64,000 nt of DNA, from assembly GCF_963675165.1 (NCBI RefSeq), contig NC_087385.1, positions 2,108,501-2,172,500 of the forward strand. The letters are read 5' to 3'. This document shows positions 1 through 64,000 of this stretch, one piece after another; position 1 is the stretch's first letter; the number at the start of each line of letters is the position of its first letter. The notes beneath the pieces are model-generated. The model was not told the DNA's origin, searched no databases, and was given only the letters and a program-made list of their open reading frames with translations. This stretch comes from Halichondria panicea (lineage: Eukaryota; Porifera; Demospongiae; Suberitida; Halichondriidae). Position numbers and translations under genes: made by a program.

Positions 1-2624
1 TTAGCTCTGAGTATGTTAGCGTAGAGTACCAGTCCGTTAATAGTGCCCGTTGCTACGGTGAGATTCATGCCCATAAGCAACACCACCAATAACATTCCAC
101 TGACTAGTGTTACAGGAATAATCAACAGTAACCAGAGATTAGAGCATTCTTGACACTCTGAACTTCCCAGCATCTGACTGAGATTACCTCCACACTGGCC
201 ACATAGTGTTCCTGACCGTTTGAAAGAGCACTGTACACTTGGGTTAGTTAGAGATAGCTCGGTTTGTTTCTGATTACAGTATCCCAGTGGGCAGTGGCTG
301 TGTATTATGACTGTGTCGTTAGTTGCATTCACCCATACTGTGCCAGACCTGATCACTGTTTGATTGTCGATGATGCACTGTACACCAGCAGCTGTTATTG
401 ATTGAAGGCATTCACATGCCAGATTGTCTGTGTTGTAAATATATCCCGGAAGACATGGTTGTAGGATTATGTGAAGAAGTAAGGGAACTTCATCTGTGAA
501 ATATACTTTTTCTCTAAGTAACTCACTTTTTAACTCTGCTAGCCTTGTTAGTACTTCTTCATTAGCAAGTTCACTTATGCCAAGTACTAATGTTTGGTTG
601 CCTATGGGAGCATGTACAGTGTACTGTACCTTGGTGCAGGTTAGCCCTAAGAGTTGTCTGGCTTGAGATCGTGGAATGTACGGGCGGTTTGAATTTAGTT
701 GCTCCGTGTATGGGAGCATTAGTCTTGCTTGTGCTGTGGCCAATGTAGCTCCTTGAAGTTGACCAACTGCTACTATTAAGAGTTTTATTGTTTGACCAGG
801 TACAATGGTTGTTTCCTTCTCTACTGTGTTGCAGAATATCCCACTAGGCTGGCAGAAACAAAGATAGTATGGTGACGATGTAACCGATGTTTGAAAAGAT
901 GTGTTATAGCTTGAACAAACTGTAGTCCCATTTAGTAGATCATGCTTGCTTGGTAACTTATAATGATTTTCTGATTCAGCTGTTGACTTTCTAAAGTAGC
1001 AGCGGTTGATTGATCCACCATAAATATCATCTCCCCCTTGAATAGATGTATTGTTACAGAAGTGTAGGTTTTTTCTGTCACGAGTCTCACGCGTACGATA
1101 GAAAATGCATTGGTATTTGATGCTAAAAAGGTTTTGCAGGTCACTTACCGGACTTAGATAGCTCATACTGGTGACATATATTGCCCCTCCACTTCTCCAT
1201 GCATGGTTATTGATAAACACAACATTGGCATTCTCATAAAAGTGCATTATGGAGTATTTGTACAGGGATAAGGCACCTCCATAGAAGCCTTGATTTCCAA
1301 TAAAGCGTGTCTCACCGTAAAAATAGAGGGTTGTGTTAGTGGATTTTAGGGCAGCGTTGTCTCTCCCTAGAGTGTTTTCAATCACTGTTCTTCCTGTGAA
1401 TCTCATCACTGAATCCTCTGCTGAAATTGCACTAAATCCTTCCGACCCTTCATTGCTACTCAAGTAAACATCTCCTTCTAATGTGACTGAGCTATAGTCT
1501 GTAATGTCCATAGCGTTTTTGGTATTACTTATCGAACAGTTAGTTATTCGACCCTTAGAGCCTTTCCGAATGTTTAGTCCTATCTCAGAATTCTCGATTG
1601 TAGAGTTGAACATATGAAACGTAATTTGGCTGAGTATTACTCCACCTTGTTTGGGCATTTTTCTTATCACGCAATGCCTTACATATGCTGAACTAAGCTG
1701 TTCGTTGCAGTAAATTTCCCCGCCTATTTGTATTCCTCCGTGGTAAAATCGTGAGTGTGATATATAGATATCAAAAAGAGAACATGTTTTAATCGTTACA
1801 GCAAACAAAAATCCGATCATTTTTTCGCGGCCAAGGAAGAAATTATTGAAAATTGTTATATCTGCCGTAATATAATTTTGAAGTTCAATTGTCATGCCTT
1901 TCTGAGTCTTTTCTATGCCTTTCTCGCTATTCTTGTAGTATATTCCTGGGAATAGTGTTGAGCCATTTATTGTAATGTGAGTAACACCTCTTGAAGAGAA
2001 TCCATCGGAATATACGATTTCAGTGCTTCCCTGAAGTGAACTACTTAAAATGTTCAAGCTTCCTCTTGTATCGATACTGCGAAATACTGACCCATTTAAA
2101 CTATATGCCCGTACATTTGTGAGAAAGACATTTGTGTTCTGTACTAGTAGTATTGCAGTGGGTGTATTACGGAATTGGGATTCCAATAAGAGATTCGAGT
2201 TATCAAGTGCTGTGAAATGTCCACTGCATTCAATCATTTCTATGTCTTGGATATGAATGTTTCGACTGTATTTAATAATCCAAATAACTTTTAGTCCTCT
2301 ACTGCAGCTTATGATAGCTCTCTGCCCGACTTCTCTGGAAGTGATAGTAACGTTGTCTAGTGAGCTTAATTCAATTTCATAAACTTCATCTTCCAAATCG
2401 GTGATATCCATGGAATATTTACCGGGATAGAATTCCAAAATTGAGTGTGAGTCTATCTCAGTGCTCGTCTTTTGAAGTAGGAAACTTATGAAATCAATAC
2501 ATTTGGGGTCGTCATAGCAGCTGCTACTATTTTTGTATGGAGCTACTCTGTATATGGTTGATTCGGCAAACAAACTGCAAAGGAGCACTGACAAGAAAAG
2601 TATGAGAAACCTGCAACTCTTCAT
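1..2624 (-). CDS. Pmp-like beta-helix / multi-TM surface protein, copy 1 (partial, C-terminus off window)
   Basis: An open minus-strand frame of about 874 codons starts at the ATG at 2624 and runs off the left edge. An in-frame TAA lies upstream of this ATG and the next residues form a signal peptide (MKSCRFLILFLSVLLCSLFA), which fixes the start. The ectodomain aligns end to end with copies 2 and 3: beta-helix-like stretches rich in N-glycosylation sequons, then GGAL/FxxN/GGAI motifs resembling chlamydial polymorphic-membrane-protein repeats, then a Cys-rich stalk (SGTLCGQCGG) and the first TM segment near the left edge. No intron is visible. I infer a type I-like surface protein with a polytopic C-terminal membrane part. 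The biochemical function is unknown. Confidence 0.85.
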   Translation of the reverse strand, partial: MKSCRFLILFLSVLLCSLFAESTIYRVAPYKNSSSCYDDPKCIDFISFLLQKTSTEIDSHSILEFYPGKYSMDITDLEDEVYEIELSSLDNVTITSREVGQRAIISCSRGLKVIWIIKYSRNIHIQDIEMIECSGHFTALDNSNLLLESQFRNTPTAILLVQNTNVFLTNVRAYSLNGSVFRSIDTRGSLNILSSSLQGSTEIVYSDGFSSRGVTHITINGSTLFPGIYYKNSEKGIEKTQKGMTIELQNYITADITIFNNFFLGREKMIGFLFAVTIKTCSLFDIYISHSRFYHGGIQIGGEIYCNEQLSSAYVRHCVIRKMPKQGGVILSQITFHMFNSTIENSEIGLNIRKGSKGRITNCSISNTKNAMDITDYSSVTLEGDVYLSSNEGSEGFSAISAEDSVMRFTGRTVIENTLGRDNAALKSTNTTLYFYGETRFIGNQGFYGGALSLYKYSIMHFYENANVVFINNHAWRSGGAIYVTSMSYLSPVSDLQNLFSIKYQCIFYRTRETRDRKNLHFCNNTSIQGGDDIYGGSINRCYFRKSTAESENHYKLPSKHDLLNGTTVCSSYNTSFQTSVTSSPYYLCFCQPSGIFCNTVEKETTIVPGQTIKLLIVAVGQLQGATLATAQARLMLPYTEQLNSNRPYIPRSQARQLLGLTCTKVQYTVHAPIGNQTLVLGISELANEEVLTRLAELKSELLREKVYFTDEVPLLLHIILQPCLPGYIYNTDNLACECLQSITAAGVQCIIDNQTVIRSGTVWVNATNDTVIIHSHCPLGYCNQKQTELSLTNPSVQCSFKRSGTLCGQCGGNLSQMLGSSECQECSNLWLLLIIPVTLVSGMLLVVLLMGMNLTVATGTINGLVLYANILRA

Positions 2625-2914
2625 TTTGCAGTAGGGAATCGACTGTTGACAACTGTCTTAGCTACAATATAAGTTAAATTAAATATATACCAATGAGTTG
2701 TGATGTAGCTAGATATATCTTCACCTGTTGTTATCCTGCTTGTTCTCTCGTTATTATTGATCTACTTATAACTTTGAGTTATAAACTCAAAATACATTCG
2801 TTTTTGGAGAAATGTCTTCATGTGTTTGTTTATACTGAAAATTAATTTGTTTTTCTCAAGTCACCTAGGTCTTCTATACTACAGTATATTTACAAACTTT
2901 TTGTTCCTTCCCAG

Positions 2915-5477
2915 AACAAGTTCTACCCTGAGGCCAAAACAATCTACTTGCCAAACCCCTCGTGGCCGAACCACAACCCTGTGTTCAAACAGAGTGGCCT
3001 CGAGGTCAAAAGCTATCGCCATTGCAACTTTCAGAACATGACCTTTGATGCCGCGGGTTGCTATGACGATCTCAGGGTGGGTCAATTGGTTATCCATGCA
3101 TGCGAATTTGGGGTGCTTCAATGTGGTTAATCATTCAATCAGCTGAGTGTACATCTGTGCACTTTAAACGCACTTTAAATGTTCATTTATGTTTATAGTA
3201 TGCTACTTCTATTCTGTAGCTGAAACAGTATTTGATCAATTTTGAGGAAATCTAAGCCTACACTAGCTTGAGATTCTGAGAGTGCTAATTCATTACGCGA
3301 TGATTTGCTGGGGGAATCAAACTTAATCTCTCTCCCTATAGAGTATTCCCAACAAGTCTATGGTTCTGTTCCATGCCTGTGCCCACAACCCTACAGGAAT
3401 CGATCTCAGTGTAAGTTAATTGACACTACAATATGGCTATATGCATTTATAGTCTCCCTTGACATTGTAGTGGCCATTGGGTTAGATTGTACACTCCTGG
3501 GGTGTTTTTATGCATGCTCAGCACCCCCCTGGGGAGCTATATTATATTATCATCAATCTTCAGTATAGACTCTAGATTTAGTATCAGTATACACCATATA
3601 ATTATGTCTGTTGTTGTGTATAGTGAAATGGATTGCTTGTAATTAATTTGGTCACCGTTTATGATACGTCAAGGTTAAGTTTCATTTAGCGTATGTTTGT
3701 AAGTCACCTCATTAATATATGCAATCATTGCCTATCTGTACCAAGGGTGACTGCAATAAGCAGGTTATACTACCCACGTAGAAAATTATTATAATTATAG
3801 TCATAGATAATAATGAAGCTTATCAAGTTGATGATCTTTACCATTTGTTTATATCAAGCACTGATTTGTGAAGAATGAAAGTTTTCACACTCCTTTTCCT
3901 CTCCCTGCGATTATACCCTCTAGTTGGACCACTGGGCTGAGGTGTCCAAGATTTGCAAGGAAAAAAACCACTTGGTGTTTGTGGATATGGCCTACCAAGG
4001 TTTTGCCACGGGTGACCTTGAGAAGGACTCGGCTGGGTTGAGGCTACTGGCAAAAGACGGACACAAATTGGTCCTCTGTCAGTCTTTCTCTAAGAACATG
4101 GGACTCTATGGTTCGTCTCTCTTGTGTTTGCCATGATTGTTTTTCTTTAGAAACAATCACCACTTTTTTGTTTTTTAGTTACATAGAAAATCGAAAATTT
4201 ATTTGTAGCTTTCGTCCAATGTCTCCTTTGACTCATTCATTCACCCTAAACCTCTAAACGTACATTTAGTCACTCCTCAACACTACTCTCATATACCCCA
4301 TCCCCTGATTCAGTAACTCACATTCTTGTTCAATGTTCCCATCTCTCCCCCTTCTCCCTATCCCCATGCAGGTGAGCGCTGTGGGGCCATGACGTTCCTG
4401 ACAGAGAGCGAGTCTGAGGCCAAAGCTGTCGAGTCTCAGATCAAGATCATCATCCGCCCCCTCTATTCCAACCCCCCCATTACCGGTGCAAGGATCGCCA
4501 CGGAGATTCTCACCTCACCTGACCTCTACTCTGAGTGGTGAAGCCCATGTATCTTTATTATGTAGCGTCTAAATGCAATCTTGACTATAATGCATGCTGA
4601 ACTTTGCTAGCAGCGTACAGTAGGCTCTCGCTAATCCGGCTTTCTGAAGTACGGTTACCTCGATATACCGGTAATTTCGTTTAGTACGGATTGCTAGCTT
4701 GTTTTTACTGCACCAAAAACTCGTCCTGAAATGCAGCCACTCGCTATTCCGTGTACTGGCCAGTACTGGCTGCCCCAAACTAGGTTTATTACTTCTGGAT
4801 ATGACGTTTTGAATGTGTTTTGACAGATAAAATTGTATTACACTTAAATAGATTTATTATCCTCGAGACAGAACCGCAAATTGGTCATTATAGTCGAGGT
4901 AGGGATACTTCTGCTATTAATAGCATGCTTCATAACATGTTTTATGATATAATGGCATTATATGTAGTGTGTGTGTGCCTTTCCTTCAGTATATAATTAT
5001 AGTACATGTATCTCCCTGCATGACCTTCCTGCAGGCTTGACGAGCTCAAGGCAATGGCTGGTCGTATCTTTGAGATGAGGGGAAAGCTCCAACAAGGACT
5101 CATCAACGAAGGTGAGAATCTGCTCTGGTTGTAGAGACTACTGAATCAGTATCTCATTGTTAATAGTCGTTTTTGTTGATTTTCGAGTATGAATTTGTTT
5201 GTATAATTATCTCTTGAAAGAAGGCGCTTCAAGTAATTGGTTGAATTGATATTATACTCTCCCCTCCCACCACCCTTTAGGCTCAACTCGTGATTGGTCG
5301 TTCATCCACACCCAGATCGGCATGTTCTGTTACAGTGGTATGAACCAGGAACAAGTCAAGCGACTACAGGATGAGTACGGCATCTATATGACCAAGGACG
5401 GGCGTATCTCCATGGTTTCACTATCCTCAAACAATATAGGCTACGTTGCCAAGTCAATGCACGAAGTCACCAAATAA
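2915..5477 (+). CDS. GOT2-like: Aspartate aminotransferase, C-terminal two thirds (six exons; 5' exons not in window)
   Basis: Pyridoxal-phosphate enzyme interconverting aspartate/2-oxoglutarate and oxaloacetate/glutamate. Exons: 2915-3076, 3342-3410, 3924-4110, 4372-4537, 5035-5111, 5281-5477, each bounded by AG and GT. Together they give about 285 residues in one consistent phase, ending at TAA 5475-5477. Family landmarks: [29 protein letters not shown] (PLP-contacting Asp and Tyr); [13 protein letters not shown] (Schiff-base Lys and phosphate-binding Arg); [19 protein letters not shown] (substrate-carboxylate Arg). The wording resembles the mitochondrial isozyme, but the targeting peptide is not visible. 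The first ~140 residues are absent between the left edge and 2915, where the opposite-strand copy 1 gene lies. Either that gene is nested in an intron or this is a 5'-truncated gene. The donor after exon 3924-4110 (GTTCGT) is weak. Confidence 0.9.
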
Positions 5478-6445
5478 CTATTATTTATTGTGACAACAAA
5501 CTAGCTATTTTTGTGTCCCTAGGTCTACATAGGATGATGTGAATTTTATTTAATGTGTCATTGAAGTGTTGACATGCATGCATGGCTTGTGCTAAATATG
5601 TGCATGTTTAGTTCATTTGCTTCAAGCAAATTAAGAATAATTATGCCCTTGGTATAAGCACTTCTACCAAAGCAATGGTCATCATTATTAAAAATGAAAA
5701 AAGAAGAACCACCGATCAGTAAGAGATTGCTATCAATGGTGAGCCTATAACAAAAATTACTAGTATTATTCTAGTATCTTTAATTTGTTACCTTTTGACT
5801 GTCCTCTGAGGCTCTGAGATCAAAGGAAAAGCAGTGCCAATATATGGCATACTGCACTGTGGTCTGTATATGGCATATACAGAAAAGTTCACCACTGAAC
5901 CAGGAACTACTTTAATCAGCTGAGCAATCCAATTGGGTGAAATATCCAATTGGCGCTTGCTTACATTGGAGTGGCACTTTAAATTTAGACAAATACAGTG
6001 TACGCATGCTGGCCTGCAACAATTAAGCTGATCCTGTTCAGTTATATTCCAAAGTGAGTTTGCATTACAATATTTCCTGTGAATAACGCGTATATAACGC
6101 CATATCGGGCTGTACCATACATGACCGCCACACTCCAGAAAATGGCATAATACAAGTGTGACGTTATCGTGATCTATATATAGACTGGTCTCGTGATCCA
6201 CAGTCCTCGTGTTCTATGGTAGTTGAGTTAATGTCTACTTGAGTAGCTTTACAATAGTTACTAATGTTACAACAAGGTCTATAAACACAATTCACTAGCT
6301 GCTAGATACATGACTGTAAAAATAAATACGTGTAAGTGCTATGACAAAATCTATCTATAATATTAAACTGTCCCTACAAGGCTACAATATGCTTTAGCTA
6401 TAAGTGTTCTAGTTGTGTAAAGTCTACATATAGTACGCCTTTTAG
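5478..6445. other. Spacer between the aminotransferase gene and beta-helix copy 2
   Basis: The spacer holds a 137-codon minus-strand open frame (5788-6201) that I do not recognise. It has several Cys residues (HCICLNLKCHS) but no signal peptide and no paralogue in the window. About 65 bases of it near 5945-6010 (around CCAATTGGCGCTT) recur in decayed form near 18015-18060, after the third gene unit. This suggests duplicated spacer DNA rather than a separate gene. No other feature is evident. Confidence 0.3.
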
Positions 6446-9400
6446 CTAGGAGGTAACATGTTCCATTTCCAAAAGTGGCTTTTCTAAATCGCTAATCGAC
6501 ACAATCTGCATAGTGACAACATTATTCTCTCTCTCTTTGTAACCTTCTTCATGGTTCTCTTCTTCCCTTGCTTCTTGTTTCTTTACAAACCTCTTCATAA
6601 TCTTGAGTGACATTAAACGCATGTATGCTTGATAGATTAAGATACCACAGAAAAGCGTCATGGTAATAACAATGGATATGTCAGTAATCAATTCTTGATC
6701 TCGGCCTGTCAATAGAGCAAAGAGACTGCACACTGATAGCATGGTAAGGTTTAATAGGAAGGCATTCTCTAGAATACTGAGTGCTCTCGATTTATAAACA
6801 TTACCAATGAGCAGTAAGTAGGCGAGTGTGATCATCATTAATAGAGATGTGGCTAACAAGTTAATGGATGGGTCTCCAGCTATGTTTAGTGAAAAGGTAG
6901 CATAGAGGAGAACTCTTAGCAGTAGCAATAGCCCAGTCCAATACCGATGTTTGCTCTTGTATGGTCCGGTGTAAGCATCGAATAAAGGTTTCATTTTCCA
7001 TACCCATGTCAGCCATCGATAGTGAGACACCTTCTGTAGACACGGAATGAAAATGAAAACAGCCGTGTATGGGAATGAGACCATAACTAGAATGAGAATT
7101 CCAATCAAAAATAGGCCGATATGTTTGCCTTGAAGATAGTCAATATTTCCATCGTATAACCACACAAGTTTGGGTACACTAGTTCCATTATTGTAGTGCT
7201 CCAGGTTAAGCGTTGTGAATGAAAATATCGTAATCACAAGTCGTATACTCTTAGAGTATGATAGGAGAAAAAGAGTGGCTAGAACTTGTACAGCATTGTT
7301 TCCGCTTAGTCTAGCAGCTCTTGTAGAGTAGTGACTTGATACTATGATAGTAACTGCAATAGTGCATATGTAGATAGGGAAAGCTAGTTGGAACAGAGTC
7401 TTATAAAAAGCATCCAGTCCGTTATAGAAACAAACCTCGATACCGACATCCAAGTTGATCCATGCTATAAACACATTACATATCTCCGTTATCTTTGAAG
7501 TTTTAACGCTGAAATAGATGTCATTGTTAGCTCTGAGTATGTTAGCGTAGAGTACCAGTCCGTTAATAGTGCCCGTTGCTACGGTGAGATTCATGCTCAT
7601 AAGCAACACCACCAATAACATTCCACTGACTAGTGTTAGAGGAATAATCAACAGTAACCAGAGATTAGAGCATTCTTGACACTCTGAACTTCCCAGCATC
7701 TGACTGAGATTACCTCCACACTGGCCACATAGTGTTCCTGACCGTTTGAAAGAGCACTGTACACTTGGGTTAGTTAGAGATAGCTCGGTTTGTTTCTGAT
7801 TGCAGTAACCCAGTGGGCAGTGGCTGTGTATTATGACTGTGTCGTTAGTTGCATTCACCCATACTGTGCCAGACCTGATCACTGTTTGATTGTCAATGTT
7901 GCACTGTATGCCAGCAGCGGTTATGGGTTGAAGGCATTCACATGCCAGATTGTCTGTGTTGTAAATATATCCCAGAAGACATGGTTGTATGATGATGTGA
8001 AGAAGTAAAGGAACTTCATCTGTGAAATGTATTTCTTTTCTTAAAAATTTGTTATCTGTAAACTCTGCTAGCCTCATTCGCACATCTTCATTAGCAAGTT
8101 CACTTATGCCAAGTACTAGTGTTTGGTTACCTATGGGAGCATGTACAGTGTAATGTACCTTGGTGCAAGTTAGCCCTAAGAGTTGTCTGGCTTGAGATCG
8201 TGGAATGTACGGGCGGTTTGAATTTAGTTGCTCAGTGTATGGGAGCATTAGTCTTGCTTGTGCTGTGGCCAATGTAGCTCCTTGGAGTTGACCGACTGCT
8301 ACTACTGATAGCTGTATTGTTTGACCAGGTACAATGGTTGTTTTCTTCTCTACTGTGTTGCAGAATATCCCACTAGACTGGCAGAAACAAAGATAGTATG
8401 GTGACGATGTGACCGATGTTTGAAAAGATGTGTTATAGCTTGAACAAAATGTTGTTGCTTGTTGGAATTTTTGCAGAGCTCGTTTGTTTATATTTTTCCA
8501 ATGACTTTCAGATTCAGCTGTTGACTTTCTAAAGTAACAGCGACTGATTGATCCACCATAAATAGCATCTCCTCCTTCGACAGATGTATTGTTACAGAAG
8601 TGTAGGTTTTTTCTGTCACATTTATTAGGCCTACACTTACGATAGAAAAAGCACTGGTATCCTATGCTGTATTGTTTTCGTAAATCACTTCCAGGTTGTG
8701 CATAGCTCATTGTGTCGACATATATTGCTCCTCCACTTCTCCATGCATGGTTGTTGGTAAACACAACATTGGCATTCTCGTAAAAGTGCATTATAGAGTA
8801 TTTGTACAGGGATAAGGCACCCCCATAGAAACCTTGATTTCCAACAAAGCGTGTCTCACCGTGAAAATAGAGGGTTGTGTTAGTAGATGTTAGGGCAGCC
8901 TTTTTTCCACCAAGAGTATTTTCAATCACTGTTTTTCCTGTGAAATTCAATACAGAATTTTCTATTGAAATTGCACCAAATCCTTCCGAACCTTCATTAT
9001 TACTTAAGTAAACATCTCCTTCTAATGTGACAGAGCTATAGTCTGTAATGTCCATAGCGTTTTTGCTGTTAATTATTGAACAGTTAGTTATTCGGCCCTT
9101 GGAACCAGTCCAAATCCGTAGTCCTACATCAGAATTCTCAACTGCACAGTTGGACATTTGAAACATAATCTTGCCAAGTACGACTCCACTTCGTGTGGGC
9201 ATTTTGCTCATGATACATTGTTCTAAGTATGCTGAACTTAGTTCGTTACAATAATTCTCCCCACCTATTGCCATTCCTCCATAGAAAAAGCGTGAGTGAG
9301 ATATGTAGATAGAAAAAAGAGAGCATGTTTCAAGATAATATGCATAGCTCGTAACATCTAGCAAAAATCCTAGTATTTTTTCACGGCCAAGGAAAGAAGT

Positions 9401-10171
9401 ATTAAAAATGATTATATCTGCTGTTATATGATTTCGCAGTTGAAGTATCACGCCTTGCTGAAGCCTTTTGTTGTTATTCTTGTAGTATATTCCAGGATAT
9501 ACTATTGAGCTATTTATTGTAATGTGAGTAACACCTCTTGAAGAGAATCCATCGGAATATACAATTTCAGTGCTTCCCTGCAGTGAACTACTTAAAATGT
9601 TCAAGTTTCCTCTTGTATCGATACTGCGAAATACTGACCCATTTAAACTATTTGCCCGTACATTTTTGAGAAAGACATTTATGTTCTGTACTAGTAGTAT
9701 TGCAGTGGGTGTATTACGGAATTGGGATTCCAATAAGAGATTCGAGTTATCAAGTGCTGTGAAATGTCCACTGCATTCAATCATTTCTATGTCTTGGATA
9801 TGAATGTTTCGACTGTATTTAACAATCCAAATAACCTTTAATCCTTTACTGCAGTTTATGGTAGCTTTCTGTCCAATTTCTGTTGAAGTGATAGTAACGT
9901 TGTCTAGTGAGGTTAATTCAAGTTCATAAACTCCATGTTCTAAATCGATGGTATCAATGGAGTATTTGCCGGGATAGAATTCCAAAATTGAGTGTGAGTC
10001 TATCTTACTGCTCGTGTTTTGAAGCAGGAAACTTAGAAAATCAATACACTTTAAATCGTCATAGCAGCTGCTACTATTTTTGTACGGAGCTACTCTGTAT
10101 ATGGTTGATTCGGCAAACAAACTGCAAAGGAGCACTGACACGAAAAGTATGAGAAAGCTGCATCTCTTCAT
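6446..10171 (-). CDS. Pmp-like beta-helix / multi-TM surface protein, copy 2 (complete)
   Basis: Intronless frame of about 1,241 codons. The frame extends 12 codons further upstream, but the ATG at 10171 is preferred because it begins the signal peptide shared with copies 1 and 3 (MKRCSFLILFVSVLLCSLFA). Order of parts: signal peptide (1-20); beta-helix-like region with many NxS/T sites (30-440); Pmp-like motifs (ETRFVGN, YGGAL, VVFTNN, SGGAIYV) around 430-480; Cys-rich segments; stalk with CGQCGG and SSECQECS (about 800-830); roughly eight TM segments (about 835-1190), including LFQLAFPIYICTIAVTIIV and YWTGLLLLLRVLLYATFSL; a charged ~55-residue tail ending PLLEMEHVTS. The composition suits a plasma-membrane receptor or adhesion protein. 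The Pmp resemblance is motif-level only and no enzymatic motif is visible. Neighbours are paralogues on the same strand, each with its own 5' flank. Confidence 0.9.
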   Translation of the reverse strand: MKRCSFLILFVSVLLCSLFAESTIYRVAPYKNSSSCYDDLKCIDFLSFLLQNTSSKIDSHSILEFYPGKYSIDTIDLEHGVYELELTSLDNVTITSTEIGQKATINCSKGLKVIWIVKYSRNIHIQDIEMIECSGHFTALDNSNLLLESQFRNTPTAILLVQNINVFLKNVRANSLNGSVFRSIDTRGNLNILSSSLQGSTEIVYSDGFSSRGVTHITINSSIVYPGIYYKNNNKRLQQGVILQLRNHITADIIIFNTSFLGREKILGFLLDVTSYAYYLETCSLFSIYISHSRFFYGGMAIGGENYCNELSSAYLEQCIMSKMPTRSGVVLGKIMFQMSNCAVENSDVGLRIWTGSKGRITNCSIINSKNAMDITDYSSVTLEGDVYLSNNEGSEGFGAISIENSVLNFTGKTVIENTLGGKKAALTSTNTTLYFHGETRFVGNQGFYGGALSLYKYSIMHFYENANVVFTNNHAWRSGGAIYVDTMSYAQPGSDLRKQYSIGYQCFFYRKCRPNKCDRKNLHFCNNTSVEGGDAIYGGSISRCYFRKSTAESESHWKNINKRALQKFQQATTFCSSYNTSFQTSVTSSPYYLCFCQSSGIFCNTVEKKTTIVPGQTIQLSVVAVGQLQGATLATAQARLMLPYTEQLNSNRPYIPRSQARQLLGLTCTKVHYTVHAPIGNQTLVLGISELANEDVRMRLAEFTDNKFLRKEIHFTDEVPLLLHIIIQPCLLGYIYNTDNLACECLQPITAAGIQCNIDNQTVIRSGTVWVNATNDTVIIHSHCPLGYCNQKQTELSLTNPSVQCSFKRSGTLCGQCGGNLSQMLGSSECQECSNLWLLLIIPLTLVSGMLLVVLLMSMNLTVATGTINGLVLYANILRANNDIYFSVKTSKITEICNVFIAWINLDVGIEVCFYNGLDAFYKTLFQLAFPIYICTIAVTIIVSSHYSTRAARLSGNNAVQVLATLFLLSYSKSIRLVITIFSFTTLNLEHYNNGTSVPKLVWLYDGNIDYLQGKHIGLFLIGILILVMVSFPYTAVFIFIPCLQKVSHYRWLTWVWKMKPLFDAYTGPYKSKHRYWTGLLLLLRVLLYATFSLNIAGDPSINLLATSLLMMITLAYLLLIGNVYKSRALSILENAFLLNLTMLSVCSLFALLTGRDQELITDISIVITMTLFCGILIYQAYMRLMSLKIMKRFVKKQEAREEENHEEGYKERENNVVTMQIVSISDLEKPLLEMEHVTS

Positions 10172-10625
10172 TTTTGTCAACGAGTTGACGATTAATAACT
10201 GTACCAACTACCTACAAATAATAAATATACCAGTAATTATTAATTTTATATTACTAGTAGATCTACTTACCTGTTTTTAACCTGATGACCTTGCATGCAG
10301 TTCTCTGGTTTATCTTCTTTGAAGTATTCCGTGTTGTGTTTGCACTATGAGGTGCATAGATTTGATGGTTTGTGGGTTATAGAAGTAAAACGTAAAATTT
10401 ACATTCCATGTCTCCAGTATTTGTTTGTATATACTCGAAACCTATACATGCACTTGCCTTTCATTGTTGGCATTGAAAGGTGACATTTCCAAATCCATCT
10501 AGATTCCATCACTTTCATACCAGATAGATCTACTCAAATTTAAATCATGTACATGTATAATAAATCTATTGTCATGAAATTTGTTAAAATGTGCACCTGA
10601 ATGAATAATTATATATGCATTCTTC

Positions 10626-11055
10626 CCAGAACAAGTTCTACCCTGAGGCCAAGACTGTCTAACTGCGGAATTCCTCATAGCCAACCACAATTAGTGAATG
10701 GTTTGAGTTCATGAGCTATCTCATCTCCATTGCAACTCAGCAATTGTATAGCAAGCAATTAGCCTCTGATTGAACTCGGCAATAACGTTGTATATATGGG
10801 CAGAGAATTAGTGTTCAATTATACTATAAATTGCTGAGCTGCACCCCGCTTGTTGTACTACTTCCTCTAATTGCAACAACCAGAACACGACCTTTAATGC
10901 TGCTGTTTACTATGATGACCTCATGGTGAGTCATTTGGGTCGTTTAATGTGCTTATGGCTATCATAATAAGAACCTAATGTGGTATTCTCAATAAGTCCA
11001 TTGTTCTTTCCATGCATGCCTGTGCCCTCAACCACATGCACTTAAATCGATCGGT
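10626..11055 (+). pseudogene. Aspartate aminotransferase exon relics (second duplicated unit)
   Basis: About 455 bases upstream of copy 2 the plus strand repeats the start of the aminotransferase exon seen at 2915: splice acceptor, then AACAAGTTCTACCCTGAGGC. It soon degenerates, with a stop after about 14 codons. The second half of that exon (CNNQNTTFNAAVYYDDLM, with a GTGAG donor) resumes near 10872 after a small insertion. The HACAHNPTG exon is recognisable but frame-broken near 10984-11055, with a GTGTAAG donor. No later exons were found. This is a decayed partial copy carried along with the membrane-protein gene. Confidence 0.85.
10736..10838. mobile_element. Small inverted-repeat insertion inside the aminotransferase relic
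   Basis: The segment begins CTCAGCAATTGTATAG and ends CTATAAATTGCTGAG, near-perfect terminal inverted repeats about 100 bases apart. It splits the relic exon between its two halves; the intact exon at 2915-3076 has no such insertion. This fits a short non-autonomous element. The exact borders and target duplication are unclear. Confidence 0.5.
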
Positions 11056-12220
11056 GTAAGTTCTGGTACTCTATAGCATATTGACTACATGTGTATAATT
11101 ATACCTGAGTTGTTCCCTTCACAATGTATTGTACCCATAAATCTTTGGCGTGATTGTAGCATGTCTAACAACTAAATGTGAGCTAGTATATAGTAGAAAT
11201 TAAGGCAATGAACTAGGTTTTGATTTAAAAATGCACTATATATATAGGAGATGACAGCAAATTCGGCAAAGAAGCCTTCATTACTGGGCCCAGCCTTGTA
11301 AGTTGCATACAAAAAAAGTGCAAGTCTGACAATTGTACCATAAAATGGCCTTCACACACACACATTTTGCTTATAATTATAGTTAATTTGCATTAAAAGA
11401 GGTGCAGTAATAAAATCCTTGGTTTGATTTGTTGATTTATATATAAAAATAGCTACGCATACGTATTTACTTGATTAAACGCCCATCTCGTTTAAACACC
11501 CATGGTAAAAGCTCTGTCTTTGTCAATAACGCCCATCTTAAATCATGTATGGGGCGTGACACTGGGGTGGAGCTGAAATAGCATGTGGAACCAGTTGGTA
11601 GTAGAATAATAGATACTATTTATGATAGCCTCAAGACCAGGCCGTTCGTTATCTGAAAGAACGCCTGGTCAAGTTCCAATGTAGAACTGGTCCAGGAATT
11701 TCTTGGACCGATAATTGCTTGTAACAACCATACCTACCATTATGTAAACTGCAGCTAGCTATATAGTATTGTTGAGGTTGCGGTTAACCGCAATCGTGTT
11801 CACAACTACTCAAGCCTAACCACTCGCTGACTCAGCTAGACAATCTACATTGGAACTTGACCAGGCGTTCTTTGAGCGGCTTGAATCAGTGAACACAACG
11901 TCATTGACATAGTAGCCACGACGAGACACCAAATAAAATAAAATGCCACTTAGTTCCAAATGACTTATTTGGCAAATTCAACTCGTCAAAGTTTCCCGAA
12001 ACGGTATTCAACAGTTTACACGTAGGTTCGCTTTAGCTATTATCTAGAGAGCTATATATATCCTAAGCTGTTGCATTGTGTTCTCTATCAACAGTAAATG
12101 CTTGAACATTATACATGCTATACCAACATATTCACTCTTAAGTGCTTTAGCTATAATAGCGTTCTAGTGTGTAAGCTCATGTGGCCCTTAGTGCTCAGCT
12201 ACATTTTTATAGTACGTCTG
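11056..12220. other. Spacer with a 29-base inverted repeat
   Basis: Exact inverted arms lie at 11656-11684 and 11845-11873 (arm core CGCCTGGTCAAGTTCC), about 160 bases apart. This fits a foldback element or MITE core. A short stretch at 11240-11295 could be an exon-like relic ending at a GTAAGT, but I could not assign it. Otherwise AT-rich spacer with no gene seen. Confidence 0.5.
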
Positions 12221-15200
12221 TTAGGAAGTAACTTCTTCCATTTCCAAAAGTGGCTCCCTAATGGACACAATCTGCATAGACACAACATTATTCTCTCTCT
12301 CTTTGTAATCTTCTTCATGGTTCTCTTCTTCCCTTGATTCTCGTTTCTTTACAAACCTCCTCTTCATAATCTTGAGTAGCATTAAACGCATGTATGCCTG
12401 ATAGATTAAGATACTACAGAAAAGTGTCATGGTAATAACGACGGATATGTCCGTGATCAATTCTTGATCTCGGCCTGTCAATAGAGCAAAGAGGCTGCAC
12501 ACTGATAGCATGGTAAGGTTTAATAAGAAAGCATACTCTAGAATACTGAGTGCTCTTGATTTATAAACATTACCAACGAGCGGTAAGTAGGCGAGTGTGA
12601 TCATCATTAATAGGGACGTGGCCAGTAAATTAATGGATGGATCTCCAGCTATGTTTAGTGAAAAGGTAGCATAGAGGAGAACTCTTAGCAGTAGCAATAG
12701 CCCAGTCCAATACCGATGTTTGCTCTTGTATGGTCCGGTGTAAGCATCGAATAAAGGTTTCATTTTCCATACCCATGTCAGCCATCGATGGTGAGACACC
12801 TTCTGTAGACACGGAATGAAAATGAGAACAGCTGTGTATGGGAATGAGACCAAAACTAGAATGAGAATTCCTATCAAGAACAGAGCGATGTGTTTGCCTT
12901 GAATATAGTCAATATTTCCATCATATAACCACACAAGTTTGTGTACACTATTTTCGTTGTTGTAGTGCTCCAGGTTAAGCGTTGTGAATGAAAATACTGT
13001 AATCACAAGTCGTATACTCTTAGAGTACGATAGGAGAAAAAGGGTGGCTAGAACTTGTACAGCATTGTTTCCGCTTAGCCTAGCAGCTCTTGTGGAGTAG
13101 TGACTTGATACTATGATAGTAACTGCAATGGTGCATATGTAGATAGGGAAACCTAGTTGGAACAGAGTCTTATAAAAAGCATCCAGTCCATTATAGAAAC
13201 AAACCTCGATACCGACATCTAAGTTGATCCATGCTATAAACACGTTACATATCTCCGTTATCTTTGAAGTTTTAACGCTAAAGTAGATATCATTGTTAGC
13301 TCTGACTATGTTAGCGTAGAGTACCAGTCCGTTAATAGTGCCCGTTGCTACGGTGAGATTCATACCCATAAGCAACACCACCAATAACATTCCACTGACT
13401 AGTGTTACAGGAATAATCAACAGTAACCAGAGATTAGAGCATTCTTGGCAATCTGAACTTCCCAGCATCTGACTGAGATTACCTCCACACTGGCCACACA
13501 ATGTTCCTGACCGTTTAAAAGAGCACTGTACACTTGGGTTAGTTAGAGATAGCTCAGTTTGTTTCTGATTGCAGTAACCCAGTGGGCAGTGGCTGTGTAT
13601 TATGACTGTGTCGTTAGTTGCATTCACCCATACTGTGCCAGACCTGATCACTGTTTGATTGTCAATGTTGCACTGTACGCCAGCAGCTGTTATGGATTGA
13701 AGGCATTCACATGCCAAACTTACTGTGTTGTAAATATATCCCGGAAGACATGGTTGTATGATGATGTAAAGAAGTAAAGGAACTTCATCTGTGAATTGTG
13801 CATGTTCTCTTACCAATTCATCAGCAAAATATTCTAGTCTTAATTGTACTTCTTCATTAGCAATTTCATTTATGCCAAGTACTAGTGTTTGGTTGCCTAT
13901 GGGAGCATGTACAGTGTAATGTACCTTGGTGCAGGTTAGCCCTAAGAGTTGTCTGGCTTGAGATCGTGGAATGTACGGGCGGTTTGAATTTAGTTGCTCC
14001 GTGTATGGGAGCATTAGTCTTGCTTGTGCTGTGGCCAATGTAGCTCCTTGGAGTTGACCGACTGCAACTATTGAGAGTTCTATTGTTTGACCAGGTACAA
14101 TGGTTGTTTCCTTCTCTACAGTGTTGCAGAATATCCCACTAGACTGGCAGAAACAAAGATAGTATGGTGACGATGTAACTGTCAGTGACGTTTGAGGAAG
14201 TGTATAGTTTGAACAAAATGTAGTCATTTGTTGAAATTGTTGTAGAGCACCATTCCTTTCTGTAGGTTTATTATGGCTTTCAGATTCAGCTGTTGATTTT
14301 CTAAAGTAACAGCGATTGATTGATCCACCATAAATAGCATCTCCCCCTTCAATTGATGTATTGTTACAAAAGTTAAGAGGTTTTTTCCTGTTACAATTCT
14401 CACATGCACCATAGAAGAAGCATTGGTATTTTACACTGAGTGGCTTACGCAGGTCACTTCCAGGTTGTGCATAGCTCATAGTGTCGACATATATTGCTCC
14501 TCCACTTCTCCATGCATGGTTGTTGGTAAACACAACATTGGCATTCTCATAGAAGTACATTATAGAGTATTTGTATAGGGATAAGGCACCCCCATAGAAA
14601 CCTTGATTTCCAACAAAGCGTGTCTCACCGTAAAAATAGAGGGTTGTGTTAGTAGATGTTAGGGCAGCGTTGTCTTTTCCCAGAGTGTTTTCAATCACTG
14701 TTCTGCCTGTGAATCTCATCACCGAGTCATCTACTGAAATTGCACCAAAGCCTTCCGACCCTTCATCGTTACTCAAGTAAACATCTCCTTCTAATGTGAC
14801 TGAACTATAGTCAGCAATTTTTATCGCATTTTTGGTGTTGCTTATCGAACAGTTAGTTATTCGGCCCTCGCTATTCGAAATTTGTAGTCCTACCTCAGAA
14901 TTCTCAATGGTGGAATTGTACATTTGAAATTTAATATCATTGAATGCGACTCCATTCTGTATCGGCATTCTGCTCATGATGCAATGTTCTAGATTCACTG
15001 TACATAGTTTGTTACAGTAATTAGCCCCATCTATTCCCATTCCTCCGTAGTAAAATTGTGAATGAGATATATGAATTGAAAAAACACGTTTATAATAGCT
15101 CATTACCTCTAGTAAAAATCCGAACGTTTTTTTACGGCCATGGAAAGAACAATTATAGATGGTTATATCTGCTTTAATATTATTTCGCAACTGGAGTATC

Positions 15201-15931
15201 ATGCTTTCCTGAATCTTCGTCTTTCCTATATTGTATTTCTTGTAGTATATTCGAGGAGATAGTATTGAGCGATTTAATGTAATGTGAGTAACACCTCTTA
15301 AAGAAGATCCACCAGAGTAAATAACTTCAGTGCTTCCTTGAAGTGAACTACTTAAAATGTTCAAGTTTCCTCTTGTGTCGATACTGCGAAATACTGACCC
15401 ATTTAAACTATATGCTTGTACATTTGTGAGAAAGACATTTGTGTTCTGTACTAGTAGTATTGCAGTAGGTGTATTCCGGAATTGGGATTCCAATAAGAGA
15501 TTCGAGTTATCAAGTGCTGTGAAATGTCCACTGCATTCAATCATTTCTATATCTTGGATGTGAATGTTTCGACTGTATTTAATAATCCAAATAACTTTTA
15601 ATCCTCTACTGCAGTTGATGGTAGCTCTCTGTCCAATTTCTGTGGAAGTGATAGTAACGTTGTCTAGTGAGGTTAATTCAATTTCATAAACTCCATGTTC
15701 TAAATCGATGGTATCCGTAGAGTATTTGCCGGGATAGAATTCCAAAATTGAATGTGAGGCTATCTCAGTGCTCGTACTTTGAAGCAGGAAACTTATGAAA
15801 TCAATACATTTGGGATCGTCATAGCAGCTGCTACTATTTTTGTATGGTGCTACTTTGTATATGGTTGATTCTGCAAACGAACTGCAAAGGAGCACTGACA
15901 AGAAAAGTATGAGAGAGCTGAATTTCTCCAT
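12221..15931 (-). CDS. Pmp-like beta-helix / multi-TM surface protein, copy 3 (complete)
   Basis: Intronless frame of about 1,236 codons. I take the ATG at 15931 as start because it opens the signal peptide (MEKFSSLILFLSVLLCSSFA); eight more upstream codons are open. Domain order is as in copy 2. The stalk and the eight-TM C-terminal third are nearly identical to copy 2 at residue level. The mid-ectodomain (roughly residues 225-370) differs heavily and has indels: copy 3 has KYNIGKTKIQESMIL where copy 2 has NNNKRLQQGVIL, and it lacks several residues around YKRVFSIHI. The tail also differs slightly (SIREPLLEMEEVTS). This is a paralogue in tandem with copy 2. Ligand and signalling mode are unknown. 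Confidence 0.9.
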   Translation of the reverse strand: MEKFSSLILFLSVLLCSSFAESTIYKVAPYKNSSSCYDDPKCIDFISFLLQSTSTEIASHSILEFYPGKYSTDTIDLEHGVYEIELTSLDNVTITSTEIGQRATINCSRGLKVIWIIKYSRNIHIQDIEMIECSGHFTALDNSNLLLESQFRNTPTAILLVQNTNVFLTNVQAYSLNGSVFRSIDTRGNLNILSSSLQGSTEVIYSGGSSLRGVTHITLNRSILSPRIYYKKYNIGKTKIQESMILQLRNNIKADITIYNCSFHGRKKTFGFLLEVMSYYKRVFSIHISHSQFYYGGMGIDGANYCNKLCTVNLEHCIMSRMPIQNGVAFNDIKFQMYNSTIENSEVGLQISNSEGRITNCSISNTKNAIKIADYSSVTLEGDVYLSNDEGSEGFGAISVDDSVMRFTGRTVIENTLGKDNAALTSTNTTLYFYGETRFVGNQGFYGGALSLYKYSIMYFYENANVVFTNNHAWRSGGAIYVDTMSYAQPGSDLRKPLSVKYQCFFYGACENCNRKKPLNFCNNTSIEGGDAIYGGSINRCYFRKSTAESESHNKPTERNGALQQFQQMTTFCSNYTLPQTSLTVTSSPYYLCFCQSSGIFCNTVEKETTIVPGQTIELSIVAVGQLQGATLATAQARLMLPYTEQLNSNRPYIPRSQARQLLGLTCTKVHYTVHAPIGNQTLVLGINEIANEEVQLRLEYFADELVREHAQFTDEVPLLLYIIIQPCLPGYIYNTVSLACECLQSITAAGVQCNIDNQTVIRSGTVWVNATNDTVIIHSHCPLGYCNQKQTELSLTNPSVQCSFKRSGTLCGQCGGNLSQMLGSSDCQECSNLWLLLIIPVTLVSGMLLVVLLMGMNLTVATGTINGLVLYANIVRANNDIYFSVKTSKITEICNVFIAWINLDVGIEVCFYNGLDAFYKTLFQLGFPIYICTIAVTIIVSSHYSTRAARLSGNNAVQVLATLFLLSYSKSIRLVITVFSFTTLNLEHYNNENSVHKLVWLYDGNIDYIQGKHIALFLIGILILVLVSFPYTAVLIFIPCLQKVSHHRWLTWVWKMKPLFDAYTGPYKSKHRYWTGLLLLLRVLLYATFSLNIAGDPSINLLATSLLMMITLAYLPLVGNVYKSRALSILEYAFLLNLTMLSVCSLFALLTGRDQELITDISVVITMTLFCSILIYQAYMRLMLLKIMKRRFVKKRESREEENHEEDYKERENNVVSMQIVSIREPLLEMEEVTS

Positions 15932-16278
15932 CTTTGTCAGTCGGGAATCGACCACTCTCCTACAATCTAATAAGTTAACATAATTATACTGATGTGTTGC
16001 TATAACCTAGATCTACATGTATAATTATACTAAATATACTCACCTGTACGTGGTTATAGCCTCGTATGACTATTTTCTTTTGCACTATGAGTTATATACT
16101 CATGCATTGAATTGGTTGCTTATGAAATGAAGTGCAAAATTCAGAATTGGTGTTTATACTTGAGAATTACATGTGTATTGAGTGTTATCTTTCATTGTTT
16201 GTATGTGTTCAATGGTGAATTGTCCAAATCTACTTAGTTTTTGTATGCTACTTTACAAAATGTCTTCTCCCTTCCCAG

Positions 16279-16746
16279 AACAAGTTCTACCCTGAAACCA
16301 AAACAATCTACTTGCCGAACCCCTCGTGGCCGAACCACAACCCTGTGTTCAAACAGAGTGGCCTCAAGGTCAATCTGTCACAATTGCAACTACCAGAACA
16401 TGCATGCACGTGAAGCTTATAGCAAGCCTTGGTTTTAAGCAATGCATGCTGGCCTTTGTAGTATTACGTGTGTATGACTGCAGCTGGAGTTATTGGTACA
16501 ACTTTTTTGGCAGTACATTGTGTGACTGTAATGAATGTGTTGATTATCTAGTGTATACTAATTTATTACCCTTATATACGTTTGGCTAGCATGCTCATAG
16601 CCTTCTTCTACACAGTTGCATGTGTATTATTGTGTGTTCAATGTTAGGTTCAGTCTTATCTCCCTGATCTTCTTGCAGGCTGGACGAGCTCAAGGCAATG
16701 GCTGGTCGTATCTTTGAGATGAGGGGAAAGCTACTCATCAACGAAG
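16279..16746 (+). pseudogene. Aspartate aminotransferase exon relics (third duplicated unit)
   Basis: About 350 bases upstream of copy 3. A well-preserved start of the 2915-type exon (acceptor CTTCCCAG, then [20 protein letters not shown]) continues to about 16375 and then breaks. The next recognisable piece is the [17 protein letters not shown] exon at 16679-16746, with a GTGAG donor and a 9-base internal deletion relative to 5035-5111. The HACAHNPTG, active-site-lysine, IRPLYSNPP and terminal exons are missing. This is a non-functional fragment, younger or less decayed than the 10626 copy. Confidence 0.9.
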
Positions 16747-16933
16747 GTGAGAATCTGCTCTGACACTACAGAATCTATAGCATAGTAACCGAATTTCCAG
16801 TCGTTTTGCTATCAGTACAAGTGTCTTAAGTAAATGTGCTATAATTAATATTGAATGCCTTCAAAGCATTGAGAATCTCCATTAATTTTGATTAATTGTG
16901 AGGTGTTTTCTAAGGGCATGAGACTTATATACC

Positions 16934-17081
16934 GTATATTTTGAGGGTATAAATTATGTTAACGGTTTTTGCTAATTAAGCATGTACCGCGAACATTTAT
17001 ATACCCACGACTTTACGCTCGCATGCATGGTGCACTAAAGTAAACGGTCATTCCGCGAAAGTTTATACCCTCGAAATATAC
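16934..17081. mobile_element. MITE-like element with ~20-base terminal inverted repeats
   Basis: Left end GTATATTTTGAGGGTATAAA at 16934-16953; right end TTTATACCCTCGAAATATAC at 17062-17081. These are inverted copies with one mismatch, 148 bases overall, with no coding capacity. Confidence 0.65.
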
Positions 17082-18339
17082 CCACTATAATTATATGGTA
17101 GATACTTCCCCTCAGATGCCTACGCATTGCAGACTCACTTATAAAAGCTGTAGCCAGAATCAATTGCAAGTCTGGAGATATCATATAGACGAGTGCTTAC
17201 CTAGCATAGTAAACACTAAAGATCTATCCTTGAGGCTTGAGTTATTATTATTTGAGCAGGTAATTAATTGATGGGAATGACAATTTTGAGTAGTGACAGA
17301 CTAAACCATTGGAGGAGTAGCTGACTTAGATCTACTTTGTGTGCATGAGACAGTTTCCACAGGGGCACGAGCCAATTATGTCGAATGTTCCCGAACTCTC
17401 TTATAAATCCGAATTTCTTTTACATGTATTGGCTACTCTAATATAACTTATAGTGATTCTTGTGTCAAAGGGATTCTTATGTCTATAAAACCTGTTAAAA
17501 TGTTTTCTCTAATTAATTATAATGCTGACAAAAATTGTGGTAGGTAATTTTCGCATGCATACAAATCCAAATTTCTTTTACATGTATTCTAGAGAGGGTA
17601 CTATATTTAAAATTAATGCAGAACTAGTATTAAACACTATAGTTGATAAGATCTACATGGGAAGTACATGGGAAGTACATGAGAAAAGTGCCTCAGAGCA
17701 GGTATACTATGGGACTTAGTATATATACCTGCAAATTTACTTAGTATACCTAGTATTCCGTTGTCAAGTAATTGTATTGTAGTCAAGCAGTTTGTGCATG
17801 CGCACTAGTATCTAAATGAGTTAGACACTGTTTTGTTGGTGTCCATGTGATTTATAAGCCCTCAGCCACTTTAGTACCCTCGCTACGCTCGGGATACTAA
17901 ATCAGTGCCTTTGGGCTTCTAAATCCCATAGACACCTCCAAAACAGTGTCTAACTATTATTTAGTTCCGTCTCACAATACCCTCTTTTACCCTACGAACG
18001 CATTGTGGGGAAAATATGCAATTGGCGCTTTAAATTCAGACGATGACTATTGCATGCTGGTTTCTGGTAGACTGGTGGTACCCTCCTACTGGTAGTCAGT
18101 TTATAGTTTGTCTTTTCATCAAATTAATGAAGGTGTCAGATTGTACAAAATATACACACAGAAGTAATATAGCTAGATCTATATTATAGTGCATGAGCAA
18201 ATAAAGCATTGGGTGAACAGTTGATCACGAGGAAGTATACAATGATTACTATACATCTAGCTGTCAATGTTTGGTAGATTCCTTCTACAGACTTGCCTGA
18301 TCCTGCATGTATCAAGAAAAAGGCTGCATAATTATAGAT
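17082..18339. other. Spacer downstream of the receptor gene, with one palindromic MITE
   Basis: An imperfect palindrome at about 17819-17955 starts AGTTAGACACTGTTTT and ends AAAACAGTGTCTAACT. It looks like a ~137-bp MITE. The rest is AT-rich spacer; the 66-codon open frame near 17522 has no recognisable content. Confidence 0.5.
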
Positions 18340-21300
18340 CTAATATAAAGTTACCTTTTCGAGATGAGCCAGGTGTTTCTGTAGTTGGGCAATCTTTGCC
18401 CGTACCTCGGGGACAGTAAGAGTGCTCAGTTGCAGAGCGTCGCTTCCTATAGAGAAGTTGTGCGTGTCTCGTTCACTGAACAAATTCTCCCCGTTGGGAT
18501 CTTTGTGGAGCAGGATAATCTGTAGATAAAGCATTACCAACGAACACAATCTGGCGGTGGACATTTAATAGTGATTTGCGTCAACATGTCTATACCGGAT
18601 TTAGTATAATCTCTACTGATTTAGTAATCAAATTTGAGTTGTATCATTTCTCTAGAACCTGGAGGGTCTAGCTGCTCCACCGACAATGACAATGTGGAAA
18701 AATTCGTACTATAGTTACAATGGAACCCTTTCAACAGCCAGTGATATAAATGCAGTCTAAAATGAGCAGTGTACCTTCAACAATTACATTTCAAAATGTT
18801 AACTGAAAGTCTGTATATATATAGCGTTCAACGGTTAGAGCAAATCTGTTGCACTCACCTTTGGAATGAAGGTTAGACCCAGGAAGAGAGTTGCTCCAGC
18901 GAAGATGGCCAGCCCATACAGTGTGACGTACACATCACGATGGCTCCTGAGAGCAAACTCTGTCACTATCAGCATTGTGATAATCACCGTGTTGATGTAA
19001 ATAATAGTGTACAGTTCTTTCGTATCGTTCAACCCCTTAATTTTTACTTTCCGTGTTGTGAAGGCCATGAAAATAGCTCCAAGTTGTAGTAGAGCTTTAT
19101 ACCCAAAAGAAATGGCAATCCAGACTGTAGCTGCTGTGCTGGCACACACAAAAATGAACACCCTCTCGTTCCTTCCATTCTGAAAATAACCAGAACAAAT
19201 ACGCATTTATTAAAAAAAAATTTATTAAAAAAAAAACCACCCATGAATTAGTATTAGTTATTGCCCAGCCAGAGTGCAACATGCCATATATTGCACTGGA
19301 TGGACATAATGCCCTCGGCACGAGGGCACTAACTTGTTGCCCAATGACGTTAAACTCGTCTGACTGGTCATATAAATCGTAATAAAAGACATTTTGAAGG
19401 AATTTAGTGTATTCATTAGTTTTGCTGAATTCCATAGTAAATTTTTGGTTTTCTTCCCACTAGTAGTTTAAAAGTAGTAGCCTATGAAAGGGACCAAATG
19501 AGTTATTGAGTGGGTTGGTTAGGCATAAGTCCCAATTGGATATCTCTTACAGAAATCTACTGCATTAAACCATAGATAGAGTAGAAGAGGGATTGGAAAC
19601 GGAAGTACCCTCGAAGTACCATCCGTGTATCTCTGCGGTTTTAATCGAGGCTTACTTTTTAACACGAGGGCTAAACATGAATAATTCATGAGAAAATTGT
19701 TTTGCTCTCTGTAAGAAGTCCACGAGCAGTTCTGCTGCTAAACATCAACTTTCTCTAATACTTGAGGCCATTTGGGACACAGGACACTACAAAGCCTTAG
19801 CTATATCAAAGGTACTATAGGAACACAAGCATGAAAAAGCGCTCGATCTGTGTACCTCTAGCTACTTCACGACGATCGAGATTATATTTTCTTTGTTTCC
19901 AATTGATACCTACTATCAGGGGGCATGTGATTCAGTAATGGGGGTAGCTCTGAGATGTATGCTTTGGACACAATAAGTTTCCCGGGCTTTTGCGGGAGTT
20001 ATGAGGAGATACACGGATGGTCCCAGAGCCACTACGTAGACTTCATTGTAAACGTTTCCAATCCCTCTTCTACTCTATCTATGATTAAACACAGTGCAAG
20101 TGCATATAATCCAGTCCAATATATGGTAGTGATGCAACATGCCATATACTGAGCACTGGATTGCTTTGATCTGCCCACTCACTGGGTAACAAGTATGCTA
20201 TAACAATTCCCACCAGCTGCATGTATACACAGAATGAAGTGTTGTGCATAATTATGTATAGGGTATAGCAAAGCCATACTGCTACGTTGTTTTACATTTT
20301 GGCGATCTTCATTGACTAGGGTGGCGTTGGCAGTAAGCCTTGACTCTGGAATGGCCGATCCCACTGTCATGACAACCATCTCCAAGCCCACGATAACCAT
20401 AACTATTATCACCAGCATCCAGTCTTTGATTGCCTGTGAGATCACAACCATGCATGCATATTATGTGTTATATAACTAGATATCCTTCTTTTCAAAGGCC
20501 TATTGCATGCATGTAGGCCTGGGGTATCCTACAGTATCAAAAAGCATCGACTTCCTATTCCATTAAGTTAGTGATGGCAATAAAAAAAATACATGTAGCT
20601 GCATTCTTCAATTAAAAAGTACCTTCTTATTAGGAGTTGGGTTGCTGAAGATGTAGTAAATCCTCCATTGCTTGGCCAGAATGACAGCAAAGCAGAGAGT
20701 GTTGCCAACAGAGAACAGCCAAAACCGAAACTGAAAGAAAAAGTGAGTGTATGAATTTGCTCTGGAAGAGACGCAGTATGATGCTCTATGATGCTCTATG
20801 AAAGCCTAAGGGTTACTGTAGTTAAATTTTTACGTGTGCTTTGTTTTTGATATAGTAGGTATTTTGGTCTAAAATATTGTTATACATTATACTATCCTTA
20901 CATTGCAGAATATGGTCTCCTCCAGTTGCTGCGAAAAACTTTCAGCTGATGTAGCATAGAAGAAAATTGAAAGGTAGAGCAATGTTGCCCCAAGAATTAT
21001 AAAAAAGTTCAAGTTTGGACTTCCAAGTTTGACGACACTGTTTGAAAAAGTGGTGCAATATCAGTATAATTATTTTAACATCTAGCTATATGTAAATAAC
21101 TCTATTATATGATCCCCCTAGTCACTTCCAAAGCCATCAGACCATTGTTTAATGGGGTGGGTACCCTGCTTTGGCACTCACCGCTTGTTTTTGAATGCCA
21201 AATTGAAGATCAAAGCAGCTGTAACAAAGATAAGCCCTATTACACCTAATGAGCTGAGTATGGATGTGATAACAATGTGAGTATGATCCAGTGCACGTTG

Positions 21301-24300
21301 TGAACTGCCATCATAGGGTATGACACCACCTGCCCGTATGGGAAAAACACAGTTGAATAATTATTTAGTGCATTTGAAAACATTGAGTTCAATTTTTCTC
21401 AATCCTTCCTAATTAACATGTTCAATGTTAAGGGCAGCAGTTATCAATATGAGTGCATAAATGAATTACTTGTGTTTTTGATCCCAAGAATTTGCTTTAT
21501 ATCATGATTATATAGCGGCGTCTAATAGATCTAGCCATGCACTTGAGTGTGTTTAGGGAAATAACTAGAGATTGCTTGAAGATACAAAGCGTGTAATGTT
21601 GCTAGGTCTAGCCAATGATCTAAACCAGTTAGACTATGCCTTTGGGTCACTGTAACACATAGATACCCCATGCCCATGATACTGTTGTTAAAGTAACAGA
21701 CCGAATCCAAATATATAACTGGTTTAGACACTTTTCGTGGGGCGATAAGTATAAACATGGGCACCAATGCATATAAGGATTTAGACCCACTTTTCGAGTT
21801 TGTTGACGAGCTAGAGCTAGCAACATTACATCATTAATTTGTATATCATAAAGCAATCTAGTTACTGGGAACTATAGCTCATAATTCCCTGCTAATTTAA
21901 ACACATGCATTCAAGTGGATCTAACTATTACGTATATACCTCATCCTCAGCCATCACATTCTCAGTGTTGCAATGTGTACATACATACTTACCGGCTCAG
22001 AGTAATTATGTTGGTGTGTATACGTATCATGTGTGTACCTGGCCAAATGGTGCTTTCACTTTCGCCATTGGTGAACAAGACTGAATCATAAGTGTCAGAC
22101 ACCATGTCTCCCACACCTCCTCTATTCGTCACCCTTGCCACAGTTGGTCTAGTCACAGTGTACGTAGCTAATGTACAACAGATAATATGCACGCAGTTAA
22201 GACAAAAGAATTGTGATATGTACGTACCTTCCTGTTGTTCCACTCTGTTTTGTCTAAGTCTCACGACATTATCAGGTCTAGCACCATCCTCCCTGAATTC
22301 CACAGGTCCCTGTTGAAACAAGTACACCCTCTCGAGGATAAGGCTGCCTTGAAACATTGGAGACTACTACAACTCACCGTAATCCCAAGAATGTTGACCT
22401 CATGGAAGCCACTCCTCAGGTAACATCCCATCTTTTCATTCGTATAGTTGAAGTGGTGTAGTGATACAAGCTCCCCCGCATAAGCCTCACATTCACTGAT
22501 AATAGTTCCATTTTTCATCCATTTGTCCACTAGGTCCAGTCCGTAAGCGACCACCCACATTGAGTCGTAAGCACTCCCAAAGAAATTGAGTGGTGTATAG
22601 TTAGAATAGCGTTCTTCTTTCAAGAGGCTTTGATACTTGTCTGAGAACTTTGTCGGGGTCTAAATAGCAACAGTAAGAATGGACACTACTGTTTATCTAT
22701 GTACTGATAGGAATTTGTCACTATCTTTGGAACGTGCATTACAGGAAAACAATAATTGTTGTTTACAACAGAACCTATACACACTTACAATTCCTGAGTA
22801 AGACACTGTAGAAGTATTTTCTATCAGGTCATAAGTCTGAGGTGTCAGTGCTAGTGTGTTGTTTAGAGCCATCATAACTTCTTCTCTGGTGCAAGAGCTG
22901 TTGACCCGTTCATAGGCCATCTCCCACCACTCAGTCATGTATCGACCGTGCATTATGAGCACTATCTCCTGGTCCAGCAGTCTCTGACCATACTTTCGAT
23001 AGGCCTGAAAGATGTATATAAATACCGTAAATGTCATAGACTTCAATTGTAATACGATACCGTATAGAATGTAATTGTGGTAATTGTTGTAAGGTGGTGT
23101 ATATATATACAAAATTTGACTTAAAATGAAAACGACAACTTTATATTATATACCCATGCATTACACGGTTATTTGATAGGCCTGTGTATATAGGTAGGTA
23201 TGAATAGTTTAATTATGATACAGTGATCATCTAACATGCAAGTATGAAAAACTAACACTACCCACTTTATTAAGTTACAAGATAATAGCCTCGGGTTTTG
23301 AATGCGAGTCTCTTTCGATTGCGGTTGCAAGTTTTCGGATGAATTGTAATCGAAAGACACCTAAAGAGTGAGCGCACTCGAAACCTGGTGTATGATAGGC
23401 CTGTGTGAAGGTAGGAATAATGACAGGAATTGTGGGACTTTCCGACATGCAAAAGCAGGAAGTAGGAAGCAGGAAACGTTAGCTTTGGACACTGCATGTA
23501 TATGTACACTACCCAATGAAACTTTTGCGTATGTTTCATCAAGTTGGATCTTTCAAAACTGACCTGCTATGAAATGTTCTATACAAAATTACGTACCTCA
23601 CACAGGATGTGGTAGGTGTGGTCCTCAAATGTATTGATCATAATGATTCGGTAGTCGTCAGCCTATAGTGTCAACAAACATGACTTGGTTTCGCAGATTT
23701 CGTAGGGAATTAATTACATACCATGTTCAGAAATTGTTCATAGTCAACTACATCCATTTTTGAAGCTTCTCTGATCATTCCTGCTTGACCAAGATCCCAG
23801 CCATTCTCTTGAAATATATTTCGCAACCCCTCAGCAACCTTTAGTTTTATAGCATTGTTACCGATAGCGATGAGCAATGAGCATTCATGCACTTACTGAA
23901 TCGAGGGGACTCTCGTCCTGATTAATGACAGCCATCCTGGTCCAATCAAAATCTTTCATAATCGTTTGAATGGTAAGAGGCTCGTAAACATAACATGGAA
24001 GGGTGTGAAAAAAGGTCCTGAAACGTTTTCTATTACTCAGCACTGGAGCACTTGAAGCAAAGGAAATCTGCAAGGAGACTTTTAATATCTCACATTGTTT
24101 TTGGCTTTCGGTAGACATAAATAATTGCTTAATAATCAAACCACTGCCTTGGTTCACTCGATCTACTGACACATATTTTTTGTGGATTAGATTGAGTGCA
24201 TGCATTCATTAGGGTAACACTAAGGTACCTCCTACCTGTAGTGTGAACTTACATGAGGCACATTCCAATGATGGCTGATCTCAGCCACAGGAATGGTGGC

Positions 24301-24833
24301 AAAAGAACACCCACAGCACATTGAGGTGATGTAGGTGGGCTCTGTCTCACTGTCGAAGTGTTGCAAGAAACTTTCCAGAGCAATTGTAGTGTCACACTAA
24401 CGGAAATGTCATTCATGCATGTGAAGAGTTTCATGTTTCTAGTGTATGTGCACTGTAAAAACAAATGGGTTGAAATAACCCATTTTTGGTTGCCTGAATT
24501 GCAAAATTGCAATTCAGGCAACCAAAAATGGGTTATTTCAACCAATTTGTTTTTACAGTGTGTTAGTGTTATTACCTTTGAATCCAGAACTTGTGTGTAC
24601 TTGAGGTTGTAATCTGGGAGCAACCTAGAGTCATTGTTGATCTGTTCTAGAGCAAAGTCTATAACTGGGATGCCCCCAGAAGACAGTGGACTGCCTGTTA
24701 GAGCTGTGATAAATGAGAAATATAAGTCTCTTTTGTTGGCATCTTGAGCGTGGCTTAGAAGTACACAGCACAGTAGAGTTGTAGCCAACACTGTAAATGG
24801 TTGATTAGATCTAATTCTCTTTGTAGCTTTCAT
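18340..24833 (-). CDS. GABA-B-like metabotropic receptor (class C GPCR), 15 exons
   Basis: Exons (minus): 24833-24576, 24396-24253, 24067-23897, 23838-23722, 23662-23597, 23004-22789, 22659-22378, 22309-22228, 22167-22039, 21329-21182, 21037-20902, 20730-20623, 20433-20296, 19179-18859, 18519-18340. All junctions are AG/GT and phases agree, giving about 831 residues. Parts: signal peptide (1-29); bilobed periplasmic-binding-type ligand domain (about 30-440) with SAPVLSNRKRFRTFF and a WTRMAVI segment; seven TM (about 500-780) with FRFWLFSVGNTLCFAVILAK and the TM6-TM7 block GYKALLQLGAIFMAFTTRKV to FIPKI; C-terminal amphipathic helix VPEVRAKIAQLQKHLAHLEK, reminiscent of the GABA-B coiled coil. 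No Cys-rich domain separates ligand and TM domains, which points to GABA-B rather than mGluR or CaSR. Ligand identity is not shown. The last exon may instead splice at GTAAC (18354), which would change the C-terminus. Confidence 0.92.
19254..20172 (-). mobile_element. Repeat family R1 copy in receptor intron 13, split by a MITE
   Basis: One end reads AGTTATTGCCCAGCC (about 19256) and the other ends ACCCAGTGAGTGGGCAG when read on the minus strand (about 20170). The same sequence blocks, in the same order, occur on the plus strand at 52490-56207. Without the MITE nested at 19571-20083 the element is about 0.4 kb. A short internal palindrome (GCAACATGCCATATA) is present. It lies entirely within the intron between exons 20433-20296 and 19179-18859. 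Confidence 0.7.
19571..20083. mobile_element. 513-bp TIR element, family CATAGATAG, with 7-bp target duplication
   Basis: Ends are inverted copies: CATAGATAGAGTAGAAGAGG at the left and its complement at the right. ATTAAAC flanks both sides (19564-19570 and 20084-20090). A near-identical copy lies at 41278-41812 with a different 7-bp duplication. No transposase is encoded, so it is non-autonomous. It is inserted within the R1 copy. Confidence 0.88.
24451..24560. repeat. 110-bp near-perfect hairpin in receptor intron 1
   Basis: The arms are about 52 bases each around GCAAAATTGC, with one mismatch (ATGGGTT against ATTGGTT). Outer ends are CACTGTAAAAACAAAT and ATTTGTTTTTACAGTG. It lies between exon 1 and exon 2 of the receptor. 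An open frame reads straight through it, but the AG acceptor at 24398-24397 and protein homology show it is intronic. Confidence 0.9.
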
Positions 24834-25710
24834 TTCTGAACTGTATAGATCTTGATTTACTTGCTGTTAGATCCTCACTCTTTGTAAAGCATGTGCATGG
24901 CCATTATATAGCTTCATTGTTTACTTAGTCTGCTTCCTTTTCATTGAAGTGTTCTAAACCAATTACTAATACTAGCTCTAGCTACATTCCAAACTGGTTG
25001 ACAATTAGATTATAAGTACACACGTACGTTCATGCATGCATGGCAGTGAGATTTGAAACTTTACAGGCTGCATTAAGCATCACTTCTATTAGAGAGAAAC
25101 CGTATTAATGGAGTTGCCACATCAACTCTTAACCTGTATAACATGTTGCAGTGAACATTTGATGTTACGAGCTGCTTGTGTACAGATGGGGTCGATTTTC
25201 TCATTGCTCTCGTTCTAAGAATTGATTTGTCTGAATGTACTGCAGTGCATGGGGTTTTGTTTGTTGCTAGCTACTCTTTGTTGTCCTGTGTGAGTATAAC
25301 CTTAATAGAAAATATGCCCACTCATAGTATCAAGAGTTCATTAGGAACTCTTGATAGTATAATTATAGTAGTACTATATACAGGTTCCACATCCTTAATT
25401 TTACTTGAAGTTTTTACATTATAATGCTAATCAATATTCCTATTGTATTGTAAGTGCATGCATGGCAAAGTGGTTTGCTACAAACTTTATGGTTCTGTAA
25501 TCTAGCAAATAGAAAAGGTTCAACAGTATAATTATGTATAGAGGCTAATATTTAAGTTTCCTCCATTCTTGTGTGTACAAGTCTCAAGGTTTCAGGTTTT
25601 CTGCAAAAATCAGATTCGATAATTATTGTATGTGCATGAAAACTTAGATATATACCTTTGTGCTCTTTTGAGTCTTGACTTTGAGTACCTGTCAGTACAA
25701 TTACAAATAA
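24834..25710. other. Spacer between the receptor gene and Reeler-EGF copy A
   Basis: It contains the receptor's upstream flank and, near 25645-25672, a possible small tail exon of copy A (TACTCAAAGTCAAGAC between an AG and a GT). No other gene or repeat is evident. Confidence 0.4.
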
Positions 25711-28700
25711 TCAATGACTCAAATCTACATTTTGCTCACCTTCAATGCTGCTGCCAAAGACAGGGTTTGGTACCATAACACCACCTACCGCTGGTGATCC
25801 TGCCACATCATAGGTTGTCTTCTTTTGACGCAGATTGTACCGTGATACAAACAGTAGCATTAATGTTATCAGAAACAATATTAGCAAGAAAGCACCAATA
25901 GCAATAGCAACCACAGAAGCAATCACTGCTGTAGTGCATGATATCCCAAGAACCGAATTGCACGAATTTTTAGTAGCATCGATTGTGGAATTAGGTCTTG
26001 AACTACTGGTTAGTCTGCAGTCAACACCACTGAAACCATCTGGACATATGCAATGTGTTATAGAGCCGATTCCTTCAACACAAGTGCCATCATTTTGGCA
26101 TCGATAAGTAGGTGCTTTATCACAAAAATTATTCGTCCATTTGGCACCGATCCCCACTGTATCCATCAGCACATGTGCAAAAATATTGGATGCCAATTTC
26201 TTCAACGCATGTACCCCCATTGAAGCAGAAATCTGGCTCACAAAAATCAAGATCTATCTCACAAACATTACCAATAAATCCATCCATGCAGTCGCAGCTA
26301 GTCTCAGTTCCAAAGCCCTCAATACAGCTCCCGTTGTTCGTACAGTTAACAGCCAAGTCTGTACCACAAAAGTTATCATCATTTTCACAATGATCTCCAC
26401 TAAAACTAAAGGAGCAGTTACAAAAGGTTGTTAGTCCAAATCCTTCGATGCATATCCCATTATTAAAGCAGAAGGTGGCTTCGCAGAAATTTAAATCGGT
26501 TTCACATCGGCTACCTAAAAAACCAGCAAGGCAGGAACAGCTAAACATTGGGCCGAATTCCTCTACACAGGTTCCATTGTTCTCACAACTTTTACTGGTG
26601 CAGGCAAAGAAAGATGAATCGTCTTGATCGCAAACATTCCCAGAGAAACCATTTGGACAAATGCAACTGATTCTTGATCCTTCTCCCTCGATACAAGTGC
26701 CTTCATTTGCACAAGTGATTGGCTCACAGAAATCAAGATCAATCTCACAAGCATCACCAGTGAATCCATCCATGCAGTCGCAGCTAGTCTCAGTTCCAAA
26801 GCCCTCAATACAGCTCCCGTTGTTCGTACAGTTAACAGCCAAGTCTGTACCACAAAAGTTGTCATCATTTTCACAATGATCTCCACTAAAACCAAAGGAG
26901 CAGTTACAAAAGGTTGTTAGTCCAAATCCTTCGATGCATATCCCATCATTAAAGCAGAAGGTGGCTTCACAGAAATTTAAATCAGTTTCACATCGGCTCC
27001 CCAAAAAACCAGCAAGGCAAGAACAGCTAAACATTGGGCCGAACTCCTCTACACAGGTTCCATTATTCTCACAGCTAATACCAGTACAGGCAAAGAAAGC
27101 TGTGTCGTCCTGGTCGCAAACGTTCCCAGAATAACCATCCAAACAAATGCAATTGATTCTTGATCCTTCTCCCTCGATACAAGTGCCTTCATTTGCACAA
27201 GTGATTGGCTGACAGTAATCAAGATTGATGTCACATCTTGGACCATTGAAGCCCTCACTACACTCACACGTAATAGGCTCACCATTGGTTTCAGAACAGT
27301 TTCCATTAAAAGTGCAGCTATTCTCAAGACAAAGTTCTGTTTCACACTGATTTCCACGATAGTTGATAGTACAGTTACAGGAAATATTGGTACCAATACC
27401 TTCAACACATGCTCCACCATTGTGACAAGAGTCCTGGTCACAAAATGGGAGATCCAGCTCACAATTTTGGCCGGAAAATCCATCAACACATTCACAAGTT
27501 GTCATTGTTCCTACACCTTCTACACAAACACCATTGTTCATACAGGTTGAATCAGTACAAAACCCGAGATCAGCTTGACAAGCATCTCCTGTGAAACCAA
27601 TAGCACACATACAAGAGAAAGCTCCATTATCCAGGCCAGCATCGATACAAGTACCACCATTCATACAAGGTATACCATTACATGGGAACAAAGGTATACC
27701 ACAGTTCAGACCAGTGTAGTCTGGGGTACAATCACAAGTGTAGGCTCCATTAAGTAGGTTGTTACAGGTTGCATTACTTAAGCAAGGGGCCTCATCACAT
27801 TCATTGATATCAACAGCACATGTATATCCTGTGAAACCTGTCAAACAAGTGCAAGAAAATGTTATGTTTCCATCGATACACGCACTACTACCAAAGTCAC
27901 TGCAGGGACCAAACGGAGCTGGACCAAATGAGCAATAATCTATATCGTTCTCGCAAAGGTCACCAGACCAGCCTTGGTAACAATCACATGTGAAGCTGTT
28001 GACATCGTCTATACACACTCCATTTTGACAGGGACTAGCGACACATTCCTTAATTTCAGTTTCACAAAATTCTCCGATGAATCCATCGATACAATCACAA
28101 GAGAAAATACCAAATCCATCGATACACGTGCCATTGTTACAGACTCCTTGGTTTAAGGCACATTGATTTATTTCAATCTCACAATTCTCACCAGTAAAGT
28201 CAATGGTGCAGTTACACATGTAGTTTGTAGTGCCAATGTTCTCACAGGTGGCATTGTTAAGGCAAAGGCTAAGAGCACATGGGTTGAATAATGTCTCACA
28301 AAATTGACCTGTGTATGCTGGATGACAGTTACATGTGAAATTGAGTTCTCCACTTATGTTTAGTGCTCTGCAAATTCCTTCATTGAAGCAGGTTACATCT
28401 TGACAGGGATCTGTTGGAATTGTATAAAGTGTACATGGAATTGTTTACATACATACCTGGCGTCCCAGTGATTGTAACAAACAAAGAAGTATCAATATCC
28501 GTGGATACATCCATACTGCCTTCTAGACTTCCAAATACCACTGCATTCAGATTTATACTGAAAATGGCCAAATTGTCACTGAACAGTTGAACAGGAATTG
28601 TATCACGAAGAAAGATCTGTTCTTGAATTACAATAAAATTGTTTTGTCTGTCTAAATTTGTAAGTGATGAACCTTGATAATTCTTTTCTCTAGAACCACT

Positions 28701-29848
28701 GTCATATCTAAATATATTCTGAATTGTTTCGGTTTGTAACATTGTCAAAAATATACCCAAAATGCTATCAAAAGCTGTTTCATTCACTATCACTGTGTAA
28801 TTCAGTACTCCTCTACCAACTACAACATCAGCCTCATCGAGAGTCAAATAATAGGCTGTGGCATTAGTTATCAGTGTAGATGATGCTGGCCCTGTAATGA
28901 AACAATACTAATGAAAAATGTATTATTATCTTTATTTTATATCTCACATTGTTGGCAAGTTGCTGTTGTATGATCTCCATAGGATCCAAAGGGGCACACG
29001 TCCGTGCAGTGAGCTGTCAATAAGTATTCCGGTGGTTCACAGGCTGTTTAGCAGTGAACAGTGGTTTATGTAAGCAATTATATAATTATCACTTACGATG
29101 TTCATTTATTTCAGTAGTTTTCAAATCAGCCCAAAAGATTTGCATTGACTGTACAACTGTGTATCTAATACCAAGGTTGATAATTACTGTTAACACACAC
29201 TTTCAATAACGTTTGTTTTGTCTTACACAAAGTATACTGGACCTGAGCCTTTTGGAGGAGCTGTCCATTCAAATGTAACGTTCATTTTACTGCTCCCATT
29301 CACATGCGTAACTGCACTGCCTAGGGGGTACTGTGAAGGGGGTGATACATGTAATCAATAATCAATTTGTTGTTATAACTATACCCGAGCTTGATCACAG
29401 TTTTGAAAACCATACTTATTGGTGTTTGAGGATTGAAAAATTCCAGTAACATTGTCAGGAAACCCAACCTTTCTTGCCTGAATTTGAAAGCCTTTGAAAC
29501 TTGAATTGGAATTGTTCGCTTGTAGTTTTACTGTGTGTATGTTGTGAATGCATTTTATGATCATCACATGTATCATATTGTATGTACTTTTCTTTACAAA
29601 ATGCTATATACATATACGTATGTATTACCTGTGTAAGTAACTCCAGGAACATATTGATACAGACCGCTTGGAGCAAGAAATTTGTCGATAGTAAGCTCAA
29701 ATGAGTTTGTTTCTACTGGTCGTGATGAAGCTCCATCATGGTTTGGCTGTAAGGTAGAACAGGCCTCAGGTGGAGCTCCTGATGAATAAGCATCACTTTG
29801 TTGCAGTAGTGTAATAATTAGACTGAGTATAATAATGAGTCGATACAT
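25711..29848 (-). CDS. Reeler-EGF transmembrane protein, copy A (20 EGF repeats; one frameshift)
   Basis: Exons: 29848-29629 (signal peptide MYRLIIILSLIITLLQQSDA, Reeler start), 29530-29385, 29330-29227, 29164-29097 (Reeler end, VQSMQIFWADL), 29043-28948 (CEPPEYLL...CTDVCPFGSYG), 28891-28457 (conserved ~145-residue unknown domain), 28410-25740 (EGF, TM, tail). The last exon encodes 20 EGF-like repeats, including a four-repeat module present twice. The TM segment (VASVVAIAIGAFLLILFLI) and tail with NPVF follow. Exon 7 is one base too long for the phase kept in copies C, D and F. An extra T near 26130-26136 (ATTATTCG where copy G has ATTATCG) gives a stop before the last EGF and TM. The result is either a truncated, possibly secreted product, a pseudogene, or an assembly error. 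Confidence 0.82.
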
Positions 29849-30586
29849 TCTTGAGCTAGTGATATGCTGTAGATCTAGTAGCAATGTTTGAGCTACAAAG
29901 CAATGATTATAATTATGTTCTCAGGCAAGAATCTGGAATCACCACATGACCATGAATATTTTTATAATAAAAATGGGTGGATGTGTGCAAAAAAATTCTG
30001 AATTAAAGGTTAACCCATTTGGTCTGAATTTAGCACCTAAGTGTACCGAGACCAATACACCCACACAACATAATTTGTTGAAGCATATAGTTGAGTATAA
30101 TTATGGTCATGCAGTGGTCAGTCGCTTTAGCACTACCATAGCATTACATGCAAGCATGCATGAGCAAAACAATTTAAACCAAGAAAGAAAGACTTTCCTA
30201 ATTGTAAGGCACGTTGCCCCCTCCTGAAAAACTCGTGCTTCAAAATAACTTATTGCATGTGAATCAGAACGATCTGCAACAAAATGGGTGGAGTACAATG
30301 ACAGAATGTGCTATGTTTTATACACCAATTTATAACTGGATGATGAATAGTAAAAGTTCAAGGGTATGCGATAAAAATAAGAACTGCATTGGTGAGCTAA
30401 TAAGTAATGTAAGGTTCTTCTTTCTCTGTGTACGAGTCAAAATTTCTGCATATCAATCATCTACAAAAAAGAGGCAGTCTTGTAATGAGCTCGATTTTAC
30501 GTATGAATACTTACCTTTTTAATTGTTAGTTTTGAGTGCCTATACTTATCAGTACTCATTGACTCTATTTCATTTCTTGAACTCAC
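29849..30586. other. Spacer between copies A and B
   Basis: It holds the 5' flank of copy A and the 3' flank of copy B. Segments around 29946-30110 and 30100-30500 recur upstream of copy B and copy C (33620-33760 and 34310-34740), showing that spacer and gene duplicated together. A possible last tail exon (GCACTCAAAACTAAC, donor GTAAGT) lies near 30513-30538. It would end the protein at TAA after a few residues if spliced. Confidence 0.5.
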
Positions 30587-33567
30587 CTCATTACTCACAT
30601 AGATAGGGTTCGATATCATAATACCTCCTACCACTGGTGGTCCTGCCACATTATAGGATCTCTTCTTTTGACGCAGTTTGTACCACATTACTAATAGTAG
30701 CATTAATGTTGCCAGAAACAATACTAGCAAGAAAGCACCAATAGCTATAGCAACCACACCACCAATCGTAGCTTTGGTACATGATATTCCAAAAACCAAA
30801 TTGCACAAATCTTGAGTGACATCAATTGTTGAATTTAGTCCTGAACCACTAGTTAGTCTACAGTCAACACCACTGAAACCATCTGGACATACGCAATGTG
30901 TTATAGAGCCAATTCCTTCAACACAAGTACCATCATTTGGACAAAAGTTTTGATCACAAAACGGGAGATCTAGCAATTTTGTCCGGAAAATCCATCAACA
31001 CATTCACAAGTTGTCATTTTTCCCATACCTTCTACACAAATACCACTGTTCATACAAGTAGAATCAGTACAAAACTCGAGGTCAGTCAGACAAGCATCTC
31101 ATGTGAAACCAGTAGCACATTCACAAGAGAAAGCTCCACTTCCAAGGCCAGCATCGATACAAGTACCACCATTCATACAAGGTATACCATTACATGGGAA
31201 CAAAGGTATACCACAGTTCAGACCTGTGTAGTCTGGGGTACAATCACAAGTGTAGGTTCCATAAAGTAGGTTGTTACAGGTTGCGTTATTCAAGCAAGGG
31301 GCCTCATCACATTCATTGATATCAACAGCACACGTATATTCTGTGAAACCTGTCAAACAAGTGCAGGAAAATGTATTGTTTTCCTCTACACACACACTAC
31401 TACCAAAGTCACTGCAGGGACCAAATGGAGCAGGACCAAATGAGCAATAATCTATATCGTTCTCGCAAAGGTCACCAGACCAGCCTGGGTAACAATCGCA
31501 TGTGAAGCTGTTGATGTCATCTATACACACTCCATTCTAGAAGACAGCTGGGACTAGCGATCTCTACAATCACAAGAGAAAATACCAAATCCATCAATAC
31601 ACGTGCCATTGTTACAGACTCCTTGGTTTAAGGCACATTGATCTATTTCAATCTCACAATTCTCACCAGTGAAGTCGATCGTGCAGTTGCACGTGTAGTT
31701 TGTAGTGCCAATGTTCTCACACGAGGAATCATTAAGGCAACGGTTTAGAGCACATGGGTCGAATAATGTCTCACAGAATTGACCTGTGTATGCCAGATGA
31801 CAGTCACATGTGAAATTGAGTTCTCCACTTGTGTTTAGTGCTCTGCAAATTCCTCCATTGAAGCAGTTGATATCTTGACATGGGCCTGTGTTGGAATAGT
31901 GTATAAAGTGTACATAGATGTTCACATACATACCTGGCGTCCCAGTGATTGTAACAAACAAAGAAGTATCAATATCCGTGGGTACCTCCATACTGTCTGC
32001 TAGACTCCCAAATACCACTGCATTCAGATTTAGACTGAAAATGGCCAAATTGTCACTGAACAGTTGAACAGGAATTGTATCACGAAGAAAGATCTGTTCT
32101 TGAATTACAATGAAATTGTTTTGTCTGTCTAAACTTGCAAGTGATGAACCCTGATAATTCTTTTCTCTAGAACCACTGTCATATCTAAATATATTCTGAA
32201 TTGTTTCGGTTTGCGACATTGTCAAAAATATACCCAAAATGCTATCAAAAGCTGTTTCATTCACTATCACTGTGTAATTCAATACTCCTCTATCAACTAC
32301 AACATCAGCCTCATCGAGAGTCAAATAATAGGCTGTGGCATTAGTTACCAGTGTAGATGATGCTGGCCCTGTAATGAAACAATACTAATGAAAAATGTAT
32401 TATTATCTTTATTTTATATCTCACATTGTTGGCAAGTTGCTGTTGTATGATCTCCATAGGAACCAAAGGGACACATGTCCGTGCAGTGAACTGTCAATAA
32501 GTATTCCGGTGGTTCACAGGCTAAAGTTAGCGGTGAACAGTGGCTTATGTAAGCAATTATATATCACTTACGATGTTCATTTATTTCAGTAGTTTTCAAA
32601 TCAGCCCAAAAGATTTGCATTGACTGTACCACTGTGTATCTAATGCCAAGGTTGATAATACACATTTTCAAGAAAGTTTGTTTGTCTTACACAAAGTATA
32701 CTGGACCTGAGCCTTTTGGGGGAGCTGTCCATTCAAATGTAACGTTCGTTTTACTGCTCCCATTCACATGAGTAACTGCACTGCCTAGGGGGTACTGTGA
32801 AGGGGGTGATACATGTAATCAATAATCAATTTGTTGTTATAACTATACCTGAGCTTGATCACAGTTTTGAAAACCATACTCGTTGGTGTTTGAGGATTGA
32901 AAAATTCCAGTAACATTGTCAGGAAACCTGACCTTTCTTGCCTGAATTTGAAAGCCTTTGAAACTTAAATTGGAATTGTTGTTTGCTTGTAGTTTTACTG
33001 TGCGTATGTTGTATGCATTTTATGATCATCATGTGTATCATATTGTGTACTTTTATTTACAAAATGCTACGTATATATTACCTGTGTAAGTAACTCCAGG
33101 CACATATTGATACACACCGCTTGGAGCAAGAAATTGTTCAATAGTAAACTCAAATGAGTTTGTTTCTACTGGTCGTGATGAAGCTCCATCATGGTTTGGC
33201 TGTAAGGTAGAACAGGCTTCAGGTGGAGCTCCTGATGAATAAGCATCACCTTCTTGCAGTAGTGTAGTAATTAGACTGAGTATAATAATGAGTCAATACA
33301 TTCTTGAGCTAGTGATGTGCTGTAGATCTATTGAGCTACAAAGCAATGAGTTCTCAGGCAAGGAGTTGGAACCACCCCAATAACACTTATGATCGTGAAT
33401 ATTTATAAAAATGGGTGGTGTGCAATAATGAAGCTCCATCATGGTTTGGCTGTAAGGTAGAACAGGCCTCAGGTGGAGCTCCTGATGAATAAGCATCATC
33501 TTCTTGCAGTAGTGTAGTAATTAGACTGAGTATAATAATGAGTCGATACATTCTTGAGCTAGTGATG
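30587..33567 (-). pseudogene. Reeler-EGF copy B (multiple disabling changes)
   Basis: All seven exons are recognisable, but the frame is broken repeatedly. Codon 3 of the proximal first exon is TGA (33295-33293) where paralogues have CGA. EGF3-4 are damaged by a deletion and rearrangement near 31535-31565. A stop (TGA for GGA) lies near 31099 in the seventh EGF. A 4-base deletion near 30973 shifts the frame before the last EGF. The EGF region is the short type (about nine repeats, as in copy C), and the tail carries NPIY. The unknown-domain exon (about 32361-31935) is still fully open, so decay is probably recent. Confidence 0.9.
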
Positions 33568-33680
33568 TGCTGTAGATCTAGTAGCAATGTTTGAGCTACA
33601 AAGCAATGAGTTCTCAGTTAAGGAGCTGGAACCACCCCAATAACACTTATGATTGTGAATATTTATAAAAATGGGTGGAT
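33178..33680 (-). repeat. ~250-bp tandem duplication of the copy B first exon and 5' flank
   Basis: Sequence from about 33178-33425 is repeated at 33428-33680 with an offset of about 249-250 bases. The distal repeat has an intact start (ATG at 33551, MYRLIIILSLITTLLQ) but is cut within the exon after PNHDGAS. The proximal one carries the TGA at codon 3. Confidence 0.85.
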
Positions 33681-33773
33681 GTGTGCAAAAAAATCTGATA
33701 AAGGGTAACCCATTTGGTCTAAATTTAGCACCTAAGTGTACTGAGACCAATACACCCACACAACATAATTATG

Positions 33774-34304
33774 CCTCGGTGCGCATGCGCAAGTGAGGTA
33801 TACGGTAATGTGTTTGTGTGTGCGTGTGTGTGTGTAGACTGCTATGCTCAAGGATCAATGAATGCAAGTAAGAGTTGCTATAGGCTTCTAGTCATGTTTT
33901 CTTGGATTTTAATTCGTGGATTTGCAAAATAATGCTTCGTTCTCGAGTTATGCCTAGTTTTGCTTATTTGAAATGCCATTGCAGCCTTTTCAGAAGAGCA
34001 TGTAGCCAAACTTGTTTACCGAGTGTTGCTACTCTACGTAGTAGTTAGCTCTGCACTAGAGTGCTAGCTGCAAGAGTGAGAAGAGAGCTGCAATGCTCTT
34101 CTGCTACTATATAGCAGCCATTAATTTTAGTTGAATTTGACATCGATCGTTTTTAACAACAATCATGGTCAATCATTACCCACTCTTTGAGTTTGCATGC
34201 AGCAAATTGAAAAAAATGTTCATCGTGTGTATAAGCTATTAGCTTTATGTTATGTAGCTTTGGCACCTCCACCAAGGCATTAGCACCTACGGTGCTTTGA
34301 TTCA
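33774..34304. mobile_element. ~530-bp insertion in the spacer between copies B and C
   Basis: Relative to the homologous spacer near 30060-30110, this stretch is extra. It begins CCTCGGTGCGCATGCGCAAG and ends ...CTACGGTGCTTTGATTCA, with TTATG on both sides (33769-33773 and 34305-34309). No coding capacity. The element class is unclear; clear terminal inverted repeats were not found. Confidence 0.6.
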
Positions 34305-34784
34305 TTATGGTCATGCAGTGGTCAGTCGCTTTAGTACTACCATAGCATTACATGCAAGCATGCATGAGCAAAACAGTTTAAACCAAGAAAAGGAGTATTT
34401 CCTAATTGTAAGGCACGTTGCCCCCTCCTGAAAAACTCGCACTTCAAAATAATTGCTATCCTTATTGCATGTGTGAATCAGAACCATCTGCAACAAAATA
34501 GGTGGAGTACAATGACAGAATGTGCTATGTTTTAGCTATACACAAATTTGTAACTGGGTGATGAATAGGCTAATATAATTAAAAGTTCAAGGGTGTGCGA
34601 TAGAACTGTATATTGGTCAGCTAATAAGTAATGTAGGGTTCTTCTTTCTCCATTTTTGTGTACGAGTCAAAATTTCTGCATATCAATCATCTACAAAAAG
34701 AGTCAGTCTTGTAATGAGCTTGATTATACGTATGAATACTTACCTTTTTAATTGTTAGTTTTGAGTGCCTATATTAATACTCAT

Positions 34785-37601
34785 TTATTTCTTGAACTCA
34801 CCTTCAACATTACTGTCAAAGACAGGGTTCGATTTTATAACACCTCCTACCACTGGTGGTCCTGCCACATTATAGGATCTCTTCTTTTGACGCAGTTTGT
34901 ACCGCATTACTAATAGTAGCATTAATGTTGACAGAAACAATATTAGAAAAAAAGCACCAATAGCTATAGCAACCACACCACCAATCGTAGCTTTGGTACA
35001 TGGTATTCCAAAAACCAAATTGCACAAATCTTGAGTGACATCAATTGTTGAATTTAGTCTTGAACCACTGGTTAGTCTACAATCAACACCACTGAAACCA
35101 TCTATACATACGCAATGTGTTAAAGAGCCAATTCCTTCAACACAAGTACCATCATTGCGACAAGAGTTTTTATTACAAAATGGGAGATCTAGCTCGCAAT
35201 TTTGTCCAGAAAATCCGTCAACACATTCACAAGTTGTCATTGTTCCCACACCTTCTACACAAATACCACTGTTCATACAAGTTGAATTAGTACAAAACCC
35301 GAGGTCAGTCTTACAAGCGTCTCCTGTGAAACCAATAGCACACATACAAGAGAAAGCTCCATTTCCAAGGCCAGCATCGATACATGTTCCACCATTTATA
35401 CAAGGTCTACCATTACATGGGAACAGAGGTATACCACAGTTAAGACCAGTGTAGTCTGGAGTACAATCACAAGTGTACGCTCCATTAAGTAGGTTGTTAC
35501 AGGTTGCATTACTTAAGCAAGGGGCCTCATCACATTCATTGATATCAACAGCACACGTATATCCTGTGAAACCTGTCAAACAAGTGCAGAAAAATGTATT
35601 GTTCTCCTCTATACACTCACTACTACCAAAGTCACTGCAGGGACCAAATGGAGCAGGACCAAATGAGCAATAATCTATATCGTTCTCGCAAAGGTCACCA
35701 GACCAGCCTGGGTAACAATCGCATGTGAAGCTGTTGATGTCATCTATACACACTCCATTTTGACAGCTAGGACTAGCACTCTCACATTCATTAATATCCG
35801 TTTCACAAAATGCACCAATAAATCCATCGATACAATCACAAGAGAAAATACCAAATCCATCAATACACGTGCCATTGTTACACACTCCTTGGTTTAAGGC
35901 ACACTGATCTATTTCAATCTCACAATTCTCACCAGTAAAGTCAATAGTGCAGTCACACGTGTAGTTTGTAGTGCCAATGTTCTCACAGGTGGCATTGTTA
36001 AGGCAAAGGCTTAGAGCACATGGGTCAAATAATGTCTCACAGAATTGACCTGTGTATGCCAGATGACAGTCACATGTGAAATTGAGTTCTCCACCTGTGT
36101 TTAGTGCTCTGCAAATTCCTTCATTTAGGCAGGTTACATCTTGACAGGGATCTGTGTTGGACAAATGTATAAAGTATACATAGTATTTTTGACGTACATA
36201 CCTGGCGTCCCAGTGATTGTAACAAACAAGGAAGTATCAATATCCGTGGGTACCTCCATAGTACTGTCTGCTAGACTCCCAAATACCACTGCATTCAGAT
36301 TTAGACTGAAAATAGCCAAATTGTCACTGAACAATTGAACAGGAATTGTATCACGAAGAAAGATCTGTTCTTGAATTACAATGAAATTGTTTTGTCTGTC
36401 TAAACTTGCAAGTGATGAACCCTGATAATCCTTTTCTCTAGAACCGCTGTCATATCTAAATATATTCTGAATTGTTTCGGTTTGTGACATTGTCAAAAAT
36501 ATACCCGAAATGCTATCAAAAGCTGTTTCATTCACTATCACTGTGTAATTCAATACTCCTCTACCAACTACAACATCAGCCTCATCGAGAGTCAAATAAT
36601 AGGCTGTGGCATTAGTTACCAGTGTAGATGATGCTGGCCCTGTAATTAAAAAATACTAATGAAAAAATGCATAATTATTAGTGAATGTTATATTTATTTT
36701 GTATCTCACATTGTTGGCAAGTTGCTGTTGTATGATCTCCATAGGAACCAAAGGGGCACACGTCCGTGCAGTGAGCTGTCAATAAGTATTTCGGTGGTTC
36801 ACAGGCTGTTTAGCAGTGAACAGTGGTTTATGTAAGCAATAATTATATAACACTTACGATGTTCATTTATTTCAGGAGTTCTCAAATCAGCCCAAAAGAT
36901 GTGCATTGACTGTACCACTGTGTATCTAATACCAAGGTTGAGAATTATTGTTAACACACACTTTTCAAGAAAGTTTGTTGTCTTACACAAAGTATACTGG
37001 ACCTGAGCCTTTTAGGGGAGCTGTCCATTCAAATGTAACGTTCATTTTATTGCTCCCATTCACATGGGTAACTGCACTGCCTAGGGGGTACTGCGAAGGG
37101 GGTGGTGCAAACAATTATTCATTGTTTAGGTGCCGTAAGAAACTATAATAACTCATACCTGAGCTTGATCACAACTTTGAAAACCATACTCGTTGATGTT
37201 TGAAGAATTAAAAATGCCGGTAACATTGTCAGGAAACCTGATCTTTCTTGCTTGAATTAGAAAGCCCTTGAAACTCACCGAATTGGAATTGTTGGCTTGT
37301 AGTATCACTGTGTGTGTGTTGTGAAATTATTTTGCATAGCTACATTTAGTGTTCCTATAATTATAATAATTATGTTAATACCTGTGTAAGTGACCCCAGG
37401 CACATATTGAAGTACACCGCTTGGAGTAAGAAATTCTTCGATATCTAGTTCATATGGGTTTGTTTCCGCTGGTTGTGATGAAGCTCCATCGTGGTTTGGC
37501 TGTAAGCTAGAACAAGCTTCAGGTGGAGCTCCTGATGAATAGCCATCACTTTGTTGCATTAGTGCAGCAATTAGACTGAGTATAATAATGAGTTGATTCA
37601 T
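34785..37601 (-). CDS. Reeler-EGF transmembrane protein, copy C (intact, 9 EGF repeats)
   Basis: Exons: 37601-37382, 37307-37159, 37090-36987, 36925-36858, 36805-36710, 36639-36202, 36151-34785. Phases are consistent throughout, giving about 813 residues. Order: signal peptide MNQLIIILSLIAALMQQSDG; Reeler domain (YSSGAPPEACSSLQPNH to VQSMHIFWADL, about 21-180); Cys-rich segment with CTDVCPFGSYGDHT; unknown ~145-residue domain starting LTLDEADVVVGRGVLNYTV; nine EGF-like repeats, several with calcium-binding type DINEC starts; TM VVAIAIGAFFLILFLSTLML; tail LRQKKRSYNVAGPPVV with NPVF. The tail could end in FKK by read-through, or at a small exon if GTGAG at 34801 is used. The likely role is cell-surface adhesion or recognition; the partner is unknown. 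Confidence 0.9.
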
Positions 37602-38879
37602 CTTTTCAGAAACTGTGTTGCTATATAATTCTTGGTTAGCTATAATTTCTGTATGACCTGAGAATAACACAATTGCATCTGTTGTGTGGTGTGCAGTGAA
37701 CCTAAACAATGTTTTCCCTTGTGAAATGTCTGTTTAGATGCAGTGAAATGTTTATTTTGTCCTTGGCGCTTATAAACAATTAACTCGGCTAAAAATCTGG
37801 AATTGTACAAACTCAGTGACACTTTGCATTGACTGTACCACTGTGTATCTAATAGCAAGTTGATTTTGACACACACTTGCAATAATTAAAATTTGTTGTT
37901 TGTCTTACACAAAGTATACTGGACCTGAGCCTTCCGAGGGAGTAATCATTCAACAGTAATGTTCATCTTACTGCTCCCGGCATTCACATGCTTAACTCCA
38001 CTGCGAGGGGCACTGCAGGGTGGTGTAATTAAATTTTGTGTTTGTCTTACCAGAGCTTGATCACAGTTTTGAAGATCATCGTTGTTGTTTGAGGAATGAA
38101 AAATTCCGGTAACACTATTGTCAGGAAACCTGATATTTCTTGCCTGAAACTTAATTGGCTTGTAGTATGACTGTGTGCGTGGTGTGAAATAATTGCACAT
38201 TAATTTTAGTTACATAGCTAGATCTACATGTACTATTCTTACAATAATACCTGGAGCAAGAAATTTAGCTCAGAATTAAGGATTTGTTTCCGCTGCTGGT
38301 GTGATGGAGTTGGCAGTGAGGTAGAGCTCCCGACGAATAGGTTATTTTTGCACTATAGTGTAGCAATTACCTCGTGTACAATAATTAGTTGACAGACTAT
38401 AATAATTATAGGGTAGCTTTAATTTTTCTATAATTATGGCCAGAGAATAACACAATCACATGTGTGGTAGTGTGCAGTGAACCTAAACAATGTTTTCATT
38501 TGTGGAATAGTTGATGATTTATGTGGAAATGCAGGAAACTGTTTTATTTTGTCATGTTGTTCGAAAACCTGTAACTGCAAGAACTGTACCTAGATAACTA
38601 ACTATGTGCTTTATATATAAACACTCGAGGTGAAGCCTCTATTTTGCCAACTACACTGTGTACATAAGTAGAGTTTGTTGGGTATGTATCCTGAGCAACC
38701 TTACAATGCTCAATAGTAAGTCATGGAACAGTCGTATTTGATAGAGTAAGTGCATAAGTTTAGTTCGATATAATTATTGCGTTGTTCATAGTTGCTTCAT
38801 TCTTGTGTGTACAAGTCAAGGTTTCTGTTTATCATTTTTTTTTATTTTATAATAATTCAGCATATAGCATAGGATATAC
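37602..38879 (-). pseudogene. 5' flank of copy C and a decayed Reeler exon set
   Basis: Upstream of copy C, pieces of Reeler exons 4, 3, 2 and 1 appear again in gene order (about 37820-38345) with deletions and stops: AAGTATACTGGACCTGAGCC near 37915, then AGAGCTTGATCACAGTTTTG near 38043. Comparable relics lie upstream of copies D and F. The motif GTGCAGTGAACCTAAACAAT occurs at 37691 and 38472, next to the real and the relic first exon. The rest, to 38879, is duplicated flank shared with 48920-49390 and 60200-60700. Confidence 0.75.
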
Positions 38880-39244
38880 ACAATTAGCTAGTAGCTAGAT
38901 GTAAAGTGCATCCTAAACAGAAAATATTTAAACACACTGACAGTAACAATACCTTCTATATTGTACTTACTAACAAGTTTATTCCATAAAGTTACAGTGT
39001 GTGAGAAGAATGAGTACTGGTACATTGATGTTCGAAATCTAATTGGTACCAGGGAGAGCCCATTAACTGAACGGCTATTGTAGATAATCTCTCTTCTTTC
39101 AACCGATGGGTTGGGAAAGTCTATCATGTCATGTACAATTTTGTACAAGTGGCACATTCTTGCAACTACTCTTCTTGTCTCCAGACTTGTAAGTCTGGAG
39201 ACAAGACTCTCTATCATCTGATATCTGCTGCACAAAATAATCAT
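38880..39244 (-). mobile_element. LINE (non-LTR) reverse-transcriptase C-terminal remnant
   Basis: A 118-codon frame with the typical end of metazoan LINE ORF2 proteins: ETRRVVARMCHLYKIVHDMI, then YQYSFFSHTVTLWNKL. Only the 3' end remains, as expected of a 5'-truncated insertion. It overlaps a 22-base palindrome (CTCCAGACTTGTAAGTCTGG...) at about 39180-39201. The enzyme core is absent. Confidence 0.75.
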
Positions 39245-39359
39245 AATTGAGCTCTATATTTCAGAACATTTACCTTTGTATTCCCTTGATTCTAAGTGGA
39301 TGTCATGACGTACAAATCAAACTCAATTTATAAATTTTATTGTGTTCACTTTCAACATT

Positions 39360-39760
39360 GCTGCGAAAAAGGGTTTGATAATTATCATAAAATCACCTAC
39401 CATTGGAGATCCTGCCACATTATAGGTTGTTTTTCTATTGATGCAGTTTGTACCACAATATTAGAAACAAGTAAGAAAGCACCAATAGCTATAGAACCAC
39501 ACTAGCAATCGTATCTTTAGTACATGATAATTCAATATACCAAACTGCACAATGGTGGAATTTAGTCCTGAACCACTGAGTCTGCAGTACGTCAACACCA
39601 CTGAAACCATCTGGACATACACAATGTGTTATAGAGCCAATTCCTTCGACACAAGTGCCAGCATTTTGGCATTGATAAGCGGGTTCTTTATCACAGAAAT
39701 TATTATCACTTTGGCACTGATCCCCACTGTAACCATCAGCACATGCAGTGGCGTGTATAA
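39360..39760 (-). pseudogene. Relic of a Reeler-EGF 3' end (last EGFs and TM)
   Basis: Contains NFCDKEPAYQCQNAGTCVEG, HCVCPDGFSGVD and a shredded TM/tail region (TCCTGCCACATTATAGGTTG on the plus strand near 39409). Frame shifts and deletions remove parts of the juxtamembrane segment and TM. It marks a further, mostly lost, gene copy between C and D. Confidence 0.8.
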
Positions 39761-39898
39761 CCGGCCAGGGACTTAGGTGGCTTGAGCACCTCTCTGGCCT
39801 CCCAGACAACCATGGAACTAATCTATCATCAGCACTGGTCTAGCTACTAACTGTGCAGCTCTATTGACTTTTATAATGCAAAGTACATTGTCAACGCA

Positions 39899-40078
39899 TA
39901 GTGGAGGATCTTCAGGGTCAAAAGGCCTTAATCATAAACCTGCTTCTGGAGAATTTTAATTGAATTCCACTCATCTACTCTTTTTTAGTATCTCCAATTC
40001 ACGTGGAGCGAGCTGAGTAGAAAGTCCTCCGGAAGCAGCTTTATGATTAAAATCTTTTGACCCTGACGATCCTCCTCT
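39899..40078. mobile_element. Foldback element with ~55-base inverted arms
   Basis: The left arm, beginning GTGGAGGATCTTCAGGGTCA, is repeated inverted at the right, ending TGACCCTGACGATCCTCC. The arms have scattered mismatches. No coding potential. It sits between the EGF relic and the retrotransposon remnant. Confidence 0.65.
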
Positions 40079-41277
40079 GGGCAACGCTAGCTCAAGCCAT
40101 GACCACGCCCAATTGAGCATGCGCAATGAGCATTGGCAGTAGATATATTATGCAGTGACATCGCAATTTGTCGGCCACGCCGTGCGGCCGTGCGCGCAGC
40201 CCTGTTGTCGGAGAGTGAGCGAGCGGTCCCTCGTGTAGGATGCCCCCCCCAAACCGCCCTCAGAAACATAAACTGTACCCACCACTCCAAAGTCCTAATC
40301 AACACCTACCGACAAGATATCAACCTGTTTATTGGTGGAGAAATGTTACTATCACAAGAGGGGACCCAATTTCTATGGCCATAGCCACAAACCCCATCAT
40401 CTATAAGCTAAGATCTGAGCACACCAAATTAACGAGTATAGTTTGCCAACTATACCTCAGCATCTGGTGACCTTCACAGCCTAAGAAGATTCTCGCCATT
40501 GGCTCAGACTACGAAATGCTTCCAAAACGTGGCTTGTGGTGAAAGATGAGAAAGCGAATGAGGTGTTTGGAAACATTGAAGTCCGTATATCTGCCTCGGC
40601 TCAGCAATTGGAATGCAGTTTTTCCAGGAAACCTACGTCCAACATATATACTTGGGTAGAAGAAATTAAACGACTCTCTTCAATAGGCATTACCTAACCA
40701 CATAGCGCATTTTCTGTTTTACACATGGTTTCGCTAGCTGATGGACGTATTTGTCTCGAACCACCTCAAGCATCGCTAATCTCCTTAAGCCACTCAAAGA
40801 AACTAGACAGCTCCCAGCTCGTCATGGGTATCGCAAATCCATGCGAAACAAGCTCCTGCCAGTTCACCATGAGCGAGTCGATCTCAGCACCACAGTCAGT
40901 TTGATACTTGACCGTATACGAACATACATTGAAGTATGAGCAAGGAACAATGCAAAAATTCCGCTGGCAGATGGAGGGCAGAACAGCAACGGTGAATTGA
41001 ATGAACAACTACCAAACAATCTGAGGAAAACCGTCGGAGTATGCTCGGAGAAAGGTATACCTCAAGCTAGGTAACAGCTCTGCTAATCACAGAGCATGGT
41101 TTCATATGTGCCTTTAGAGATGCTCTTTGTCTCCGATATGATTGGCGACCTCAGAACCTACCTTCTCACTGTGTCTGTGGATAGCACTTCACAGTAGAGC
41201 ATGCACTCAGCTGCTCTAGGGTGAGGATTTCCAAACAATGAAATATGTAACATTACAGCAACTCTACAGCATGTGAC

Positions 41278-41812
41278 CATAGATAGAGTAGAAGAGGGAT
41301 TGGAAACGGAAGTACCCTCGAAGTACCATCCGTGTATCTCCGCGGTTTAATCGAGGCTTACTTTTTAACACGAGGGCTAAACATGAATAATTCATGAGAA
41401 TTGTTTTTTCTCTGTATAAAGAAGTCCACGAGCAGTTCTGCTGCTAAACATCAACTTTCTCTAATACTTGAGGCCATTTGGGACACAGGACACTATTTAG
41501 TTACAAAGCCTTAGCTATATCAAAGGTACTATAGGAACACAAGCATGAAAAAGCGCTCTGTGTACCTCTAGCTACTTCACGACAATCTAGATTATATTTT
41601 CTTTGTTTCCAATTGATACCTACTATCAGGGGGCATGTGATTCAGTAATGGGGGTAGCTCTGAGATGTATGCTTTGTACACAATAAGTTTCCCGGGCTTT
41701 TGCGGGAGTTATGAGGAGATACACGGATGGTCCCAGAGCCACTACGTAGACTTCATTGTAAAACATCACGTGAATCACTTCCGTTTCCAATCCCTCTTCT
41801 ACTCTATCTATG
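41278..41812. mobile_element. 535-bp TIR element, family CATAGATAG, with 7-bp target duplication
   Basis: Second full copy of the element at 19571-20083. The ends are CATAGATAGAGTAGAAGAGG and its complement. ATGTGAC flanks it on both sides (41271-41277, 41813-41819). Removing it and one duplication restores the retrotransposon frame around LQP-TDEQ, as seen in the uninterrupted copy near 61430. Confidence 0.9.
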
Positions 41813-41910
41813 ATGTGACAGATGAGCAATTACAACTCAGGGAAACCAACCATGAGGATGGCACTCGCCTTGATGTTGTTGCCCAGAGCTTCTGGAGCGA
41901 TAGGCAGAGT

Positions 41911-42632
41911 CCAAGGCCGTAGACAGCGGGGGGGCTGTCTACTACTGCATTCCAAAATTATTGATCTGCACATGCCCAATGAGATGTGGGAAAGGCTATC
42001 TGATGCGCATGCTGGCTGCTGAGTAGGCCTATGCAAATTTTTTAACCTATTAATCAAATTATTTATTCTCACTTGATCAGCCTATTATTCAAATTGATTA
42101 CACCTATTATTAAACATACCCAGCAGCGAAATAAAACACCTATACATTATATAGCACCAAAAATGGGATTAAGTCATTACTTTTTAATTTTCAGCAGCGA
42201 AATGACACAAAAAATGTGGTTTCAACATTGTGGACTAACAATCACAGATTTACTGCCATGTAAATGTGGGCGTGTTCTGAGCTACTGCGTATGTGCAATT
42301 CAATGAATATTATTAAACTATTTTCACAGTGCTTATTATTCAATTCGTAAAAAAGACTGCCTATTATTCAAAAAATTATTCCGGAATATTTGGCACAGGC
42401 CTACTGCTGAGAATAAGTTATGACCTGTAAAATTCTGAGCTCCACTGCGCCTCTGGGAATCAGGCACCTTCCTATAGTTCAAGCTACCTTGTTTTAGTTG
42501 CTCTAAGTTGGCCCGTGCCACAGCAACTTGTTGGAAGTTGCAATACTCAGAGGATATGAAATAAGATGCAGTTGACCTTTTTTTCAGCTGTTATTTTGCC
42601 ACCCCTGCAAACCTAAGCTATCTACGGCTCTC
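41911..42632. mobile_element. TIR element carrying a second TIR element inside
   Basis: Ends CCAAGGCCGTAGACAGC and GCTATCTACGGCTCTC are inverted, with CAGAGT duplicated at both sides (41905-41910, 42633-42638). It interrupts the retrotransposon remnant. It is itself interrupted by the 42023-42404 element. No transposase was seen. Confidence 0.7.
42023..42404. mobile_element. 382-bp inner TIR element
   Basis: Starts GTAGGCCTATGC and ends GGCACAGGCCTAC, inverted with a small mismatch. TGCTGA occurs on both sides (42017-42022, 42405-42410). The interior repeats CCTATTATTCAA-like words. The TIR style is reminiscent of hAT elements, but the duplication seen is only 6 bases. Confidence 0.7.
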
Positions 42633-42900
42633 CAGAGTGTTATGTCAGGGTTTTTGACCAGTACACACCTACCTATATCGCTGCTCCACCATGGTCCAGA
42701 GCTACAGAGACGGAGCTAGCCTCCTTCACAAGGCCTAATTAGCCTCTCTTCGAGGAAGAGCGGCCTGGGATCAAGGCTAAGACGGAGCATACAAACAGCG
42801 TGTGAGAGAAATTGAACATGGCTCGTTTTCACCGTTGGTTTTCTCTGCTGCTGGAGGGATGGGTCCGACAGCAGGGATTGTGTACAGCTGTGATGTGCAG

Positions 42901-43572
42901 TGAACCAAAACAATGTTTTCCCTTGTGGAATAGCTGTATGCTGCGAGCTGTCTGTTATTGTTTGCAAACAAGAATCTGGAACTGCACACATTTTGGGAAT
43001 CTCAAAACTGAACCCAGTAGATTATGTGTGCTTTACTGTTATAATTGTGAGTCATCGAAGTTAAATTTACCTTCTAGTTAATTAACAATCACTCGAGGTG
43101 AAGTCTCTAGAACTGCACTGTCACTATATATACTTCTTTTGACGCAGTTTGCACCACAATATGTTATCGAAACAATATTACGAAACAACTCGTACTTCAA
43201 AATAATTGCTATCCCAATTTGCATGTGTGTATCACCTGCAACAAAATGGGTGATTACAATGACAGAATGTGTACTATGTTTTATACACACCAAATTGTAA
43301 ATAGATTAACATAAAAGTTCGATGGTGTGTGATAGAAATAAGAACTGCAGCATTGGTGAGCTAATAAGTATAAGTAATGTAGGGTTCTTCATTATCCATT
43401 TTTGTGTACGAGTCAAAGTTTCTGCATATCAATCATCTACAAAAAAGAATCAGTCTTGTAATGAGCTCGATTTTACGTATGAATACTTACCTTTTTGATA
43501 TCTTTTTGATATTTTGGTTTTGAGCGCCTATAATTATTAGTACAAACTATAATTATACTTAATGACTCCATT
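42901..43572. other. Duplicated 3' flank of copy D
   Basis: Nearly identical to 51880-52480, where it is followed by the R1 insertion and then copy F. It contains the GTGCAGTGAACC motif (42895) and a scrap of the tail/TM exon (TTTTGACGCAGTTTGCACCA near 43136). There is also a possible tail-exon donor near 43490. No gene of its own. Confidence 0.6.
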
Positions 43573-46500
43573 TTATTTCTTGAACTTACCTTCAACGTTA
43601 CTCTCATAGGTAGGGTTCGATATCATGACACCTCCTACCACTGGTGGTCCTGCCACATTATAAATTCTCTTCTTTTGACAAAGTTTGCACCACAATACTA
43701 ATAGTAGCATTAATGTTGCCAGAAACAATATTAGCAAGAAAGCACCAATAGCTATAGCAACCACACCACCAATCGTAGCTTTGGTACATGATATTCCAAA
43801 AACCAAATTGCACAAATCTTGAGTAACATTGATAGAATTTAGTCCTGAAAGTCTGCAGTCAACACCACTGAAACCATCTAGACATACGCAATGTGTTATA
43901 GAGCCAATTCCTTCGACACAAGTGCCATCATTTTGGCATCGATAAGTAGGTGCTTTATCACAGAAATTATCGTCACTTTGGCACCGATCCCCACTGAACC
44001 CATCCATGCAGTCGCAGCTGGTCTCAGTTCCAAAGCCCTCAATACAGCTGCCATTGTTCGTACAATTAACACCCAATTCCTTGTCACAAAAGTTGTCATC
44101 ATTATCACAACGATCTCCACTAAAACCCAAAGAGCAGTTGCAAAAATTTGTTAGTCCGAATCCTTCGATGCATATCCCATCATTAAAGCAGGAGGTTTCT
44201 TTGCAGAAATTTAAATCAGTTTCACAATGGCTACCTGTAAAACCAGCAAGGCAAGAACAGCTAAACATTGGGCCGAATTCCTCTACACATGTTCCATTGT
44301 TCTCACAACTATTACTAGTGCAGGCAAAGAAAACTGTGTCGTCCTGATCGCAAACACTCCCAGAGAAACCATTTGGACAAATACAACTCATTTTTGTTCC
44401 TGTTCCATCGACACATGTACCTTCATTTGCACAAGTGTTTGGCTCACAATAATCAAGATCGACCTCACAAACATTACCAGTGAATCCATCCATGCAGTCG
44501 CAGCTACTCTCAGTTCCAAAGCCCTCAATACAGCTCCCGTTGTTCGTACAGTTAACAGCCAAGTCTGTACCACAAAAGTTGTCATCATTTTCACAATGAT
44601 CTCCACTAAAACCAAAGGAGCAGTTACAAAAGGTTGTTAGTCCAAATCCTTCAATGCATATCCCATCATTAAAACAAAAAGTGGCTTCGCAAAAATTTAA
44701 ATCAGTTTCACATCGGCTACCCAAAAAACCAGCAAGGCAGGAACAGCTAATCATTGGGCCGAATTCCTCTACACATGTTCCATTGTTCTCACAACTTTTA
44801 CTGGTGCAGGCAAAGAAAGATAAATCGTCTTGATCGCAAACATTCCCAGAGAAACCATTTGGACAAATGCAACTGATTCTTGATCCTTCTCCCTCGATAC
44901 AAGTGCCTTCATTTGCACAAATGATTGGCTCACAGAAATCAAGATCAGTCTCACAAACATCACCAGTGAATCCATCCATGCAGTCGCAGCTAGTTTCAGT
45001 TCCAAAGCCCTCAATACAGCTCCCGTTGTTCGTACAGTTAACAGCCAAGTCTGTACCACAAAAGTTGTCATCATTTTCACAATGATCTCCACTAAAACCA
45101 AACGAGCAGTTACAAAACGTCGTTAGTCCGAATCCTTCAATGCACATCCCATCATTAAAGCAGAAGGTGGCTTCGCAGAAATTTAAATCAGTTTCACATC
45201 GGCTCCCCAAAAATCCATCAAGGCAAGAACAGCTAAACATTGGGCCGAACTTCTCCACACAGGTTCCATTATTCTCACAGCTAATACCAGTACAGGCAAA
45301 GAAAGCTGTGTCGTCCTGGTCGCAAACGTTCCCAGAATAACCATCCGAACAAATGCAACTGATTCTTGATCCTTCTCCCTCGATACAAGTGCCTTCATTT
45401 GCACAAGTGGTTGGCTGACAGTAATCAAGATCGATGTCACATCTTGGACCATCAAAGCCGTCATTACACCCACAAGAAATAGGCTCACCATTGGTTTCAG
45501 AACAGTTTCCATTAAAGCTGCAGCTATTCTCAAGACAAATTTCTGTTTCACACTGAATTCCACGATGGTTAATAGTACAGTTACAGGAAATATGGATACC
45601 AATACCTTCAACACATGCTCCACCATTGCGACAAGAGTCCTGGTCACAAAATGGGAGATCCAGCTCACAATTTTGACCGGAAAATCCTTCAATACATTCA
45701 CATGTTGTCATTGTTCCCACACCTTCAACACAAACACCACTGTTCATACAAGTTGAATCAGTACAAAACTCGAGGTCAGTTTGACAAGCATCTCCTGTGA
45801 AACCAATACCACACTCACAAGAGAAAGCTCCATTTCCAAGGCCAGCATCAATACAAGTACCACCATTCATACAAGGTCTACCATTACATGGGAACAAAGG
45901 TATACCACAGTTAAGACCGGTGTAGTCTGGGGTACAATCACAAGTGTAGGCTCCATAAAATAGGTTGTTACAGGTTGCGTTATTCAAGCAAGGGGCCTCA
46001 TCACATTCATTGATATCAACAGCACACGTATATCCTATGAAACCCGTCAAACAAGTGCAGGAAAATGTTATGTTTCCATCGATACACGCATTACTACCAA
46101 AGTCACTGCAAGGACCAAACGGAGCTGGACCAAATGAGCAATAATCTATATCGTTCTCGCATAGGCCACCAGACCAGCCTGGGTAACAATTGCATGTGAA
46201 GCTGTTGATGTCATCTATACACACTCCATTTTGACAACTGGGACTAGCACTCTCACATTCATTAATTTCAGTTTCACAAAATTCTCCAATAAATCCATCG
46301 ATGCAATCACAAAAGAAAATACCAAATCCATCGATACACGTGCCATTGTTACACACTCCTTGGTTTAAGGCACACTGATCTATTTCAATCTCACAATTCT
46401 CACCAGTAAAGTCAATAGTGCAGTTGCATGTGTAGTTTGTAGTGCCAATGTTCTCACAGGTGGCATTGTTAAGGCAAAGGCTTAGAGCACATGGGTTGAA

Positions 46501-48042
46501 TAATGTCTCACAGAATTGACCTGTGTATGCTGGATGACAGTCACATGTGAAATTGAGTTCTCCACTTGTGTTTAGTGCTCTGCAAATTCCTCCATTGAAG
46601 CAGTTGATATCTTGACATGGGCCTGTGTTGGAATAGTGTATAAAGTGTACATGGAATTGTTTACATACTTACCTGACGTCCTAGTGATTGTAACAAACAA
46701 AGAAGTATCAATATCCGTGGGTACCTCCATACTGTCTGCTAAACTCCCAAATACCACTGCATTCAGATTTAGACTGAAAATGGCCAAATTGTCACTGAAC
46801 AGTTGAACAGGAATTGTATCACGAAGAAAGAGCTGTTCTTGAATTACAATGAAATTGTTTTGTCTGTCTAAACTTGCAAGTGATGAAACCGGATAATTCT
46901 TTTCTCTAGAACCACTGTTATATCTAAATATATTCTGAATTGTTTCGGTTTGTGACAATGTCAAAAATATACCCAAAATACTATCAAAAGCTATTTCATT
47001 CACTATCACTGTGTAATTCAATACTCCTCTACCAACTACAACATCAGCCTCATCGAGAGTCAAGTAATAGGCTGTGGCATTAGTTACCAGTGTAGATGAT
47101 GCTGGCCCTGTAATTAATTATTAATGAATGTTATAGTTATTTTGTATCTCACATTGTTGGCAAGTTGCTGTTGTATGATCTCCATAGGAACCAAAGGGGC
47201 ACACGTCCGTGCAGTGAGCTGTCAATAAGTATTTCGGTGGTTCACAGGCTGTTTAGCAGTGAACAGTGGTTTATGTAAGCAATAATTATATATCACTTAC
47301 AATGTTCATTTATTTCAATAGTTCTCAAATCAGCCCAAAAGATGTGCATTGACTGTACCACTGTGTATCTAATACCAAGGTTGATAATTATTGTTAACAC
47401 ACACTTTCAAGAACGTTTGTTTGTCTTACACAAAGTATACTGGACCTGAGCCCTCCAGGGGAGCTGTCCATTCAAATGTAACATTTATCTTACTGCTCCC
47501 ATTCACATGGGTGACTGCACTGCCTAGGGGGTACTGTGAAGGGGGTGGTGCAAACAATTATTCATTGTTTAGGTGCCGTAAGAAACTATAATAATTCATA
47601 CCTGAGCTTGATCGCAACTTTGAAAACCATACTGGTTAGGGTTGGTGTTTAAAGAAGTAAAAATGCCGGTAACATTGTCAGGAAACCTAATCTTTCTTGC
47701 TTGAATTAGAAAGCCTTTGAAACTCACCGAATTGGAATTGTTGGCTTGTAGTATCACTGTGTGTGTGTTGTGAAAATATTTTGTATAGCTACATTTGTCT
47801 TCCTATTATAATAATTATCTAATACCTGTGTAAGTGACCCCAGGCACATATTGAAGTACACCGCTAGGAGCAAGAAATTCTTCGATATCTAGTTCATATG
47901 GGTTTGTTTCCGCTGGTTGTGATGGAGTTCCATGGTTTGGCTGTAAGGTAGAACATGCTTCAGGTGGAGCTCCTGATGAATAGCCATCACTTTGTTGCAT
48001 TAGTGCAGCAATTAAACTGAGTATAATAACGAGTTGATACAT
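43573..48042 (-). CDS. Reeler-EGF transmembrane protein, copy D (intact, 23 EGF repeats)
   Basis: Exons: 48042-47826, 47756-47602, 47533-47430, 47368-47301, 47248-47153, 47107-46673, 46622-43573. Phases agree, giving about 1,374 residues, the longest copy. Signal peptide MYQLVIILSLIAALMQQSDG, Reeler domain, Cys-rich segment and unknown domain are as in copy C. The single 3-kb last exon encodes 23 EGF-like repeats. A four-repeat module (starting DYCQP or DFCEP, FFACT, NFCEA or NFCKE, then NFCG or NFCD) is present three times in a row. TM GVVAIAIGAFLLILFLATLM; tail with NPTY. The first EGF starts GPCQDINC. The length difference from C comes entirely from EGF copy number. I infer a surface adhesion or recognition protein. 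Confidence 0.92.
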
Positions 48043-49759
48043 CTTTTCACAGAAACTGTGTGCTATATAAATCTCGGTTAGCTATAATTTCTATATGACG
48101 AGAATAATACAATCGCATCTGTTGTGTGGTGTGCAGTGAACCTAAACAATGTTTTCCCTTGTGGAATATCTGTTTAGATGCAGTGAAATGTTTATTTTGT
48201 CCTTGGCGTTTATAAACATTAACTTTGCAAAAATTTGGAATTGTACAAACTCAGTGACACCTTGCATTGACTGTACCACTGTGTATCTAATAGCAAGTCG
48301 ATATTATTGTTAACACACACTTGCAATAGCGTTTATTGTTTGTCTTACACAAAGTATACTGGACCTGAGCCTTCTGAGGGAGCTGTTCATTCAACAGTAA
48401 TGTTCATCTTACTGCTCCGTTTCATATGCTTATAACTCACTGCAATGGGTAACTCCGCTACGAGGGGTACTGCAGGGTTGAATATAATTTTTGTTTGACT
48501 GTTTTCAGTAATATTACTTACCAGAGGATCACGGTTTTGAAAATCATCTCGTTGGTGTTTGAGGAATGAAAAATAATTCTGGTAACTTGTCAGGAAACCC
48601 GTTGCCTGAATTAGAAACTCACTTAATTGGAAATGTTGGCTTGTAGTATGACTGTGCGTTGTGTGAAAAAGAGCACATTTAGTTGCATAGATTTACATGC
48701 TCTTCTTCAATAACTATGCTAATACCTGGAGCAAGAAAATGTTCACACAGTGTAGTTAGCTCAGAATTACGGATTTGTTTCCGCTGCATGGTGGTGATGG
48801 AGCTCCATGGTTTGGCTGTAAGTTAAAATAGGTTTGAGGTGGAGCTCCCGACGAATAGGTTGTTTTTGCAACTATAGTGTAGCAATTACCCCGAGTGCAA
48901 TAATAATTTTAGTTGACAGACTGTAATATAGGGTAGCTATATTGCCTGAGAATAACATATTGTTGTGTGGTAGTGTGCAGTGAACCTAAACAATGTTTTC
49001 ATTTGTGGAATAGTTGATGATTTATGTGGAAATGCAGGAAACTGTTTTATTTTGTCTTGGTCATTCGTAAACAACTTAGTTAAGAACCTGTAACTGCAAA
49101 CATTAAGAACTGGACCTAGATAAACTATGATTATATGTGTGCTTTATACAATGATAAAAAAAAACACTCGAGGTGAAGCCTCTATTTACACTGTGTACAT
49201 ACGGTAGTAGAGTTTTTTGGGAACGAGCTATCTTGTATCCTGAGCAACATTATTATAAATACAATGCTAAGTCATGGAACAGTCATATTTGATAGAGTAA
49301 GTACATAGGTTTAGTTTGATAATTATTGAGTTGTTCATAGTTGCTTCATTCTTGTGTGTGCGAGTCAAGGTTTCTGTTTATCATCTGTTATCTGCTGCAC
49401 AAAAGAATCATAATTGTTTCAGCTTTGTATTCCCTTGAATCTGAGTGCGTGTCAGTACTCACTGCTTCTACAACTTGGTATTGGAGGCAGCATTTTCAAA
49501 ACTATTGGTAATATTTGGTCACAGTTAACGCACATAACAATATAGTAACCATGGTGATAATGTTATCAGATGAAAGGTATTCAATACATTTTGGGAAAAA
49601 TAATGTGCAATTGACGAGATTAAAAAAAAGTAGTTCTTTATAGTACACTAACTTGTTCAAGAAAAATCAGCCTTAGCCTACCGGTGACTCAATTTATTTA
49701 TTGTGCTCACCTTCAACATTTCTAGTATTATGCGAAACAAACCCCGATCTCAGCACCAC
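48043..49759 (-). pseudogene. 5' flank of copy D with a decayed Reeler exon set
   Basis: The immediate flank has GTGCAGTGAACCTAAACAAT at 48131. Relics of Reeler exons 4 to 1 follow at about 48250-48880 (AGTATACTGGACCTGAGCCT near 48353; GGAGCAAGAAAATGTTC near 48730), with the motif again at 48975. The stretch 49200-49720 is AT-rich and recurs at 60520-60930. It contains no gene. Confidence 0.7.
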
Positions 49760-50400
49760 TATCAGTTTGATACTTGACTAATCTGATGTATACGAACCTA
49801 CAACGAAGTACGAGCAAGCAAGACTGAGGAACAATGCAAAAAAAATCTGCTGGCAGATGGAGGCCAGAACAGCAAGTGAACTGAATGAACAACTACTAGG
49901 AAAAGCGTTCGAATAATTATGCTCAGAAAAAGGTATATACACTCAAGCTAGGTAATAGCCTTGCCAATCATAGAGCATAGTTTCATGCTTTACAAGGAAG
50001 CCTTTAGAGATGTTCTTTGTCTCCGATATGGTTGGCAACCTCAGAACCTACATTCTCACTGTGTCTGTGGACAGCGCTTCACAGTAGAGCATGCACTCAG
50101 CTGCTCTATGGGAGGATTTCCAACAATAAGACACAATGAAATACACAACATCACAGTAAATCTCATGAGTGACGTATGTACAGACGTGGGATGGAATTAG
50201 CTCTACAACTGTGACAGATGAGCAATTCCAACTCAGGACAACCAACCGTGAGGACGACGCTCTCCTTGATGTTGTTGCCCAGAGCCAGAGCTACAGATGG
50301 AGAAGAAGAAAGTATACGAACAGTGTGGGAGAGAAATCGAACACGGCTCGTTTTCACCATTGGTTTTCTCTGCTACTGCAGGGATTGTGTACAGCTGTGA
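49760..50400 (+). mobile_element. Retrotransposon C-terminal fragment
   Basis: Pieces: a region near 49830-49920 (QMEARTASELNEQLL-like), then LRYGWQPQNLHSHCVCGQRF and EHALSCSMGGFPTIRHNE (about 50015-50145). TDEQFQLRTTNREDDALLDV follows to about 50280, then a frame-broken end near 50340. The Cys/His arrangement (CVCG, H, C) suggests a zinc-binding domain. Same family as 40200-42900. Confidence 0.7.
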
Positions 50401-50944
50401 TGTGCAGTGAACCAAAACAATGTTTTCCCTTGAGGAATAGCTGTATGCTGTGAACTGTCCGTTATTGTTTGCAAACAAGAATCTGGAACTGCACACATTT
50501 TGGAAATCTTAAAAACTGAACCCAGTAGATTATGTGTGCTTTACTGTTATAATTGTGAGTCATCGAAGTTAAATTTAAATTATACGTTCTAGTTAATTAA
50601 CAATCACTCGAGGTGAAGTCTCTAGAACTACACTGTGTATAATTATTATACTTGGCAGTCGGGTTTCATTTGTCACAAGCTGCAAGTCTCGTTAATCAAC
50701 CTTTTAAATGAATAATAAGTCTTGGAAAGTCATACTAATTAATTTAAGTGTGCTATAATTATGAGTCATTGAAGTTAATTTCGAGTGCTACATGTTCATA
50801 GTTGCTTGTGTATGAGTCAAGCTTTCTGCTCATCAATTATCTGCACAAAAGAATGATAACTGCAGCTCAATACTCAGTATTAAACATGAACACTTACACC
50901 TTTGCGCTCTCCTCATTCTGAGTTCATATCAGTACACAATAAAC
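50401..50944. other. Duplicated spacer between the retro fragment and copy E
   Basis: Carries GTGCAGTGAACC (50402), followed by sequence shared with 42900-43080, 51880-52080 and 61650-61860. The second half matches 61860-62180. No gene. Confidence 0.5.
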
Positions 50945-51715
50945 TTATTTCCCGTGCTCACCTTCAATATTGTTGCGAAAAACTGGGTTCGATATCATGA
51001 CACCTCCTACCACTGGTGATCCTGCCACATCATAGGTTCTCTTCTTTTGACGCAGTTTGCACCACAATACTAATAGTAGCATTAATGTTGTCAGAAACAA
51101 TATTAGAAAAAAAGCACCAATAGCTATAGCAACCACACCACCAATCGTAGCTTTGGTACATGATATTCCAAAAACCAAATTGCACAAATCTTGAATAGAA
51201 TTTAGTCCTGAACCACTGGTTAGTCTGCAGTCAACACCACTGAAACCATCTAGACATACGCAATGTGTTGTATAACCAATTCCTTCAACACAAGTGCCAT
51301 CATTTTGGCATCGATAAGTGGGTGCTTTATCACAGAAATTATCGTCCGTTTGGCACCGATCCCCACTGTAACCATCAGCACATGTGCAAAAATATTGGAT
51401 GCCAATTTCTTCAATGCATGTGCCACCATTAAAGCAGGAATCTGGATCACAGAAATCAAGATCTATCTCACAAACATCACCAGTGAATCCATCCATGCAG
51501 TCGCAGCTAGTCTCAGTTCCAAAGACCTCAATACAGCTTCCATTGTTCATACAGTTAACACTCAATTCTGTACCACAAAAGTTGTCATCATTATCACAAT
51601 GATCTCCACTAAAACCAAAGGAGCAGTTACAAAAGGTTGCTAGTCCAAATCCTTCGATGCACATCCCATTATTAAAGCAGGAGGTAGCTTCGCAAAATTT
51701 AAATCAGTTTCACAC
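50945..51715 (-). pseudogene. Reeler-EGF copy E, truncated 3' end
   Basis: Only the last EGF repeats remain (NFCGTEL, DFCDPDSC and NFCDKAPTYRC types, plus part of an NFCEA-type), with TM and a tail with NPVF. At 51715 the gene stops abruptly and is fused to retrotransposon-derived DNA starting CACCTACCTATATCGCTGCT, the same junction sequence as at 42667. A one-base loss in the last partial repeat (GCAAAATTT for GCAAAAATTT) also breaks the frame. No 5' exons are attached. Confidence 0.9.
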
Positions 51716-52484
51716 CTACCTATATCGCTGCTCCACCATGGTCCAGAGCTACAGAGACGGAGCATACAAACAGCGTGTGAGAGAAATTGAACATGGCTCG
51801 TTTTCACCGTTGGTTTTCTCTGCTGCTGGAGGGATGGGTCCGACAGCAGGGATTGTGTACAGCTGTGATGTGCAGTGAACCAAAACAATGTTTTCCCTTG
51901 TGGAATAGCTATATGCTGCGAGCTGTCTGTTATTGTTTGCAAACAAGAATCTGGAACTGCACATATTTTGGGAATCTCAAAACTGAACCCAGTAGATTAT
52001 GTGTGCTTTACTGTTATAATTGTGAGTCATCGAAGTTAAATTTAAATTGTACGTTCTAGTTAATAATTATTATTAACAATCACTCGAGGTGAAGTCTCTA
52101 CAACTACACTGTGTATATATACTTCTTTTGACGCAGTTTGCACCACGATACGTTATCAGAAACAATATTACAAAACAACTCGTACTTCAAAATAATTGCT
52201 ATCCCAATTTGCATGTGTGTATCACCTGTAACAAAATGGGTGATTACAATGACAGAATGTGTACTATGTTTTATACACACCAAATTGTAAATATAGATTA
52301 ACATAAAGGTTCGATGGAGTGTGATAGAAATAAGAACTGCATTGGTAAGCTAATAAGTATAAGTAATGTAGGGTTCTTCATTCTCCATTTTTGTGTACGA
52401 GTCAAAGTTTCTGCATATCAATCATCTACAAAAAAGAATCAGTCTTGTAAAATGAGCTCGATTTTACGTATGAATACTTGTTTC
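51716..52484 (+). other. Retro fragment and duplicated flank preceding the R1 insertion
   Basis: 51718-51880 encodes the YKQRVREIEHGSFSPLVFS end of the retrotransposon. 51871-52480 repeats 42895-43480, including the GTGCAGTGAACC motif, up to the point where R1 has inserted (near CGTATGAATACTT). Confidence 0.65.
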
Positions 52485-52570
52485 CCAGTGAGTGGGCAGA
52501 TCAAAGCAATCCAGTGCTCAGTATATGGCATGTTGCATCACTGCCATGGCTACCATCTATTGCACTGCAT

Positions 52571-53329
52571 TATATCAGAGATTGAAGAGAGAGGGATATT
52601 TGATGACGTGTACATACAATCCGTGTTGCCCAAAATGGGCGTGGCACATTGTCTTTACTGCAATTTCTATGTAAACTCATGTAAAATACTTTGTGGGACT
52701 GTATCTCTGGACTTGCTGCTACCATAGATTGAAGAGTTCTAACTCTTCAATCTATGCTGCTACATATAGAACAAAGTTGATATTAAATGCAAGAGTAGAC
52801 CTTTGGGAAGTGCAACAGCTCCTCAGCTAAAAGCCAAGAGACAGTTTGCTTGATCACTTCAACTTTTTTGACCTCTTGTACTTGTCCTGGAGCAAAATTT
52901 TGCAAAATTGTACACTAAAAATCGATTATACTTTCAGCACCAGAGCGATCTAGCCTTTGAGACAGGCACCAGTACATAGAATACATAGCTAACATTAAAA
53001 CTCATCACTAAACCATCTTATGAAAACCAACTTGCTTTCTGCTACAGTCCCACAAAGGCTAGTATAGCCAATAAACCAGGGAATCTGGCGTTCTGGATTT
53101 TATTGCCACCAAATATATTGTAAAACAATCTGTGGCTAGTCAATTATATGATCATAATTCTTCAAGTGAGTCATCCAGCTTTCCATGGGCCTGTTTTGTT
53201 TTATTTACAAATTAAACCGCCATTTTTATAGCAACACGGAGTGCCTAAACTTTTTACTCTGTTTTACATTGAGCACATAAGCTCACGTGATCTAGTTTCA
53301 TATCCCCTTCTCTTCAATCTCTGATTATA
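52571..53329. mobile_element. ~760-bp TIR element nested in R1
   Basis: Left TATATCAGAGATTGAAGAGA and right TCTTCAATCTCTGATTATA are inverted repeats of about 40 bases with small gaps (also GACGTG and CACGTGA further in). No coding capacity. It carries a tiny palindrome at 52723-52756. Confidence 0.65.
52723..52756. mobile_element. 34-bp perfect palindrome with 7-bp target duplication
   Basis: Starts CATAGATTGAAGAGTT and ends with its exact complement, with two central bases. CTGCTAC flanks both sides (52716-52722 and 52757-52763). The outer CATAGAT and the 7-bp duplication match the 19571 and 41278 elements, so this may be a minimal deletion derivative of the same or a related family. Confidence 0.7.
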
Positions 53330-53904
53330 TGGCATAAGCACTGGATTATATGCACTTGCACTGTGTGTAAATGCAGTAGATTTCTTATTAAGAGATACTA
53401 TGATCTACGGTGGCCGATAGGGGTCACCCGCCTCCGCTTGCCGCCAACTAATACCGCGAACGGTAAACTTTTTACTGCCCGCGGCTAACACTATTACCGC
53501 AAGCAGTAAAGGGTCACCGCTCCATTTAGCCGCGAGCGGTAAACGAGTGACCGCCCGCGGCGAGGTCCAAAAGTGTTTGGTAAAGGTATGTGTTTCTAAT
53601 AAGAGCACACCCACTATATTCTACTAAGTAATATTTAGAACACACCTAGCCAAGATTAAGTGTTTTAATGCGTGCCGAGGATTGGCTCGAGGTTAACGTA
53701 ATGCTCGAGGCGGAGCCGAGTGCATTACGTAACCGAGAGCCAATCCAAGGCACTGGCATTAAAGCACGTGGTCTTGGGTAGGTATATTCTAAATGTTTTA
53801 GTGCTTCACGTGACCACTTGCCGGATTGCTCCGTATACTATGGTTCGAAAATCAGTAGCCATTTTTTTTTACAAAATGGCTGTCGATTTGCTGCACCTGT
53901 AATT

Positions 53905-54535
53905 AAGTGACTCCAAAGAGCTTAAACTGCGTTCTTCTGCAATTCCAGTCAAAACTAATGCGTGTACGGAGTGGGGTGTTAAACTCTGTGCGGATTGGTC
54001 AAGAGCAAGAGCTGTTGAAGTTGACCGAGTAAGCCCAACAACACCATTGCTACAAATGCTTGTGCCAGACTTTGTATACTGGTTGGAAAAGTTTGTCCTT
54101 GAAATTAGCAAGCAAACAGGAACAAAGTACCCTCCAAATGCAAAGACACTGTATGCCATTGTTTGTTGCTTTAAGCGGTATTTTGAAAGAAATGAAGTGT
54201 ATGATGTCAACCCCTTGAGTCCGCTTGATCCTAGGTTTGGGAACTGTGCTACTACACTGTACCGTCAAGACTTCAGCGACCAGCTAATAAAGGAACGTAC
54301 AGGACATCACTCGCTGAAGCTCTACATGAATATAAACGAACTGGACCCGACCAGCAATACAAGGTATCGATGGCACTACTCCCACAAATAGACGGGAAAG
54401 AGAACAAGAAACTGTGTATGGATGCTAATGATGATGATGAGTTTATCCCTATGAAAAGCCCAAAATTAAGCCAGAAGCCCTCAAAGCCATGTTTGAACAT
54501 TCATCTTTACAAAATTACACAATCAATATTCAAAT
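53905..54535 (+). pseudogene. Crypton-type tyrosine recombinase relic
   Basis: The frame includes TEWGVKLCADW, FVYWLEKFVLEISKQTGTKY, PPNAKTLYAIVCCFKRYFER and FSDQLIKERTGH, features of Crypton-derived (DUF3504/QRICH1/ZMYM-like) recombinases. A shift near 54312-54316 moves the continuation, which carries the likely catalytic Tyr (AEALHEYKRTGPDQQ), into another frame. The middle of the catalytic domain is also shortened. I see no intact Arg-His-Arg-Tyr set, so it is presumably inactive. Confidence 0.65.
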
Positions 54536-54689
54536 GAAGTAATATTTTGTATGTATATAATTCCTTTCTGGTGCGTGTGCATTAACTAGTTAAAGCACAC
54601 TTAAGTGTGCATTATGCTATTTAATGTAGGTGTCACATGACCACTTTTGTGCACTGTCATTGGCTAGTGGTGACGTGATCAGCACTAAG

Positions 54690-55517
54690 AGCGCATAGGG
54701 ATTTCATCTGTAAGCCCTGGAGCAGAGGAGGTTGGACGCGCGTCACATTCAGTGTCACATATCATGTGACACAACTTCAATTGCTGATTGCTCGCGTATG
54801 TACGCAGCAAGCCCCTGTGAGATCGCGAGTGGGCATCATGGCAGTTGCAGCTAATGTTGGAGAGCCTGATCTTTGTCAGAGTTGCGGAGAAGACCTTGAT
54901 GATCATACACTTCTGTTTATACATACCCGAGGAGAGGTAATTGGCTATACTGTGCCTAGTTTTCCAGTCCTAGAAGTTAAATTTACCCACGTTAAGTACG
55001 CAAAGGACGACAGCATGACTAGCTATGATGGATTTATTCGAGAAACTTCTGAGCTAGTGAAGGTAAACACTATGATATCAGTGTGCACTGGCTGTAAAAA
55101 TAGTTTTTTTATTCCTATGGATGAATTTATGAAGTCAAACGTAGAGCTAGAGCTCAACACTTTCGACAACAACTGAGAGGCTAATGTTCAAAGAGGAATT
55201 CTTTTCTTCTGAGGCCTTGTAGGTGTTAGCAAAGTAGGACTGGAAACATGTCTTGGTCTTTTTCCATTGCCCTCCATCTTCCCACACGCCCGCAATCTAT
55301 ATTCATTATTCAATACACGCAAACATAATTACTGCTGACTTGGCAGAAATAAAGTGCTGACATGACTAAAAAAGGATCCCTAGGATCCCTTTATAATTAT
55401 ATTCATCATTTATCACATGATTTATTATTACCAAGTATGACGCGCGTCCAACCTCCTCTGGCCCTGGAGTACTATGGCATAGTACTCCAGAGCTTACAAA
55501 TGAAATCCCTGTGCATA
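54690..55517. mobile_element. ~830-bp inverted-repeat unit inside the transposon
   Basis: Left: GGGATTTCATCTGTAAGC, then GAGGAGGTTGGACGCGCGTC. The right side has the same blocks inverted (about 55438-55515), plus a small palindrome at TACTATGGCATAGTACTCCA. It encloses one small ORF. It could be a separate nested element or an internal cassette. Confidence 0.65.
54835..55176 (+). CDS. Small zinc-ribbon-like protein within the nested element
   Basis: 113 codons from MAVAANVGEPDL; an open extension begins at 54766. Two CxxC pairs (CQSCGEDL at the N-terminus and CTGCKNSF near residue 80) fit a treble-clef or zinc-ribbon fold. The C-terminus is acidic. Not recognised as a named family. Being flanked by inverted repeats, it may be element-encoded or a captured gene fragment; no intron was seen. 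Confidence 0.45.
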   Translation: MMAVAANVGEPDLCQSCGEDLDDHTLLFIHTRGEVIGYTVPSFPVLEVKFTHVKYAKDDSMTSYDGFIRETSELVKVNTMISVCTGCKNSFFIPMDEFMKSNVELELNTFDNN

Positions 55518-56299
55518 GTCTATGCTTTGTGAAGGTCCTCTGGGATGTGTAATAATTTAAAAGCTCTCCACACAGATGCTGCAAACACAAGGTGCGCTCT
55601 TATTAGAATTTCGAGATATCTTGCGATTGTTACCGCTGGCGGCGAGGTTTTTGACCGCGGCGGTTCATGAAGGCGGCCACTCATTTACCGCTCGCAGATA
55701 AGTGAGGCGGTCCCTCTTTACCGCTCGCGGTATTTTTCGGGTGGGTAAAAGAGTCAACATTCATTTACTGCTCGCGGGTAGAGAAGGCGGCGACCCTTTA
55801 CCGCGCACAGCATAGGAGGCCGGAAAGCGGAGGCGGGTGACCCCTATCGGCCACCATAGATATCCATTTGGGACTTATGCCCCACCATCCAACCCTATAA
55901 CTCATTTGGTCCCTTTTATAGGTTACTACTTTTATAACTACTAGTGGGAAGAAAACCTAAAAATTTACTGGAATTCAGCAAAACTAATGAATACACTAAA
56001 TTCCTTCAAACACATGTCTTTTATTACGATTTATATGACCAGTCAGACAAGTTTAACGTCATTGGGCAACAAGTTAGTTATTGCAGGCGCCCTCGTGCAA
56101 CATGCCATATATTGCACTGGATGACATAATTCCCGAGGGCCGCAGGCCTCGAGGGCATTATATTGCTCCAGTGCAATATATGGCATGTTGCTCTCTGGCT
56201 GGGCAATAACTAATACTTACCTTTTTGATATCATTTTGTCTTGGTTTTGAGCGCCTATAATTATTAGTACAAACTATAATTAAACTTATTGACTCCATT

Positions 56300-59200
56300 T
56301 TATTTCTTGAACTCACCTTCAACTTTACTCTCATAGATAGGGTTCGATATCATAATACCTCCTACCACTGGTAGTCCTGCCACATTACAAATTCTCTTCT
56401 TTTGATGAAGTTTGCACCACAATACTAATAGTAGCATTAATGTTGCCAGAAACAATATTAGCAAGAAAGCACCAATAGCTATAGCAACCACACCACCAAT
56501 CGTAGCTTTGGTACATGATATTCCAAAAACCGAATTGCACAAATCTAGCGTATCAGTTTCACATCGGCTCCCCAAAAAACCAGCAAGGCACAAACAGCTA
56601 AACATTACGCCGAATTCCTCTACACAGGTTCCATTGTTCTCACAGCTATTACTGGTGCAGGCAAAGAAAGATGAATCATCTTGATCACAAACGTTCCCAG
56701 AATAACCATCCAAACAAATGCAATTGATTCTTGATCCTTCTCCCTCGATACAAGTGCCTTCATTTGCACAAGTGGTTGGCTGACAGTAATCAAGATCAAT
56801 CTCACATCTCAGACCATTGAAGCCCTCACTACACTCACATGTAATAGGCTCACCATTGGTTTCAGAACAGTTTCCATTAAAGCTGCAGCTATTCTCAAAA
56901 CAAATTTCTGTTTCACACTGATTTCCACGATAGTTGATAGTACAGTTACAGGAAATATGGATACCAATGCCTTCAATACATGTTCCACCATTGTGACAAG
57001 AGTCCTGGTCACAAAGTGGGAGATCCAGCTCACAATTTTGACCGGAAAATCCTTCAAAACATTCACAAGTTGTCATTGTTCCCACACCTTCTACACAAAC
57101 ACCACTGTTCATACAAGTTGAATCAGTACAAAACCCGAGGTCTGCTTGACAAGCATTTCCTGTGAAACCAATAGCACACATACAAGAGAAAGTTCCATTT
57201 CCAAGGCCAGCATCAATACAAGTACCATTATTCATACAAGGTACATCGTTACATGGGAACAGAGGTATACCACAGTTAAGACCAGTGTAGTCTGGGGTAC
57301 AATCACAAGTGTAGGCTCCATTAAGTAGGTTGTTACAGGTTGCATTATTCAAGCAAGGGAACTCATCACATTCATTGATATCAACAGCACACGTATATCC
57401 TGTGAAACCTGTCAAACAAGTGCAAGAAAATGTTATGTTTCCATCGATACACGCACTGCTACCAAAGTCACTGCAGGGACCAAACGGAGCTGGACCAAAT
57501 GAGCAATAATCTATATCGTTCTCGCAAAAGTCACCAAACCAGCCTGGGTAACAATCACATGTGAAGCTGTTGATGTCATCTATACACACTCCATTTTGAC
57601 AGCTGGGACTAGCGACACATTCATTAATTTCAGTTTCACAAAATTCTCCAATAAATCCATCGATACAATCACAAGAGAAAATACCAAATCCATCGATACA
57701 CGTGCCATTGTTACAGACTCCTTGGATTAAGGAACATTGATCTATTTCAATCTCACAATTCTCACCAGTAAAGTCAATAGTGCAGTTGCACGTGTAGTTT
57801 GTAGTGCCAATGTTCTCACAGGTTGCATTGTTAAGGCAAAGGCTAAGAACACATGGGTCAAATAATGTCTCACAGAATTGACCTGTGTATGCCGGATGAC
57901 AGTTACATGTGAAATTGAATTCTCCACTTATGTTTAGTGCTCTGCAAATTCCTTCATTGAAGCAGGTTACATCTTGACATGGACCTGTATTGGACTAGTG
58001 TATAAAGTGTACATGGAATGTTTACATACTTACCTGACGTCCTAGTGATTGTAACAAACAAAGAAGTATCAATATCCGTGGATACATCAATACTGTCTGC
58101 TAGACTCCCAAATACCACTGCATTCAGATTTAGACTGAAAATGGCCAAATTGTCACTGAACAGTTGAACAGGAATCGTATCACGAAGAAAGATCTGTTCT
58201 TGAATTACAATGAAATTGTTTTGTCTGTCTAAACTTGCAAGTGATGAAACCGGATAATTCTTTTCTCTAGAACCACTGTCATATCTAAATATATTCTGAA
58301 TTGTTTCGGTTTGTAACATTGTCAAAAATATACCCACTATGTTATCAAAAGCTGATTCATTCACTATCACTGTGTAATTCAATACTCCTCTACCAACTAC
58401 AACATCAGCCTCATCGAGAGTCAAATAATAGGCTGTGGCATTAGTTACCAGTAGAGATGATGCTGGCCCTGTAATTAAAAAATACTAATGAAAAAATGCA
58501 TAATTATTATATTTATTTTGTATTTCACATTGTTGGCAAGTTGCTGTTGTATGATCTCCATAGGAACCAAAGGGGCACACGTCCGTGCAGTGAGCTGTCA
58601 ATAAGTATTCCGGTGGTTCACAGGCTGAAGTTTAGCAGTGAACAGATGTAAACAATTATAATTATATCACTTACGATGTTCATTTATTTCAGGAGTTCTC
58701 AAATCAGCCCAAAAGATTTGCATTGACTGTACCACTGTGTATCTAATACCAAGGTTGATAATTATTGTTAATACACACTTTCAAGAAGTTTGTTTGTCTT
58801 ACACAAAGTATACTGGACCCGAGCCTTTTGGGGGAGCTGTCCATTTAAACGTAACATTCATCTTACTGCTCCCATTCACATGCGTAACTGCACTGCCGAG
58901 GGGGTACTGCGAAGGGGGTGGTGCAAACAATTATTCATTGTTTAGGTGGCCGTAAGAAACTATAATAATTCATACCTGAGCTTGATCGCAACTCTGAAAA
59001 CCAAACTCGTTGGTGTTTGAAGAATTAAAAATGCCAGTAACATTGTCAGGAAACCTGATCTTTCTTGCTTGAATTAGAAAGCCTTTGAAACTCACCACAT
59101 TTGACTTGTTGGCTTGTAGTATCACTGTGTGTGTGTGTTGTGAAAATATTTTGCCTAGCTACATTTGTCTTCCTATATACTAATACCTGTGTAAGTGACT

Positions 59201-59403
59201 CCAGGTACATATTGATACACACTGCTTGGAGCAAGAAGTTCTTCGATATCTAGTTCATATGGGTTTGTTTCCACTGGTTGTGATGTAGTTCCATGGTCTG
59301 GCTGTAAGGTAGAACATGCTTCAGGTGGAGCTCCTGATGAATAGCCATCACTTTGTTGCATTAGTGTAGCAATTAGACTGAGTATAATAATGAGTCGATA
59401 CAT
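56300..59403 (-). CDS. Reeler-EGF transmembrane protein, copy F (intact, 12 EGF repeats)
   Basis: Exons: 59403-59187, 59124-58976, 58906-58803, 58742-58675, 58624-58529, 58468-58034, 57984-56300. Phases agree, giving about 917 residues. Domains are as in copy C, with 12 EGF-like repeats. After the FFACT-type repeat the protein jumps in frame (CETD-TLDLCNSVFGISC) straight to the juxtamembrane Cys segment. All later repeats, including the last EGF before TM kept by other copies, were lost by an in-frame deletion. TM GGVVAIAIGAFLLILFLATL; tail with NPIY. The donor after the fifth exon is GTGAAA, weaker than GTGAGA in the paralogues. Confidence 0.9.
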
Positions 59404-61019
59404 CTTTTGCAGAAACTGTGTGGAATTTTCGATTAGCTATAATTTCTATATGGTGAGAATAATACAATTGCATCTGTTGTGTGGTGTATGTGCAGTGAAC
59501 CTAAACAATGTTTTCCCTTGTGTAATGTCTGATGGTTTATGTTTAGATGTATAGTGAAATGTTTGTTTTGTCCTTGGCGTTTATAAACAATTAACTTGGC
59601 AAAACTCTGATCATTGACACTTTGCATTGACTGTACCACTGTGTGTGTATCTAATTAGCAAATTGATATTATTTAACACACACTTGCAATAGCGTTTGTT
59701 GTTTGTCTTACAAATATACTGGATTTGAGCCTTCTGAGGGAGCTGTTCATTCAACAGTAACGTTCATGTTACTGCTCCCATTCACATGTTTATAACTCAC
59801 TGCGATGGGTAACTCCACTACGAGGGGTACTGCAGGTGAACTGTTTTCACTTACCAGAGGATCACGGTTTTGAAAATCATCTCGTTGGTGTTTGAGGAAC
59901 GAAAAATATTTCCGGTAACTTGTCAGGAAACTCGTTGCCTGAATTAGAAACTCACTTAATTGGAAATGTTGGCTTGTAGTATGACTGTGTGCTTGGTGTG
60001 AAAAAGTAGTTGCATAGATTTACATGCTCTTCTTCGCTAATACCTTGAGCAAGAAAATGTTCACACAGTGTAGTTAGCGGATTTGTTTCCGCTGCATGGT
60101 GGTGGTGGAGCTCCATGGTTTGGCTCTAAGCTAACAGGTTTGATGTGGAGCTCCCGACGAATAGGTTGTTTTGTGTAGCAATTACCCCCGAGTACAATAA
60201 TTAGTTGACAGACTATAATAGGGTAGCTTTAATTTCTATATTGCCTGAGAATAACATAATTATTGTTGTGTGCATGGTAGTGTGCATTGAACCTAAACTG
60301 TGTTTTCATTTGTGGAATAGCTGATGATTTATGTGGAAATGTAGGAAACTGTTTTATTTTGTCTTAGTCTTTCGTAAACAACTTAGTTAAGAACCTGTAA
60401 CTGCAAACATTAAGAACTGGACCTAGATAAACTATGATTATATATAATTATGTGTGCTTTATACAATGATAAGAAAACACTCGAGGTGAAGCCTCTATTT
60501 ACACTGTGTACATACGGTAGTAGAGTTTTTGGGAACGAGCTATCTTGTATCTTGAGCAACATTATCATAAATACAATGCTCAATAGAATAAGTCATGGAA
60601 CACTAGTATTTGATAGAGTAAGTACATAAGTTTAGATCAATAATTATGGAGTTGTTCATAGTTGCTTCATTCTTGTGTGTACAAGTCAAGGTTTTCTGTT
60701 TATCATTAAATTATGTTTATCTGCACAAAAGAATCATAATTGTATTAAGTGAGCTCCATATCTCATATGAACATTTACCATGGTAATAATGTTATCAGAT
60801 GAAAGGTATTCATGTTTACAATACATTTTGGGAAAAATAATGTGCAATTGACGAGATAAAAAAAAATGGTAGTTCTTTATAGTACACTAACTTGTTCAAG
60901 AAAAATCAGCCTTAGCCTACCGGAGGACAAATACATTGACTCAATATTTATTGTGCTCACCTTCAACATTTCTAGTATCATGCAAAACAAGCCCCGATCT
61001 AGCACCATGCACTATCAGT
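59404..61019 (-). pseudogene. 5' flank of copy F with a decayed Reeler exon set and duplicated spacer
   Basis: GTGCAGTGAACCTAAACAAT-type motif at 59491 and, as a variant, at 60281. Reeler exon relics 4 to 1 are spread over about 59600-60170 with deletions. 60200-60990 parallels 48920-49760. No intact gene. Confidence 0.7.
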
Positions 61020-61640
61020 TTGATACTTGATGTATACAAACCTACAAAGAAGTACAAGCAAGCAAGACTGAGGAACAATGCAAAAAAAATCTGCTGGCAG
61101 ATGGAGGCCAGAACAGCAAGTGAACTGAATGAACAACTACTAGGAAAAGCATTGGAATATGCTCGGAAAAGGTATATACACTCAAGCTAGGTAATAGCCC
61201 TGCCAATCACAGAGCATAGTTTCATGCTTTACAAGGGAGCCTTTAGAGTTGTCTCCGACATGGTTGGCAACCTCAGAACCTACATTCTCACTGTGTCTGT
61301 GGACAGCACTTCACAGTAGAGCATGCACTCAGCTGCTCTATGGGAGGATTTCTAACAACAGAAATACGCAACATCACAGCAAATCTCATGAGCGACGTAT
61401 GTCCAGACGTGGGTATGGAATTAACTCTACAGCCTGTGACAGATGAGCAATTCCAACTCAGGACAACCAACCGTGAGGACGACGCTCTCCTTGATGTTGT
61501 TGCCCAGAGCCAGAGCTACAGAAGGAATGAGATGGAGTATACAAACAGTGTGTGAGAGAAATCGAACACGGCTTGTTTTCACTATTAATTGGTTTTCTCT
61601 GCTGCTGGAGGGATGGGTCCGACAGCAGGGATTGTGTACA
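61020..61640 (+). mobile_element. Retrotransposon C-terminal fragment
   Basis: Contains QMEARTASELNEQLLGKALE, a decayed zinc region (SHCVCG-like, EHALSC-like near 61300), LQPVTDEQFQLRTTNREDDA (about 61430-61490), and the end of the protein to about 61640 in a shifted frame. It parallels 49800-50400 and supplies the uninterrupted sequence for the 41278 insertion site. Confidence 0.7.
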
Positions 61641-62180
61641 GCTGTGATGTGCAGTGAACCAAAACAATGTTTTCCCTTGTGGAATAGCTGTATGCTGAAC
61701 TGTCCGTTATTGTTTGCAAACAAGAATCTGGAACTGCACATATTTTGGGAATCTTAAAAACTGAACCCAGTACATTATGTGTGCTTTACTGTTATAATTG
61801 TGAGTCATCGAAGTTAAATTTAAATTTAAATTGTACGTTCTAGAGTCTATCACTCGAGGTGAAGTCTCTATATAACTACACTGTGTATATTATACTTGGC
61901 AGTCGGGTTTCCTTTGTCACAAGCTGCAAGTTTCGTTAATCAACCTTTTAAATGAAGAATAAGTCATGGAAAGTCATATTAATTAATTTAAGTGTGCTAT
62001 AATTATGAGTCATCGAAGTTATTTTGAGTGCTACACGTTCATAGTTGCTTGTGTACGAGTCAAGTTTTCTGTTCATCAATTATCTACACAAAAGAATGAT
62101 AACAGTAGCTCAATACTCAGTATTAAGCATGAACACTTACACCTTTGCGCTCTCTTCATTCTGAGTTCATGTCAGTACAC
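61641..62180. other. Duplicated spacer between the retro fragment and copy G
   Basis: GTGCAGTGAACC at 61650, then sequence parallel to 50402-50940. No gene seen. Confidence 0.5.
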
Positions 62181-64000
62181 TTATTTCCTGTGCTCACCTT
62201 CATTGTTGCAAAAAACTGGGTTCGATATCATGACACCTCCTACCACTGGTGATCCTGCCACATCATAAGTTCTCTTCTTTTGACGCAGTTTGCACCACAA
62301 TATACTAATAGTAGCATTAATGTTGTCAGAAACAATATTAGAAAAAAAGCACCAATAGCTATAGCAACCACACCACCAATCGTAGCTTTGGTACATGATA
62401 TTCCAAAAACCAAATTGCACAAATCTTGAGTAACATCAATAGAATTTAGTCCTGAACCACTGGTTAGTCTGCAGTCAACACCACTGAAACCATCTGGACA
62501 TACGCAATGTGTTGTATAACCAATTCCTTCGACACAAGTGCCATCATTTTGGCATCGATAAGTGGGTGCTTTATCACAAAAATTATCGTCCGTTTGGCAC
62601 CGATCCCCATTGTAACCATCAGCACATGAGTAAGAAAATTGGATGCCAATTTCTTCAATGCATGTACCACCATTAAAGCAGGAATCTGGCTCACAGAAAT
62701 CAATATCAATCTCACAAACATCACCAGTGAATCCATCCATGCAGTCGCAGCTAGTCTCAGTTCCAAAGCCCTCAATACAGCTTCCATTGTTCGTACAGTT
62801 AACACTCAATTCTGTACCACAAAAGTTGTCATCATTATCACAATGATTTCCACTAAAACCGAAGGAGCAGTTACAAAAGGTTGTTAGTCCAAATCCTTCG
62901 ATGCATATCCCATTATTAAAGCAGGAGGTAGCTTCGCAAAAATTTAAATCAGTTTCACAACGGCCACCCAAAAAACCAGCAAGGCAAGAACAGCTAAACG
63001 TTGGGCCGAATTCCTCTACACAGGTTCCATTGTTCTCACAACTATTACCAGCACAGGCAAAGAAAGCTCTGTCGTCCTGATCGCAAATGTTCCCAGAATA
63101 ACCGTCCGAACAAATGCAACTGATTCTTGATCCTTCTCCCTCGATACAAGTGCCTTTATTTGCACAAGTCTTTGGCTGACAGTAATCAAGGTCAATGTCA
63201 CATCTCAGACAACTGAAGCCCTCACTACACTCACACATAATAGGCTCACCATTGGTTTCAGAACAGTTTCCATTAAAGCTGCAGCTATTCTCAAGACAAA
63301 TTTCTGTTTCACACTGAATTCCACGATAGGTGCCAGCACAGTTACAGGAAATATGGATACCAATACCTTCAACACATGCTCCACCATTGCGACAAGAGTC
63401 CTGGTCACAAAATGGGAGATCTAGCTCACAATTTTGTCCGGAAAATCCGTCAACACATTCACAAGTTGTCATTGTTCCCACACCTTCTACACAAACACCA
63501 CTGTTCACACAAGTTGAATCAGTACAAAACTCGAGGTCAGTCTGACAAGCATCTCCTGTGAAACCAGTAGCACATTCACAAGAGAAAGCTCCACTTCCAA
63601 GGCCAGCATCGATACAAGTACCATTATTCATGCAAGGTACATCGTTACATGGGAACAAAGGTATACCACAGTTAAGACCTGTGTAGTCTGGAGTACAATC
63701 ACAAGTGTAGGCTCCATTAAGTAGGTTGTTACAGGTTGCATTACTTAAGCAAGGGGCCTCATCACATTCATTGATATCAACAGCACACGTATATCCTGTG
63801 AAACCTGTCAAACAAGTACAGGAAAATGTTATGTTTCCATCGATACACGCACTGCTACCAAAGTCACTGCAGGGACCAAATGGAGCAGGACCAAATGAGC
63901 AATAATCTATATCGTTCTCGCAAAGGTAACCAGACCAGCCTGGGTAACAATCACATGTGAAGCTGTTGATGTCATCTATACACACTCCATTTTGACAACT
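62181..64000 (-). CDS. Reeler-EGF copy G, 3' part (at least 13 EGF repeats; frameshift in TM; 5' end off window)
   Basis: Part of the large EGF exon, open to the right edge. It has 13 EGF-like repeats, from a partial CIDDINSFTC repeat to NFCDKAPTYRC, then the juxtamembrane segment and TM start (GGVVAIAIGAFFLILFLTTL). At about 62298-62303 the sequence AATATACTA replaces AATACTA of the other copies, a 2-base insertion. The frame shifts at the end of the TM and terminates about 22 residues later at 62240. The normal tail with NPVF is still present downstream in the original frame (to 62198) but is not read. Either a tail-altered protein, a pseudogene, or a sequencing error. Confidence 0.82.

Follow-up and report, generated by a model that had tools for sequence, protein, structure and literature searches.

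The window analysed here, a stretch of 64,000 nucleotides (C9:2108501-2172500) from a genome of 131 Mb in 39 contigs, contains a 40-kb minus-strand tandem array of Reeler-EGF-TM genes that extends from position 25711 to 1.8 kb beyond the window end. Judging from their sequence, the encoded proteins are best read as type I single-pass surface receptors of a lineage-specific tandem family. The copies are mosaics: exons 1-2 fall into two old lineages, the downstream part is much more alike and the EGF exon has been regrouped. The Reeler domain and the EGFs are under purifying selection. We judge the whole to be a receptor array shaped by birth and death, ordinary as a kind of system but unusual in its architecture.

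Organization of the array

Comparison of the window with itself using blastn returned ten pairwise alignments, located from 25.7 kb onward, with lengths of 2.5-4.3 kb and identities of 84.9-90.7%; this rules out chance similarity between the copies. The exon peptides of copy E were then compared to 114 kb of the contig using tblastn. All exon modules are present in six copies (A, B, C, E, G and H), and no further copies were found by this search in the 28 kb beyond H. Between the full-module copies lie copy F, which is truncated, the relic D and several Reeler relics (Table 1), the last in spacers where the sequence-only reading had placed partial copies. A TM scrap occurs at 52.1 kb.

Table 1. 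Copies, relics and internal repeats of the array, in window coordinates.
Feature	Position	Strand	Description
Copy A	25711..29848	(-)	complete set of seven exon modules; 20 EGFs; single frameshift, between EGF19 and EGF20
486-bp block inside A	26234-27225		2.0 copies (TRF)
Copy B	30497..33301	(-)	every exon module present; codon 3 is a stop; EGF exon with more stops and frame changes
Partial extra exon 1, spacer upstream of B	33402..33551	(-)	64% identity to exon 1 of E
Copy C	34785..37601	(-)	intact, 813 aa, 9 EGFs
Reeler exon 2-3 relic, spacer	37908..38164	(-)	tblastn with exon peptides of E
Relic D	39339..39845	(-)	decayed last EGFs, TM and tail; blastn table and three-frame reading
Copy E	43573..48042	(-)	intact, 1374 aa, 23 EGFs
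486-bp, four-EGF block inside E	43987..45441	(-)	three copies; tandem repeat search (TRF)
Reeler exon 1 and 3 relic, spacer	48348..48857	(-)	blastn and tblastn
Copy F	50945..51703	(-)	3' piece only: 4 EGFs, TM, tail
Copy G	56300..59403	(-)	intact, 917 aa, 12 EGFs
Reeler exon 3 relic, spacer	59714..59809	(-)	tblastn with exon peptides of E
Copy H, 3' part	62150..64000	(-)	gene start at 65784, outside the window

Half of the full-module copies (C, E and G, 3/6) are intact and the others (A, B and H) are broken. Copy A is open through EGF19 and has one base more than copy F ahead of EGF20, its single frameshift, and several lesions are found in B and in H. Exon 2 of H is interrupted by a stop, bases are deleted close to where its exon 6 begins, and the frame shifts at the TM. 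The range from intact to broken copies described previously is real. The earlier figure of at least seven copies is true only when partial copies are counted, since F is a 3' piece and D a decayed relic; a complete set of exon modules is found in six copies, of which H, the sixth, begins beyond the window. The other expanded array of surface proteins reported alongside consists of three copies of a single-ORF protein of ~1250 aa with 87-89% DNA identity, and a distant relative (31%) is located on C5.

Gene structure and domains

The gene comprises seven exons encoding a signal peptide and the Reeler domain, a short Cys-rich exon, a mid-domain of 146 aa and, in the last exon, the EGFs, the TM and the tail. 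The tandem arrangement of Reeler, an unknown domain, EGFs, TM and short tail, here located on the minus strand, was correctly recognized from the sequence alone. In C, E and G, GT/AG is present at all 12 intron ends of each gene and the reading frames of 813, 1374 and 917 residues are without internal stop. A single gene with alternative exons is ruled out, as each of these three copies has its own start, splice sites and stop.

The spliced copy C was compared to Pfam at E 0.1, where only Reeler and EGF-type families were matched: Reeler (PF02014) over positions 1-131 of the model (E 4.4e-24, 85.9 bits for a cut-off of 21) and EGF (E 6.7e-40). The Cys-rich exon and the mid-domain of this copy matched no Pfam family at the same threshold, and a search with the nine mid-domain members produced no convincing family, with one match (E 0.23) in one of the nine. 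Five matches of the mid-domain to PDB profiles, the best of which is a portal protein over 50 residues (E 0.0085), were judged to be due to chance. The Reeler domain displays a weak sequence match to the Reeler chains of Spondin-1 (E 0.38-0.66).

The cytoplasmic tail is ~40 residues long. An NPx[F/Y] motif is kept in all seven tails reaching that point, counted apart from relic D and the TM scrap, as NPxF in A, C, F and H and as NPxY in B, E and G; the two forms differ by one base. The Tyr upstream of the motif is lost in G, and no ITAM or YxxL was seen on reading the tails. A genome search with the TM/tail peptide returned eight rows in the array, which represent seven tails as H occupies two rows. 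Outside the array, it matched a relic of 30 residues on C2 and, weakly, C16 and C15.

Variation in EGF number

When EGFs are counted as Cys in sixes, C contains 9, G 12, E 23 and A 19 plus one past the frameshift. The range among full genes is 9-23, all in one exon, and the number varies by whole modules and in frame, in agreement with the variable length previously claimed. The extra EGFs include a 486-bp unit of four EGFs, present in 2.0 copies in A and 3.0 in E. The dS between units that occupy equivalent positions in A and E is 0.10 and 0.13, vs 0.26-0.51 for units within one gene, so the block repeat is older than the A/E split; the pooled pN/pS of the units is 0.25. In C, the last EGF appears to combine EGF9 with the terminal EGF, and in G, EGF12 leads into the stalk; both arrangements are suggestive of deletions in frame. 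No microsatellites were found near the genes by TRF between 25000 and 64000, where the three rows obtained correspond to both EGF blocks and a repeat of 37 bp. The array provides a compact example of receptor-array growth by gain and loss of in-frame EGF modules inside one exon.

Mosaic structure of the copies

The alignment of the copies was examined in windows of 150 columns. Exons 1-2 and intron 1 differ by 16-26% between A, B and C, E, G, and the pairwise difference is 1-15% from exon 3 onward. The flank upstream of the start codon is common to C, E and G (2-20% different); in its first four windows, pairs including A, B or H differ by 47-73%. The informative columns that support the split of AB from CEGH number 45 out of 74 in exons 1-2, 9 out of 28 across exons 3-6 and 1 out of 71 within EGF1-8, that is 45/74 vs 10/99 downstream (Fisher p 1.3e-12). 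In the exon 3-6 tree, A and B are still joined (0.995) by a branch ten times shorter (0.024 vs 0.244), and as their grouping is visible in these exons the exchange there has been incomplete. The groups in the EGF1-8 tree are B plus C (0.98) and A plus G (0.94). Runs of identity at polymorphic sites are in excess of shuffled data at p < 0.05 in 12/15 pairs and in 5/15 after Bonferroni correction, in a test that can be inflated by uneven rates along the gene. Tracts are shared between intact and broken copies, and the direction of exchange, and with it any role of pseudogenes as donors, is not readable from them. A cause other than gene conversion could underlie the low synonymous change of exons 4-6. 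Exchange homogenises part of the gene while the Reeler exons stay in two lineages.

Selection on the modules

All selection figures are derived from paralogues within one assembly. For codon counts, stop codons in B and H were either translated as X or passed over, and the sequences were left unmended. Among the six full-module copies, the pooled pN/pS is 0.38 for Reeler exons 1-3 (pairs 0.29-0.42), 1.00 for exons 4-5, where changes are few (pS only 0.031) and four pairs with B exceed 1, and 0.64 for the mid-domain (pS 0.065, pairs 0.17-1.42). In the last exon it amounts to 0.26 for EGF1-8 of A, C, E and G (pairs 0.16-0.37), 0.39 for EGF9-12 of A, E and G (pairs 0.28-0.74) and 0.94 for the TM and tail of A, C, E, F and G (range 0.63-1.63; four of the ten pairs exceed 1 and another equals 1.00). 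Averages over whole regions could conceal a few sites under selection.

The sequence-only reading had proposed a locus of diversifying recognition, and the intact copies argue against this proposal. pN is lower than pS in all three intact pairs both in Reeler exons 1-4 (p 0.004-0.010) and in EGF1-8 (p 4e-4 to 3e-10), and is indistinguishable from pS in exons 5-6 (0/3 pairs significant, p 0.08-0.78). At least three amino acids are found among the six copies at 16 of the 360 codons of exons 1-6, and exons 4-6 are the most alike part of the copies. Pooled pN/pS values near 1 are found in the TM/tail and the short exons 4-5, not in the Reeler head or the stalk. Recombination between copies and an abundance of pseudogenes do not by themselves make a receptor array a diversifying one.

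Related loci in the genome

A search of the whole genome with the mid-domain returned nine matches, of which six belong to the array, one lies on C12 (44%) and two on C5 (32% and 30%); a tenth mid-domain, found by reading the locus, adjoins one of the C5 matches. The C12 gene is the closest single relative and displays the module order of the array, at least up to the EGFs, which are more numerous. A C17 gene combines Reeler exons, EGFs and a TM-like ORF without a mid-domain match. On C5, the Cys-rich exon and mid-domain adjoin sushi repeats (two above cut-off at locus L013, one below at L012), an association by adjacency that does not imply a common gene. Five Calx-beta-like ORFs were recognized by eye at L013, one of which was matched by Pfam, below cut-off. 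Calx-beta on C9 was located near 5.65 Mb among the matches listed (150 of 645 candidates scored). A degenerate pattern for the silicatein active site had no match, and no silicatein was recognized among the cathepsin-like genes in the five Peptidase_C1 matches read out of 77; gene content and the small size of the introns suggest that the genome is probably that of a sponge. The occurrence of the mid-domain in several genomic settings makes it deserving of a structure.

Putative function

The reading that we tentatively prefer is that of a Reeler-EGF-TM receptor family, born by duplication, unequal exchange and decay, whose members perhaps bind microbes, particles or matrix and internalise them via NPx[F/Y]. 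The head (Reeler/mid-domain) would bind a conserved ligand carried by a microbial surface, a particle or matrix, the number of EGFs would set the distance of the head from the membrane, and the NPx[F/Y] tail would recruit a PTB-domain or clathrin adaptor for uptake of the cargo. Unequal crossing-over, both among genes and among EGF modules, would generate the copies, and the middles of the proteins would be kept alike by exchange from roughly exon 3 onward. The available portions of three articles describe shrimp Reeler proteins acting against bacteria (PMC12113285), a sponge Reeler gene responding to microbial patterns (PMC6208332) and NPxY in EGF-rich engulfment receptors (PMC8092387). The full-length Reeler domain of copy C is a likeness to arthropod Reeler defence proteins (PF02014) and to Spondin-1; compared with the shrimp antibacterial molecules, as presented in that portion of PMC12113285, the Reeler is here the head of a long EGF-TM receptor. 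Megf10/Draper/CED-1 are likewise single-pass and EGF-rich outside, with an NPxY-type tail motif (PMC8092387, in the portion available), but the array has Reeler and the mid-domain in the place of EMI, which was not matched in copy C, and very short tails without ITAM or YxxL. The lack of EMI, ITAM and YxxL speaks against uptake, as do the missing Tyr of G and the overall tail pN/pS near 1, an unexpected value for a tail that signals, even if the NPx[F/Y] residues are retained.

It is rather unlikely, though still a serious contender, that the proteins are ordinary adhesion or matrix-anchoring receptors with no role in immunity or uptake, whose copy number drifts by birth and death. The strong conservation of the EGF exons (0.26 for EGF1-8), the C12 relative with its identical module order and longer EGF series, and the mid-domains beside sushi repeats on C5 all suit this explanation, which alone leaves the kept NPx[F/Y] and the rapid copy turnover unexplained. 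We give a lower chance to a mostly decaying array in which one or two copies are functional and the others by-products of unequal crossing-over. The broken half of the full-module copies, F, D and the Reeler relics speak for it, together with the TM/tail pN/pS near 1; however, C, E and G are fully open despite a 10-13% difference at synonymous sites in the shared outer part, where the pN/pS of these paralogues is 0.29-0.46 in 3/3 pairs (p 4.9e-5 or less), so that more than one copy has been kept by selection.

Hydractinia Alr allorecognition loci are clusters of genes for membrane proteins. A locus of that kind, with polymorphic receptors and pseudogene donors deciding fusion or rejection, would share tandem TM receptors, pseudogenes, variable length, exchange between copies and the two diverged lineages of Reeler exons 1-2 with the array, but purifying selection on Reeler and EGFs, homogenised rather than varied exons 4-6 and the absence of an Ig-type domain in copy C (Pfam) and of linkage to Calx-beta genes among the matches listed make it improbable; an allorecognition role is possible, though unsupported. 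The Botryllus fuhc genes are also clustered and encode membrane proteins but, in the available part of the report, are polymorphic and positively selected and include a membrane gene with three Ig domains (PMC3691228), in contrast to the purifying selection on paralogues and the lack of Ig match here. Sea urchin Sp185/333 genes resemble the array as tandem similar genes with segmental duplications (PMC5103432, in the part available), but the microsatellites around each of them have no counterpart in the array and, according to a section heading of that article, the family has no pseudogenes, which are common here.

Calx-beta repeats are part of the definition of the sponge aggregation-factor family. 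The likeness of the array to these genes consists of the mid-domain beside sushi repeats and the sub-threshold Calx-beta match on C5, and copy C differs by the lack of a Calx-beta or von Willebrand domain (Pfam). It is conceivable, at a very low probability, that the Cys-rich exon and mid-domain are a module common to the array receptors and the C5 sushi/Calx-beta-like loci, whose repeats are those of aggregation-factor-type matrix proteins; the proteins of the array might then serve this secreted matrix as its receptors or anchors in the membrane, their mid-domains being matched by gene conversion and their reach set by EGF number.

A Reeler-EGF-TM array is not described in the titles and abstract starts among the matches listed for the Reeler literature, and the main text of an Amphimedon graft study is without 'reeler' or 'EGF' (PMC5450542). 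In the available part of a calcareous-sponge study, a Reeler domain is named in one secreted protein (PMC12419799).

Neighboring and related sequences

The single-ORF membrane protein encoded by the window's other tandem array is about 1250 aa long, and its three copies share 87-89% DNA identity. Its sole match is a weak one to the Chlamydia PMP-repeat (E 0.17), and one distant relative is carried by another contig, C5. A class C GPCR domain is matched between the two arrays. A 570-bp piece (19547-20085) adjoining this GPCR region is found a second time in a spacer of the Reeler-EGF array (41253-41814), the two copies being 91% identical. The ORF with a QRICH1-domain match below the cut-off is perhaps part of a mobile element.

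Elsewhere in the genome, a lone piece of the TM exon of the array, 70-75% identical to it, is located on contig C2. A further run of Reeler genes, as read from the Reeler exons, was observed at C17:4.40-4.44 Mb (loci L036, L037, L038 and L019), with exons 1-3 consecutive and on a single strand.

Features neighboring or related to the Reeler-EGF array (window positions unless a contig or locus is named)
Feature	Position	Strand	Remark
Single-ORF membrane protein, three tandem copies	1-2643, 6446-10207, 12221-16006	-	
7tm_3 match	18835-19206	-	E 6.1e-13
ORF, QRICH1-domain match	53903-54391	+	25.6 bits, cut-off 30.8
TM-exon piece	L035:4216-4305 (C2:452215-452304)
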